The notes under the pieces: generated by a model
What the model was told of the DNA's origin: nothing
Database searches by the model: none
The model's input: the letters and a program-made list of their open reading frames with translations, nothing else
Assembly: GCA_947184155.2 (NCBI GenBank)
Contig: CAMXCT020001405.1
Location: forward strand, 62,001 to 126,000
Origin: Cladocopium goreaui
Taxonomy: Eukaryota; Sar; Dinophyceae; Suessiales; Symbiodiniaceae
Direction: 5' to 3'
Length of the DNA stretch: 64,000 bases
Made by a program: the position numbers and the translations under genes
Part shown: positions 1 to 64,000 of the stretch, one piece after another
Layout of the letters: every line of letters starts with the position of its first letter
Position numbering within the stretch: the first letter of the stretch is position 1

Positions 1-1376
1 TACCAAATGATATCTCAATGGTTTGACTATTAGAATATGATGTGTGGACATGAAGTTATTCTCTAATCGATATAGTAACCGTTGATGTTAGTACCAGTTC
101 ATAACTAAGCGTTAATCTATTTTTGTAATATATATATATTGTGCACTTATTGAAACCATTGACAGTGATATAAGATATTGGCATACTGAAAGTTATATAG
201 TGACTAGAATAGGTTTACTTCTCCATCTCGAACTATAGATGATTGCTAACTAACAATAGTATGATTTAATGGGTATATAGTGTCTATTGACTAGTTGTAT
301 TTATCAACTGCTTAATCCCTATCATATACCAGCAATACTATATCTTAATTAGTTTGTATGAATCTAGCATCTATTGCTTAAATCATAATGTGGGCAAAGC
401 AATGGCATAAACCATCCCCCAGTCATCACCATTTTTTAGGTGGGATTCAAACCATTCCCAGTCATGGGTGGTCTATGGCATTGTTTTACCCACATTATAC
501 CACCTTCTTTCTGTTCACATCAAGAAAAACTGGGATTTATGGATATTGACCCATAGCGACGGTTGATTTCATGGAAAATCTATCTACAAATGGATGATTT
601 GAGGGTACCCCCATCTTAGGAAACCTCCATATAGTATCATTCTATAGAGGGCTATTATGGGTAAGATGATGATGGAATAGTGTATATATGGATGTTCGTC
701 CCCTAGCAAAATGTATCGACAGCTATTGACCCATGGCTATTTCTGGGATATTAATGGGAGATTTACTGTGATTAAACATCCACATTATATTATCTATTAT
801 CTATTATCTATTATTATATAGTATCTACTGTTTATATATCCATTATATACAAAATAGATAATAATTATAATAGCTAATAATAGAAATATCATATTGGTAA
901 GTTATATAAACAGTAGATAAGGTATATATATAGTATATCCAATATCTACTGTTTGTATATAATCTAGTATTATATATATATTGTTTATCTATTGTTATCT
1001 ACTGTTTGTATATAAAAATATATGGGTAAGGGTAAATACCTATAGATACCATTTTTAGGGGGATGAACATCCATTTACCAGCTATTTTGATGTTCACTAG
1101 GGGTACAAGGTTTTGACCCACTGCCATCGCAGCTCCAGCACCTGCACCGTGGCCGAACGCGTCGTCGCGCTCTGCAGGCGCCGCACACCGTCGTCCGCGT
1201 GGAAGGCCAAGCCGGCACGCTCCACTTCCTCAACGAAGAACGTGATGGGTTAATAAAGGGTTAATGACCATTAGTTAATGACAAATAATGGTAAAATAAT
1301 GGTTAATAATAATGGTTACTAATGGCAAATAATGGTTAATTATAATGGTTAACTAAGGGTTAACATATATATATAT
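1..1376. other. AT-rich non-coding DNA
   Basis: Mostly AT-rich sequence without a credible long reading frame. It contains one inverted-repeat element (386-498), runs of TATATA and TTATCTA, and a GC-rich island at about 1129-1229. The island is bounded by possible splice sites and is open in several frames on both strands, so it may be an isolated exon, but I could not decide the strand. The stretch 1245-1370 is a loose array of GGTTAATAATGGTTAA-like words, also seen near 22.4 and 37.0 kb. Confidence 0.6.
386..498. mobile_element. Small inverted-repeat element, family M3
   Basis: The ends are inverted: TAATGTGGG at the left and ACCCACATTA at the right, with GCAATGGCATAAACCATC inside the left arm and CTATGGCATTGTTTTACC inside the right arm. 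About 110 bp and non-coding. Related copies lie near 22.25, 23.98, 28.60 and 40.66 kb. This is the form of a miniature inverted-repeat element (MITE); no transposase for it is seen in the window. Confidence 0.6.
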
Positions 1377-1603
1377 AGCGACGGACTGAAACTTAGAATG
1401 CCGCCATGTTTGTTAAGATTTTTAACGGTGCCACTTAGAATGCCTTTTTTTTGGCCTCACTTAGAATGCCTCCATCGCTAAAACATTCAAACCTGCGAGC
1501 TGGACTTTTATGAGGCATTCTAAGTGCGCATGTTTATCGCCATATTTGGAGACCCTTTCAATATTTTTTTGGTCCAAGGCATTCTAAGTTTCAGTCCGTT
1601 GCT
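1377..1603. mobile_element. Inverted-repeat element with CATTCTAAG motif (family M1), short copy
   Basis: The left arm at 1377-1402 (AGCGACGGACTGAAACTTAG then AATGCC) is the near-exact reverse complement of the right arm at 1578-1603, which reads GGCATTCTAAGTTTCAGTCC then GTTGCT. Between them lie further copies of the core word in both orientations (near 1433, 1463 and 1512). The left flank is TATATATATA, suggesting insertion into TA-rich DNA. No coding capacity. The left arm could also pair with right arms at about 3767 or 4439, giving a larger nested element. Confidence 0.65.
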
Positions 1604-1712
1604 ATTAGAGATATAGACTTAAACTCTTGATGGCATATAAAATTTATTATATAATCCCCTGTTCTGGTGTGAATATGCTAGTTGTTGTCCCCTAAATCGC
1701 ATTTGTGAGTTT

Positions 1713-2656
1713 CAGGAGAAAGGAAAGGAGAAAGGAAAGGAGAAAGGAAAGGAGAAAGGAAAGGAGAAAGGAAAGGAGAAAGGAAAGGAGAAATGAAAGG
1801 AGAAAGGAAAGGAGAAAGGAAAGGAGAAAGGAAAGGAGAAAGGAAAGGAGAAAGGAAAGGAGAAAGGAAAGGGGAAAAGCAAGGAGAAAGGAAAGGAGAA
1901 AGGAAAGGAGAAAGTAAAGGAGAAAGGAANNNNNNNNNNNNNNNNNNNNNNNNNNNNNNNNNNNNNNNNNNNNNNNNNNNNNNNNNNNNNNNNNNNNNNN
2001 NNNNNNNNNNNNNNNNNNNNNNNNNNNNNAGGAGAAAGGAAAGGAGAAAGGAAAGGAGAAAGGAAAGGAGAAAGGAAAGGAGAAAGGAAAGGAGAAAGGA
2101 AAGGAGAAAGGAAAGGAGAAAAGAAAGGAGAAAGGAAAGGAGAAAAGAAAGGAGAAAGGAAAGGAGAAAGGAAAGGAGAAAGGAAAGGAGAAAGGAAAGG
2201 AGAAAGGAAAGGAGAAAGGAAAGGAGACAGGAAAGGAGAAAGGAAAGGAGAAAGGAAAGGAGAAAGGAAAGGAGAAAGGAAAGGAGAAAGGAAAGGAGAA
2301 AGGAAAGGAGAAAGAAAAGGAGAAAGGAAAGGAGAAAGGAAAGGAGAAAGGAAAGGAGAAAGGAAAGGAGAAAGGAAAGGAGAAAGGGGAGGAGAAAGGA
2401 AAGGAGAAAGGAAAGGAGAAAGGAAAGAAGAAAGGAAAGGAGAAAGGAAAGGAGAAAGGAAAGGAGAAAGGAAAGGAGAAAGGAAAGGAGAAAGGAAAGG
2501 AGAAAGGAAAGGAGAAAGGAAAGGAGAAAGGAAAGGAGAAAGGAAAGGAAAAAGGAAAGGAAAAAGGAAAGGAAAAAGGAAAGGAAAAAGGAAAGGAAAA
2601 AGGAAAGGAAAAAGGAAAGGAAAAAGAAGGAAAGAGGAAAGGAAAGAGGAAAGGAT
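1713..2656. repeat. 12-bp purine minisatellite (GGAGAAAGGAAA)n, array 1
   Basis: A near-perfect tandem array of a 12-bp all-purine unit, GGAGAAAGGAAA, with scattered point variants and a GGAAAAAGGAAA variant block at the right end. It is open in several frames only because it lacks T, and would encode (ERRK)n or its complement; it is not a gene. It is interrupted by an assembly gap, so the true length is unknown. Confidence 0.95.
1930..2029. other. Assembly gap of 100 N
   Basis: Exactly 100 N within the purine minisatellite. The round number suggests a scaffolding placeholder rather than a measured distance. Confidence 0.97.
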
Positions 2657-2829
2657 TGGTGTGACATTCTAAGTGTTACAAATGCAGCCGGGAGGGGCAA
2701 AAATCGTCAAGGAAAGCATAATTCATGTGGAAATCAGCAAAAAACATAAAACGCATGCCCCCAAAACCCTTGGACGCATTCTATGTGTAACATTTTTGGC
2801 AGCATTCTAAGTGTAAAACCGCCTGGTTG
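2657..2829. repeat. 172-bp M1-related spacer, copy 1
   Basis: Unique-looking segment between the two purine arrays. It is about 96 percent identical by eye to 3585-3757. It contains CATTCTAAGTGTTAC, GCATTCTATGTGTAAC and CATTCTAAGTGTAAAACC, i.e. three copies of the M1 core word. Together with the adjacent purine array it forms a duplicated unit of about 930 bp. Confidence 0.85.
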
Positions 2830-3584
2830 AAAGGAAAGGAGAAAGGAAAGGAGAAAGGAAAGGAGAAAGGAAAGGAGAAAGGAAAGGAGAAAGGAAAGGA
2901 GAAAGGAAAGGAGAAAGGAAAGGAAGAAGGAAAGGAAAAAGGAAAGGAAAAAGGAAAGGAAAAAGGAAAGGAAAAAGGAAAGGAAAAAGGAAAGGAGAAA
3001 GGAAAGGATAATTGGAAAGGAGAAAGGAAAGGAGAAAGGAAAGGAGAAAGGAAAGGAGAAAGGAAAGGAGAAAGGAAAGGAGAAAGGAAAAAGGAAAGGA
3101 AAAAGGAAAGGAAAGGAGAAAGGAAAGGAGAAAGGAAAGGAGAAAGGAAAGGAGAAAGGAAAGGAGAAAGGAAAGGAGAAAGGAAAAGAGAAAGGAAAGG
3201 AGAAAGGAAAGGGGAAAGGAAAGGAGAAAGGAAAGGAGAAAGGAAAGGAGAAAGGAAAGGGGAAAGGAAAAAGGAAAGGAAAAAGGAAAGGAAAAAGGAA
3301 AGGAAAAAGGAAAGGAAAAAGGAAAGGAAAAAGGAAAGGAAAAAGGAAAGCAAAAAGGAAAGGAAAAAGGAAAGCAAAAAGGAAAGCAAAAAGGAAAGCA
3401 AAAAGGAAAGCAAAAAGGAAAGCAAAAAGGAAAGGAAAAAGGAAAGGAAAAAAGACATGAAAAAGGAAAGGAAAAAGGAAAGCAAAAAGGAAAGCAAAAA
3501 GGAAAGCAAAAAGGAAAGCAAAAAGGAAAGCAAAAAGGAAAGGAAAAAGGAAAGGAAAAAAGACATGAAAAAGGAAAGGATAGG
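2830..3584. repeat. Purine minisatellite, array 2
   Basis: Second array of GGAGAAAGGAAA and GGAAAAAGGAAA units, with a right-hand block of AGCAAAAAGGAA variants and two GACATGAAAAAGG interruptions (about 3452 and 3562). The duplicated interruption implies unequal crossing-over or segmental duplication inside the array. Non-coding. Confidence 0.93.
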
Positions 3585-3757
3585 TGTGGCATTCTAAGTG
3601 TTACAAATGCAGCCGGGAGGGACAAAAATCGTCAAGGAGAGCATAATTCATGTGGAAATCAGCAAAAAACATAAAACACATGCCCCCAAAACCCTTGGAC
3701 GCATTCTATGTGTAACATTTTTGGCAGCATTCTAAGTGTAAAACCGTCTGGTTAACT
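3585..3757. repeat. 172-bp M1-related spacer, copy 2
   Basis: Second copy of the segment at 2657-2829, with the same three CATTCTAAG/CATTCTATG words and only a few substitutions. It is followed at 3767-3792 by an M1-type right arm (CATTCTAAGTTTCAG). Confidence 0.85.
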
Positions 3758-3766
3758 TTCCAAAAC

Positions 3767-4464
3767 GTCATTCTAAGTTTCAGTTCTCGACTATATATAT
3801 TTATTTTTATGCTTTTGTAATATACAAATGAAAAATCGAGAGAACAATGAGCAAGCTCCCCTTCCTTGTGGTGAACTGTCGTTTCATAAAAACAACGTGC
3901 GTGTGATTGTATGCGTGTGTATGTGTGCAACAAGTTGAATTCTTTGTATATAAGTGGTGTGGCGTCAGTCGCTGGGATGGCGGCATAGCGGGCAGCGAGT
4001 GAAAGGAAACCTCCCATGAGATTGGATTTATATACAATTATTCATATGAAATAGTAAATTTATACAATCCTTCAAACCATGTGTTTCACAAAAAAAACAG
4101 AGATTTTGCAACAGAATGATGACATTTGTATATGTTTTTGGCGGCATTCTATGTGGGCTGCACAAAGTACATAAAACCCCACGTACACCGAGTATTTTGA
4201 AAATATGGGCTTCAAATGTTTGACATGCTGTGACCTGGGCTTTTTGGCCGGAGGCATTCTATGTGTGGCACTCAATCTCATATTACGCTGTAAATTCTCA
4301 CAAAATTTACCTACGAACGACTCATTACAAAAAGACCAGGTCAAATTACAGGTACCCGAAAATTGCATTTTACCAGGGTTTTTTAAGATTTTGCCCCCGC
4401 GGCGGCATTCTTTAGGACAGCGCGACCTGAAGGGGTGCGGCATTCTAAGTTTCAGTCCGTAACT
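3767..4464. repeat. M1 right-arm cluster
   Basis: Begins with one M1 right arm (about 3767-3792) and ends with another (4439-4464), each followed by CTATATATAT. Core words recur at about 4145, 4253 and 4405. No credible coding sequence. The repeated arms next to TATATA suggest nested or tandem insertions of the same element into TA-rich sites. Confidence 0.6.
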
Positions 4465-6005
4465 ATATATATATACTTCTATGGTTTTTTGCAAAGTTCT
4501 ATGGTCAAAAGTTGTTGAAATGGGTGAAAGGTTCATGGATGTAAGAATCAGGATGTCTCAGCAACTAAGAATGGTAACTTAAGCCATGACAATAGGGATT
4601 GAGGCGGTAAGAAATTAGAGCTTCAGCATGTTTCAGCCCTGAAAAAAGGGAGTCGACCCACAAGAAATGTGGACTGAAGCTGAATTCTAATCCGTCAAAT
4701 GTAGATTTCACCAACAAAAGTTGGTAGCTCGAAAACAATAGCGATGTTTGCCCAACGCTGGGGATTCGACCCATCGAGACTCACGTGGATGCAGTTCCAC
4801 TAATTAGTGGCTTTGGTTTCACCATAGTTGGCTTATATTCCACTAGTGGGTTATATTTCACCATAGTTGTTATAGTTATATTCAAACCATAGTTGTATGG
4901 CTTATATTCCCATGATCATACTGAATACTGTCAGAACCCCAACGAGACATCCCAAAAATCCCGCAGCTGCCGCACCTGGAAAGGGATGTCCAGCATATCA
5001 GCGACTGCCAGCCTACCAGATTTGTCAATTTCAGCGTGTCCAAAAGTGTCAACTCTGCAGTGTTGAGTTGCGGGGTGACCTTCTGGTAATCAAACATGGC
5101 TGGAAAAGCCGCCATGTATAGATGATTTTCCCAGCTGCTGCGGTTGCGCTTGGGGGGGGCCCAACATCGCCCAAGGTCGAACATCAACGCAACGGCCTGG
5201 TGTAGTGAAGTGTCTTGTTCTTCCATTCGTTCCAGCAAGCCTGTCGTTCGTAAGCGTACACCCCCCACAACATGCTCTGGCAGTTCAACATTGCTATGCA
5301 AGTCATTGGTCATTTAGTGAAATGAATTACCAGATTTACCTACCAAAAATTGTCATGTTCCATCGCTATCTTAAATTGCCAGAAGGTATATAAACCACTT
5401 GTATTTGCTGTGACCCGCTGTCTGTCTGATCTGCACTGACCCAGTGCTGGGCCTCCAACATGTTGTGGTAAAATCCCAAATTTCTGATAGTAAACCTCTA
5501 ATAATTTAACAGTTTGCGAACTGGAAAATAACCATATTTTTTTATGGTAAATCATTGAACTAGCTATGGGCCATGGTTTCCATAGCTATGTAACAAATCA
5601 CCAGAAGGGTACCACTGCTACACCAGTTCCAAAGGATGATTATCAAATCGGTGTCAATACCTGTGGGACAGGTATTGACCCCATCCTCTCATATACCCCA
5701 TGATATGTTCCATTACCCGGTCATTGCCCTCTGGTAATCAAACGGGGCACTGGAAAATCCTCCATGAACTAATTCGTTAAATACCTTTTTTTTTCCCAGG
5801 ATTTATCCCAGTTATTGTGTGCAATTTAAATGAAATCCGTATTTTGGCGCGTTAAATACTCCGTGTTTCCGATTCCAGTTGGATCATATTTCAGCAATCT
5901 AATATCTCATCAAACCCAAAATATTGCACGTATGGACAATATCGCACTACCAATGTCTATTGCATCAATGTCCCGAACACGGATATATCAATGTCCCGAT
6001 TATAC

Positions 6006-6109
6006 TACCCTCTGGTAAACTAACATAACTATGCAAAATCACCATTTTTAATGGGAAAACTCACTATGAATGGCCATTTTCAATAGCTATGTTAGTTTAC
6101 CAAAGGGTA
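6006..6109. mobile_element. Family M2 miniature inverted-repeat element
   Basis: About 104 bp with long inverted ends: TACCCTCTGGTAAACTAACA at the left, and TAGCTATGTTAGTTTACC followed by AAAGGGTA at the right. Non-coding. Near-identical copies occur at 37349-37455 and 41151-41254, a shortened one at 6390-6455 and a diverged one near 47178-47302. Family membership is firm by comparison within the window; a mobilising transposase is not visible. Confidence 0.75.
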
Positions 6110-6389
6110 TCATGTGGAAACGGGAAACTCTTGGTGACTCCTTAGCTCCCCGTTGGGAATATAGCAACCATAGCTCCCATAGGGAGGTTTGTGGTCACAT
6201 CTCCAAACCCAACACGTATGGAATGAAAGAATTCCTATAACTAGTTGGTGAAATATCATCAATCATATATAAGCCCATCAGAGCAACTGTTAGTTGGGCC
6301 AAAATCATAAACCTACCATAAATAGCTGGTTGGGCCAAAATCAACGATTTATGATTGGTCTAAGGGCCATTTATCTGTATTATATATGG

Positions 6390-6455
6390 TACCCTCTGGG
6401 AATTTAACTTGAAAATTGCCATTTAGTTCGTGGATTTATAATTTACCAGGGGGTA
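6390..6455. mobile_element. Shortened family M2 element
   Basis: Starts TACCCTCTGGGAATTTAAC and ends AATTTACCAGGGGGTA. It is an internally deleted relative of the 104-bp M2 elements that keeps both ends. Confidence 0.6.
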
Positions 6456-7157
6456 TATCACCATTGATCACCATAAATTATCATTATTTTAACCACTATT
6501 AATATCTATTACTCACTATTAACCACTATATCCAGAGGGTATATCTATCAGTATTATATATGGTACCAACCATTAGTTTCACCCATGTTTGGTAACGGTT
6601 TCACGGCTCCACCTCGTTGCACTGCACCGACAGGCTCCAACTGGCCACGGCTTCTACCCTGACGCCACGCTCGGGGCGCACACCTGAAAATGTCGATGGA
6701 CTGACAAGAAGTGCTGATACAAGAAGAGATGGGTAAATAGTAAATAGTTTTTTTAATATATATATATATAATTATTTATTTATATCAATGAATAAGTAAA
6801 TAGATTTTCAAAAAATGATGGGTTGTGTCAGTTCTCCTAGACTAAAAAAACATTCCTGGACTGTGCTGAAACGTCCTGACCTGGCTATGAGTTAAAACCT
6901 TGGCACCCGGCTGGTGTCGATTTCCCCAGTCATATGGTAAATTCATTAATTTTGACCTATCTCCATATCCCATGAAATCCTATTCATATGGATTAACTAT
7001 AATTCGTTACATTTAAGCCAACATATCCCCATTAATATCCCAAATGGCGATTCCGGTTGTGAGTTTGCTGTCTCATCCCCTTTAACTATAGTTATATCCC
7101 CACATCATCCCAATTTCCCCGTATCAATTTTCCTATCTCCCCGTGAATTTGTCGTGC

Positions 7158-10100
7158 CATGAGCCAAGTGACATTGGCCACGTGCCACCACGGCGTTAGG
7201 GCCGCATGTGTCGGTGCAGGAGGCGGTGAAGTGATCGAAGAGCTTCTCTTCCATGAAGCATTGATAGATGGGAGAGAATTCCAAGGCATCCTGGGCATTT
7301 TTGTTGGGATCTACGGATGATTTTTGTTGCAAAATGAAAGGATCTAATGGCAATGGGGAGACAAGTTCTTATAGATGGTCTCCAACAAAAATGATGTTTT
7401 AAATTGTTTTAATATCACGGGGAGCCTTCTCCCACGTCCGCTGACCGCGACCCAGTCGCGAGCGTGCCTTCTCGGCCGCAAGCAGTGCGCCACAGAGGCA
7501 GCACCAGGAAAAACGGGTGCACAAAGATTGCAAAAGACAGGCCAAACACTAGACATTGGAAACGTTGGAGATTATATTGGGATATACTTTTGTTTTATGG
7601 GATAATATATATATAGAGAGAGAGAGAGGGAGATAGTGATTATATACCGTATATAATTGATCGATATTGTTAAATGTGTGAGAATTCCATCCTCAACTGC
7701 TTTTGAAAATTCAGACACCCTGACGGTGGTGATGAGAGTGTTCAGCAGTGTATACAAGTAAACATATGCAGCATGTACGTTACACAGATTCAAACATTAT
7801 CTATATAGTTAAATCATATTAATCATATATTATATATATATGTATATGTTAGATAGATGTACACACATAAGAGAGGTGGAGAGTGTGAGAGGGCAGCTAT
7901 TACCCTTTTTTGCAACAGGCAGAAGTTCAGAGAGTCTCGAGGGATTCATTCCCGTCACCTCAACTATCTCTCACTGTTGTATTTACTTGACAGCATGGAT
8001 TTGGTCAAACAAAACAACAGCATTGGTCGTAAACGTATGATCGTCATTTATCTATTTATTCTAATATGTTTCTATTTTCCATGTCTCTATGTATATGCAT
8101 AATTATGCATATATATACCTTTTGAAATGAATGATTTGGAGCCTCCAAAAGCTAGTGCTCCAGGCCCCCAACATCAACGTTTCTTTCATCCCAGGCTCCC
8201 AATTCATTTTCGCCATCTCATCATCAATGATCTCTTCAATTAAGCCGTTGGGCAATGGCGTGGTCGTGCCAACAGTGCCCCCCTGACGAGAAAATATGGG
8301 AGATGATAGGTTGCAGGAATGGGATGTGATGGCATTTAATGGGATATGATTGATAGGGAAATATACATGGGAGATCATGGAATATTCATGGAATGTTCAT
8401 GGAATGTTCATAGGATGTTCATGGCATATTGAGTGATACCCTCCGGCATCATCAAACATGACTGGGAAATCCCCGAACTATCTGGGCATCTATGGTAAAA
8501 TTGTCAGACTAAATGGGGAATTTTGCAGCAAGCCTTGTTTGTTTACTGGATGGTAGCTGCAGACATAACCACCGATGATCAGCACAGAAGAATCAGGTAG
8601 GCTGCCGGTGGGTGAGCCGACAGCGGGCAACACTAGATCTATTCGAAAGAGGACTTGGGCTGTCAGGTGCAACGTGGAGAAGTCAAGAAAATTTGATCAC
8701 ATTTAGCATTTTTAAAATCAGGTCATGTGCAACTATGGCACTTCACAACAAACCATACACCGGCAAGTGATATAGTCTGTCTCTGAAGCGGCCTTCTTCC
8801 AGACCAAAATGCCAAAGATCCTGTTGTCACCTCGGAGCCCACACAGTAAGCGGCGGTTTTTCACTTTCACTGGAAACAGACATGCCATTTTTTGGCATGT
8901 CTAACCAGGTGCATCAGGTGCTCCCTGAGCCGCCCGGCTGACGTCGCCAGAGCCTGGAGTGGATGTGTAGCTCATGTTCTTGACGCTCACGACCTGCAGG
9001 TCGGAACCTGACTCCCCAGCCACCAGCTCGGGACCGTTCTTCACGAAGACTATGGCATCTTGGGTGGTATGAGCATAGGTGTCCTGAGCCCACACTGCGG
9101 TCCATGTTGATCCTCAAGATTCTGCGTCCTGTTACCCCTCCAACTCAAAGGCCGGGACCTGCTATCACTCCAGGACACGCGGACCATCGTTTCACTTCGT
9201 GGCTAGTACAACCATGGTTTCTAAGTCCCAACTTCAAAAAGGCTCTTACCAGTCTTACCAACTGTATCATAGGAGGTGACACTACAGTAGATCCCATCAT
9301 TTACTGTATCATACTGTATCCAAGTGTGATCAACCCAAACATCCCTTAAATATCCCTTAAATGTTCAAGCCATTGCCACCACGCCACATTGCTGCACACG
9401 CGCAGATGCACGTGTGGCACTGAGATCCAATTCGTCACAAAGTACGTGGACGGCGCTTGGACTCGGATCGTTACCGTGCCATCGGTGCCCACCAACTGAT
9501 TGCCTCCGTTGAAGTCCGCGTCGCCGTACTTGGGATAGGCGTCGGTCATCCAGCCATAGACCGCACATCCTGCGAGCCCGTGAAACTGGGGATTGGACGG
9601 CGGAAGCTAGAATTCTATGGAAATTCTAAGATGATTTCACAGAAAAGACGAACTAAGAGTGGAATCTCCAAACATGTTCTTTTTTTGTTTCCCCCATGTA
9701 TCGGAATGAAAATCAGACCACCGATAAACCCCGCTCCGGCCAGGCTGATGTGTGGATTCCAAGGGGTTTCGGACTTTCGAGGCGACCACCACGCCAAATG
9801 CACCGGATGCTCCGGAGTGGAAGGCGTCAGGTTACCCAGCACGATTTCGATGTCATACCTTGGGCGGGGCTGGGCGTCGAAAACAGGGGGAAAAGGACTG
9901 AGAGCAGGATGCAATCGCATTGCGGGGGAACCATATCTAGATACCTAGATACCTAGATAGAAAGATAGATAGATAGGTAGCTAGATAGATAGATAGATAG
10001 ACATCATGTCACATCGCATCACATCGCATTACATCGCATCACATCACATCACATCACATCACATCTCACATATAATATACATGTAAAAATCTATTGTATG

Positions 10101-10292
10101 CATATAATTATAATTGATATGAATCATATCTATCAAAAATGGCACCACTTCAGCGGAAGTTGGTTTCATGGTTTTGCCATGGCGCTGGGCAGGCCCTTCA
10201 GAGATGTAGGCACTGCACTTGTATTGCGAATTGAGCTCACAGCCGGCCACTTTGTGGTCCCACTCGTCACACTTCCCCCAAATGTGGTTCTC
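7158..10292 (-). CDS. Multi-exon gene of unknown function, extracellular-like protein (partial)
   Basis: Not recognised. A chain of minus-strand exons: 10292-10149 (48 codons; CDEWDHKVAGCE, cysteine-containing), 9869-9741 (43 codons; RYDIEIVLGNLTPST), 9606-9380 (GCAVYGWMTDAYPKYGD ... NWISVPHVHLRVCS), 9094-8906 (DAIVFVKNGPELVAG), 8659-8547 (VLFRIDLVLPAVGS), 8282-8119 (NGLIEEIIDDEMAKMNWEPG) and probably 7310-7158 (FDHFTASCTDTCGP). Exons 10292, 9869 and 9606 join in phase 0. Exons 9094, 8659 and 8282 join in phases 1 and 0 without a stop. The joins 9606 to 9094 and 8282 to 7310 are not settled. Acceptors are AG; donors include GT and GC. Codons are rich in C and G at third positions. The 9606 exon weakly recalls the His-x-His strand of intradiol dioxygenase-like domains; this is only a resemblance. 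Upstream exons would lie beyond element 1, which sits in the adjoining intron. Confidence 0.5.
9950..10072. repeat. Tetranucleotide and pentanucleotide microsatellites (GATA)n and (CATCA)n
   Basis: A block of ATAGATAGATAG repeats is followed directly by ACATCACATCACATC-type pentamers, inside an intron of the adjacent exon chain. Confidence 0.9.
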
Positions 10293-10492
10293 CTTTCTTC
10301 GCAGGAAAAAAATCAAAACATGAAAAAAGAGGAAGAAGGCGGCAACAAAGCTCAGCAAGACACAAGTTTGCGTCTTCACCCAATTGATCTTAAACTATGT
10401 GTATATACATATATACATATCAGTGTCATTATATACTGTATACTAAGTAATTCATATATTCTAGTGTGTATGTATGTGTATTATATATATAT

Positions 10493-10609
10493 AAGTTCTC
10501 AAGCTCCAGCGCATGTTTTCCTTGCTGATTGCACTCAGTGAGTAAAGGTACACAACTTTCAGACCTGGCTGGGTCAAACATGACCAGCACTGAAAGAACT
10601 TCACCCGCT
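10493..10609 (-). repeat. Element 1 split direct repeat B' (3' end)
   Basis: Starts AAGTTCTCAAGCTCCAGCGC and matches 10703-10819 almost exactly, the difference being a G/A at position 10607. It forms the outer 3' end of element 1 and abuts a TATATATA tract. Confidence 0.92.
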
Positions 10610-10653
10610 TGGCAAGTCTGTAAAAGTGGGATGGGCCCAAGATCCTGGGTGGG

Positions 10654-10703
10654 ATGACTTGAGCAGCAAGTTAACGGCAGTCACAATCGAACTTAATGTT
10701 CCA
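10654..10703 (-). repeat. Element 1 split direct repeat A'
   Basis: Fifty bases identical to the 5' terminus at 18147-18196 (TGACTTGAGCAGCAAGTTAA and following). It directly abuts repeat B, as in the internal junction of split-direct-repeat elements, and is separated from B' by a 44-bp spacer. Confidence 0.92.
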
Positions 10704-10819
10704 AGTTCTCAAGCTCCAGCGCATGTTTTCCTTGCTGATTGCACTCAGTGAGTAAAGGTACACAACTTTCAGACCTGGCTGGGTCAAACATGACCAGCAC
10801 TGAAAGAACTTCACCCACT
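10703..10819 (-). repeat. Element 1 split direct repeat B
   Basis: Internal copy of the 3' end repeat, placed between the pol stop codon (10827) and A'. In YR elements the B A' B' arrangement is thought to template recovery of full ends from a circular intermediate. Confidence 0.92.
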
Positions 10820-10826
10820 TCTCCCA

Positions 10827-13800
10827 TTACTTCCGATTAACTTGACCTTGCCAAACGAGAAACCAGACAGTCAAAGGTATTCCAGCAGATTGAAAAATCT
10901 CAGCACCTTCGAGAGTAGCCAAGAAAGAATCGCACAAAGCATATATCTTCAACCGGCAATTGGGAGGCACTATTGACAAGTACTGGAAAGAGGAAATTTC
11001 TTGAATGTAAATTTCCATCACTCTCTGATTGATCCAACGTCCACGTCGTCTAGTGAACTCGCTGTCTTCTGTTTGTTGTAAAATCCAAGTTGCCCCACCC
11101 GGGCGTAGCGACCCCAAATCGAGGGTTTTACCATTCATCCGCAAAGACTGAATCCCAAGTTCGCAGAGAAGAACTCTAAAACGAGAGCGCAGTGTTTGAG
11201 CAGATTTTGGCCAAAGCTTTTGCCACGGTTGTAAATGAGCAAATGCCAGGTGAACAACTCGAAGAAGATCCGGAATATCTAATTTTGCACTTTGATGTCT
11301 CGCTGCAGTAAACCTCGTCTTGGGCTCCCGCAATGCCAACAGTGCGAACCTGTTTGTGAAGTTGGTGTCCACAGGCAGTAACAAGTCACGACGAGTTGCT
11401 GAAAGGAACTCCCCTACTCTCAGTAGCGCACCCCAAGACAGAGCAAGCATCCCTGCCATATCCAGCCAGCCCCAGAAAAGACATGTTGAAATTGCCCCAA
11501 GTAAAATCTGCCATGGCATTGCAATATGGTGTACCGAAGGTTCATCTCTTTGCCAAGCGAAAGCTAAATTCCAAGCCTCCTGTAGTTGCCGTCTCACCAC
11601 GGGCTTCAAAGATGCTACAGCATTAACCGTCTCAGCGTAATGGTTGTAGGGCCTTCCTGAAGCATAAAGAGCACGGCCGTATCTGACCAAATTCTTATTA
11701 AGCTCATCGATGCGTGTGAAATGTTGTTCCAGCATATCATCCAGAGAAACCCCCAAAGAAGAAAGCCAGGACCTGAATTGCTCCAAATGCGAGACCCGGT
11801 GCTGAGATGTAATCCCCAAAACGGGTCTACCTTCAGGAAGTGGAGGTCTTTGATTTCGTAGACTCAGTCGTTGTAGATCTCCAGCATTTCGCGGAACCAG
11901 TACGCCATGAGTGAAACGTAAAACACAACACATCATAAAACAAAAAGCCCGGAACCAAAGCAGACCATGGCAAGTGAGGTGAGGAGGACCTTCGCCTGGG
12001 TAACCCAAGGTTGAATCAAATTCCATGGACAGGGGGATGGATTCCAACCCAGCAGGGACAGAGGCAACATTGTGCAGACCATAGGGAAAAGGAGGGACAC
12101 GGTACTTTGAACGATCCGTAAGATCAAGACCAGCAGGCCCCAAAAGGCAAAGAACCAACCTGACCCAATTTGAGGCCCACCTACGCAACTTTGGAAGGGA
12201 AGCCAGGCGATAGAAATCCAAGCGATCCCAAGCGGCAAAGTCCATGCCCGGGATGGAGCCCCGCAATTCCACTTCCCTAGTTGGGTCATCAGCAGGATTA
12301 TAACGAGTAGGACAAAAGCCAAAGACAATGTAGAGGCCACCAACGATCGACAAAACAGCGAGCTTTCTGAGGGCCTTCGAAAGAGCACGGGAAGAGGACC
12401 GACCTTTGGATGCAGCGCACTTTATGACATTAGAATCCACCAGGATAACAATCCGCTTGCTGATTCCTTTGGCAACAAGACGACCAACCAGACGAACAAC
12501 AGCCTCAAGTTCAAGCAAATTGATATGGGCAGAAATCCTAAAATTCCAAACCGCATCACACGACCAGGTGCTGGAAAGTGCAAGCTCGTTGATCAGCTGG
12601 CTTTCAAGGCCCAAAACCTCATCTGGCACCAGCTCTCTTTCGAATTCTGCCAACCTAAAAATCCCCTTTTCCATGACATTTGCAAGCGCCTCGGCTAGGT
12701 CACTCACATAGATGGCAGATTTCTTAGTCAGGGCTCCTTGTACGGGCACATGAGTATGCCCTCCAGAGCAACGCAAAGAGATAAAACTGGTATCAGCCCA
12801 GACGCACAGGAAAGCAAAAGCCTTTAAGTGAGGTGAACCATAAGCACATGAATCACATCGCACAAGCTCACACTCAGGATGGCCAAGGAGCTCCTCCCAT
12901 GGAGGAAGGTTTTTTATCATCGATGACCACGGGTTTTCCAAGACAACTGTGATCCCACACCTTGCACCAGCCTTCAAAATTTGAAATGCCCTATATCCAA
13001 GCAGTGTCCCAATCTGTGTCTGTGGGTCCTTTAGGTCAAACCCAAAAGGGAACCACTTTGATCGTAAGGGTGGCTTCCTCATGATGCTAAATGTTGTGCA
13101 GGGCGGCTCGACCATTACCGCTTTCACAAAATGGTTCATCACCGAATGCAGCAGCCAATCAAGCACATGCACTTTGGTCATGTCAAGCTCAGGATCGCGG
13201 CTCAAATCGATAGGACATCCCACGGAGAACCCTTTGGCGGCCATATGCGACGTGACAGTGGCGGCTCCAGCAAAGACCTCGATGAAATCAAACCTGAAAG
13301 CCAATGGGCGCTTCACTGCTTCATCAGCACGCATCTCTGTCTCTTCAAAATCCACACACCTAGAAAGGAGGCTTTGCACAGGCGATAGAAGCTTGGAATA
13401 GCCTCCTTTTGACCTACAGGCCCTCCAAAGTCCTTCCATGACATGAGGGTTGATCTCAGAGCTGACTATTGCCCCCTTCGCAAGTGATGCATCAGTAGCA
13501 AACAGCCGATCACAGAACCCTACCGCAATATCAGAGACACACAGGGGGGCAAGGATGCTAAGCAAGGTCAGCTCAGTAACAACAGGCCTAGACAGAGGTA
13601 CCAACTTCGGACTTGATGCATCAAAGGACAAAACATCAACCACATGAAAAGCTTTCTGCAAAATGGACATGAATGGCCTACGAAAAAGCAAAGTCGATGT
13701 CCATCCACCCAGCACACACAGGTGCAGCGCATCAGTTGTATGTGTAAGTTGGCAGAGCTGGAGGGTTATCCAAGACAGTGCATAGCGTTTTGCAGCAGGT

Positions 13801-15581
13801 GCAGCAACCATGACATGACCCCTATCTTGACAGCAGGGGGAGGCATCCACAGACGCACCAATTACCTTTGCCTTTCGGGCCCCACTCACATCCTTGTCAT
13901 CTGACCCTACAATACCAAGGTTTGCATAAACTTCCTTGCAGGATTTGAAACGCTCAACTGCTGGGTCAACAAGGATTCCAGGGCGGACCTTCGCAATGGC
14001 AAAATAGTCGTCTATCACCAAACCTTCACAGATGTCTTGGCCTCTAAAAGGCCGGCTGCTCTCAAGACGGCTCTCATCTTGCAAAAGGCCAACGGAACGT
14101 AGGATTCCTTCATGAGCACACGTGGCAATTTCGACCCCAGCATGATCACCTTGGAATATACTCTTAAACGAAGCCATGACAAATCCATCAGGGCATCGAG
14201 AAAAAGCTTGCCGACTGGAAAACCCCAAACCATCACCTCCTACCAAACGACTAGGTTTTTTGGCACTTCTTGCGGATGCAAAAGCTTTCAAAGCTTCAGT
14301 GTCACGCAACAATTCCAGGGGAATACGTGGCCCAACAGTGTTCGATCTAGTCCTATTGGCAGAGGTGGCAAATTGGTGATAGAAATCCTTCCTATCCGTA
14401 CAAACTATGGAGAGGGTTTCAAGCTTCGGATCCACGACAAAGTCTAAGAGGTCAGCGCCTGTCGGCAGGTTGGACGAGGGGCCAGCAACGCGCATCTCCA
14501 CTGCATTTCGACCTCGTCTGTCACCAATCTGTCTGTCACATTGGGCATTTTTTAGGCAGTTGAAGACACGAACCAGTTCATGTCTAGCACACTTCTGAAC
14601 ATCTATGTCATGAATATGCAGCAGTCCTCTGGCATCCCAAACTTTCGCCAACGCTACCACTTCTTCAACAGGGTCGAATTTTTGGGAATACTCAAAAGCT
14701 TTAGGAATCCTATCCAAAAGAAGAGCATCAGGGAAGCGATAGGCCATGCAAAGCTCTGGGGAAAGATAAGGTGTTGCGTCAAATGACCCCTCACCGACAA
14801 CCTTCAGACGGCTGGCATTCAGTGACCTATATGGCTCTAACTCTTCAAAAAGGCTATTGTCAAGTGGGACCTCATGCCCTGCAAAAGTCTTGTCATAGGC
14901 ACTGGCACCTGCTCCCAGTTTAGTGACAGCATCGGAAAGCTCAGAGAGTCTAGCAACTAATTGGGGAAAACGTCGACCACTCCTAAGAGTCTCAAAAGAC
15001 TCCCGGGGGCCGTCAGCCAGCATCAGGCTTGCCAACCTGCGAAAGATCCGCTGTTGGTTTAGGGAGGGTGCCCTCTCCAGAAATTCCATGGGTATGAAAT
15101 TGCTACCTGACCACCAATAGTTTAAGGCCATGACCAAGACATGGAGAGCACGTCTAAAATGGCACCTACGTCTCTTGGCTGCAGACAGACCTGGAGGCGT
15201 CTTTGCGAAAATGCCTGGAAACGGCAGCGGCAAAGGAAATGCTGGCGATGACGAAGCCACCAAACTTCGTTCCAAGTGCAAAGTGGCACGGAGAAAAATC
15301 GAAAACGGCGTTCTGGTGCGCAGCACAGAGGTCGTCAAGAAAGAACACCACTTAGCAAAGGAAAGAGTGTCCAAATCTGTGCTCAAATGAATTCCGGGAA
15401 CTTTGACGTTTGAATGAGATCCACAAAACTTGCAAGGGGACCCATCACAAACCTGTGCTTTACAACTAGGGCAGCTACCTAAGTTACTCTTATTTAAAAG
15501 TCCACCTTTAATTAGTTTATGGGGTCTGCCCTTAACAACTTTGGGTTCCAAGACTGACCCGGACCTGTGGTCCTGACTCAT
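10827..15581 (-). CDS. Element 1 pol: RT, split RNase H with nested methyltransferase-like domain, tyrosine recombinase
   Basis: Open for 1584 residues. I start it at the ATG of an ATGA overlap with the gag stop (15581-15578), although the frame is open further upstream. Order: a cysteine cluster (C37, C40, C45, C50, C53; CPSC and CKFC) suggesting zinc binding; reverse transcriptase with a DRKDFYHQF segment near 396 and a VIDDY catalytic box near 522; RNase H first strand LFATDAS with D697; a domain at about 763-960 with IEVFAGAATVT, VEPPCTTFS and VLENPW, the motif I, IV and VI signatures of cytosine-C5 methyltransferases; then the rest of RNase H (HINLLELEAV with E1024, ILVDSN with D1049, NPADDPTRE); and a tyrosine recombinase at about 1360-1530 (LLRVGEFL, SLRPGGAT, GRW, Y1525). 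The usual recombinase His before LR is Ser. It would copy element RNA and insert the circular product. Confidence 0.9.
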   Translation of the reverse strand: MSQDHRSGSVLEPKVVKGRPHKLIKGGLLNKSNLGSCPSCKAQVCDGSPCKFCGSHSNVKVPGIHLSTDLDTLSFAKWCSFLTTSVLRTRTPFSIFLRATLHLERSLVASSSPAFPLPLPFPGIFAKTPPGLSAAKRRRCHFRRALHVLVMALNYWWSGSNFIPMEFLERAPSLNQQRIFRRLASLMLADGPRESFETLRSGRRFPQLVARLSELSDAVTKLGAGASAYDKTFAGHEVPLDNSLFEELEPYRSLNASRLKVVGEGSFDATPYLSPELCMAYRFPDALLLDRIPKAFEYSQKFDPVEEVVALAKVWDARGLLHIHDIDVQKCARHELVRVFNCLKNAQCDRQIGDRRGRNAVEMRVAGPSSNLPTGADLLDFVVDPKLETLSIVCTDRKDFYHQFATSANRTRSNTVGPRIPLELLRDTEALKAFASARSAKKPSRLVGGDGLGFSSRQAFSRCPDGFVMASFKSIFQGDHAGVEIATCAHEGILRSVGLLQDESRLESSRPFRGQDICEGLVIDDYFAIAKVRPGILVDPAVERFKSCKEVYANLGIVGSDDKDVSGARKAKVIGASVDASPCCQDRGHVMVAAPAAKRYALSWITLQLCQLTHTTDALHLCVLGGWTSTLLFRRPFMSILQKAFHVVDVLSFDASSPKLVPLSRPVVTELTLLSILAPLCVSDIAVGFCDRLFATDASLAKGAIVSSEINPHVMEGLWRACRSKGGYSKLLSPVQSLLSRCVDFEETEMRADEAVKRPLAFRFDFIEVFAGAATVTSHMAAKGFSVGCPIDLSRDPELDMTKVHVLDWLLHSVMNHFVKAVMVEPPCTTFSIMRKPPLRSKWFPFGFDLKDPQTQIGTLLGYRAFQILKAGARCGITVVLENPWSSMIKNLPPWEELLGHPECELVRCDSCAYGSPHLKAFAFLCVWADTSFISLRCSGGHTHVPVQGALTKKSAIYVSDLAEALANVMEKGIFRLAEFERELVPDEVLGLESQLINELALSSTWSCDAVWNFRISAHINLLELEAVVRLVGRLVAKGISKRIVILVDSNVIKCAASKGRSSSRALSKALRKLAVLSIVGGLYIVFGFCPTRYNPADDPTREVELRGSIPGMDFAAWDRLDFYRLASLPKLRRWASNWVRLVLCLLGPAGLDLTDRSKYRVPPFPYGLHNVASVPAGLESIPLSMEFDSTLGYPGEGPPHLTCHGLLWFRAFCFMMCCVLRFTHGVLVPRNAGDLQRLSLRNQRPPLPEGRPVLGITSQHRVSHLEQFRSWLSSLGVSLDDMLEQHFTRIDELNKNLVRYGRALYASGRPYNHYAETVNAVASLKPVVRRQLQEAWNLAFAWQRDEPSVHHIAMPWQILLGAISTCLFWGWLDMAGMLALSWGALLRVGEFLSATRRDLLLPVDTNFTNRFALLALREPKTRFTAARHQSAKLDIPDLLRVVHLAFAHLQPWQKLWPKSAQTLRSRFRVLLCELGIQSLRMNGKTLDLGSLRPGGATWILQQTEDSEFTRRRGRWINQRVMEIYIQEISSFQYLSIVPPNCRLKIYALCDSFLATLEGAEIFQSAGIPLTVWFLVWQGQVNRK

Positions 15582-17256
15582 GCATCGGGTGTGGACTTGG
15601 CCTTTGGCCGCTTTGGGAACCTTGGCTTTCTCCTCGGGGAGGGCTCCTCTTCCGGACCTTCTGAGGGAGCGGCTGGCAACGCAGGCGGGGGAGCTTTTCC
15701 TGCCCTTTTCGATGTCTCGTTCTTCTTCGTTGCAAGGACCTCTAGATCCTTCAGGTACTGTAAGCAAACTGCCATCCACTGAGGTGGGACAAGTGGCCCG
15801 AACGGACGCGCATTGTGCAGCAGGTTGTTGGTCCTTTCCTGGAAAACTTGCAATGGGGGCTCCTCCAACAGCCAGAGCATATAGGCCAGAGACCAATCTC
15901 CTCGATCTACCACTGATTGCTCCAGGGATACCATCAACAGAGCAAGAACTTCCTTCGTGCGGTTGAAGTCTCCGCTCGAAGCAGCGTCCAACGCATGACC
16001 CACAATCCAGGCCAAAAGACCCATCTCTCTCTCTGATTCTTGTAGCCTCCTTGTCTTTCGAGATACAACAGAATGGACAACTGCTGAAGTTCTGCTTCCG
16101 TCTGAGGGACAGGTTTGGCCGGGTGCAACTTCCGGTGCAACTGCTGCATCATCTGCACATAAAAGGAGCTGTTTCCCATGGCAAGATCGCTTTGCATCTT
16201 CTCTCTTCTGTGCACGCCTTTGGTGGTACTCGAATGAGGACCTACGGCCGTCAGATCTCCTAAAACATCGCCTGACTGGGAGGCAAGGTGCGCAACCAGC
16301 GTAGTGATTGCGCTGCTCTGTCTTGCTATGGCCAAGGCGATATTCCCAGCCTCCTCTGAACTTGGTTGAAGTGCATCGTAAGGCTCGTCCTGCCCCACAT
16401 CTGGAACAGCTACCTGCGGGACCCCCGACTTCACTTTGGGAGGGGGTCCTACCAGGTTGAGTGCCTCTGCAACTACTGAAGGCTGAGGCATCCCAAGCTT
16501 TGGCAGACCTGCAGATACCGGGGGCAACTTGGGCGTAGGGCCAACAAAAAGACCTGAAACATCTGCGGCAGATGAAGAAGCAGCTTTCTCCAAGTGGTCC
16601 TGACGCTGAGAGAGCAGCACCATCTGAGCTGACAAGGCCGTCAACTGGTCTGCAATCATCGTGTTTGTAACCCTCTTGGCTGTCGCATTCTTTTTCCCAG
16701 GATTCACAGTAGGGGCGGCTGGCACAGGCGTCTTTGGGACAGTACTCTGGTCTTCTTGAGCAGTGTAAAAACCTGTCCTTTCATCCGATCTTTGCACCAA
16801 CCACTCTTTTACTAGGGATAGCAAAACTGGAGCATCTGGGAGGCTTTGAGGGAAGTCTAGTGAAAACCCAAGAATGCTTGCCAAGCTGTCTGTCACTGGA
16901 TCATACTCTCGGCAATACGGCAAAATGCCGTCACTGACATCGACCACCAAAACAGGCGCCTCAACGCCCAGAGCAACTGTAGCTGTAAGATCTTCAGTCT
17001 CCTCAACGAGACCAACCGAAAAAACCGAATTCGGGCCAATCATAGCATCATCTGTGGCATCTTGACCCTCATCAAGAGTGGGCTGCAAGAAAGTATCATG
17101 CGGTAAGGCAAGGAGCATTCCACCTTGTCTCAATTCAATTGCTAAAGCATACACGTCTACTGCATCCCCTACCGATGAGATCTCCACAGGAACTGTGAAG
17201 ACCAACAAGGAAGGGTCCCCTTTGCTTGCAGGCTTTATGCGGTGCTTTTCGAGCAT
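15578..17256 (-). CDS. Element 1 gag-like ORF, interrupted by one frameshift
   Basis: Two reading frames that belong together: 17256-15934 and 16024-15578. The join lies in a GAGAGAGAG tract near 16027; with one GA unit more or fewer the protein would run through from the segment KNQRE into MGLLAWIVGHALD without a stop. This is either a microsatellite-type mutation or a frameshift site. The N-terminal third is acidic, the middle is rich in Pro and Ala, and the C-terminal part is helical and ends in a basic Pro/Lys tail (RRKPRFPKRPKAK), suitable for nucleic-acid binding. No canonical CCHC knuckle is present. Gag identity is inferred from position between the 5' end and pol; the protein would form the retrotransposon particle. 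The start overlaps the end of ORF A by 22 bases, and the stop overlaps the pol start as ATGA. Confidence 0.7.
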
Positions 17257-17891
17257 GGTTCAAAGAGGGGCGGGACTTGGATCCTACCTCCTTGGCAAAA
17301 AACTTGCAACTCGGTTTCGGTCTGGAAACCGTGGGCAATCAGACCTCCTTCAAACGATTGATCTCTGAACCTCTGAAAATGCTCAGCTGAGGCAAAACGC
17401 ACAGGTCCACTGAGGCCCACAGCTCGCAGAACAAGGAAGTGCTCCGCAGGCGATGATATGTCACGAGGACAAAGAGGCTCTGCCAGGAAACACTCAAGAG
17501 CAGCCCGAGCGAAAAAACCAGCACTGTAGCACAAATGGATTCTTTGCAATGCGTCCTTCTGATCCCAAGACACAAAACCTGCTTGGTCCAGCACGAGTTG
17601 AGGAATGGTCCCTGGGCCACTTTCGACTCCGTCAAAGTCTTTTCCAATGAACTCAGGACCTGCTTCTTCGACCAAATTCCAAGTCTGAGCAATGACTGGG
17701 AGAGCAGGAAAGACAGTCCTAACCTGAGGCGCACTAATTGCAGCGGCTCTAGCCTTTGGATCTCCTCTCTTGTAACCCTGGCCAGAAGAGCTTGATGCCT
17801 GCTCCTGTTCTACTTGCCTTTTCCAAACCTCTAGCTTCTTTAGCTTATTGATTACTTCAGAAATCTCAGAGGCAGTGAGCGGACAGCTCAT
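17235..17891 (-). CDS. Element 1 ORF A, unknown function
   Basis: A 218-residue ORF starting at an ATG at 17891, shortly downstream of the 5' repeat. Not recognised. Residues 1-35 look like a short charged helix (VINKLKKLEVWKRQVEQEQ), followed by a Ser/Gly linker and a mixed domain with several Cys. It ends inside the gag start (22-base overlap), so gag could be reached by reinitiation. There is no transmembrane segment, unlike the first ORF of element 2. Confidence 0.65.
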   Translation of the reverse strand: MSCPLTASEISEVINKLKKLEVWKRQVEQEQASSSSGQGYKRGDPKARAAAISAPQVRTVFPALPVIAQTWNLVEEAGPEFIGKDFDGVESGPGTIPQLVLDQAGFVSWDQKDALQRIHLCYSAGFFARAALECFLAEPLCPRDISSPAEHFLVLRAVGLSGPVRFASAEHFQRFRDQSFEGGLIAHGFQTETELQVFCQGGRIQVPPLFEPCSKSTA

Positions 17892-18146
17892 TCAAGATTT
17901 TAGGCAAGACGTGATCTGGGTGACGACCTGACAGGACGTGCAACAACAACAGGCCAAGTCCAGATCGGAAAATCCAAAGGGACAGGAGAAATCCAAAGAA
18001 AAGGAAGGCCGCAAGAAATCCAACACAGGCCCAAGCAAGAACCAAGGGATGGAAGACGTGCCGCAAAGGAAGGGACAAGAAGAAAGGCGAGACACCTCAC
18101 TTGCAATGGTCAGCCAGCCCCAAACCTTCAACCCACAAAAACATGC
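17892..18146 (-). other. Element 1 5' leader
   Basis: About 255 bp between repeat A and ORF A with no credible ORF on the element strand. It probably holds the promoter and untranslated leader, but no specific motif could be identified. Confidence 0.4.
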
Positions 18147-18196
18147 ATGACTTGAGCAGCAAGTTAACGGCAGTCACAATCGAACTTAATGTTCCA
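18147..18196 (-). repeat. Element 1 split direct repeat A (5' end)
   Basis: Fifty bases identical to 10654-10703, forming the 5' terminus of the element next to a TACATACATACA tract. Confidence 0.92.
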
Positions 18197-21100
18197 TACA
18201 TACATACATACATCTAGTAGTGCCAACCAAATTTGCCCCAAGTTTGGGAAAAAATCGTTCATTTTTCATCAACCTTTTCGTCTCGCGTCCTGAGCTGCAA
18301 GGTTCCAGAGCTTGCGACTCCCGCCACGAAATCGCTCCCCATTGGTTCCAATGGGCGAGTGGGCTGTTGCCAGCGGGAGCAGCAAGACCTGATGCCGGGG
18401 GTCTTTTGAGGTGTCAAAATATGACCGGAACTCCAAAAAGGGTATACCGAGTCCCTCATCTAATGGCTCATATCTAAAGTGTTTTTACGAAACGAAAAAA
18501 CGGTGAGTTTGGGCACAATCTGGATCATCCACGGAGTTTCAGCAACTGAGATGAAGACCGCGAGTCGAGCAGCCATAATACCACAGGCAGGGAGGGATTT
18601 GAAAACCGTAGCTCTGTCAACGGTGAGTTCTTTCAATTTCCCTACCCCCCTCTTTTTACAAGCTTTCGAGCCACCAATACCACGGCGTGGTGCAGGATGA
18701 TGGGCACTGAAATGTTCCCAGCCACACAAAAAGGTGGTACAGGTCCACACCAGGTTGTGAAGTGTCAGACTAAAGAAGTATCAAGTTGGTAGTCAACTCT
18801 TCGCAACCCCCATTCACCCAGGTACTTTTCCTGATAATCACACCAACATCAACCAACTAATGAAGCATCGCAATCAATAGATTTGTCCCTACAAACGAAG
18901 GATTGACCCTCCAAAGTTTCCATACTTCTATTGGCAAAAGATGAAAACTTCTTTAAAATAAATACTTCAGTAACACTTTTCCTTATATTTGAGGGTTTTT
19001 TCCCATGTTTTTCCCATGTTTTCGTTTGGCCAAGATTGGAGTTCCCCAAAAGCCTCAGGGGCACCCTCCAGCATCAGGCTGATGCCGCCGCCTCCGGTGT
19101 ACCCACCTGGTGAATGGCTTGATGGAACAAGATTCACAATCTAAATGGACCAGAAATGGTACATTGACTCAATTCCAAATGTACATATATATATATATGT
19201 GTGTAGAGAGAGAGAGAGAGATAGAGTTGTTTAATACTATATATATTAATATTATATCTATCTATCAATCAATCTATCTATCTATCCATCCATCCATCTA
19301 TCTATCTATATATATATGTAATATCTATATGTATATAATATCTATATATATATATAGTGAATATATCTATGCATGTATATACCCGCATGTACTATCCAGC
19401 ATGGCCCTGACATTTGCTGAGAATCGCCATCCCATCGACCCATGGGACCCATCGACCTCCCAATCAAAGTCGCTCCAGCTGGTTCTCCAGTCAGTGACTT
19501 TGGCATCTTGGCGGGTAGCTTTCTGTACGTCGAGTGGTGGCATTGCACCAATTTGGACAACTCGTACCTGCCAGGAACCGGAATCCACATCCCGAGGATG
19601 AGCCGAGCCTCTGTTGATTCGTTTAAAAAAAAACGATGGTTGGATATTGGATGTCAATGAAACACCAGGATATGTCAATGAAACAAGTTCTTGAGTTGAT
19701 TTAACTGAACCGGTCTCAAAATCAGGAAGTCCTTGGGTGAAACTACTCACATTAAGGAATCCCTGAATTCAATAATCCCTGTCACAGATAGCCAAGAGTC
19801 ACATCTTACGACTGCCAGCACTTTGCCAAATTCGTCGTACAAATGCTGCAAAAAGTGGAGTCTTATACAGTATATCTATCGGTCTCAAATATATGTGGAA
19901 AACCACAGTGTCCAGGACTTCGAGCAACTTCCAGCCGATTTTCCTCACGCTTCCAGCTCTGTGATTCAGATCCAGCAATCCATCATCCGGTAATCAAACA
20001 TGCTCTGCTGGAGAATTCCCCGTGTTGTTCAATGATTTTCCCAGCTATAAGTTTCCATGGCTAGTTCACGATTTTCTCATTAAAACCTTCATATGCAATC
20101 ATGTATAGATTATTATCGAATTAAAACCTCCATTCATAGTACAGACAACCTTCCGTACTCCACAAATTAATCATGTATAGATTATTTTCCCAGCAGAAAA
20201 AAACATTGAAACGATATAGGAAATCCCCAGTGTTTCAACACGTGAAACAATGTGGATGTCCATCATCAAGGTCACTCGGTAAGCGCCCTCATCGCGAAAG
20301 GCCAGGCAGGGCGTCAAGCGTCGGCCCTGGGGATGTCGGCCCGGGATGATTCCCCCAGTCCGACCAATCTTCCAGGGCTCAGTCGCAGTGAGGTCATTTT
20401 TTTTAAGCCAGATAGATGTATATTTATCTGTATATATATATATATGTAATTATATGTGCTAGCTGCTAACTATAGTATACTTAGTTGGTGAAATACAGTT
20501 GGTTGGCTAAGGATGTATATATATATACATGTATATCGATGTTAGTTGTTTAGCCAAATATCACATTCGTTGGTGATATAATTCCAGTTTATCGCGATTA
20601 GAAATTCCCATGATATCCCAATTAGTTGCTGAAAATATCCAGCTTTGTTGGATTTTTGAAGATAGTCACTAAGTAAAATGGGGATAATATCTATTAAAAA
20701 ATGCAGAAGATCTATCAACAGTACAGTAACAGTCATCCGATGTTCACTACATTAATCTGAGTTCTGCAATTGATTATAAGTGTATGTATATATATATACA
20801 CAGTTCATATATATATACACATATGTATATATATATACACATATGTATATATATATATATATATACTATTGTGTGTGTGTTATTGGTCGAAAGCGCCTGG
20901 TACCCCCTACCGTCTTGTTCATCCCTCCATTCCAACTGTCCCATAGGTATTCACTCATCCCTCCTCCCTTGTTGTTGATTTCTCAATACACCTGGCTAAT
21001 CTGAAAATATCAGTTTGGAAAAGAAGCTGAGTACTATAGACAATATTATTGAATCCCCGTGTATGGCCAAAAAACTGGGATATTGCTACTTTATCCCATT

Positions 21101-22399
21101 TATAACCCCCGAAGCTGGGTTGATAATCTTTGATACGCTTTTAATCTGTTTATATGTTTCACCCCATTAACTAGTTCGATATATCTACAATAAACCATAG
21201 AATTGACCTAGTGAAATAAACCAATTTATCAAACAAACTGGGGCACCACCTTGTAGTTGGGTTAATAGTTATGATTGCCATACTATAATACTATTATAGT
21301 CCAAATATATTACTATTTTAAACTATTTTCCCATTTAAATCCCCATAATAGATGGTCATGATCACTATTTCCCCACTATTCTCCCATTTAAATCCATTGA
21401 ATCCCAGTATCTCACCATTTTCCCATCTCCCATCACCATTTTCCTCACTATTTCCTCATTAAATCCCAATGATTCACATCTTTTGAAAAAAAGATGGTAC
21501 CCCAACACAGCGTCACGCGGACTCGCCATGAAAAAGCCGCCTCAGCCCAGTCAAGGTCAGACACGAAACCCGTCGTCTCCCAGGGGCCCAAATGGCATCC
21601 TGATCCGGATCTGTCGTGGAAAATCCTGTGGTACTTAGACATTGCAATGGAAAATCCTGTGTTTCCTGGAAGTTTATAGCTGGGAAAGTCATCTATCAAT
21701 GGAGGTTTAAACCCATGGGGAATCATGATGATTAAAGCGATTAAACCGATTAATACATGGATGAAAATGATGAAAATATGGATGGTAAAATCATGGAGCT
21801 TTCAATGGGGCATCGAAGTAAATCGGGTAATTTTCCAACCATGGTTGAATACTGGAACATACTGGACTAGTCATGTTAGTTGGGCCTTAGTATGCGGACA
21901 TAACAAGTGGTTAGGTTTAATAGCACATCTTCATGAAGATTTTGTTAGTAGACCCAACATCTTCATTAGGAAATCAGTTATGGTTAGGTTTAATACCACG
22001 TCATCAAGAGACCACTAACTCACATAACTATATACTGATCCATTGTTGATGAATATGTGAAAAATTGATGAATATGTTCTCTTCTACAAAAACATCACCT
22101 CAAAAGAAAAAAAAAATGGATAGTGCAGTCCCCTGTTTCCATCCTTAGTTCCTCCCCAGAAATGGATAGGGCATCAAATCCCCGTCCTTGAGCCATGCCT
22201 GGCGTCCTCAGAGATGGGGATATGATGGAGATATCGGATATGTCATGGGGATATAATGTGGTTAAGGCAAAAAAAAACATCATCAATTCTACAATGGGTG
22301 GTATAAACCATGTGGGTGGTTGATGACATTGCTTTACCAACATCAATAAAATCATTGTTAACCACTAGTAATCACTATTAATGATCATGAACCATCATA

Positions 22400-22492
22400 A
22401 ACCATTATTAACTGATTATTAACCATTATTAACCATTATTAACCATTATTAACCATTATTAACCATTATTAACCATTATTAACCATTCAAAT
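22400..22492. repeat. 10-bp tandem repeat (AACCATTATT)n
   Basis: About eight near-perfect copies of AACCATTATT in an AT-rich setting. Similar words recur in looser form at 1.25-1.37 and 37.0-37.16 kb. Confidence 0.85.
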
Positions 22493-23390
22493 CCAATGTT
22501 GTTCACATTTAGTGAGCTGAGAGCTCCACTGCAGCTGCATGGGGTTTGCCTCTCTGTCTAGGCCTCACCCCCGCAGCTTCCCGAAGTCAAAAACGAAGAT
22601 GTGGAAGGTTGGTCACGTTTTCGAAAATATATGAGCTGTACATGAAAAAATATCTACCTATACTCACATCACATAGTGTGTATATATATATATATACACA
22701 CAAATGATAATTCTTGATTTATGAAATTATTGACTTCTTTCTCAACCCAGTTCAGAGAATCCCTTGTGTTAACATCCAAAAAGATGTGGAAAACCCAGAA
22801 GCCATGGCTTTTCCAGTTTTCCACATCGGTATGCCCTAGGGCAAATGGCCAACATATGCCAACATATGCTCGAAAAGAAAGTGATCGCTCGCCTGTGGCC
22901 GGCAGCTCGCACCTGTGATCATTGCTAGGGGTTTTGGAAGATGATACACCAATGATGTTCTCTCAATGGTTCACATCAGTTTTAATTCATCAACCGGTAG
23001 ATGGTTGAGATTCCCAAGTCGAACTTGATTGTGGTTTGGCAACTGCGCCATAGTGTCAGGTGGAAACAAGGCCAAGCTCGAACGCTGTGCCTCCTGAAAA
23101 ATGCCAGGCGGTCTTGGTAGAGGTAGAGACCTGTGGCTGGATAGTGTTGCTCCCAGCTTCACCACGGATTTCTTCTGGGATTCAGTTCAAGCTTCGCAAC
23201 GGTACCCTGCCCTCACGATGTCTATTATTGTTGGGATAAAATTGTGTTTTACCACTATCTTGGGATAGGATGTCTCCTATCTCTGACATCTATTGGGAGT
23301 AACTGCCCAATCTTGGGATAAGATATGCCTTAGATTTGGTAACTGGGCTCTCCCACCCATCAGCCCATGGAAGGGCCGGCCGGTCGTGAC

Positions 23391-23441
23391 CTGGGACCAT
23401 GGGACCATGGGACCATGGGACCATGGGACCATGGGACCGTG
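23391..23441. repeat. 9-bp tandem repeat (GGGACCATG)n
   Basis: Five copies of GGGACCATG in a row. It is divisible by three and GC-rich, so it could lie in an exon, but no supported coding context was found. Confidence 0.85.
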
Positions 23442-26400
23442 AGCTTCGAGTCCTTGCGGAATCGCCGTAGAACTCTGAGTGCCAAGCAGTGGGCAGAGGC
23501 TGGATATAAGCGCCCTCGACCTCAATCGAGTCCCATGGATCCAATGTTTCAAATCCCCAGATTCACAGGAAACTGCCCCAATTTTCGATTTTTTTTCCGT
23601 GTAATTGGTTCAGCTTCAGTCATTTTTTAGGCTTTGCAAAAATCGGGGACCCAAAATCCAAAAATCAGCAGCTTGTCGTGCCGAGACCCCAGGCCTTCCG
23701 CGGAGCTTCCCTTACCTTACGTTCCCGGATGACGGCGCCTGTGTCTGGACCTTGGTCCGTCAAGACGTCCACTGTTTAAACTCCGTTGAACTTTCGTTGA
23801 ACTTCATTGAACATGTCTTCTGGAATATAAAAACAAAGTTCATTTGCAAGATTCAAACCTTTCAGAGCAATTGAAGTTGATAGATTCTGATTTTTGACGT
23901 TCATTTGTTGCGTCCCATAGGAATATATATGTATGTATACATGTGTATACATTCATGTGTATATATATATATTATGTATGTTTAATGTGGTAAACCCAAT
24001 GCCATAAACCATCCCGAAGTCATCACCACTATTTCTATGGATGGGATGTAGCAACCATCCCCAGTCATGGTAGTTGTTTCTGGCAAGCGGCTGAAGGTGA
24101 CACTGCTGCAACCGCCGGCCTGTTCGAAACATGTCGAAACCGGGGCCGCAAATGAAACACGTAGGATGGAGACGTTTATAGATCTGGGAAACATAGTAAA
24201 ACATAGTAGAACATAGTAGAACATGGAAAAAAAAAAACGTAATACCTTCCAGTAAGTTAACATAGAAAACATGGAAAACCATGGAAACCCATGGTTTCTC
24301 GTTTGGCAAATGATTTACTTCATCCCAAGCTGAGGGAAATTCTGTTCTAAACCATGGGATTGATATGGGTTTTTCCCCAATACTTTCAGGTTTCTTTTGA
24401 CTTTAATTATGGAATTGATAACTGAAAAAATATCCCCATTGTAATATATACCATTGTTTAATACCATGTTCGCAAGTGTTTAATATCCCCATTGTCATCA
24501 TATCATCGGCGCCTCGAAGTCAACCACAGCCATGCTGAGGTTATCCGAGTTGCTTGCGACCTCCACCTGGCGCAATGGAAATCTTCTCAAAGAGGGACAG
24601 GACATGATGATATGTATATTATGTTTAGATTATGTTTGTATGTACGTACGTACATACAGTGTGTGTGTATATGTATATATATATATATCTATGTGTGTAT
24701 GTGTGTGTATGTGTGTGTCTATCCATGCCTATAGACCTATATACAATGTATATGTATATATATATATGTATATATATATGTGCATTGACAACAGCACCAT
24801 CCAAATATGTAGATGCTGTTCCCAAACTAATGCTGACATTTCCTAGTGCTACAAGGATGGGCCCCTAGCACTTGCAACTGGGCATATGATATACCGGATA
24901 CGCTCCATTTCACCGGTATAAAAAAAATCATGGTTTGCAACGTAATTTGCAAGTCCCCGAATCCATTCAATCAGTTGTCCCAAAAAAAGGCCGTTTGAGT
25001 GGCATTCCAACATTGGTGAAATCCCACTTTCTTTAAAGCTCTATGTTTGATGCTGGTCTCATCCCCAGTTTTTGCTGTTTGAATTGACGTATGCTGGCTC
25101 AAATGGCGAAACAAATCGCCCAGAAACTCCCAGTTTCACTCCTCACCTCCAGGTAGACTCCTTGGCTGCAGCCTTCAGCGACGACGTCTGTACAAAGCCG
25201 GCACCGGAGGTAGGCAACCTGCGCCGCAGTTCATGGAAATATCATGGGGGATTTAGTGGGGAGTTCATAGACATTGGTCGATTTTTTTCTGGGTTTGTGA
25301 AAACATCATTGAATCAATATTGAATGATAGTGTATCAAGTAAATGATTCATGAAAATTCTATGGATTTTTAAATACCAGTTCCAGTTCAGTTGCGAGTCT
25401 GCACCTATTCCGCGGCCTCATCAGGATGTGCCACGGATGTGATCTCCCGGCCGCTAAAGGGTGAACAAAACGTTGGCACCTGAGCACCGGCGCCGTGACG
25501 GTGGAGCTCCATGGATGGCCTCCAGGGATCCACAGAGATCAGTGCAGTTCTCAGCGCCCTGCACTGTGCTTGAAGTGGTGGTAGCGGACCTTCCAATCCA
25601 CACGGCTCTTCTTTAACCTGCGCCAGGCCGAAATTTTCCTGGAAGAACGGAGATTCAAGTGGCCAAAAAGTGGTGATAATAAGAATGGGACTGGACCAAT
25701 GAATATATAGATATTTATATATATATATAATGAACTACAATGATCTATAGTGGATAATGGTTTGTCAAAGAATGGGATCTCCACCCTAATTTTTCAAAAT
25801 GACCCTTTCAGTGAAAAAAATGCTGATAAAGCACAGTAAAAATCGGGTTCCATGTCACCTCTGACTAGTCCTAAACGACATTTGGGAAAGTCTGGCCTGC
25901 TGCACTGTCCTTGTTCTGCATTTGGGTCCTGAGGTCGTGGGACCCAGGAATGGACCCCTTTTCGGACCCACCAAGGAATCAAAGTCTGGGAAACCAAGGT
26001 GGGGCCCAAAAAAAACGTTATGTTTGTTGGTTACCAAACCCAATCTAACTATAGTTATTGTAGCTATAACTACCATAAACCCAAACGTGAAATTGTAGTT
26101 ATTTGGCCCAACTTAGCTATCGAACGGGGGCCCCACTTTGTAGGAAACCAAGCGCCGTTGCGCGCCCATCGTCGATCCAAGATCCAGTGAGATCAGCACC
26201 CTAGGCCCCCTCACCGGCTGGTCGAAGGTTCCCTCACGCTCCAATTCAACACCATGGAAAGCCTAAAGGGAGGGCAGTCACAGAAAACGCAACAGCCCAG
26301 GTGATTTCAACAGTAACTTCGATCTCGGACTTCACTGAAATGTCGTTGGAAGATTCTGAATCTGCCAAACAATTTCACCAGAAATCATGTAAAATTCCCA

Positions 26401-28407
26401 TAAATTCCCCCCAATTCACCATGAATTCATGGCAACCCAACCATCCCCAGTCGTGGTCGCTGTTTATCGCTACCTCGGCTTCCTCCCCACGGCCGGGTTT
26501 CCCCTACTCGGCTGCCCAGGGCACGCCAAGGTCCCAGGTTGGTTCGACTCAACTGTCGGAGCCTAACATGGCAATGTTCAAAATCCTCCAAAAAAAATGT
26601 GTTTGAATGAGAAAAATCGTGTTTTAATGGGAAAAACACCCCAAAAAATCGGGAATTGTCGCCATCTTTGATTGCATTGGCTTTACTCGATTCAAACAGA
26701 TGGGTCTGAACTTTTGCGCAACTGCGCCCGCTTTTTGGACCTCCAAACTGATCGCGCAGGACGCGAAGATGGGTCCAGTTCACCCCTCTGCTTTCTGGGG
26801 ACTGATTCACTGTGGAGTACCAGTACAATAAGCTATCCATTCGCAAAGATCCCATCAATACGAATGATCACTGAGTGACCGATAAAATCTATCGTTCGAG
26901 CACATGTAGATCATATCTGTCATAATCCACATTGAATTGTGTGAAGAATCTCTTGTGAACAGTCCGCTCAAGCATTTCTCAAAGATGAGAAAGATACATT
27001 ATGGACAGCATGGATGATCCCTGCGCAAGTCCATCCATGTTGCAGGGGAAGTTTCTGCGCCCTTTGGGCGAACAGAAATAAACCAATCGCAGGTGGCTCC
27101 TGACTGCAAAACATAGCCAAAGAGACGCCAAAGGGAAACCTAGCCAAAGAGCTGAACCTTTTCGCACACTTCGTCTATGTGATTTAACAGTTGATGATGA
27201 AAAATCACCAACTTCACACGTAAATCATCGAAACCTTCATGGTCTATGGCTTTGCCATGTTGAATCGCCAGATGGTGATTTTGATTAAACATTATCACAC
27301 TGGTCCTAAAAATGTTCCATTGGATCCCTCCGTCTGGCAGCGAAAGAAGAGACTGAACCTCTGACCATCCAACCACCGATTGCCCCTGGAGCTGTGAAAG
27401 ACTGGAAAAATAACTGCAATGCTACTCTGTCTTGTTATATCATGCGGCCAAAGCCAAAGGAAATCCTGTAAAAGTGTCTGGCCCCTACCAGGCAAACATC
27501 ATCTCAAGGTAGCAGGACTTGCCAAACCATTCAATCGCGCGTCTCTTATTGAGGGAAGCGAAGCTCCAAATGCATGCACTCAAAGAAGCCAAAGTTGAAT
27601 CCTTGCCTCCTAGGTCTAAGTAAAGTCAAGCAGCCACAATGGCGACAATTAAGTCTAATTAAGGTCTAAGTAATTAAAACAAAGCGGCCAAGTCTGTACA
27701 TCCGTAGCGGCCGTCAAGGAGGTCAGCGTAGCGGCGACAACCTGAGGTGGTTTTTTTTGTAGGACTTGGGGGATCACCCGATCACCCCGGGGATCGTGGT
27801 GAACCTCACCCCCGTGGGCCGCCGTGGTGTGAGTTAAAGTCCACCCACCATGGTTACGACCCAGCTACGATGGGATGATCCTCCAGCCGGATGCTACTTG
27901 CAACAGCTAAACAACATGCTGCAGAAAAATTCAGGATCATCCCAAGATTTATGGAGATGGGTCTGAAAATGTGGTGTATGCCTCAAAATGTCCAGTTTAC
28001 CCCTCAAATGTCCAGTTCTATGGGCAAAATATGGCAAAATGAGGTTCTTAACCATCAAATTTGGGTAGTTGTTCACCAAAAAGTTCAGACAACCCCACAG
28101 GAACCATGATCCAAAACCTCAACATCTGCAGTTTTCTGTTGAAAGTTGCGGTTGCTTCCGAGGGACGTGGCTGCTGCCAGGGTTTCTTCACAGTCCTCAG
28201 CAACCAACGCAAGACACACTTTGGCCGCTGCTAAAAAAAACACCGCCCGGCCTGGCAGCGTTCCAGAGACGCCATACCCATGGCCTGGACATCTGAAGCA
28301 TTTTTTTCGATGTGATATGAGGATTATCACCAATATATAAATTTGATGGTTACTATATAGTAAAATCACTATTGGTGACAATATCACTATTTACTATATC
28401 ATCACTA

Positions 28408-28494
28408 TTTAATGATACTAATTGGCTATAGTGATTTTACCAATAGGATTGTCACTATATAGTAAAATCACTATAGCCAATTAGTATCATTAAA
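28408..28494. repeat. Perfect 33-bp inverted repeat (hairpin)
   Basis: Arms 28408-28440 (starting TTTAATGATACTAATTGG) and 28462-28494 (ending AATTAGTATCATTAAA) are exact reverse complements, separated by 21 bp. A further copy of the word ACTATATAGTAAAATCACTA lies just upstream at about 28352. It is AT-rich and non-coding, probably a foldback element, though a transcribed hairpin is possible. Confidence 0.8.
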
Positions 28495-28597
28495 CTGGAT
28501 GATCACCAATCGTTCACCATTATAGATGATACGAAAATATGATGACTTAAAATCTATTAATGTCACTAATAATTTAATATAGTATCATTTATCTATT

Positions 28598-28715
28598 TAA
28601 ATGCGGTTAGAACAATGTCATAAACCATCCCCCAGTCATCACCATTTTTATAGGTGGTATGTGACTACCATTCCCAGTGGTGGTTAAAAAAAAAAAAACT
28701 TTGTTTTAACCACAT
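28598..28715. mobile_element. Family M3 inverted-repeat element
   Basis: Shares ACAATGTCATAAACCATC and CCCCAGTCATCACCATTTTT with the copy at 386-498 and ends TTGTTTTAACCACAT. An A13 run has expanded inside it. Confidence 0.65.
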
Positions 28716-28838
28716 GAAAACCAAAAATGGCCATTTGGAAAACTGATGCTTTGCCATGTTTTTTTGTGCCGATCATCTTTATTGATGCCATTGGGATTTC
28801 ATGGGGAAATTCCCATGATTTTTCAGGGCGACCCGCAC

Positions 28839-29501
28839 CTCGATCACATCCATGGTGGCCGGTCTGGAGCGAGACCGGAGACTTCAGGTGTCATTTCAAA
28901 TAAACATTGTCCAGATGGAAAATGGAAAGAAACCATGGACATTTTAGGGAATAACTTTATATATGTTATATATTATATAGATTATATAGGGTTTAGTCCA
29001 TAGACATTGTCCCTCATCATTTTTGGCAGGAAGAACTCGTGCTGGCACCTCGTTCCAGGGAAATGCCCCTCATTGGACACAGTGGAATCATTCATACCTG
29101 AGGTACACATGCTCACACCGGCCCGACCAAGCCGGATAAACCATGAAACACAGTTCTATCATATGAGGGTAAATCAAAGTACAGACTTCCGTTAAAACTA
29201 TTTGCCTCTCTGGGTACACACATTCTAGTGCCTCATAGGTACATTAATCGTAAACTATTAAATTATTACATAGATACATGTTATACCCATTTGGCATCAT
29301 TTGTGTGTCGCTGCCAGCCATTTCGGATAGTCATCACCAGCTCCCCAGCCCCAACTCCGCTCAGGGACCGATGCTGGCGATTGAACTCACGATCCAAAAG
29401 GTAATCCCCGCCCAACAGAATCGGCCGATGAAGTCCACCATGGTCTGCATCCATTGAGGTGCCTCAGGAAAGCTCATGTTTGGGGGTCCATATCCCACCA
29501 G
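28839..29501 (-). CDS. Three-exon chain of a membrane protein (partial gene)
   Basis: Minus-strand exons 29501-29391 (37 codons), 29097-29028 and 28881-28839. The first carries a probable membrane segment (GRFCWAGITFWI) after SFPEAPQWMQTMVDFIG, with donor GTGAGT. The second reads NDSTVSNEGHFPGTRCQHEF and uses a GC donor. The third (SRPATMDVIE) joins it in phase 2 and ends at GTGCGG in phase 0. The join of the first to the second is not in matching phase, so a further exon may lie between. Third positions are C/G-rich. Function not recognised. Element 2 lies about 120 bp upstream of the first exon, so the gene probably continues on its far side. Confidence 0.5.
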
Positions 29502-29619
29502 CTTGTTGGTGAATATATATATATATCCAATATGCATATATATATATGTGTGTATCTGTATCATTAAATGTATGTATATATATATAATTATGTAAAAATG
29601 TATGCATTATATACATATG

Positions 29620-29890
29620 TTGATTCACTCTTCGTTCCACCATCCCAGGATCCATACAAGCATACCACGGACAGCGGTCTGTTTTGTTCTGCTCATTGAA
29701 GGTGTCAGTCATCCAACGCACACACAGGAATGCTAGCATCCATTCGAAGTGGCACAGGCTTGTCACAACAAAAGGTGATCCACTGAGATTCATTGGTACA
29801 TCGCAAAGGCAATGAAGTGATCCACTCAACAAAAGGTGATCCACTGAGATTCATTGGTACATCGCAAAGGCAATGAAGTGATCCACTCCA
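29620..29890 (-). repeat. Element 2 repeat B' with internal 61-bp duplication
   Basis: Copy of B (29989-30198) starting TTGATTCACTCTTCGTTCC. Unlike B it carries a tandem duplication of 61 bp (29767-29827 and 29828-29888), beginning AACAAAAGGTGATCC. Confidence 0.9.
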
Positions 29891-29915
29891 CCAAGAGCGC
29901 GGTGGGGGTGGCGGG

Positions 29916-29988
29916 TTGCTCTTGAGTGTACATCAGGTGATGCATGGGGATTTTATCACTCATGTGAACAAATGACGCAAGCTTGGAA
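29916..29988 (-). repeat. Element 2 repeat A'
   Basis: Seventy-three bases identical by eye to 36248-36320, starting TTGCTCTTGAGTGTACATCA and ending GCTTGGAA, directly abutting repeat B. Confidence 0.92.
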
Positions 29989-30198
29989 TTGATTCACTCT
30001 TCGTTCCACCATCCCAGGATCCATACAAGCATACCACGGACAGCGGTCTGTTTTGTTCTGCTCAGTGAAGGTGTCAGTCATCCAACGAACACACAGGAAT
30101 GCTAGCATCCATTCGAAGTGGCACAGGCTTGTCTCAACAAAAGGTGATCCACTGAGATTCATTGGTACATCGCAAAGGCAATGAAGTGATCCACTCCA
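29989..30198 (-). repeat. Element 2 repeat B
   Basis: Internal copy of the 3' repeat, ending just 13 bp before the recombinase stop codon at 30212. Confidence 0.9.
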
Positions 30199-30211
30199 TC
30201 ACCCCCAAGCA

Positions 30212-31489
30212 CTAAAGGGTTCTGGCGTCAGCCCATCTACTTCTCAAGATACTTGACAGAGCCCGGTGAAGTGGCTCTTCTGTATATTTATCAAAGAATC
30301 TGGGCAACCTAGAAGCTTCCATCAACAAGCGGCCAGGCTTTCGATATCGGTTCACTGACTGAGTTGCAGTCCAACGCCCTCGTGTCTGTATTGTTTCAAA
30401 GGTGCGATGTTGGTGAATGATATCAAAGGATGGACCAGAATGCCGGATCACATGTGGTGTGAACAGGCCGGACCGTATCCCAAACTGTTTTGAAAACCGT
30501 CTGAAGAGTTCTTCATACTGATGCAGGCTAAGTGAAAAAACCGAAGCTTGTGGTTCAGTCATGCAGCGGTACAAAAACTTAAGGAGATCATTGCACCAAG
30601 GACGATGTGGTGAGTCCGCCAAAACCACATCATCCGTTGCGCCAGTCTTAGTCACTGAGCCAAAGTCTGCATTTCCAAAGAGCACTCCATATGGGGTTCC
30701 AAACGCCTGGACAGCTTTGACGATATCACCAAACTTCATACCTAGGCTTTCCGAGGGTCGCGCAAACAAATCATATTGAACCAGCACCGCAAGGCTAGCC
30801 TGGATTTCACCGAGTACGGCACAAAAGTCAGCAAAGTGATAAATCACCTGGGGCACCATTCCAACCCGTGAGCTGCCAGCCCGATTGGATCTCCAAGCAC
30901 CCAGGCTGGCGCGGGATAAGGGCAGGCATTGTCTCTCAGGCACTGAGGGCACCAGCTTAAGCAGTAGGTATCCAAAGAGTGTGTAACTAGCAACTGTCAT
31001 AGCAGCACCATCTTCGAAAAGTTCATCAAAAAAGATGCTCATCGAACGATCAGCCAGTTTCTCAGTCTTACAGCTCCTACGCTTCTGTTTGCACCAAGCA
31101 AGAAATTCATCTACTGACTCTGCATATCTAAGAACTGTGCAAGTGCGAATTCTTCTGACTCGAAGCCGCCGTTCAGGACGGACAGAAGCCAGGATCTTCT
31201 GAAATCTAGAGTCCTTCTCTGTGGCGCTGGTCTTTGTTCTGGAGCGCCTTCCAGGCTTCTTTTTGATTTCTACCAAGGGCGATTGCATCGAGGAAGGTTG
31301 TGAGCCCCCCCTGCTGCTTGAGGAGGTTGCACATGTCTGCTGAGCAACACTCCTCTTCACCACCCCGAGTCTTGACAGCTTTTGAGGACGGTTCACGTGC
31401 AAAGGTTTGCTTGCCCTGTTTCGGGACAAGACCCCTGAGCGCAGTTCCCCAACAGTCTTGGACAACTCTGCACGCCGCTGGATCACCAT
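30212..31489 (-). CDS. Element 2 tyrosine recombinase
   Basis: About 425 residues from the first ATG at 31489. The N-terminal 100 residues are basic and Ser-rich. A core-binding helical region follows (RYAESVDEFLAWCKQKRR). The catalytic domain shows LFARPSESLG with the first Arg, HVIRHSGPS as the His-x-x-Arg box, GRW, and a Tyr in SVNRYRKPG. All expected catalytic residues appear present. The enzyme would integrate the circular cDNA of the element without making a target duplication. It is preceded by a linker ORF in another frame, so it may be made by frameshift or reinitiation, or the upstream frame may be broken. Confidence 0.88.
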   Translation of the reverse strand: MVIQRRAELSKTVGELRSGVLSRNRASKPLHVNRPQKLSRLGVVKRSVAQQTCATSSSSRGGSQPSSMQSPLVEIKKKPGRRSRTKTSATEKDSRFQKILASVRPERRLRVRRIRTCTVLRYAESVDEFLAWCKQKRRSCKTEKLADRSMSIFFDELFEDGAAMTVASYTLFGYLLLKLVPSVPERQCLPLSRASLGAWRSNRAGSSRVGMVPQVIYHFADFCAVLGEIQASLAVLVQYDLFARPSESLGMKFGDIVKAVQAFGTPYGVLFGNADFGSVTKTGATDDVVLADSPHRPWCNDLLKFLYRCMTEPQASVFSLSLHQYEELFRRFSKQFGIRSGLFTPHVIRHSGPSFDIIHQHRTFETIQTRGRWTATQSVNRYRKPGRLLMEASRLPRFFDKYTEEPLHRALSSILRSRWADARTL

Positions 31490-31736
31490 GGGCAACTCTC
31501 AGGTTACTAAGCACGCATGCGTATGTTTGACAAAGCTGTTCTGGGTAAACACCTGCAAGTTCTGTTTTATTAACATATTTACCAGCATTAGGGCCAGCCT
31601 CTGCCCTCACTCGTCCTTTGAGCCAGACTGCATGCCTGCGGTGCGCGCAGTGCTTCTCCAGCTGCTGGAGGCTAAAGCATGAGGTTATCATTTTGGTGTT
31701 TTTTTTTGAAAGCTTCCCCATAGCTACACATATCAA
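31206..31736 (-). CDS. Element 2 linker ORF after the methyltransferase-like domain
   Basis: Continues the methyltransferase-like ORF after a frame change in an A9 tract near 31704: GAAFKK-type sequence in one frame passes to TKMITSCFSLQQLEKHC in the next. It contains a Cys/His-containing segment (HCAHRRHAVWLKGRVR) and KTELAGVYPEQLCQ, resembling the C-terminal part of the corresponding domain in element 1. It overlaps the start of the recombinase ORF. The A9 tract may be a slippage site or a one-base mutation. Confidence 0.6.
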   Translation of the reverse strand: MICVAMGKLSKKNTKMITSCFSLQQLEKHCAHRRHAVWLKGRVRAEAGPNAGKYVNKTELAGVYPEQLCQTYACVLSNLRVAHGDPAACRVVQDCWGTALRGLVPKQGKQTFAREPSSKAVKTRGGEEECCSADMCNLLKQQGGLTTFLDAIALGRNQKEAWKALQNKDQRHREGL

Positions 31737-32451
31737 AAGTTACTGTATATGACACACCAGTCGCTATAGCCTTAACAAGTGGTATGAAAGAAAACAATTT
31801 TGATGAGGCTGGGTTTTCGATCGCATAAGGAATCTGAAACTTATTGCAGGTCCGGATTACTTCGGCCGAGAAGAGAGCAAGTTCAACTCCAGCCGCCTCT
31901 TTGGCATAGGTGGCTGGTGAATCTCGGACTCCTCTGCGGGCCCATGACCAGATTTTGCAAGGTGTTCCAAGGTGAACAAAACCTATGATTCCTTTTTCAA
32001 TCCACTTGATGATGAGTCTTTGCGTCTTTCTGCGACGGAGGTCACAATGAACACCATTCTTGATCTCAATCGGTTCAAGGCATGGTATATTGTGTTGTGC
32101 CACCGCATGTGTGAGATTTGCCGATCCTGCAAACAGTTCAAGGAAAAACTTACAAGCACTGGAGGGAATTGCATCAACATGAGTCGGTATGTCAGCCTGC
32201 TTGCTCGAATGGCTAGGCGTGGATCGCCCACTGCTGGCTGGCACCTCGACCCTAGGTGGTTGCAACCTCACTCCCCGATGCCTACGTTCTGGGATTCGGC
32301 TCGGCTCATCTGCCACATTTCTCTTGGTTTCAACGTGTCGGATGTGACAAGTGATGCCACATCCAAACTGGATGGCAGCTGCCGTCTGGCATAGCCGGTT
32401 CATCTTAAAGCTGGAAGATCTACCCTTAGATAAGCAACTAACCGTAGCCAA
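31672..32451 (-). CDS. Element 2 RNase H C-terminal part and methyltransferase-like domain
   Basis: Opens in the middle of RNase H: SDNLATVS supplies the third acidic residue, then KGRSSS and HVETKRNVADEPSR complete that domain. Downstream lies a domain with FLELFAGSANLT (motif I), VHLGTPCKIWS (motif IV with the Pro-Cys pair) and YAIENPASS (motif VI), the signature of cytosine-C5 DNA methyltransferases, at about residues 95-255. The frame differs by one base from the preceding RT ORF, and the shift must occur just after the TAA near 32470. Whether the domain is catalytic cannot be told; motif X and the full target-recognition region are not evident. Confidence 0.8.
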   Translation of the reverse strand: MATVSCLSKGRSSSFKMNRLCQTAAAIQFGCGITCHIRHVETKRNVADEPSRIPERRHRGVRLQPPRVEVPASSGRSTPSHSSKQADIPTHVDAIPSSACKFFLELFAGSANLTHAVAQHNIPCLEPIEIKNGVHCDLRRRKTQRLIIKWIEKGIIGFVHLGTPCKIWSWARRGVRDSPATYAKEAAGVELALFSAEVIRTCNKFQIPYAIENPASSKLFSFIPLVKAIATGVSYTVTFDMCSYGEAFKKKHQNDNLML

Positions 32452-34637
32452 GTTATCACTCTGAGGGTTAACTTACGACATCCCATGATCTCCCTAACCC
32501 TTGAAGCCCTGCGCAGCGACGACACGGCAACACGGCATTCCTTCTGATTGATGTGCTCGGACACATCTCTCCATCTTCTGGCCCACAGCAACCTGAAGTT
32601 CGAGGGGTCTGCAAAGAATGGGTCTACAGGTTCAACTAAGGAGGGGATATCAACATCAACTCTCTTATGGGGCTTAGCTCGCAGTTGGGACCTAATGGCA
32701 GAAGTTGCTAACCAGCTACCCTGCTTAAATGAGTCAACCACCCACTGGGCATACTGCGAATCGTGGAATGCTGGTTTAACGAATGGCTCACTGCATTGGT
32801 GACTCAACTGTTGCAAGTCAGCGAGAGCGTCCGAAAAACGTTGGGCATCGTGATCCCGGGCAGCCTGTTTCAAAGTTTCAGGCATGGGGATGAACCGCCA
32901 TTTCTCATGCACAGACATGGCAGCTTTGATGCGGGGTTTACCAGGGTCACAAGTCATCATGGCATACCCCGAGCTGGACGAGTCCCCAACATCGACCAGC
33001 CGACAATATGACGCCCCTAGTTCCCGCCATGTCATCCAGATTAGTGAACAGGCCATCTTGAGCTCATGGCGAACACATGGCCAAACACGAACACGTTTAT
33101 GCTGACTGATTTCAATAAAGCGATACAGATGCTGCAAAACCGACAGACCCCATGGTGTGTGACTACAAAGGGAAGTGTAGTGCCCCGCCCAAACCTGCAA
33201 CACACGGCCATGCAGCTTATTCCGTCTAAGAAGCCCAAGGGTGGCAAAGTAAAACTTCCAAAGCCGTTTGGGTTTGTTACACAGTCGCTTCTTGGAGAAG
33301 TCGAGAACACACCCAACACTCTCTAAGGATTGCACTGGCTCGGACTGGGTCCACGTGATCGGTATATCGGCTTGCTTGAATGCAGCTTCCAACGCCTGGG
33401 CACGCTGCGCGACATGTTCTTTGGACCTGCCAACAATCGTGATATTGTCTACGTATACGCCAAGGCAGGTGGAATAATCACACAGCTGGGGGGTACTTTT
33501 CTTTTCTCTAAAAACTCCATCATTCCAAGGACTAAAGGATCTGGAAATTGTCAGAACTGCTTCGTTGCAGAGAAAAAGCGCCCAAGACCAACCCATGGGG
33601 ACCGCTTCAATGCAAGGATACAGGAAACAATCAGGATCAACCTTACTATAACCTCTAGTGTTAGGGTCAAACACGGATGCAGCATCAACCCCACAAGATT
33701 CCCATTGTGCACGAGTGAGGGGGTGATTCAAAGCAAAATAATGGGTGAGCTCGGGGATGGCAAAGTTATAGAAGGCGTCATTGACATCAGCCTCAATGCC
33801 CCAACCTTCCCCGGGCCCCAAATTTTCTAAGTCTAAATCCCCGTAACATCTAGCAGATCCTAATCGGGTCACAGGGGGAGATTGATGCAGCCGGTTGGTT
33901 CCCCGGCAATCCAGAACCATCCTAATGGCATTAGGGTCTTTCTTCTTAACAAAGAATGCACCGATGAAGCTACGAGGTGTCCTACGCAAACTGACGAGGC
34001 CAACCCGATGCAGCTTCAAGATGAAATCAAGTCGGCGTTTTGGATCAAACCTAAGTGCTGGATCCCAATACGGCTGAAAGGCTTCGCTCTCAGCCGCCTC
34101 AGGCAAAAGAATCTGGCTCTCGAAATGCTCAACAAGCTTGGCAGCTTCTGGGGGCAAAAATCGAACAATCTTCTTAGGCTTTATCTGGGACTTCAGCACT
34201 TTAAGCTTATCAGGATCATATGCAGCAAGATTGTTGGGCGTTCCGTCATAGGAGATTTCCGCCGTCTGTAGTTCCCTGAGAGCACTCTCAGGGGAGGTGT
34301 CAGCAGGAGGCAAACCGCTCATCCTAAGTGATTCGCAGATCCTATCTGTAACAAACTCCTGAACTACATTTGACGTCCGGTCTGAGCTCAAAACTGGAAA
34401 ATGTTGCGAATTTGCATCATGCGAGGCGAGACGGTTCAGGCTGTTGCAGATCCATTGAGCTCGCCGAGGTTCAAAAACGTTGGCATCCCTACAAAAATCC
34501 CTCACAGCCTCAGCATTCAAAGGGAAAGGGTCACCATGCCTTCTTTGCTCACGAAGGCGATCAACGCACCCCTGATGGCCAGCATGATCATGACCCCCGA
34601 GGTGCAGGGAGTCACGCTGGCGGGAAGGCGCAGTCAT
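32400..34637 (-). CDS. Element 2 reverse transcriptase and RNase H N-terminal part
   Basis: A 745-residue ORF starting at an ATG in an ATGA overlap with the gag stop (34637-34634). RT motifs: IEADVNDAFYNFAIPEL (motif A with Asp), VPMGWSWALFLCNEAV (motif B), and GVYVDNITIVG (motif C, with Asp-Asn instead of Asp-Asp). RNase H begins at VDVGDSSSSGYAMM and continues, after a linker of about 120 residues, to EHINQKECRVAVSSLRRASR; the rest lies in the next frame. The Asp-Asn active site also occurs in some active retroelements, so it is not proof of death. Confidence 0.88.
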   Translation of the reverse strand: MTAPSRQRDSLHLGGHDHAGHQGCVDRLREQRRHGDPFPLNAEAVRDFCRDANVFEPRRAQWICNSLNRLASHDANSQHFPVLSSDRTSNVVQEFVTDRICESLRMSGLPPADTSPESALRELQTAEISYDGTPNNLAAYDPDKLKVLKSQIKPKKIVRFLPPEAAKLVEHFESQILLPEAAESEAFQPYWDPALRFDPKRRLDFILKLHRVGLVSLRRTPRSFIGAFFVKKKDPNAIRMVLDCRGTNRLHQSPPVTRLGSARCYGDLDLENLGPGEGWGIEADVNDAFYNFAIPELTHYFALNHPLTRAQWESCGVDAASVFDPNTRGYSKVDPDCFLYPCIEAVPMGWSWALFLCNEAVLTISRSFSPWNDGVFREKKSTPQLCDYSTCLGVYVDNITIVGRSKEHVAQRAQALEAAFKQADIPITWTQSEPVQSLESVGCVLDFSKKRLCNKPKRLWKFYFATLGLLRRNKLHGRVLQVWAGHYTSLCSHTPWGLSVLQHLYRFIEISQHKRVRVWPCVRHELKMACSLIWMTWRELGASYCRLVDVGDSSSSGYAMMTCDPGKPRIKAAMSVHEKWRFIPMPETLKQAARDHDAQRFSDALADLQQLSHQCSEPFVKPAFHDSQYAQWVVDSFKQGSWLATSAIRSQLRAKPHKRVDVDIPSLVEPVDPFFADPSNFRLLWARRWRDVSEHINQKECRVAVSSLRRASRVREIMGCRKLTLRVITWLRLVAYLRVDLPALR

Positions 34638-35794
34638 GCGCCGGTGGTGGAGGCAGGCCCCCCACCACCGTCAGTCTTGGTCTTCTTCTTGTACTTCCAT
34701 CTTTTGCCACCACCAGCAGTCTCTTCATCCTCACCTTGCTTGCGTCCACCTCGGTTGAACTCCTCGCGGAACAATCGAGACTGCTTCTGGATCTGGGCCT
34801 TCTCCTTGAGCCTGTCGGTGACCCAAGTGGCCATGTTCGATACATAGGCTTGACCCTGACTGGAAATCGGCGCCTCACTGATGACCTCAAGACCAGTGAA
34901 GTCTGGTGCGGCACTGTTCCGTGCCACAGCCATTTCGAGCGTCAGCAACCGGCGACAGATGTTCTCAAAACTGCAAAGGTTACTAACATCCAGCTGATCA
35001 CGACTAATGGCCAGCCTCAAGGTTTCAACCAACGACCGATGCTCATGGGCAATGGCAGATGCAGCGGAGACCCCACTGCTCCTAACCCACCCCAAATGGT
35101 AGCTGGCCAAATCCCCTGGCCCATCACGGATCGCTTGGAGATACTCAAGCACTGATCTTGGCCCAGTGAACGCCCAGTCATCGAACTTGTCTTGAGTCAT
35201 AAGGGCTAATGCATCATTCAGTCCAAGGAAGCGTTTGCCTTGTGGATCTCGATGGTCACCTAAGAGTCTGGCATCTCCCAGGGATTCTTTGCGCTTCTCT
35301 TTGAACTCTGCCACTGCATCGGCCCCCATTTCCCGCACAAAATCAGTCTCACCATCCCATTGAACAACACCGAACTGTCCCAAACTAACCACATCCCCAA
35401 CACTGTCATCTGGGATCTGCTCTCCAAACCGTTTTGAAGATGGGTCAGCAACGATCCACACCTGTCTGTCCACATTGACATCAGCCGAATCATCTAAGAT
35501 AGCACCCATGGTCTTAGCCAATCTACGCTGTCTTTCCAACTCAGCTTTCGACAGATCATCAAAAATGTAGCACTCGTCAATGATGTCTCCAGGGAATGGC
35601 GCATGGCGGGCGAGCACACGGTGTCTGGCTGTGCTCAAGTCCACGACCTCTAAGTCAAGGTCCGGAGTCAAAAGGACCCATTGACCCCCGCCAATCTTGT
35701 GCAGGCAAACTCTATGGTGATGGAACAGGCCCCCCCCATCATTTGGAAAATGGAGGAGGACCTGTGGTTCCGAGATGGTGAGGGTTCTTTCCAT
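34634..35794 (-). CDS. Element 2 gag-like ORF
   Basis: About 386 residues, starting at an ATG that shares its A with the preceding stop (TGATG at 35796-35792). Not similar by eye to the gag-like proteins of elements 1 or 3. It is an acidic, helical protein ending in a strongly basic tail (RGGRKQ ... GKRWKYKKKTKT), as expected for RNA binding. The stop overlaps the RT start by ATGA. Role as capsid protein is inferred from position and the basic tail. Confidence 0.7.
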   Translation of the reverse strand: MERTLTISEPQVLLHFPNDGGGLFHHHRVCLHKIGGGQWVLLTPDLDLEVVDLSTARHRVLARHAPFPGDIIDECYIFDDLSKAELERQRRLAKTMGAILDDSADVNVDRQVWIVADPSSKRFGEQIPDDSVGDVVSLGQFGVVQWDGETDFVREMGADAVAEFKEKRKESLGDARLLGDHRDPQGKRFLGLNDALALMTQDKFDDWAFTGPRSVLEYLQAIRDGPGDLASYHLGWVRSSGVSAASAIAHEHRSLVETLRLAISRDQLDVSNLCSFENICRRLLTLEMAVARNSAAPDFTGLEVISEAPISSQGQAYVSNMATWVTDRLKEKAQIQKQSRLFREEFNRGGRKQGEDEETAGGGKRWKYKKKTKTDGGGGPASTTGA

Positions 35795-36219
35795 CACGGC
35801 TTACCCTTTCCAAATGTAGATGGCTTGGCAGGCCCAACGCGGCCCGGGATTACAGCAACTGCCTGACGATCTCCCTCCAGAGAAACAGTAGCCTCCTCTT
35901 TGACACTAAGAAACTTGCCGCCCTTGTCACACTTCAGCTGCTGAATCCACCAGGCCCCAAACACCAATATCAAAAGGATACAAATCACCAACCAGCACAG
36001 ACAACTATTAGCCCACTTAAGCCAGTATGCAGATGATTCACACGCCTCAAGCACCTCGTTGTAGCCAGAAATCAGGTCCCGAGCACGGTGCACCTCCACC
36101 CTTAAGGTGGCAATGTCAGATTGCAAGGCAGACAACTCAGCTCGGTCACTCTCCCAGAAAATGGATCTGAAGATGTGAGATCCCAAGATGATCCCCCACC
36201 ACACCGACGGCTCCACCAT
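35794..36219 (-). CDS. Element 2 small membrane ORF
   Basis: A 141-residue ORF from an ATG at 36219, directly inside the 5' repeat. It shows a helical region likely to be coiled coil (ELSALQSDIATLRVEVHRAR), then a strongly hydrophobic segment (LCWLVICILLILVFGAWWI), then a basic, Lys/Gly-rich cytosolic-type tail. No signal peptide, no Cys-rich ectodomain and no resemblance to viral envelope proteins. It is coupled to gag by TGATG. Function unknown; it could tether particles to a membrane. Such an ORF is not part of the standard YR retrotransposon gene set. Confidence 0.7.
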   Translation of the reverse strand: MVEPSVWWGIILGSHIFRSIFWESDRAELSALQSDIATLRVEVHRARDLISGYNEVLEACESSAYWLKWANSCLCWLVICILLILVFGAWWIQQLKCDKGGKFLSVKEEATVSLEGDRQAVAVIPGRVGPAKPSTFGKGKP

Positions 36220-36247
36220 TCACCGGGCCCTGAATCTTGAGACCAGA

Positions 36248-36320
36248 TTGCTCTTGAGTGTACATCAGGTGATGCATGGGGATTTTATCACTCATGTGAA
36301 CAAATGACGCAAGCTTGGAA
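36248..36320 (-). repeat. Element 2 repeat A (5' end)
   Basis: Identical by eye to 29916-29988 and ends GCTTGGAA at a TATATATATA tract. The first ORF starts 29 bp inside it. Confidence 0.92.
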
Positions 36321-38120
36321 TATATATATATATAATTATATATAATGTATTCTAATGTTGTTTTGTATTCGTCTTGTGTTGTGAATGACTACTGTAGTCA
36401 CTATGGTCTTATGCATGTCCACACAGTTCACGTGACTAGAGGCTGAACAAAAAATGAAAATATCTAGCGAAAATGAGGATATGCAATGGGGTATAAAACA
36501 CCAACAAGAATGAGGAAGATGAATGGTGCTTAGCAGCGATACGACTACTAGTCTCGATACCCGGCAAAAAAGCTGTTTTTTGAACTGAGTATGAAATAGT
36601 TTCCCTATAAATTGAAGTTGCAATCGGCTGTTAACCTGTCCAAGCAAGGTTTACCAGGTCAACCCGGGATTGCCACATGCGGAGAGGGGGTTTATTACTG
36701 AAGACTCCCTGTCAAATTCCTGCATGTTACATCTAAACATATTCAAAGATGTCATTACATCTCATCAATAGCAATTTTTGACGCCATTCACTGTACCCTG
36801 TAAAGCTAGAGAATCCCAACAGGGGCCATGGCACCAAGTCAGGTCTGCACCAGGCCAGTGTGTAGGACACGAAAATGAAGATCCACGATGCCCACATCAA
36901 ACCTGCAGGACTTGGAGGACTCCACGAGGGCTCCACGAGAACTCGACTTGTGGCAAAACATTGCGACGATGGGAACGCAATGTAGGCCATAATTTAACAA
37001 TTAATAATGGTTGATAATGGTTAATAACAATTAATGATTAATATTTGTTGATCATCATTAATTGTTATTAACCATTAACCATTATTAGCCACTATCAAGC
37101 ATTATTAACCATTATTAACATTATTAACCACTATTAAGCATTATTAATACTATCAACCCCTATTATCATCAATGAATTGGAAAGGCAAGCAGCTACATTG
37201 CAAGGCTCGCCGGAGAAGTCGACAGGACGACTTCCTGGACTCGCTTCGAGAGGCCGAAACAACGCTGGGACTCGCTTCGTGGAAGCTGTAGTCGTGCATC
37301 TCACCTGTAGCCATGGTGAGCCATGATGGCCATGGTGAGCCAATTGTTTACCCTCTGGTAATTTGTTACATAGCTATTGAAAATGGCCCATTTATAGGTG
37401 ATTTACCTACTATAGATGGTGATTTTCCATAACTATGTTAATTTACCAGAGGGTATCTCGGAATTGAGGTGAGCCACTTGGCACTGGTCATCTTGATGAC
37501 ATCGAAAAAGACATCCGAAAAAATATCAGTATCACTATGAACATATATCCACTTCGAATCATCAATGTCATTCAATTTCCAGTTCAACAGCTTTTCCAAT
37601 GGATGAAGTTCTACATCACTAATCCATGCCTTAGAAGCATCCCCAAAGGAAACCATATGGCGGATGTAGGACATTTCCATATCATTGGGACCCAGCTACA
37701 ATATAGGGGGTGTTTAAAATAGATATCGGGGGATTGGATAGTTCATCAATATTCCCATTATATATATATATATTCCATTATATTCCCACAAAATCCCCAT
37801 ATATACCTCCATTTTCTCACCATTTTCTCACCATTTACGCTGATGGAGAATGGGGTGGCCGCTACTCCCACCTAAGGGCTCCTCAGCATAGACACCATGA
37901 GCCTCAATGGTGTCATCACCTCAACAAAATCAACGGGAGATGAAGGGAGAACAACCCCAGATCTACCCCTTCTTGGATTTTTTTTGGCTTTGACCAATGC
38001 TGAAAATAAGAAGAGGATGAGAAGCACCAAGATGTCGAGTTGTTTCCGTATGATCTGACAACATCGATAGAAGGCACGAGCTCAGCTCATCCCAGCAGTT
38101 CCATCGACACACCTCTCTAC
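36321..38120 (-). CDS. Minus-strand exon islands, membrane-protein-like (uncertain)
   Basis: Three islands with AG acceptors. 37695-37464 is open throughout (GDASKAWISDVELHPLEK; DTDIFSDVFFDVIK), but is AT-richer than other exons. 37304-37211 reads EMHDYSFHEASPSVVS and uses a GC donor. 36902-36840 reads either a hydrophobic LMWASWIFIFVSYTLAW or, in another phase, FDVGIVDLHFRVLH. The phase of the second exon favours the latter frame, so the membrane segment is not secure. The rest is intron-like: a TTAATAATGG-type repeat at 37.0-37.16 kb and an M2 element at 37349-37455. Confidence 0.35.
37349..37455. mobile_element. Family M2 miniature inverted-repeat element
   Basis: Left end TACCCTCTGGTAATTTGTTA, right end AATTTACCAGAGGGTA. 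It is nearly identical internally to the copy at 41151-41254 (AAATGGCCCATTTATAGG). It abuts the end of the exon-like island at 37464. Confidence 0.75.
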
Positions 38121-39942
38121 CTCCAAGGCGGAAGCATCTGACAAACTTCTTGAGAAAATCCATCAACTTGCCCTGATCAGGCAGAATGCAGCGCATCTTT
38201 TTTTTCATCGGCAAAAGCTAAGTGGCACTTGGAAACACGATGTGCATCGCTGTGCCTTGTATATCGCTACCAGAAGATCAAAGCCTGGCGGATCACGCAC
38301 TGGGTCTGCCCGAAAATGCGTGTCCCTGTCAAAACAAGACAACATGAGATATGTATATATTCATATTATATTAATGATTTAAGCGTTTCTGTGCCCAAAG
38401 CGAACAAACCTCAGACTCTTGCGACAACGCTTGGGCGATCTTGAGATTTAATGAATCGACTCTTTCCATTCAGAGTTGCTCATAGTGTGCATCTTAAACA
38501 GCCACGGAGGCACCCAAGCCCATAAGCGCAGAGGAAACAATCGCATGGCAGAAGATGTCGCAAATGTGACCTGAAAGGAATATAAATTCTGACGGAATGG
38601 ATCAATGGGCCAATGGGCCCCACACCAAACCAATCAAGAACCACTAAGGATCCACTTGACTTCGGCTTTAGGATCTTTAAGTGGTGGAAATTTCATCCAA
38701 TCACCCTACAATCTGTCGCTGCCAAGACACTGTAGAGCAACGCCCAAAGCGGAAGCCCTTCATCACCGATCAAGCAGCCCCATAGTCCCACGCTAAACCT
38801 GGTCAGGGGCGAACCGAAGTTAGCCGAAGAGCCGAGGCTGAAACTCTTTGCCCAGATTCTATGATAATGGCGATTTACCCGTCAAGAATAAGGATCCAAC
38901 CGTCAAAGATGGGGATCTAACCCATGAACAATGGATATGGGCCTGAAAATAAGGTATACCCCATGTTCATGGACACTTCGGTGGGAAAATGATGTGATAC
39001 TTTTGGGGTACTCACTTTTTCAGACAAACCCATGTCTCCGGCGAAGTATCCATCGAAAGTGGCCCACCTCATCTGTGCCCCGATAGTTCCAAGATTTTGC
39101 ACCCATCGTCTGGGTTTACCCCAAAAAAATCGTGGTCCAAACATCGTTTCCCCCAAAATCATCCAAAGTTGGTCACGTTCCCCATGTTTACTGGCCATCT
39201 TTAATGACCATTGATGACGTCATTGGGGTTCCACTCCAGGTCCAGCGGTCCAGCGCCAGGTCCAGGTGACGTCACCAAAGACACCAACAGCCCTGGCACA
39301 TACTGCCGAGGAGAGGTGCCACAAAGCTGTTTCCAGCCCTGACGAACCTGGAGAGTTGGCGATATGTTGCTTTAATTCACTCATATTTCACTGGAGTTTA
39401 TGGTAGATATATGGAAGTAGTAAGTCCTAGTAATTCCTAGTGTTTGTGGGGTGTTCAACTTTATACACCAACTTACAACTGGCTGGAACATGACATGTGC
39501 AAAGTTGATGCAGTGACATCGAGTCTATGAAAGGTCCACAGTTGAGACAGCTAAGCTAAGCCCAATTTTACTTACAACACTTTCCTACACCGGTCCCACC
39601 AAGGCCAGGCCTTGTTGTGGAGGACAGCGCGCGCCATGAAGAAAAACGTGGCCACCATCACTTGCGCTAAACAAACTCGGCAAATCAACTCGGAGAAGTC
39701 CAGGAAACGGGACTGGCAGGTCATTCGGAGGGCCTGTAAGTTTGGGATTTATCATTTACACTGAATGATCTACTGAATGTATATGATGCAAATCAGAATG
39801 GGCTCCAGCATGGGCTGGGCTCTTAAAGGGACCTCAAAAATCGAGCCAGGAGTGCCATCTGTGTCGGAAGCTTGTCCTCTTCTGCCAGGATCTCCTCTCG
39901 ACTGAAGCCTCGAAGAACGTGGACGTAGACTTCAAAGACCAC
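38121..39942 (-). CDS. Exon chain of a polytopic membrane protein (partial gene)
   Basis: Minus-strand exons 39942-39847 (32 codons; FEVYVHVLRGFSREE), 39712-39600 (SELICRVCLAQVMVATFF, a membrane segment), 39347-39276 (FVAPLLGSMCQGCWC) and 39067-39016 (WATFDGYFAGDMGLSEK) join without stops in phases 0, 2, 2 and end in phase 0. Donors are GC, GT, GT, GT. Further probable exons are near 38.81-38.72 (LWALLYSVLAATDC, hydrophobic), 38.58-38.51 and 38172-38121 (LMDFLKKFVRCFRLG). The protein is Cys- and Trp-rich with several hydrophobic segments. Family not recognised. It may be the downstream part of the gene that begins at 45983. Confidence 0.55.
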
Positions 39943-40036
39943 CTAACAGCGCCGGCGCCAAGGGATGGGCAGCGAAAGGGATGATGATGACAATAGGATT
40001 TCTGGACTAAAGGAATTGAAATATATAATCATATAC

Positions 40037-40470
40037 ATATGTATAGTATATAATATAATATAATATAATATCATATAATATCATATAATATCATATAATA
40101 TCATATAATATAACTTAATATAATATAACTTAGTATAATATAACATGATACAATATAAAAATAATATAATATAATATAATATAATATGACAAAATATAAT
40201 ATAAAATAATATAATATAATATAAAATAATATAATATAATATAACTTAATAAAATATAAAGTAATATAATATAATATAATATAACATAATATAATATAAT
40301 ATAATATGACTTAATATAATATAATATGATATAATATAATATAATATAATACAATATAATATAATATAATATGATATAATATAATATAATACAATATAAT
40401 ATAATATAATATGAATTAATATAATATAATATAACATAATATAATAGAATATAATATAACAATATATAGA
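40037..40470. repeat. AT pentanucleotide array (TATAA)n
   Basis: About 430 bp of (ATATA/TATAA) units with interruptions TATAACTTAA, TATGAC and TACAATA. The Tyr/Ile-rich frames across it are spurious. Confidence 0.95.
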
Positions 40471-40574
40471 TACGACTTATATAATTTGTTGGTGTCAGTT
40501 GGTCAGAGTTTGCTTGTTGGACATGTTTGGGAGTGAGTTCCACTTGTCTTTTCCAAGTCCAGCAAGTTCCATAC

Positions 40575-40656
40575 CTTGATTCGCTCAGGAAGAGACCGGA
40601 ACGCAAAAGCCGATCCAGCACATGGTCGCCCTGCGTCCACGTTGACGTCGTCGATG
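40575..40656 (-). CDS. Isolated minus-strand exon
   Basis: An 82-bp island with acceptor AG and donor GTATGG. In one phase it reads GDHVLDRLLRSGLFLSES; in another, SIDDVNVDAGRPCAGSAF. Both are open, so the frame is undecided. It lies in line with the exon chains on either side. Confidence 0.4.
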
Positions 40657-40663
40657 CTATGGC

Positions 40664-40765
40664 TTAATGTGAGAAACCCAATGCCATAAACATACCATTT
40701 GGGGATGATGGTTGTCCATTTAAATTGGTGATTTTTGGGATTTATGATTGGCTGTACCACATTAT
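40664..40765. mobile_element. Family M3 inverted-repeat element
   Basis: Begins TTAATGTGAGAAACCCAATG and ends TGGCTGTACCACATTA; carries CAATGCCATAAACATACC. Non-coding. Confidence 0.6.
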
Positions 40766-41150
40766 GGAGATTGTTGCAGCCGCGTTTCACATCACTAACT
40801 TTGTAAACTTCTGATCTTCTGTGGCCATTTTTTCAACGAATTCATTACGGATGGCAGCCATGCACTGTTCACGCTTCGATGGGTGACCCATCCCAACAGA
40901 TCCTACATTGTGAGGCCCCCCAGTGATGTGAACGTTGGTTTATAAACCCCATGAATACTATAGTTATATCTGCCATAAACCATAGTGAAATGGGAGTTAA
41001 TTTGCACCAACTTAGCGATTTCGAACTGGGGCACCACCTTGGTTTCCATACTTCAACCAGTGACCGCGGAATCTCGGGATTCGCCTGCAAAAATGAGCTT
41101 CTCTGGAAGCTTCTCGGCAACGCGGACATTGCCTCAGCCGGGCTCAAGGA

Positions 41151-41254
41151 TACCCTCTGGTAATTTAACATAGCTATTGAAAATGGCCCATTTATAGGTG
41201 ATTTACCATTAAAAATGGTGATTTCCAATAGCTATGTTAGTTTACCAGAGGGTA
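41151..41254. mobile_element. Family M2 miniature inverted-repeat element
   Basis: The best-preserved copy: TACCCTCTGGTAATTTAACA ... AATAGCTATGTTAGTTTACC AGAGGGTA, 104 bp, with almost perfectly inverted ends of about 25 bp. Confidence 0.8.
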
Positions 41255-41739
41255 TATCAAAATAGGGCCATGAATTCATAGAAAAAAAGGTGATTAACCA
41301 AGGGATTTAGGGATACCCTATGGCAAGTTCATGAAGGTTTGTCGTCCAATTGTTTATCATGAAATTCACAATTTTCAGATTGCAAGTTGGGGTATCCTTC
41401 ACTTTTGGACAAAGCCATTTCCATGAACTATAGTAGGTTAAATCCTGTTTTTCATAGTTGAGTTCCAGTTTTTGGTTTGCAAAACCGGCAATTATCCACA
41501 TCTCATCTTGCACACAACCTGTCTCATTGACACCAGGCTATCTCATGCTATATCCACCCATCTTTGTTCCAATGACTTAGAAAAACCATCCCCCACGGGT
41601 GACTCTCAGCTTTCCGACTCATGGCACGAGCCTCAACGGAGCTGTTTTGCTTGGACAAATCGATCCGACGTGTGCAGTTTAATGTATAGATATGGAGGTT
41701 TCCTAAAGTGAGGGTACCAAAGCTGAGGATATATACAGT

Positions 41740-42135
41740 CTATATATATATACACGTATTATGTATATATGTATATATATATATGTATATATATGTGTGT
41801 GTGTATGTACGTATTCTGTATATATTATATATTTTGTTATAATATTATTTTATATGTTATTGTATTATAATATATTATATTATATTTTAATGTATTATAT
41901 TATATTTTATTATATTATATTATATTTAATTGTATTATAATATATTATATTATATTACATTATATTATATTATATTATTGTATTATATTATATTATATTA
42001 TATTATACTACATTAAATTATATTGTATTATATTATATTATATCATATTATATTATATCATATTATATTATATCATATTATATTATGTTATATTATATTA
42101 TATCATATCATATTATATATATATAAATACATTGT
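41740..42135. repeat. AT-rich microsatellite cluster (ATTAT)n
   Basis: TATATA and TATG tracts pass into several hundred bases of TATTATATTATA-type pentamers and heptamers. No gene. Confidence 0.93.
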
Positions 42136-42918
42136 ATTATATATAATATATAATATACAATATATAAACATACATATTATTATATATAATGGTGCTATTG
42201 TAGGGATATAATGGGACCAATGTATGATTACTTTGGATGCGTCTGAAAATGTGGTAACCCCCGAATGGCCACTGAAAAATCGGGAACCTGATGATTTTAC
42301 CATCCTCTGGTGTCCAATTTCCAGACACACCCATGTATAGAGTTTATAGATGCAATCTATTCCCAATAATAAGTAAGGATGTAAGGATAATTCAGTTGTA
42401 TAGATTGTATTGAATGGAATAATGAAGGACAATTCCTGATTTGTGCAAAATTGCTGAATAAATCCCGAAACTTCCGTGGCAGAGATGAATCCAAGTCAAC
42501 CGTCATCCTGGTCACAGCCGGTCACAGCTGAAATGGCTGAAACCTCCACTGCCCAGCCTGCAACATTAACCATGGCGAAGCTATGGCGAAGCTGTGGCGA
42601 ACGGCGACCCGGTGGCGAAGCGCTGATACACAGCCGCTGGTGTCCCCAATTGCTGGAGTTATCCCATGTGTAATTGGGTAACCCATTTATTAACCACTCA
42701 GAAAGTGGGATGCCCCCTCCAAGTTGTTGCTTTTGGTTGAATTGTCTGATAAAAAAATCATGTCTTTTTTCTGTCCTTTGATTTCTCAGGAACCATCACG
42801 CCTCAAGTTGTCTCAACAACCTCCAACGGCATTTAAAGGCATCATCCAGCTTCATAAAAAGCTCATGTTTGAACTAAAGCTGCGGAGAAGTTTCAGACTC
42901 AACAGTCTGGTGAGAAGC

Positions 42919-45900
42919 CAACGTCCGGGTCCTTCATATCCCACCGGGTTCCAGGCAATTTGCAGGTTGCATCCATGGAGCTGGCAGACGAGACAGGTCA
43001 GGTCATTGGGGGTCCAATGATCCGAGTCGTCCATTCTGTGTGATGAAAAACCTCCAGACTTTAGCAGGGATAAACTCGGATAATCTCGGATAAACATCAA
43101 AAATTGGATCCAGACTCTACGTTTTCAGCTTGAACTTTGAATTCCTGGTTACGATCCAGGCATCCCAGTAATGGAGCTGATGACAAGGGTTAAATGGCCA
43201 GAAGCACCACAAGCTGTTGGCATCCAGCATACCCGCAAGAATGTAGTAAGGTCCTGGGTCGCGGTGAAGACAATACCCAGGTCGAAGTGGCAGCAACTGA
43301 TCTGGATGCTGCTGTCTGTTGATCTGGATAAATCAACAAATCTACTATAAATCCCCATTTATATTGCTACAATCCCATGTATCTGGATAAACTATAATGG
43401 TTCACCAACCTGAAAAGTTCGACCATTTTGGGATAGTTACACACACGAAAACGCAATTCATAGTGACGTCGTGGAGTCGTCGCTATAATCTATCCAAATC
43501 AGTGTATAGATCCCTACAACTGGAACACTCAGAGAACATCCAAGGCCCAAAAAAACACACGCCTTGGTTCCAGATGGCCTGGCTAGAGTCCCAAAAAAAC
43601 TCGGCTCGCGCCTCCGGAGAGTTCTGCAAAACTCGGCTCTGGCATATCGCAGACCTGTGGTGTCAGAAAACAGACATCCTGCAGCATCTAAAGAATCTAA
43701 AGTGACAATGGAAGACTCACGTCTCTGTCCCTGCGGCACAGAGCTGCTTGTGATCAAGATGGGGACCCTCAAAAACATCTCCATGAGCTAAGAAGTTCCG
43801 AACCCGGGAGATCGAACCAGTCACTGCAGAGCAGCAAAAATGGGAGACCGATTGCCGTTGATCAAAAAATCATCCAAAGTAAAAAAACATCTTGATCAAA
43901 TCTGACAAATCTTGATGAAATCTTAATTCATGTGGTGTAAGTGATCTGATATTACTCCCATCTTTTGGTATTACCCCGATCCCCATCTTTCGTGTTCCTT
44001 GGATCCCGAGCATGCAGCTCGGTGGCGCGCGTTCTGCACGCCTCGGACGTAAGAATGGCAAGGAAAACCAGCACTATGAACGTGGATATATTGGGATAAA
44101 ATCGGATATAACAAGAGATGTAACAAAAAAACATCAAAAAAAAACATGATATTTGCGGGTTTCAGAAAATATGCTACACCCCAAGAATTGCGGTATGGTA
44201 AACCCATATCCCTTGGGCCAAGCGACCGAGTACAGCGGCCGCGCGGCCGCCTGGAAGGCATCATGGACCTGAGAACGGTGGACCGTTCTATGCGAAAGGC
44301 GGAGGGAAAAAGCACCTGGCTGGCGGATCCCTTCATGTTTTGGGGAAGCAAGCGCCAAAAGGATCCAAAAGGGCGTTATTTGGGGTATGAGATGAAACGA
44401 GATGAAACAGCATTTTGACATGAGCATCAAAAGATTTCCACTGTACCTCACCACCGCGCAGTATCTTCAAATACCACCAACAGTTTTGAAAAGGATTTCC
44501 TGTGCTTGGAAATTTACCATTTCGGGTTTCACCTGAAATGTCGGGAGTAGAAACACTTTAAAGATGGAGACAAGACCTGCCCAAAATTGTCTGTTTTAAC
44601 CTTGGAAAGAGTAGGAAAAGAACTTGCAATTGGTAGGGATATCAGTGTCAACAACATAACTGTATAGGTTCACCCAAGGTGAAAACCTGCTTTTTCCCGT
44701 CTGCCTTCTGGATCTTGTCAACATTCTGAAATGGATCTGGTTGAAGGGACCCTCCCGTAATCATCGGGCACTTGATCTGCTAGTTATGGAGTGGGAACCC
44801 ATCCGGTCTTAGTCGCTGTGACTGTCCATGCAGAGCAATTGTTTTTGTTTGGCATAAAGATCCACAAACGCACAAAATCCTCTAGCGCCCAAAAAATATC
44901 TCAAACAAACCTGGTTGGTGGTTTGAACCCCTCTGAAAAATGATGGAGTTCGTCAGTTGGGATGATGACATTCCCAATATATGAAAAGTCATAAAATTCC
45001 ATGGTTCCAAAGCACCAACCAGAAACATGTTTTAAAAATCCCTGGAATCAGCAGATTTTTCGGCTCGCAAGCCTGGAAGGTGCTCTTCATGGCCAGGAGG
45101 TGTTCCTCTTTTTGCTGGGCGTCTGAGCCAAACGTTTGAGACATGCAAAGGCACAACCGGGCAGAACGAAGTCATCAACAACTTTCAACTAATCTACGGG
45201 CAAAGTACTAGTCAAAGTACTGTTAATGAACATGGGAACAAGACTTGACTGTTTGGACTGTTTGTTTCGCAATGCAGAATTTTCAACCCAAAACTCTGCA
45301 GACAAAGTGTGGAAATTCTACGACAAGAGTGAAGCATTCTTCACTCTTTGCATGTCAGAGGCATCAGTTTTCCAAGGTCATGTTTGGTGCCAAAGTCTCC
45401 GGCCCGCTGCTGCATCATCATCACTTTGTTGGGCCTCCTTGTGGAACTAATCTTGGCACATCGTTGCGAGTTCCGTGCCAAGACACTGACTACCAGTCCA
45501 TGAGCATTTGCCATTGCAGGTGTCCTCTTTCTGGTTCACACATGCTTCAGCAAAGGTTGATGTGTAGTGGTCTTCGTCTCCACAGGTTTCATAGGAATAG
45601 TAGATCGAATGGCTTTGGTAAGTGGCTTCCATGTAATGAGACACCTTGGGTGGAGCCAAAGAGATACAGTGGCATGGATCCACATAGCACCAAGCCTTCA
45701 AACACCACTTGGCCTTGGGCTGTTCCATACACAAAGGATGCTGGTTGTCATCCCAGGGCTGGCAAGAACCCCCTGTCTCAGCGGGATAACGAAGCACCGT
45801 GTCTCCCACTGTCAAATTGACTTCGCCCTTCACACCTTTGAAACCGATGCAGGGGCACTTCGGATCACCACTTCCATCGAGTCCATCTGGTGGTCGATTC

Positions 45901-45983
45901 AGCTCCATTGCTGTAATGCCACCTTTCTCTCGGTGTGCAGCTGCGCAAGCTGCGCAAAACATCACAAGGATGGCAAACGACAT
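42919..45983 (-). CDS. Secreted or membrane protein with cysteine-rich ectodomain, multi-exon (5' part of a gene)
   Basis: First exon from ATG 45983 to a GC donor at 45479 (the frame otherwise stops at 45447). Residues 1-19 are a clear signal peptide (MSFAILVMFCAACAAAH). A Cys-rich domain follows with KCPCIGF, GSCQPWDD, KWCLKAWCYVDPCHC, YYSYETCGDED and CNGKCSWTGSQC. I remember similar WCYVDPC modules in dinoflagellate and other protist surface proteins, but cannot name the family. Next exons: 45122-45073, 44776-44687 (30 codons; GGSLQPDPFQNVDKIQKAD), possibly a 25-bp exon at 44499-44475, then after an unresolved gap 44073-43975 (VFLAILTSEACRTR), 43787-43721, 43654-43579, 43323-43153 (57 codons; DPGPYYILAGMLDANSLW) and 42980-42919. 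Phases agree within both blocks. Donors mix GT and GC. The gene probably continues leftward. Confidence 0.6.
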
Positions 45984-48496
45984 CCATTCGAAGAAACCGA
46001 AGAAACCGAAGAAACGTGGAGTGATGGGCAAACTACGCGAGACTCAACGACATTGAAACAACCCAAAAGGCCAAGCGGATAACACCCAAGAAATGCCACG
46101 ATTGATGTAAGCAAGATAATGCCTCTACTCTCTACTCAACACATCTAAACATATCTCAAATGTTCATTGATTGTCAGTATCGAAATTTCAACTCCAATTT
46201 GAACATGTTCGATTGCCCTTTGGCCTGCAGCAGCATCGTTGCCAACTTTCATGCGCAGGCTGCACTTGATTGCAATTGGGGCAGGTCTTTCCCCCCAAGC
46301 TTCAGAATGTCCGCCCGGAAAAAACATGGATCTTGATGATCAAATAACAAAAAACCTACTTGAATAAGTCGACTGAACAGACCGGTCTTTTTGTGCCGCG
46401 CCAAGAAACTGTCGGAAGTGCACTGGACTTCAAGAAGATGGGCCCAGACCAAAAGGCTAAGATGTGGCTTTTCCAAATGGCTGGACATCCATTTTGGAAA
46501 TCATCATTTTCACCATTAGACTGAAGCTTTGTATGTTCGTTTTCATACAAAAAAAACAGCCAGTCATGTTGCCAGAACTTCTCCCAACAGCCAGCCGCGC
46601 GTGGTGTTGTCTGCTCAAAGGTCCTGCAACGGGCGGAGAACAACAACACAATGGCCGTCCCATCTTTGTCCAAGAAAGTTCCAATGACGAGAACCAAATG
46701 TTTGCCAAAGTCCAAACTAGTTCGGTTGAATATGGAGAGTTCTTTTAAAATTTGACATCAGTTCGTGAGAACCATGCAGTGCCAGCAACATGCACTAGCA
46801 TCAGACGATACAGTAGTGTCCATTCTTCAATTTGCTATCAATTGTAGAATTGCAAATTCAACCTTTATAAATTGAATGTATCAATTTGTGTCATCTTCGT
46901 ATCAATTTGCTATCAATGTATGTTTCTGTATTTTGCGAAATTACGCATGTTTCTTGTATTTAATTTTATGTGTATTTGTATTACATGTTTAGGTATGTTA
47001 TTCAATGTATGTTTCTGTATGTTTCTCATTTTTTTTCGGCATACAAAATTTCTTCAGTTTGGAGATGCACCATCCTTGGAGTCCTCCATGCCATGCAGAC
47101 ATTCAAAAGGCGCCCTAATTTCGAGAAAGGCATTGCCAGCAGGTCCAACATTGGTGCAAAATGGTGATTTTAACCATTTACCATCTTTTTATTTATATAA
47201 CATAGCCATGGTATAGATGGCCCGTAGAAATAGATGGTTTACCGTTCTTAATAGCATGGTGATGGCTTCCATGGCTAGGTAACAAGTAACCAGATGGTAA
47301 CCAATGAAGAATGGATTTGGGTTGGCTGAAAGTGGGGGATTAAAATGATCGTTATCCATAGTTATCAAGGGATGATACCCTATGATACGTGATCTTCTGA
47401 AAATGCAAATGGTCTTAGTGCAAAAAATAAGTGCCAGGGGGGTTGGATAGGCGATGGGATGCGGTTCCACCAGAAAGCAACACATCATCACAGGTTCAAG
47501 CAGGAATGACCGCCGTTCAAAAAAAAACATCAAAAATCCGAAACATGTTGCGAACGCCAACCTTGTCGCTTGACATCAAAACACAAAAACACATACTATG
47601 TATAAAGAATTTGGAAATGTCGATACTGAAAGATCTACAGTTCCCAGCCTGCCAGGTTGCATGGCACAATTCATGGCAGGAAAATGATGGTACGTGAAGT
47701 CCTTCTTTCGCAGCACAGCCCAGGTCGTTTTTGTGAACGCCAACAAAATGAACACCAACATATGCCAATTGTTTGAATGTGTTTGCGTGGTTCTGAAACC
47801 ATTAAATTGACTCAAAAGAGTTGTGATAAAGAAAATAAAGATGCAGGTACTGCAGCGCGTTGATTTCTCTGTTGAAGCATCCTTTCTCGTTGACTGAATA
47901 CAACAACCCGCAAAGGACATGACAGGAAACACTTTTTGCATTATGAGGCCTTCCAATGTTGGTCTAAAGTCTTAAATATACGCACAACCGAAACATTCGA
48001 CCTGGTGATTCTACTTGTGCAATAAATGTCGCTGCAAATAGGGTAAAGGTAAGATGCCCTTTCTCCACATTTACAATCAACGTAACAAGCACCACATTCA
48101 AAATCATGGTACCAGTAGGCCCGTTTGGTCACATCCTGTTTGAAACCAGATCAGGTCGTTTGTTGAAAGACACAATTGGCGCCAGCACATTTGAAAGAAC
48201 GTAGCTTCAAACCACACAATAGTTTTCAGATGACGCGGAATTAAAACAATTAAAATGGAAGCGTTGGTGGAACCTACATTGATGTGCTGGCAGCGAAGGC
48301 ACCGGTTCTCCGGAACCCAGCTGGTCTTGTTCCTCTCCGTAGACTTCAATGATCTTCTCTGTACATGTGTCAAAGATTCAAAAGACTTGCTTGACTTGCT
48401 TGATCAGTTTTTTCATGAACCTCACAGTGCAGCAAACCAGCTGGAAAAACATCTTTCCACTTTTGTGGGAGATCATTCAAAGAACACTAGCAGGTG
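45984..48496. other. Spacer between the ectodomain gene and the channel gene
   Basis: It must hold the 3' end of the channel transcript and any upstream exon or promoter of the ectodomain gene. A short minus-strand exon-like island at about 47075-47160 (GNAFLEIRAPFECLHGMEDS) and a Cys-containing frame near 47.95-48.13 kb (GACYVDCKCGE) were seen but not anchored. A diverged M2 element lies at about 47178-47302. No promoter motif could be recognised. Confidence 0.4.
47178..47302. mobile_element. Diverged family M2 element
   Basis: Left end TTACCATCTTTTTATTTATA with AACATAGCCATGG; right end CATGGCTAGGTAACAAG and CCAGATGGTAA. It keeps the inverted layout and size of M2 but is the most diverged copy in the window. 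Confidence 0.5.
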
Positions 48497-48655
48497 CTAG
48501 ACTCTTACTGTAGCTGGCAGCTGGCTCGAGCGGCTCGAGCGGCTCGAGCGGCTCGAGTCTTCGGAGGTGTAGTCAAAATCCAACTGGTCGGGACTTACTA
48601 CGGACTCGATGTGTACCAAACGATCAAATAGGTTCTGGAAAGCGCTTCGTTGCTC
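48497..48655 (-). CDS. Channel exon 9 (C-terminus)
   Basis: Fifty-two codons and a TAG stop. Acceptor CACCAG before GAG. It encodes SAFQNLFDRLVHIESVV, then an acidic stretch, then a Ser-Ser-Arg repeat from a CTCGAGCGG 9-bp microsatellite at about 48527-48558. Confidence 0.65.
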   Translation of the reverse strand, partial: EQRSAFQNLFDRLVHIESVVSPDQLDFDYTSEDSSRSSRSSRSSQLPATVRV

Positions 48656-51600
48656 CTGGTGGCACAAGATGCCGTCAAAGGCAGAGGAAATTTCTGTCCT
48701 TCTGGATTTACCCTCTTCATGCATATTCTATAGTTACATGATATACATTTCACACTCAACCTTATGTCTGCTGTCTTCCTTCCTGTAAGCGACATGTTTA
48801 TCTTTCGTTCTCTGCATTCAACATGCTGGGTCAACCGTCGGCAAACCCCCCCGGCAAACCCAACATGCTGCTCCCAGTCCTTGTTCATCAAGTGCGTCGT
48901 GAACATGACCGTCTGCAAATCAATGCTTGTTGCTGCTCCCTTCATTCGAACGCATGCGTTTGCGAATGTGTGCGCATCAATAGTGTCTTCACCTTGTAGT
49001 TCCACAAGCATTTTGAAAAAGGTCTCTGCGTTCTTGATGTCAATGCCTTAGTGAACGAAGCAGATACGCTGTTGAGGATTTCCGATCTTCCTGAGACAAA
49101 GATCATACATCAACCGAAACTACCTAAACCCAAGTGCAATCGATCAAGCTTTCAAAGAATTTCAAAGAGAACCAGATTGGTTTTTGTTCCTCACACCACA
49201 ATACATTTTTCCCAGTGGGGCCATGCAACAATCTTTGTAGGGAACAAAAGGGCTGAACAGAACGCACGTCCTTCTGAAAGAAGTCCATTGTGTTGAAGAC
49301 GAACACAAGTAGTGGATAAAGACGAACACCAATGTCAATGTATGAACGACACAAGTGCTGCAACATAGTGAATGCATAAATGCACAGATATATCCGCACA
49401 AATACGTACTTTTTGGCTATACAAGTGCCGATGATTTGCGCGTATATGTTGACGTATGTAGACTAGTTCGTTCCGTGGTAATATATGCTAGTGTTGCCGG
49501 ACATTCGTGTCACAGTTCCGCAAATCACAAGACTTGAGGCCAAAGGGAAGGGGACGAAGGCTAGTTGCGCAAGGAGAGATGTGTTTGAGAGAATATGTGG
49601 CGCGACCTTTTGAGTGTCATTTTTTGACTTGAAATCAGCTACCCTTCGATGTTGCTGACAGGCCAGCAGCAGCGTATCATGATATTCTAGCCCGCATGCA
49701 CCATAGTCATTCCACTACCCTCCCCCTGACATCCTAGTATACCAGCGCCAAGATTACGCTCCTAGTACCCTACTTGTCAAATACAAAGTGACCCCAACCG
49801 AACGCGCTTCGGTTGAGCCACTTTGCAATCATCTGATTGAACCTCTTTCTCTCAACCTTTCCTCTGTCCGGGACATATTATATGTATATACATATGTCTA
49901 TGATGAATATATTATATGCAGGTACCTCTATAATATAGATATATATATATATATGTATGTATAGATATTACAATATATATAAATAAAATTTTCATTATAT
50001 ATATATAATATTATATATATATTAAATATATTAAATATATTATATTCAATATATCAAATATATTATATGTATTCAATATATCATATATATAAATCATATA
50101 TATTGTAAACATATAGATATATTATACTTATACAAAAAAAAATATTAAAAATACATTATAAATGTTTACATATATATATAAATACATCCACTATACAAAT
50201 AACCCAGCCATAGAATCTGGTAACTTAGATGCATACATCCATGGAGCAAGAACTGCTTGGGAATCTTAAGATGCGCATCTTCCATTCCTCGCCAAGACAG
50301 GGACATGTTTTCATGCAGGCATCTTGAGGAAATGGAATGAAAGACTCCAAGTGGATGTTCTCAAATGACATCTCATTTCATTACATTACATTACGTTACA
50401 TTACGTTACATTACGTTACGTTGCGTTACATTATGTTACATTACATCAGAGTAGATGACATTTCAGAGAAGATGACATTACATTGGGTTACGTTACATTG
50501 GATTAGGTTACATTACATTGCATTAGTTAGGTTAGATTCCATTGCATTAGATTACATTAGATTAGATTAGCTTGCATCACAGTACATTGTATTGCATTAC
50601 ATTGCATTACATCGCATTCACAACACTCATGGTGAATATCATCTTGTATAGTATATATGTATATAATTGTATATATATAAATATATACATACTATAATAT
50701 ATATATACTATATGTATATATATATGTGTGTATATATATATATTAGTATGTATATATATATATTAGTATATGCATATATATATATGTGTGTGCGTGGGCA
50801 TGCAAACGCCGGATCCCAGCGGGATGGACGCAGGGTTTGAGCCCGGGGGGGTCACAGTTCGACATGATGGCAGCTGCGTCTAGTCTGCCCCCAATTCATT
50901 GTTAACGCAAATCCAACTCCAGCTAGCAAGCTAGCTTTCGTGACATATCACGAGGCTGTTTTCATAATTTTCATAGTTCGCACTATGCTTGCAATCTCTC
51001 GCAATTACTGGCGCAGATAATCATCCTATAACCAGCTGCGAGAAGCCTCTCATGTGCATAAGAAATGGACAGCAATAAATGATAGCAAAGCGGTACACAT
51101 GTCACTTCTTGCACTTCCACAACACAACGATCGGAGATCATGAGCAACTCGAAAAACGTCTTACCTTAGTCTACTGCAACATCTTTCAACCAAAGTGCCT
51201 CTAGTTTGAAGATACGATCTAAATTCGTCCGTCTCCACTAGCTTCCGGAACTCTTCTAAGCCAAGGCGTTCATGGCCTTCTTCATCAACCTGCAATCGCA
51301 GCATCTTCTTGAAGAGTGTAGCTAGCATTCGACAGTCTTCAAAGTCCTCAAGCCAGGCATTTGCGGCAAAGGATGTGAGAAAACATGCTCTGTAGTCAGT
51401 GAGGGTGCAGTTGATGACTCCAAGAGCTGAGCGGACCTTGATTTCATAATATATAGATATTATGTACCTATCCACCCAAACAAAAGATTCATCAAATACT
51501 CCCCAACGAATCAAAAGAATCAGACTGCTTTTGAAGAGGTTCTTGAAGCTGCTGTTCAAGGACAAGCATATCAAGATCAGGTTGGGCAAGTTTAAGTGCC

Positions 51601-54600
51601 TTCTCCACAAAACTGCTTGTCCTGGTGTGGCAGGTGCTCCAAAACAATCAAGCCTTCTAAGGGAACACTTAAAAGCATAGATGAACAAAAACAAAGATAC
51701 AGACATACTTTCAGCCCAGCGTCACAACGTTCCAGACCGAGATGAATACAAAAGCAATGTACAGAAGGAAAACAATATGCAAATAGGATTCAGTCTGTTC
51801 CAATGCTTTGTACGGATCACTCCAGTCCACTCCGCCAGTGCATGATTGGAACAGAGTCATCAAGGTTGCAACCCCGGAACTGAAGTAGGTCTGCATATCT
51901 GCGCTGAGCTCTGTAGAGGACCTGTTGTCTTGAAGATGCTGCAGGACCCCTTGCTGGAGTAGCAAGGCGAAGACATACATCACAAAAAGAAGCATGATGA
52001 AGCACCAGAAGCAATTCATCAATGATCCAACCACACAATCCAACATCAGTCTGAGCTCGGTAAAGAATTTCAGTGCCCGGAAAACACGGAGAATCTTCAC
52101 GACCTTGCACAAACGGAGCAGCCTCAAAAAAACGAGATTGACGCCTGATCCACCAGATTCTCGCGTTGCTGCGTAAAGAGTGAATGACAAAGCATTCTCA
52201 ACAATGGAGAAGAGCACCAACACAAAGTCAAACCTGCAAGAATCTGGAAAAGGCATGATCAAACTATGCAAATTCTTAGACATGTGAATTCATTCGAACA
52301 CGTGTTTAATTCAAACGGAACAGGTACTGTGTAATACACAAGTTTGCAAGGCACCAGTTCCAAACCATTTCAGAGTTCCAAAAGAAGTAGAACTTGTGGA
52401 CGATCAGCTTCAATGCCAATTCAAGCACGTAGAAAGATACCAGCAGAAGCTCAATCGCTGTCATCGCTGAGATGTTTTGGTCTTCCAGGGACGTAGGCTG
52501 ATTAAGATTCTGCATTTCATAGTCTGTTGCATACAGGATGAAGATTGCATTCGCAAAAATGACAGCCTCAAAACGTTCAACCGTTCAACCGTTCAACCAG
52601 ACCGACAAACACATGACAAGTGGCACCCTGGATGGTGATACTGCCCAGCTATGAAATTCTTGCATGTCTTGATTATTCACTCATTCACCACGCCCTGAAT
52701 GAGAGTCATTTGGCTGTGCCTCGTGTGAAATCGCCTTCATGGCCGTGGAACCATGACTCGGAGACTTGACACTGTACCTGGGCCTTACTGGATTTTACCC
52801 CAAAAATCACCAGGCAGTGAAGAATGGAAGACCTATTTCTATGTCCTCCTGTACTCGTCAAAGGACGTTTTAATTAGAGAAACTTTGAGTTACGGAGAAT
52901 AAAATGTAGGTAGACCTAAAGCAACAGAGAAAAGTAGTAGAGAAGGTTTAAGGAGAGGAGAGAAGAGTAAAGAAAAGTAGAGTAATTAAAGCAGAGAAGA
53001 GTTGAGTAGGGAAAAGTAGATTCCAGAAAAGTAGAGTAGAGCGGAGAAAATTGAGTAGAGAAAAGAATAGTAGAGTAGTATGAAGAGGAGAGAAGAGAGG
53101 AGAAGAATAGAAGAGAAGAGAAGAGAAGAGAAGAAAAGAGAAGAGAAGAGAGGAGAGGAGAAGAGAAGAGAAGAGAAGAGACGAGCAGTGCAGAGTAGAG
53201 AAGAGAAGAGAAGAGAAGGGCAGAGAAGAGCAGAGCAGAGCAGAGCAGAGAATTTCAAACAGAAAAGAGTGGAGTAGATAAGGGTAATCAGCACAGAAGA
53301 GAAGGGAAGATACGGGTAGGGAAGGATAGACAAGAGTAATATACCCTATCAGTCAAAAGATTTTTTCTGGAGACTGAAGGCCACATACAAGAAATGACGA
53401 TTTTGCGACGTTTTGGTGACCTTTTTTTTTGTGTCGGAAGTATTCAGATTGGCACTATTGGATAGCACCCCCCCTCAATATTTTTTGACACCACAGGTGG
53501 GTGCAGACACAAACAGACTGGAAGTGCAGCCCATTATCATCCTGGGACGGTACTCAAATAGGCTAAATGACAAATTTGTGAAAACCTAAGCCCACTCAAC
53601 CCACAATTTTACAAAGTATTTCCACGATGTAAGTTCACGGTTTGTCCACAGTCCAAGACGCGATAAGTTTATATTGTTTCTAAGTTTGAATTGTTTTCAA
53701 AATAATCAGGTGCATGTATCTGCATACAGTGATTAATTTTAGTCCAACACCCAACATGACATGGATCATTACAAGTTCTAGACTCGTAAGGTCATAGCGG
53801 TCATTGGGTATTTTCCTCATCTACCGCTCTCTAATCACAGCCTTTGATACTTCTTTGGTCCCCCGCTCCATCAGCCAAAACGGTCTCTAGACCAAGTCCT
53901 ACCGTGCATGTCTATGCTGAATGTGCTGGCAAGGAGCGCCACAACTGGCGCCGAAGAAGTTGGATCTGACCAGTTTTGCCAAACATCCACGTCTCTCAGG
54001 TTCTTCTATTTGCCAACACTTTGCCAGAGAGTCTGCTATGCGCTTGTCCTTGAAACACAATGGTCAAGTCTTGTGTTTTGGGATCGTTTGCATATGTTTG
54101 CATCGAGCCTAGGCTGATTCATTCAATTTGAGAGGCCATGACCTCAGGCATCGGAAGGCCGTAAGTGTTTGAACTCAACACGTTTCTAGCTAAGAATATA
54201 TAGGAAGCAAATACGTGCTGCAAAGTATACCTGTATACATAGTGATATGGTTACATATCTGCTAAACCATACACATTTACCATGGAATCAGATTTCCGCA
54301 CAAAATGAGAGGACATGTTTCATTTGAAACCTGCAAAAATCCCTTTGGTTTTCATCCAGTGGTCCTTTCATATTTCAATATTCGTTGCCTGTTTTGCGAC
54401 TAATGTGTTGGGTTGTTCAATGATTTTGTGGATATTTCATCATGACATGTTCTTCTTTGATCTCAAACCGTTTTTCGCAAGTTCTTCCTTTGTTTCTGTG
54501 CGTTGTGTCATCTTCTTCTTCTTCGATTTTTCAAGAGTTTGTTGTATCTGCGCGTTTTGTCACAGTCCCTGACCCCTCCTAACAAACACAAGGCACAGAA

Positions 54601-56829
54601 CATAGGACCTGCAGAACTGTTGCATGGTTTATCCTTCGTTTCTTTGCGTTCCAATGGTAAGCGCAGGTAACGGCCGGGAGCTTCTTTCAGCCCGCTGAAA
54701 CGGTCAGCATTTCTCGGGAACAGTAGTCCTCAAATTCTGCATATGTATATTATATATATATCATATCATATCATATCATATCATATATCATATCATATCA
54801 TATCATATCATATCATATCATTACATGTATATATATATATAATTTCCATTATACTACTGTTTTCGTTGATTAATGGGAATGTCTTGTCAATGCCCCAGGC
54901 CAACCCGCGCAGAAAACACAAAACACATGTCATAGGAACTGCAGAACCTAAAAACTGCATGTTTTGTCATGTCCTTTTCGCGATATTTGATCTTGTTTGC
55001 AGTTTCGATTCTTGTTTACCATTTCGCTTTTAGTTGCTTTATTTGTGTTTTTTTTGTGATCTGCGGACTTTTGTTTGCTCAGATCCTTTGCTATTTTCTT
55101 AGGTTTTGTATGGTTTGTACAATTTTCCATGCCCCACTTAATAAACACAGAGCAAATGGAGAAGGATCTGCAAAAATTGTGTTCCATTTTTCCTTTCCGT
55201 GATTTGTGTTTTTCATGTATAGATGTGTATGTTTTGTTATTGTTCCGTGTGCTTCTCACAGTTGCATGTGTGTCATGCATTTCTTCGAAATTTCACTGTT
55301 TTTTGAGTTGTTTTTGCATTTATTGTGTTTTGTTTTTATGTCTAAATTTGTTTTGCACGCTTTGTCAAATTGTTCTATATATTGTTCAATGGTTTTTGCA
55401 TGTCTGGCTAGCTTGTCCCAGGCCCCTCTGTTCAATAAGCACCACACAGACAAAGGACCGGCAGAAGCCTTGTTGCATGTCCTTGTTTTGACGACCCTTT
55501 GCTGGCGGGCTCCGACCTCAAGCCCTTCTGACCTCAAGCCGCTTGGAGCGCCCGACTAGGCATGATTACTAAGGAGACCCTGCAAGACCAAAGGGATCTC
55601 CAAATATTCCTCCAACGACGCTCCACGGTGATCAAGAAATGGAACACAATCAGTCCCTGCTAGTGCTGGCGGTATGCTGAATGGTGGCCAAGCCACAAAA
55701 ACCTGGCAAAACATTGTATTTCGCTCTCTCCCTTCGGGTTTTCTAACTGTGATAGTTGTGGTGGCTGAAAGGATTCAAGATAACATATCGTAACTGGAGA
55801 TCGATCGAGCGATCTATCGATCTATCTATCTATCTATCTAGAACCGTCCAAGTGTCTGTTCCAAAGTTGGTCTTGAGCACATTCACGAGCGTGTTGCGAG
55901 GAACCGCTGGCTCCTCTTGCGATGCCAAACACAGGGCCTACTTCCGCAACACCGGTTGGTACTCTCCGGCCCCAAACAAAAAACAAGGGATCGGATTGCA
56001 CACCGCAATCCTTACTTGAACCACAAGAAAGTGTGTAGTATACAGACACCAAACAAATCCAAGCAATTCCATCTGTCATTTGGGAATCACTGTACCCTCA
56101 CAGAACGTCATTGCCGCCCCAAACCATGCAGACCCTGCACTGTATTTTGAGGGATTGTTATCTTCATGTTGTTGTTTCACCCGATGGAATGCGGGACATG
56201 GCTCCTTTCTCGTGATGCCATTGATCGAGTAGCTGTGGGTCACCGGATCACTTTCCACGTCAAACGTCGTATTGCGACTATTGCGACGCTTAAACGAACT
56301 CCGTGATGCCCTCGATTCCGTGGAATGTACCGAACTCCGTCGGATCGAAGGATTCGGATCCATGGGATCCATGGGATCCATGGGATCCACCTGGCCGGGT
56401 CCGTTGGACTCTTGCGCTTGGGCGGCCTCCCGGGAGGCCGGCGTTCGTGGCTTCGTAGAGCTCGAGCGTTCATCCATCGGATTCATCGGATCGAAATCTG
56501 AGGTAGGCGGCAGATGCATCGGCATGGGAAAAGAATCCACTTCACTGTCGTCCCTCAAAGCGAATTCGAAGCTTTCAGGGACTTGACTCCGAAGAGATTG
56601 AAGTTCACGACACAATCCTCACTGCAAGTTTCGAAGGAAAACACTTTCGTCCCAAAACGTGCAAAAAACTTAAAATGTCCATCTTGCATCATCTTCCAGC
56701 TAAGCTTCGGTTTAAGAGTTTTTCTTCCTTTGATCCTGCTGTTTGCAGCTGTTGATGGGCCATTCGGCATTGAATCAACAAACTGGTTGCCACATCGAAG
56801 CTGCGGATTGCATCATCCTTCGACGCCAT
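48497..56829 (-). CDS. Voltage-gated cation channel, single six-helix domain with C-terminal EF-hands (nine exons)
   Basis: A complete gene model of nine minus-strand exons: 56829-56736, 56617-56181, 55937-55845, 52566-52355, 52233-51724, 51621-51500, 51336-51199, 49046-48880 and 48655-48497. They sum to 1932 bp (643 residues and a TAG) and all eight intron phases match. Residues 1-207 are cytosolic and Ser/Pro-rich. S1 is AVIFANAIFILYATDYE; S2 AIELLLVSFYVLELALKLIV; S3 WFDFVLVLFSIVEN; S4 has spaced Arg/Lys (FLRLLRLCKVVKILRVFRAL); the pore ends TLFQSCTGGVDW; S6 is IVFLLYIAFVFISVWNVVT. FVEKALKLAQPDLD and two EF-hand-like units follow (ERLGLEEFRKLVETDEF; DTIDAHTFANACVRMKG). Their acidic calcium ligands are incomplete. 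A Ser/Arg tail (SSRSSRSSR) ends it. Selectivity (Na+ or Ca2+) cannot be read from sequence. Donors are GT in four introns, GA in three and GC in one. Confidence 0.85.
48880..49046 (-). CDS. Channel exon 8 (second EF-hand unit)
   Basis: Encodes IDIKNAETFFKML then DTIDAHTFANACVRMKG and SIDLQTVMF, the typical region after the second EF-hand in protist one-domain channels. Acceptor TAAG before GC, donor GA (AACAAG before GACTGG). Confidence 0.85.
49047..51198 (-). other. Channel intron 7, 2.15 kb, GC donor
   Basis: Donor GCACTT, acceptor AG. The same bases AGGC stand at both junctions, so the cut could be placed one or two bases either way. It contains long TA-type microsatellites (49.88-50.18 and 50.64-50.80 kb) and a TTACA/TTACG pentamer array (50.37-50.62 kb). 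No exon is supported inside it. Confidence 0.75.
50373..50620. repeat. Pentanucleotide array (TTACA/TTACG)n
   Basis: Starts as clean CATTACATTACGTTACATTA, then degrades rightward into TTACATTGCATTAG-type variants, as in an ageing microsatellite. It lies in a channel intron. Confidence 0.92.
51199..51336 (-). CDS. Channel exon 7 (first EF-hand unit)
   Basis: Encodes MLATLFKKMLRLQVDEEG then LGLEEFRKLVETDEF and SYLQTRG. Acceptor GAAG before AC, donor GC. Joined to exon 8 it restores the continuous SYLQTRGIDIKNAETFF. Confidence 0.8.
51500..51621 (-). CDS. Channel exon 6 (post-S6 helix)
   Basis: Encodes SFVEKALKLAQPDLDMLVLE and QQLQEPLQKQSDSFDS, the charged helix that follows S6 in this channel type. 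Acceptor CCAG before GAC, donor GTATTT. Confidence 0.85.
51724..52233 (-). CDS. Channel exon 5 (S3 to S6, voltage sensor and pore)
   Basis: Encodes S3, the S4 voltage sensor with five spaced Arg/Lys, S5 (FWCFIMLLFVMYVFALLL), the pore loop with CTGGVDW, and S6. Acceptor TTGCAG before GTTTGAC, donor GA (GTTGT before GACGCT). Confidence 0.92.
52355..52566 (-). CDS. Channel exon 4 (S1 and S2)
   Basis: Encodes S1, an acidic loop (QPTSLEDQNIS) and S2 with the conserved acidic residue in LELALKLI. It ends within the Trp codon of NWFDF, completed by exon 5. Acceptor TTGAG before GCT, donor GTGCCT. Confidence 0.9.
52920..53335. repeat. Purine microsatellite (AGAGA)n
   Basis: About 400 bp of AGAAGAGAAGAG-type units with imperfect edges. 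The Ser/Leu- and Arg/Glu-rich frames across it are spurious. Confidence 0.93.
54572..55490. repeat. Four diverged tandem copies of a segment of about 90 bp
   Basis: Copies at about 54572-54650, 54890-54985, 55128-55215 and 55418-55490, spaced about 240-320 bp. Each runs from a C-rich start through AACACA..., an AGGA(C/T)CTGCAGAA-like core, to a T-rich end with TGCATG(T)TTT and TTTCG. Divergence is large, so copies were found by eye from the shared order of words. Confidence 0.6.
55845..55937 (-). CDS. Channel exon 3
   Basis: Ninety-three bases, phase 0 at both ends, encoding EEPAVPRNTLVNVLKTNFGT. It leads directly into S1 of exon 4. Acceptor AAGTAG before GCC, donor GTTCTA. Confidence 0.8.
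56181..56617 (-). CDS. Channel exon 2 (cytosolic N-terminal region)
   Basis: Encodes a disordered Ser/Pro/Met-rich region with a DPM triplet repeat (VDPMDPMDPMDPN) created by a GGATCCCAT 9-bp tandem repeat at about 56355-56392, then basic Ser/Arg patches (RSSFKRRNSR) that could be phosphorylation sites. Acceptor GTGAG before GA, donor GTGAAA. Confidence 0.75.
56736..56829 (-). CDS. Channel exon 1 (start)
   Basis: ATG at 56829; encodes MASKDDAIRSFDVATSL then IQCRMAHQQLQTAG. The donor is GA (CAGCAG before GATCAA). Joined in phase 1 to exon 2 it gives a stop-free frame. It is the least certain exon because it rests on frame and splice logic alone. Confidence 0.55.
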
Positions 56830-57230
56830 GTTTCACGAAGCCAAGGAGATTCGCGTTGCACTGAGCACTATGCCATCCGGAGGATTTCCCAGTTCCGAAG
56901 TTTCAGTGTTTCATATATTACATGTTTTCGTGTCTTGCAGTTTTTTGATTTCAGTGTCTCCCACATGTTTTTTTCAAATGCGTTGGAAGTGCGACTATAT
57001 AGGATGCTGTGTTGAGGATTGTTCAGGTAGCAAGAAATGGAAAAGAATTACAATAGTGCAAAACTGTATATCCGGAACAAAGCTAGTGCCATTGATAGGT
57101 ATACATGCAATAATAATCAGATTGCTACAAGAAATGGTTTTTCACCCCCCGCTGCCAAAATATCGAGGTTTTTGGGACGTGCCAGGTTTCAAAAATCAAA
57201 CAGTTGACCGGGAAAAATCAAACACAAGAT
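56830..57230. other. Spacer between element 3 and the channel start
   Basis: About 400 bp that must hold the channel's 5' leader or promoter. No TATA-like or other element is recognisable; dinoflagellate promoters are poorly defined. Nothing coding is supported. Confidence 0.5.
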
Positions 57231-57312
57231 TTATTCCTTCAACGACGTTCGCAGCTTGAAGATACACACTGTTTTAACGGTGGGACTGACTCAAATTGCA
57301 GCCAGCCGTGTT
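57231..57312 (-). repeat. Element 3 repeat B'
   Basis: Starts TTATTCCTTCAACGACGTTC and ends CAGCCAGCCGTGTT. It differs from 57498-57579 by a single visible base (GCTTGA versus GCTTGC). Confidence 0.88.
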
Positions 57313-57497
57313 GGCTGTGGGCTTGGCAAAGATGATCTGGTGGAGCAAGGGGTGGATGGAGGGCTGAAGCAACAACGAAATAGGTGGACACCCACCGCAA
57401 CCCTCCACTTGGACCAAAGCAGCAACATTGAAGCTCACTTGATTTGTTCAGCACAAATCACAAGAAGGAATAATACAGTGTCACACGTGACTTTCGC

Positions 57498-57579
57498 TTA
57501 TTCCTTCAACGACGTTCGCAGCTTGCAGATACACACTGTTTTAACGGTGGGACTGACTCAAATTGCAGCCAGCCGTGTT
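57498..57579 (-). repeat. Element 3 repeat B, overlapping the pol C-terminus
   Basis: Internal copy of B'. The RT-RNase H ORF runs into it and stops at 57541, so the last 13 codons are encoded by repeat sequence. Confidence 0.88.
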
Positions 57580-59562
57580 CCCCATTTTGCAAACCATGGC
57601 TGCTAGAATTTGTTCCAAAGAAATTGAAGCGAAAGTTGAAATATCCTCAAAACCCAAAGCATTCAACTGATGGATGTCTCCTCTCGACGGGGCGTCTGCA
57701 ATGTTGCTATACGAGCTCACTCTCGCAATCCAACAGCTTGTCTTCATTAAGACCTCTTGCTCGGCAAAAATCTGCGCAAGAACATTCACTGTATCATTTT
57801 CAGAAGTACCACGAATCAAACTGAACTTCGTGCCCTCGTTGTCAACGTGAAGAAAGGCTTTCTTATTGCCCAAGCTTTGTACCCAAATCAAATGTGCCAA
57901 AACCGCACACAAAGTCTCTGCTTCAAAAATGATCTGTTTTTTCGAAAGTTCTCCAAGCAATTGTCTCTGAATCTCATTCAACTCACAAGAGAAAAATTGT
58001 TTCTTTCCACCAGTCGGATCCACAAAAACTGCTCCAAGTCCGCATTGTAAAGACCTGGACTCACGCTCATAACAAGCATCTGTGATGATGACAACGTGCT
58101 CCAAGGACTCCTGCAGTATCAACCTAGGTTCATCTGACTCAAGCAATTGCACAAACAATTTCAAGAAGGTTGCATCAGCTTGGCAGATTTTGGAGCGACG
58201 CCTGGATGCAAAATCCCTCAACGCTCGAGTGCACCTCTTACCAGTGCGGCCAAAAACTTGGGCATCAGCAAACTGCATCCTTCCTCGTAATTTCTGCGCT
58301 TCAACCTGTGATATCCAACCCTTTTCCAGAATACGCTCGATTTCTGCTTTGATCTCCTCAATTCTGGATTTTGTGTTGTAAACTTTTGCAATTCCACTCC
58401 AAGATTCTGAAAGGTCCAGAATGACTCCAAGCGCTTCACACTGTGCACTGAAAGGCATGCACTTACGACCCTCTTGCGCAAAAAGCCACCCAAGGAGATT
58501 GAAGAGGGCAGCAACAGAGAGTTCAGTGTTCTTGGCAAGAGGCGGTGTTGAAAACACTATATAGTCATCGAAGAAGGAGGACCAAGGTAGGGAACAACCC
58601 ACTGTCCCCAGCCACCAAATTGCACGTGCAAGACGAAGAAAAGAATGCACACTACGAATCGCTCCGAAAGGCAAAACCAACACCTGAAATAATGCCCAAC
58701 GTCCAGTGACCGGGTTAAAAACCCTAATATAGGCCACACTGCGTCCTTCTGAGTTTAATGCAATTTGTCTGTATGCACTGGACAAATCAAACGTCCTGAC
58801 GACCAGTTCCTTCTCAAATCCAAGTCGGGCAGCTTCAGTGAAAAACTTTGAAATCAAGGCACAAGCAACATCAATGGTGTGAAGGATCGGAGTCTCTGAA
58901 ACCGTCACTGCTTGATTCACCGACGACTCCGAAAAATCATCTATTAAACGAATTTTATGTTTCTGTCTCAAACCAACTCTGCGAGAGATAGGGGCATCAT
59001 TTGGCACTTCATCGTCTTCCAGAGGTCCCCTCAGCCAACCACGCTCGCATTCCTCTAAAGTCTGTCTCCAGACCTCTTCATCAATCTCATTGTCACCTGA
59101 ACTGCAGGGCTCGGACATCACCTGTAGTCTGCGCATCTGAGACTGCAACTTCAGAGATTCCAGTGTAGTGACAGCCGGGGTGAACTTGAATGGCAACATG
59201 CTGATAGCTGGCACTTCACCTACAAGAGAGGACCCCATACGCAACTCATCAACTACTCCAACATCTGGGTAACCATAATGCTCAAGCATCTCTTTGAACA
59301 GTAGGATTTTCTTCCCTCGCACCGCTTTCTCAACTGCCGGGTCCATGTCTCGGCGCATGTCCAGTTCAGCTTGACACAACTCTTTTGCGCGACTATTCCA
59401 CTTCTTAAAGAAAAACAACCTTTGCTTTGACAGTTCCAACGGGTTGCACGTCAGCATGCGTTCAACTGCTTTTGCCAATTCCAACGGTAAAGCATCTTGC
59501 AACCCCACAGGGTGTTTGATTTTCAAGGCTTGATCCAAAAATTCTGTTGGTTCCCATTGCAA
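57541..59562 (-). CDS. Element 3 reverse transcriptase and RNase H
   Basis: About 670 residues. RT motif A is RTFDLSSAYRQIAL, motif B is LVLPFGAIRSVHSFLR, and motif C is SSFFDDYIVFST with an intact Asp-Asp pair. A thumb/connection-like region follows (AQKLRGRMQFADAQVFGR), then RNase H with VVIITDACYE, FEAETLCAVLAH, FLHVDNEGTKF and SNIADAPSRGD, so all four acidic positions appear present. There is no clean start codon: the frame enters from the methyltransferase-like ORF by a +1 shift near 59565, where AGT TTT TGG becomes AGT TTT (T) GGG. A one-base mutation is the alternative. Confidence 0.9.
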   Translation of the reverse strand: MQWEPTEFLDQALKIKHPVGLQDALPLELAKAVERMLTCNPLELSKQRLFFFKKWNSRAKELCQAELDMRRDMDPAVEKAVRGKKILLFKEMLEHYGYPDVGVVDELRMGSSLVGEVPAISMLPFKFTPAVTTLESLKLQSQMRRLQVMSEPCSSGDNEIDEEVWRQTLEECERGWLRGPLEDDEVPNDAPISRRVGLRQKHKIRLIDDFSESSVNQAVTVSETPILHTIDVACALISKFFTEAARLGFEKELVVRTFDLSSAYRQIALNSEGRSVAYIRVFNPVTGRWALFQVLVLPFGAIRSVHSFLRLARAIWWLGTVGCSLPWSSFFDDYIVFSTPPLAKNTELSVAALFNLLGWLFAQEGRKCMPFSAQCEALGVILDLSESWSGIAKVYNTKSRIEEIKAEIERILEKGWISQVEAQKLRGRMQFADAQVFGRTGKRCTRALRDFASRRRSKICQADATFLKLFVQLLESDEPRLILQESLEHVVIITDACYERESRSLQCGLGAVFVDPTGGKKQFFSCELNEIQRQLLGELSKKQIIFEAETLCAVLAHLIWVQSLGNKKAFLHVDNEGTKFSLIRGTSENDTVNVLAQIFAEQEVLMKTSCWIARVSSYSNIADAPSRGDIHQLNALGFEDISTFASISLEQILAAMVCKMGNTAGCNLSQSHR

Positions 59563-60628
59563 CCCAAAAACTCAAGGAAAAATCAACATGCCACACGTGC
59601 AACTCTTCAAGAATTCGTTTGCTCACTCCTTCCGCAATGTTACACTGCTTCACGCTCACTTCTTCCCCAAATTGAACTTCGTGAAGTTGTTTGGCCGCTG
59701 GGGGCACTGCAGTAGTCGGCCAAACAAGTTGCTGAGACTTCCAAAAAGTCACAAACCTGGATTTGTGAGCAGGAAACAAAGGTGGCAGCTTAAGCGTGGG
59801 TGTTTGCTGCAAGGTGGCTGCCTTGGCTCTATGTTGCAAAGAGGAGTGGCCCTGGAAAACAAGGCCTTGTTCCACAAATCTCAAAACAAAAGCATGGGCA
59901 ATAGCTTCGCAGAGCTGTTTCGGGTAGTGCACTTCCAGGGACGTTGCAAAAATTCGTTTGTTGCCACTTCGTATGACTCCCCACGGCAGGTGGGTGTGAT
60001 CTCCAGGACATGTATTGCAAATTGTGTGGACTTGTTCAAAATTAGCAGTAAGCCGCGTCCACTTTGGCCTTTGGGCACCATATACGCAAGCTTGATGATC
60101 TGAGATGTGATGATGCCCATTGCTGTCACATTCGGCCCACCATGTAGTCACCCAAAACAAACTGTTCCGAGGGTTCTCCACCATACATGCTTTTCCCAAC
60201 AAGGTGCAAAGATCCATGACCTCTGCTGTGAATTCATAAAGGACATTAGCTGCGCTTACACGTAGCATGTCAGTGCCAGAGAGTGTTGAAATACCGTTTG
60301 GTTCATCCAACGTACGCAAAGGCTTTGGTGCATTTTCTCCGGGCAGGTGTATCTGCCTGGCTGTACTGGCTGTACCACAAGGAGGCGCTAAATAAACTCC
60401 TTTCACTGCAGGATGTCTTATCCATTCCATGACAGTCAACTGATCCTCAGGTTTTGTCAAATCCAATGGGATGATACTCGCCAAAGAGCCATGTGACCGT
60501 ACTTTGTCAACAGCTATGGAGTTTTCGAATCCACACCTTTTAAAGGCTGCAGTCACGCCTGCTGTACCTGAAAAGAGCTCTAAGATGATTACATCCTGCT
60601 CTGTGAAACCTTCTAGGGGGGCCCCAAG
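59462..60628 (-). CDS. Element 3 methyltransferase-like domain, in frame with gag after a UGA
   Basis: Open from the codon after the gag UGA (60631-60629) without another stop. Motifs: IILELFSGTAGVTAAF (motif I), VYLAPPCGTAST (motif IV with Pro-Pro-Cys) and ACMVENPRNSLFW (motif VI), as in cytosine-C5 DNA methyltransferases. A His/Cys segment HTICNTCPGDHTHLPWG follows. There is no ATG near the beginning that would include motif I, which argues that translation arrives from gag by reading through UGA. The C-terminus (about 100 bp) overlaps the RT frame. Confidence 0.8.
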   Translation of the reverse strand, partial: LGAPLEGFTEQDVIILELFSGTAGVTAAFKRCGFENSIAVDKVRSHGSLASIIPLDLTKPEDQLTVMEWIRHPAVKGVYLAPPCGTASTARQIHLPGENAPKPLRTLDEPNGISTLSGTDMLRVSAANVLYEFTAEVMDLCTLLGKACMVENPRNSLFWVTTWWAECDSNGHHHISDHQACVYGAQRPKWTRLTANFEQVHTICNTCPGDHTHLPWGVIRSGNKRIFATSLEVHYPKQLCEAIAHAFVLRFVEQGLVFQGHSSLQHRAKAATLQQTPTLKLPPLFPAHKSRFVTFWKSQQLVWPTTAVPPAAKQLHEVQFGEEVSVKQCNIAEGVSKRILEELHVWHVDFSLSFWVAMGTNRIFGSSLENQTPCGVARCFTVGIGKSS

Positions 60629-61873
60629 TCAGTTTGTATTGCCAGCATCCTTTGGCATCTCGCTAGCATGCGCCACACTAAATGCATGGGTCTTGAAGCA
60701 GTTGGCCTTGAAGCAGACGTGGCGACCTCTTTTGCAAACGCCTCCTACAGGGGCGTCAGGACACTCGCCCAAATTGAAGTTGAAACAAATGGCGCGGCCC
60801 TTTGAGTCTCGGCCGACTGCACCTGTAATCCCTCTTGGGGCAACGCTGGAGCCCTGCTGGTTCTTGGACTTGCCTTTTCCCTTGCGCCCTGAACTGCCTG
60901 ATTTGCCCTTGTAGTTTGTATCAAACTGAGATGCTTCTCGATTTCGAACAGGGGCATATGAACTTGAAGATGGAAGAGGCAGAGGCAACAAATGAAACGC
61001 AACGTTGTAATCACTAAGGGCTTCCATAATTGCTCTGTCCAATGGCCTGCTGCCGTCTGGTTGTTGCCTGATGTCATCCACATTCTGTGACATGTGGACC
61101 CAAACTTCACGGTCGGCACGAAGGATTTGAGAAAGGCTGGTAGCCTGATAATTTGGAGGTGGTTCCGTATGCAATCTGCGCATCAGCTTGTCAATATATT
61201 TCTCATGCACACTGAAAGACAACAGGCTTGCAAATTCATAAGCAACTGCTCGACGTCTAAAGCACTGTTGCAATTTGAAAGAGGTGCTCACATCCTCATC
61301 TGGTGTCGTTTTTGCTTCCTTGACCGACAGGGTGTTTGATTCGATGCGCAACTTTCGGTCAGTTCTGCCAACAGCTACTTCAAACTCTCTTGAGTTGCAC
61401 TTTGCAGGTTCGATGTAACGCAAAACCGTTGTCTCATTCTGATGGCAACACTCATCTACCAATGCCTGTGATGGCTCGTTTACACCTTCCAAATTCAAAC
61501 CTGTGAACTGCTGTTTCAGCTGTCTCATGCGTGCAGTCCTTTCTGCTTGGGGAAGAGGCCTAGGTGTCGTTGACTCCTGTGCCTGCTCAACAGATGCTTT
61601 CAAGGTCGAAGTGACCACAATCTCCGCCTCAAAGTGCAACCTACGAATAGCTGCAAGGGCCCCTACTGTAGGAGCTACACCCCCATTTACTGTGGTGACC
61701 CACTGCTCAAATTTTGACTCCTCAAAATCTTGCCCAGGTCTGCAAATAGAAAAAGCCAAGTGTGCCATTGTGGTGACTCCAGCAAGTCTAAGGCTATCGA
61801 CAAGAGATTCGGGAACGTCATACTCCCTTGCTCTCGCAGCAAAGTGTGCTTTACTGTCAGTCAGTGCAGCCAT
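60629..61873 (-). CDS. Element 3 gag-like protein with C-terminal zinc finger
   Basis: About 414 residues from the ATG at 61873 (MAALTDSKAHFAAR). The frame is open upstream, but without a supported start. The N-terminal two thirds are helical. The C-terminus is basic and Gly/Ser-rich (KGKSGSSGRKGKGKSKN), followed by AICFNFNLGECPDAP and VCKRGRHVC, a Cys-rich finger of CCCH type, then KANCFKTH. This is the expected RNA-binding tail of a retrotransposon gag. It ends in UGA followed by CUU, with the next domain in the same frame. Confidence 0.78.
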   Translation of the reverse strand: MAALTDSKAHFAARAREYDVPESLVDSLRLAGVTTMAHLAFSICRPGQDFEESKFEQWVTTVNGGVAPTVGALAAIRRLHFEAEIVVTSTLKASVEQAQESTTPRPLPQAERTARMRQLKQQFTGLNLEGVNEPSQALVDECCHQNETTVLRYIEPAKCNSREFEVAVGRTDRKLRIESNTLSVKEAKTTPDEDVSTSFKLQQCFRRRAVAYEFASLLSFSVHEKYIDKLMRRLHTEPPPNYQATSLSQILRADREVWVHMSQNVDDIRQQPDGSRPLDRAIMEALSDYNVAFHLLPLPLPSSSSYAPVRNREASQFDTNYKGKSGSSGRKGKGKSKNQQGSSVAPRGITGAVGRDSKGRAICFNFNLGECPDAPVGGVCKRGRHVCFKANCFKTHAFSVAHASEMPKDAGNTN

Positions 61874-62056
61874 CTCCGAGGTGCAAACTACTAAAGCACT
61901 GGTGAATGTCAAGTTGAAAAACGTGACAACACTTAAGGTCCGGACTAACCTGCAAATAACAAATTGACTCAAATGAAAGTGCACAAATGACCATGTGAGT
62001 AATGATTGCAGCTGATGTTCACTGACATCAAGAGAACATACTGAGCATATCAGCAA

Positions 62057-62391
62057 GTCGTGCTATGAGCCAACATCCACAGACACTTGTCTTGAATGCA
62101 AACTGAAATCAATTCAGTCTTTCTCCCTGTCTCTGCAGGGTTTAAAACAAAGGACACAATTCAGGTTCTCAAACCTGCGTGATGCAATGACAGGCGGAAT
62201 CTATCCCCCTCATATGCCGTTGCTCTCAACGGTTTTTTTTGACTAAGACAGTCAAAACAAAATTTCACAAACACAACTGCTAGTCATGCACAAATGACTT
62301 GGCAAGTTCACATGCCAAAACTCTGGTCTTCTGACTGGTTGACTACAAGTCCGCTTTCTTTTCTGCATGCGCACGCGCTCGAAATCACTGC
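62057..62391 (-). other. Spacer between recombinase and gag of element 3
   Basis: About 335 bp without a supported ORF on either strand. A T8 tract (62230-62237) and several TGCA-type words are present. No repeat copy marking an element boundary was found here. It may carry an internal promoter or allow reinitiation for gag. Confidence 0.45.
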
Positions 62392-63999
62392 CTACACATC
62401 AAAGCATCTCGAGCATCGAATGCCATTGAGTTCATAGACTTTGGAAAAGTTTGGAGTCACTCGCCTCCCACACTTGAGGACACCAGGGTTTCTGCAGCAA
62501 TGCACAACGAGGGACTTGACGTTGATGTAAAAATCTGAGGGAGGATCATAGTTGAAATGTCGAGCATCCTGCTCACCATCTTCCTCGCTTTCAGATGAGC
62601 TCTGAACACTGTCATCCTCTGTTGTCTCACTGTCTGCATTTCCTATGTCCGCTGGACTGGCATCCTCTTCGGCAGGAACCGGGGAGCGCCCAAAGAGATC
62701 ATCCACTGCTTCCCATTCGCCCAAAGGCGTCTGTGTCTCCAAAGGGATCTCTGATTGAATCTTCTCTGCCTTCTCCTGCAGTGACTCAACATGTACTGGA
62801 GGAACTCCTCTGCCACATGGTGTCAGAGGTGCTGGTTGTGGCGTGGCCGGCAATGGCGCTAGACCCCTACCAAAAGGAGTCAAAGGCGCAGCCTGAGCCA
62901 TCCCCACAGGTGTCATCATACCCGACCTGGTGCGGTCTGGATGGAAAAGCCCACTCCTGATTGCTAAAAGCATGGAGTCCATCTCACGCAAGACTGGGGA
63001 CAGCAAGTCCCGTGAGTACACAGCCGTAGCAGTTGCAACCGAGCTCACATGTCTGGCCAAAACGGCCCTGCTTGTGTCAGGTAACCCATACTTGGATGCC
63101 CAGCTCAAAACTGTTGACTTCATTGAGTGAGTTGACAACCGCCTGGAGGTCGTCTTTGGTGCATCCAAAACCTTCCTGAGGAATGCAGAGCCCTCCTCCG
63201 ACGTCAGAGCTCTTGCTGCCCAACACGTTGCCTGCTCATTCAAAGGTGCCGGCAACATGGGCCCATGTTGATCGGGCATCAACTCAAGTCCTGCAAGTTT
63301 CCTCACTTGAAGGTATTGCACAGCCCAGTTGCTGTGATCAACTCCTTTTGCTGGAGCCACTATTGGGAGGAGTCTTGACTTCATTTCCGCGCTGCGCCCA
63401 CCCTTGTGGTATCTCGTTGAGCATTCCAAATATTGACAGTCTGAATCGATGAACAAATCCGTAACGCAGCTGAAATCCGACCAACGAGCCCTCCCATACA
63501 ACATGTGTAGCATGTGACCCGCAAACACACGGTCGCCAAGAGGTTGTGAGGCATCTGCAAGTGTTTCATGGAGTCGCAGTACCTCGTCGAGCCTGAGGAG
63601 ATCTGCTGGTCGCCATGGTTTCTTGGAGGCTCGCATTTGAGATGATATTCCCTTGATTCTCAGACTCCGTTCACATTCCCCGGAGCCCTCAACTCCCAGT
63701 AAATACCAGGAGAATCTCAACGCCTCCAAGAAACTCCCGGCCTTCGTTGGAGCTGCATTTGAATCTTTCAAAAAGCAGACATATTGCCATGCCCGAAACT
63801 CCGTCGTCACTGGTAGCCAGTGTTCACTGAACTTGTCAACGCACCATTCTTCAAATGACTGAATGGAATAAAGTCGGCGCATCAACGTGCCGGGGCTTTT
63901 TACCGCAAACACGGCATCCAGTATTTTGTGAGCACACTGGACCACAGTATCGATGGTTGCTTCCACAGACACTTTTAAGCCAATGGTGCTGCTCACCAA
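62392..63999 (-). CDS. Element 3 tyrosine recombinase, located upstream of gag (5' end may be cut by the window)
   Basis: At least 535 residues, open to the window edge. An N-terminal helical core-binding region (RRLYSIQSFEEWCVDKF) is followed by the catalytic domain: MLYGRARWSDF with the first Arg, KGGRSAEMKSRLLP with a candidate Lys, THSMKSTVLSWA (His-x-x-Lys in place of His-x-x-Arg), VLARHVSS with His, and AVYSRD with the nucleophile Tyr. A Pro/Gly-rich linker with repeated PLTPxGRG, an acidic Ser/Glu region and a C-terminal Cys cluster (VHCCRNPG, GIRCSRCF) follow. The acidic tail and Cys cluster are absent from the recombinases of elements 1 and 2. Confidence 0.85.
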   Translation of the reverse strand: MVSSTIGLKVSVEATIDTVVQCAHKILDAVFAVKSPGTLMRRLYSIQSFEEWCVDKFSEHWLPVTTEFRAWQYVCFLKDSNAAPTKAGSFLEALRFSWYLLGVEGSGECERSLRIKGISSQMRASKKPWRPADLLRLDEVLRLHETLADASQPLGDRVFAGHMLHMLYGRARWSDFSCVTDLFIDSDCQYLECSTRYHKGGRSAEMKSRLLPIVAPAKGVDHSNWAVQYLQVRKLAGLELMPDQHGPMLPAPLNEQATCWAARALTSEEGSAFLRKVLDAPKTTSRRLSTHSMKSTVLSWASKYGLPDTSRAVLARHVSSVATATAVYSRDLLSPVLREMDSMLLAIRSGLFHPDRTRSGMMTPVGMAQAAPLTPFGRGLAPLPATPQPAPLTPCGRGVPPVHVESLQEKAEKIQSEIPLETQTPLGEWEAVDDLFGRSPVPAEEDASPADIGNADSETTEDDSVQSSSESEEDGEQDARHFNYDPPSDFYINVKSLVVHCCRNPGVLKCGRRVTPNFSKVYELNGIRCSRCFDV

Positions 64000-64000
64000 A

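Follow-up and report, generated by a model that had tools for sequence, protein, structure and literature searches.

A compact C5-cytosine methyltransferase-like domain at three positions in neighbouring putative tyrosine recombinase retrotransposons of Cladocopium goreaui

Three elements and the placement of their domains

The window, i.e., the whole stretch of 64,000 nucleotides of the dinoflagellate Cladocopium goreaui analysed here (contig CAMXCT020001405.1, positions 62,001 to 126,000), contains three neighbouring retrotransposons of putative tyrosine recombinase (YR) type, named E1, E2, and E3 (Table 1). As an earlier note on this DNA had claimed, each of them carries a domain resembling C5-cytosine methyltransferases (MT), in all cases on the minus strand. 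The three positions described in that note have also been confirmed: the MT lies within RNase H (RH) in E1, after RNase H and ahead of the YR frame in E2, and before the reverse transcriptase (RT), between it and the gag-like frame, in E3. For E1, the residues then given (763-960) count from another start than the stop-to-stop frame used in Table 1.

Table 1. Features of the three elements (positions in the window).
Element	Feature	Position	Strand	Remarks
E1	pol frame, RT-RH[MT]-RH-YR	10827..16148	-	1773 codons stop to stop
E1	compact C5-MTase-like domain inside RNase H	12618..13313	-	residues 946-1177 of pol frame
E1	RNase H piece 1, strands 1-2	13455..13517	-	...FATDASLAKGAIV...
E1	RNase H piece 2, strand 3 to end	12273..12566	-	...HINLLELEAV...DSNV...ADDPTR
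E1	RT region, GLVIDDY motif	13605..14864	-	motif reading
E1	tyrosine-recombinase-like pol C-terminus	10947..11876	-	motif reading only
E1	gag-like frame	15934..17259	-	441 codons; 559 in copy L078
E1	repeat A, 5' copy	18147..18196	-	50/50 identical to 10654-10703
E1	repeat A, 3' copy	10654..10703	-	
E1	repeat B, first copy	10703..10820	-	
E1	repeat B, second copy	10493..10610	-	99% identical
E2	compact C5-MTase-like domain, N-terminal two thirds, then frame break	31675..32163	-	
E2	MTase remainder, other frame (ORF 31206-31739)	31482..31700	-	
E2	frame with RNase H end and MT start	31672..32472	-	
E2	RT and first RNase H part	32400..34670	-	RVT_1 6.5e-6, 26.4 bits, below 29.6-bit cut-off
E2	tyrosine recombinase	30212..31498	-	Pfam 0.022 in window copy
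E2	gag-like frame	34634..35800	-	
E2	repeat A, 5' copy	36248..36321	-	74/74 identical to 29916-29989
E2	repeat A, 3' copy	29916..29989	-	
E2	repeat B, first copy	29989..30196	-	
E2	repeat B, second copy	29620..29827	-	98.6% identical
E3	compact C5-MTase-like domain, N-terminal to RT	59858..60601	-	
E3	RT and RNase H	57541..59571	-	RVT_1 0.011; separated from MT by frame break in window copy
E3	gag-like frame, Cys/His-rich end	60629..62062	-	
E3	in-frame TGA between gag and MT-RT-RH	60629..60631	-	next base C
E3	tyrosine-recombinase-like frame upstream of gag	62392..63999	-	motif reading; runs past window end
E3	repeat B, first copy	57498..57579	-	
E3	repeat B, second copy	57231..57312	-	

In the window copies the pol frames of E2 and E3 are broken and the gag frame of E1 is shortened, and close copies of the three elements have longer open frames. 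MT, RT, and RNase H form a single frame of 1042 codons in one E3 copy (L070). The placement of this frame after a TGA followed by C suggests that stop-codon readthrough might be used in the E3 family. In E1, the MT core that superposes on M.HhaI extends over about 12633-13295, and VIA-align of the predicted model placed the MT between strands 2 and 3 of the RNase H; this alignment alone revealed the RNase H, which is absent among the 50 Foldseek rows listed for the same model. The RH-MT-RH stretch is covered completely by 7 of 70 database relatives, with 43-66% identity, and the domain orders recur in other copies (16/17 and 16/18 long frames). Misassembly as the source of the three positions is therefore unlikely. 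The database relatives of the RH-MT-RH stretch include protein P0259 of Prorocentrum cordatum.

Regarding the class of these elements, split direct repeats in the order A-coding-B-A-B have been found in E1 and E2 in the window and in further copies of E3 (L070 and L071) and E2 (L072); in L070 and L071 repeat A occurs twice, once flanked by the two B repeats and once upstream of the YR. Two other copies (L073 and L078) show only the B pair within the stretch examined. By self-BLAST, the two ends of E1 are not linked by any inverted repeat, and neither are those of E2. Both elements have the split direct repeats instead and thus lack the inverted terminal repeats of DIRS1 elements in the strict sense. 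Profile support for the YR is limited to E2, where copy L073 reaches 2.3e-5 in Pfam (24.7 bits, slightly short of the cut-off of 27.1 bits) and 2e-6 against a PHROG integrase. The YR of E1 and E3 are read from motifs and repeat layout, and family scans gave no match for either (E3 tested as copy L071). Similarly, a Pfam scan of the E1 RT found no RT match. An Rfam scan of the window gave no match to any family at gathering thresholds.

Fold and family of the domain

Several comparisons show that the three MT domains are homologous and of C5 type and not chance motifs. Window copies match one another (E1-E2, 9.9e-5; E1-E3, 5e-7; E2-E3, 0.016-0.036), the E1 domain used as query retrieves copies of the E2 and E3 families (best 1.5e-15 and 6e-11, respectively), and matches between profiles of the families reach 3.3e-30, 1.6e-20, and 5.1e-24. 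Each query finds clearly more than a hundred matches in the genome. According to structure prediction, the domain has the Rossmann-type fold of C5-cytosine methyltransferases, with M.HhaI as the best structural match, at modest Foldseek TM-scores against the PDB (0.36-0.46 by query length, 29 best). This bears out the cytosine rather than Dam-like nature proposed earlier. The same fold and family scans rule out an adenine-type MT: among 31 domains (29 of 50 complete E2/E3 domain copies plus two window domains, near-duplicates left out), PF05869 is not one of the nine families matched at E <= 1. The catalytic Cys of motif IV is present in 29/31 of these members (absent in L049 and L063) and in 43/44 E1-type rows, and the motif VI Glu in 31/31 and 44/44. 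The domain is only about 220-248 amino acids long and appears to lack a conventional target-recognition domain, with a short Cys/His stretch at the site expected for it.

The nearest relatives of this domain are compact C5 methyltransferases of about 220 amino acids, for example those of phages and archaeal viruses. PHROG 757 is matched by 23/31 members at E <= 0.1 (best 1.3e-6), and the compact-domain profile scores compact phage and archaeal-virus MTases at 1.7e-14 to 7.6e-21; in the reverse test, 15/15 compact proteins and 0/6 classical ones match. In a scan of viral contigs, one of 16 pattern matches proved to be a relative. No match came from tblastn against the phage collection, for which a domain of the E2 family served as query, or from PDB sequence searches with two queries, the MT frame of E3 and the pol of E1. 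An NCBIfam scan matched no C5 family.

Cytosine DNA methyltransferases (DNMTs) have been described in dinoflagellate DIRS elements, SymbioDIRS-Dnmt3 (de Mendoza et al., 2018, PMC5890265), and with that report the earlier statement on DIRS-like elements, whose MT was given as usually Dam-like, is not supported in its original form. The authors describe two domain orders, a YR/Pol order that is shuffled, acquisition in independent events, and the idea of self-methylation. The domain described here might then be nothing new, only a divergent form of the published one, in view of the similar host, the A-coding-B-A-B repeats, and the DNMT in the Pol frame. Moreover, some compact database relatives carry a PF00145 label, which places compact and Dnmt3 types in one broad superfamily. 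We consider this explanation unlikely. The search for the published domains used PF00145, and they are placed in the Dnmt3 clade, whereas only 9/31 members match PF00145 here at E <= 1, the best at 0.0025 (estimated about 18 bits) and the window E3 member at 11.2 bits, all below the gathering cut-off of 22 bits. The motifs also differ (ENP and YG..(R/K)K.T vs ENV and QxRxR), and the compact profile gave no score with the classical DNMTs of the same genome that were tried. Finally, PF00145 matches lie in frames of at most 558 codons among the 125 matches listed (123 of 2684 candidates scored), as opposed to frames of up to 1173, 2773, and 3609 codons for compact-domain matches. By these profile comparisons the domain is assigned to a separate lineage of compact C5 enzymes of viral type, with scores under the PF00145 cut-off; this assignment is new here.

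Descent or transfer of the module

The MT and RT of the three families were compared in length-matched windows. Within families both diverge similarly. Between families, the MT is still alignable and much more alike than the RT, which is at shuffle level. Since the MT similarity between families exceeds that of the RT while divergence within families is similar, lateral transfer of the MT module is likely. With profiles built from few sequences, neither RT nor YR gave a signal. RT profiles from 15-18 sequences per family gave the RT matches cited below; a match between the E1 RT and the E1 MT in that comparison was discarded as an overlap of the RT cut-out with the MT. The repeated capture or relocation proposed in the earlier note is thus upheld in part, as the same module is found at three positions with signs of lateral acquisition, which suggests that these elements picked up a compact C5 MTase more than once.

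A different possibility is that a single ancestral YR element had the MT, whose position was rearranged within Pol during descent without any transfer between lineages. In accordance with it, the domains of the elements group in a single clade, apart from compact viral-type domains (support 100/100), E1 and E2 both have the YR after Pol and a common RNase H stretch (SKGRSSS), and their RTs are weakly but detectably related over longer stretches (2.4e-6); from this match, these two elements might have inherited the module from a common ancestor. For the three elements together this history is rather doubtful, given the contrast between MT and RT described above and an E3 whose frames stand in another order and whose RT shows hardly any relation to those of E1 (0.0031) and E2 (0.26).

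The selected value claimed for the domain is supported by purifying selection in the E3 family. The dN/dS ratio was computed for the E3 and E2 families, keeping pairs with dS of 0.02-1.5 (9 of 210 and 2 of 120, respectively). The median of the E3 family is 0.06 for its 9 usable pairs, and both usable pairs of the E2 family gave 0.35 at dS 1.5.

Possible function and relation to known systems

The account that we favour, and regard as moderately probable, is that of a viral-type mini C5 MTase in the Pol of YR retrotransposons, acquired more than once and probably methylating the cDNA of the element. A compact enzyme of the phage and archaeal-virus kind would have entered, or been passed between, at least two lineages of elements with split direct repeats that were already separate, at lineage-specific sites: a surface loop of RNase H in E1, the RNase H-YR boundary in E2, and the gag-RT boundary in E3. 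The domain is quite probably an active methyltransferase. It might alternatively have lost catalysis and be retained in Pol for a structural role or for binding nucleic acids, since the motif VI Asn is kept in 12/44 E1-type rows and replaced in 32/44, and an inactive adenine methylase has been reported for one class of DIRS1-type elements (PMC3537659). The nearly invariant catalytic Cys and Glu and the strong constraint on the E3 family make such a loss quite improbable.

Because the MT is part of Pol, its substrate may be the cDNA of the element itself or the circular form that integrates, to which we give an even chance. The benefit would be that new copies resemble the methylated DNA of the host, or are shielded from nucleases or deaminases. 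At 0.56-0.60, the CpG observed/expected ratio of the elements lies little under the 0.67 obtained for 36.5 kb of the window outside them, and therefore CpG depletion gives no clear footprint of self-methylation in this comparison. RNA is another possible substrate, since DNMT2, which is an RNA methyltransferase, is the solved structure that matches best by sequence (2.5e-4, profile positions 5-73 only). A DNMT2-like action on element RNA or on a tRNA primer, and not on cDNA, would agree with the apparent absence of a conventional DNA recognition domain and with the vicinity of RT and RNase H, which handle RNA. Against it, annotations label the viral relatives DNA methyltransferases, in 3/4 records examined they lie near DNA replication genes (MCM, PCNA, and DNA polymerase), and the best structural match is M.HhaI; none of these three points shows the substrate by itself. 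We judge action on RNA improbable.

If the favoured explanation is true, YR elements capture MTases more often than recorded, and these have a third, viral-type source. The need for an MTase becomes a testable question, because the related enzymes of E1, E2, and E3 can be compared in their different contexts. In a broader and tentative reading, the viral mini C5 MTase would be a mobile accessory module handed among independent YR lineages, settling at permissive points of Pol, even in a loop of RNase H. A cryptic copy would then be present in many DIRS-like elements regarded as DNMT-less, and thus YR retrotransposition would almost generally need methylation of the cDNA, by an adenine, Dnmt3, or compact enzyme. 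The nesting in E1 is, moreover, a clear natural case of an enzyme inserted into the loop of another enzyme.

Retrotransposons bearing MTases were already known, and the compared cases were found through PF00145 or Dam profiles. No report of the compact domain in retrotransposons was found in a search that covered the open-licence PMC literature. SymbioDIRS-Dnmt3 shares with the elements described here a C5 MTase in a DIRS-like YR Pol, the arrangement of repeats, more than one domain order, and swapped YR and Pol; judged by its published description, it differs in a PF00145-detectable domain of the Dnmt3 clade, compared with a sub-cut-off compact one at three positions, one of them inside RNase H. 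In DIRS1-type elements (PF05869) the MT is an adenine-type Dam (PMC3783388). These are also YR retrotransposons with an MT in Pol, and E2 has the same RT-RH-MT order, but none of the 31 domains scanned here matches PF05869 at E <= 1, and the repeats are split direct and not inverted terminal. SymbioLINE-Dnmt and classical C5 MTases have in common with the present domain the C5 fold and catalytic logic, the published cases being hosted by retroelements, while the classical enzymes of this genome (L001-L008) are of full size, with ENV, QxRxR, or GN-type motifs and the shorter frames mentioned above. The closest likeness is with PHROG 757 MTases, such as gp60 of Haloferax tailed virus 1 and gp128 of Bacillus phage BM15, in size, motif order, PPC....S, ENP, and C.YG motifs, and a conserved Cys/His near the end; these are, however, free-standing phage genes and not domains of a retrotransposon Pol, and the compact viral MTases form with similar database proteins a clade apart from the element domains.

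Position of the methyltransferase domain in the elements

Three retroelements have been recognised in the window (contig C1405, 62001-126000, of the 1.17-Gb genome searched), and each lies on the minus strand. Elements 1 and 2 show, within the window, the A-coding-B-A-B layout of split direct repeats, and the near identity of the repeat pairs points to fairly recent insertion. All four repeats are present in the element 3 copies L070 and L071 and in the element 2 copy L072; in L073 (element 2) and L078 (element 1) the B pair alone was found within the stretch examined.

Features of the window and of one related locus
Feature	Position	Strand	Remark
Element 1, whole	18196 to 10493	-	repeat layout
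Element 1, repeat A copies	18147-18196 and 10654-10703	-	100% identity (50 nt)
Element 1, repeat B copies	10703-10820 and 10493-10610	-	99% identity
Element 2, whole	36321 to 29620	-	100% identity between A copies (74 nt), 98.6% between B copies
Element 2, RT and first part of RNase H	32400-34670	-	long insertion in RNase H
Element 3	end at 57231, other end beyond window	-	B copies 98.8% identical
Element 3, stop between gag and MT-RT-RNase H	60629-60631	-	TGA, then C
Long 12-nt tandem repeat array	1561-3600 (approximate)		open frames on both strands
Short-unit repeat array (steps 10 and 15 nt)	39981-42118		inverted counterpart about 1.4 kb apart
Ankyrin-repeat-like frame	8035-8862 of L071 (contig C1408)		directly downstream of E3-family copy

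The earlier note placed a cytosine-C5-methyltransferase-like domain (MT) within RNase H in element 1, behind RNase H in element 2 and before the reverse transcriptase (RT) in element 3, and these three positions are borne out by the orders seen in the frames. In element 1, the gag frame is followed by a single pol frame, RT-RNase H[MT]-RNase H-YR (tyrosine recombinase). In element 2, gag is followed by RT-RNase H-MT, a single frame of 1153 codons in the sister copy L072, and then by an overlapping YR frame. In element 3, the YR frame precedes gag, one in-frame TGA and MT-RT-RNase H, the last being one frame of 1041-1042 codons in L070 and L071. In the window, the pol frames of elements 2 and 3 are broken and the gag frame of element 1 is shortened; copies with long open frames have been found elsewhere in the genome. 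The YR label has profile support in element 2 only; in elements 1 and 3 it denotes a candidate, from motif reading and repeat layout. The insertion in the RNase H of element 2 (roughly 120 residues by eye) lies between the first strands and the HIN..E helix, approximately where element 1 holds MT, and this loop therefore looks permissive for insertions.

Searches with the domains of the three families (E1, E2 and E3) gave at least 150 places for E1, at least 159 matches for E2 (some being two pieces of one place) and at least 150 places for E3; weaker matches may come from sister families. Domain order was checked in part of the copies: among frames of at least 700 residues in the loci analysed, MT stands before the RT DD motif in 16 of 17 from E3 and after the YVDN motif in 16 of 18 from E2; the E1 order is taken from L078 and database proteins. 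The gag junction of E3 reads TGA followed by C in the window copy, and likewise in each of the 22 readable cases among 29 loci (L010-L038; 20 TGA CT and two TGA CA, several loci being near-copies); the other seven were unscored, as the MT frame begins elsewhere or the locus is cut. Some stop is expected here from frame-cutting, the finding being TGA-C every time. Because TGA CT is a context prone to readthrough, Gag-MT-RT-RNase H is probably made by stop-codon readthrough.

Affinity of the domain

The Pfam family PF00145 (DNA_methylase) matched 9 of the 31 members of the E2/E3 alignment A1 at E <= 1 (best 0.0025, an estimated 18 bits or so, cut-off 22), and PHROG 757, a phage 'DNA methyltransferase' family, matched 23 of them at E <= 0.1. 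Scanning viral contigs brought up one relative, the 235-aa protein L069, whose motifs are those of MT. In tblastn it matched 23 phage or virus records, including Haloferax tailed virus 1, inoviruses and gp128 of Bacillus phage BM15, annotated as 'cytosine-C5 specific DNA methylase'. With A1-type rows plus L069 (alignment A3), 836 database proteins were matched; the 120 listed include many compact ones (200-235 aa) in which PPC....S and ENP occur, and a PF00145 label is attached to some of these. With the A1 profile, which is free of viral sequences, scores of 35-72 bits were obtained for all 15 compact proteins tried (11 of unnamed origin and four viral), these having been chosen for similarity since they were found with L069 or A3; none of six classical C5 methyltransferases (two of phage BM15, four of this genome) exceeded 4.2 bits. 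The best structural matches in BFVD include proteins of Lactococcus phage P087 (212 aa) and Tetraselmis virus 1 (218 aa). In a 72-row tree, element-type MT domains form one clade and compact viral-type domains another (100/100); E1 (100/99) and E3 (100/96) are each one clade, as is E2 except for a single database row inside it, and the branching order among the three is not resolved in this tree.

Instead of the motif VI Asn, 32 of 44 E1-type rows of alignment A4 have another residue (K, T, A, R, Q), while Cys and Glu are kept, a hint that chemistry or substrate may differ in this clade. Two Cys are invariant in A1 and A4 (C172 and C198 of the E3 domain) and, with nearby His, could form a putative metal site where a target-recognition domain would otherwise be.

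The genome also holds at least 125 matches to classical C5 DNA methylases (including L002-L008; frames of 133 to 558 codons; 123 scored of 2684 candidates), some of which may belong to published retrotransposon-borne DNMT families. At the DNA methylase locus L001 on contig C1, neighbouring frames look bacterial, and this is possibly a contamination or symbiont contig.

Probable lateral movement and possible role

MT and RT were compared in windows of about 86 residues around MT motif IV and the RT catalytic motif. Within families, median identities of MT versus RT were 0.40 versus 0.40 (E1), 0.47 versus 0.40 (E2) and 0.62 versus 0.69 (E3). Between families (E1-E2, E1-E3 and E2-E3, in this order throughout), median scores were 38, 53 and 55 for MT against 25, 25 and 22 for RT, with shuffles at 21-22. 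MT exceeded every shuffle in 50/176, 121/165 and 227/240 pairs, and RT in no between-family pair of these matched windows. Window profiles gave 1.8e-9, 7.7e-10 and 6.2e-7 for MT, and 0.15, 0.0031 and 0.26 for RT. Longer MT profiles matched between families at 3e-30 to 2e-20; for RT, E1-E2 matched at 2.4e-6, so that these two RTs are related, and the remaining pairs gave 0.14 and 0.13. This is a strong hint of lateral movement of MT between families, not a proof, because the loci analysed contain only a part of RT; the simplest reading would be that MT has passed at least once, and perhaps more often, between the lineage of E3 and those of E1 and E2. The dN/dS of MT has a median of 0.06 in E3 (9 of 210 pairs with usable dS) and is 0.35 at dS 1.5 in E2 (2 of 120 pairs usable).

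Lying in Pol beside RT and RNase H, MT would travel with the reverse-transcription complex and might methylate double-stranded cDNA, or its circular form, ahead of YR integration. The elements have a CpG observed/expected ratio of 0.56-0.60, against 0.67 for 36.5 kb of the remaining window, and this offers no footprint supporting cDNA methylation. Alternatively, MT may methylate RNA, the best PDB sequence match being DNMT2 (2.5e-4 over about 70 positions), or may have a non-catalytic role.

Relation to known elements

The earlier note gave the methyltransferase of DIRS-like elements as usually described as Dam-like, a premise to be corrected: PMC5890265, in the portion available, already describes cytosine DNMT3 domains in Symbiodinium DIRS elements, in two architectures, with independent acquisition, purifying selection and the idea of self-methylation, and further DIRS elements are said there to be without DNMTs. 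Retrotransposon DNMT3 members are mentioned in the accessible part of PMC12344493, citing that work, and Dam-type or inactive adenine methyltransferases of other DIRS elements in those of PMC3783388 and PMC3537659. In these portions of the four papers there is no mention of a compact viral-type C5 domain. Since DNMT3 and adenine-type enzymes have been reported in DIRS elements, a methyltransferase-bearing DIRS-like element is a known kind of thing; as far as the literature searched goes, the new features are the lineage of the enzyme, a PF00145 score below threshold, the nesting in RNase H and the third position.
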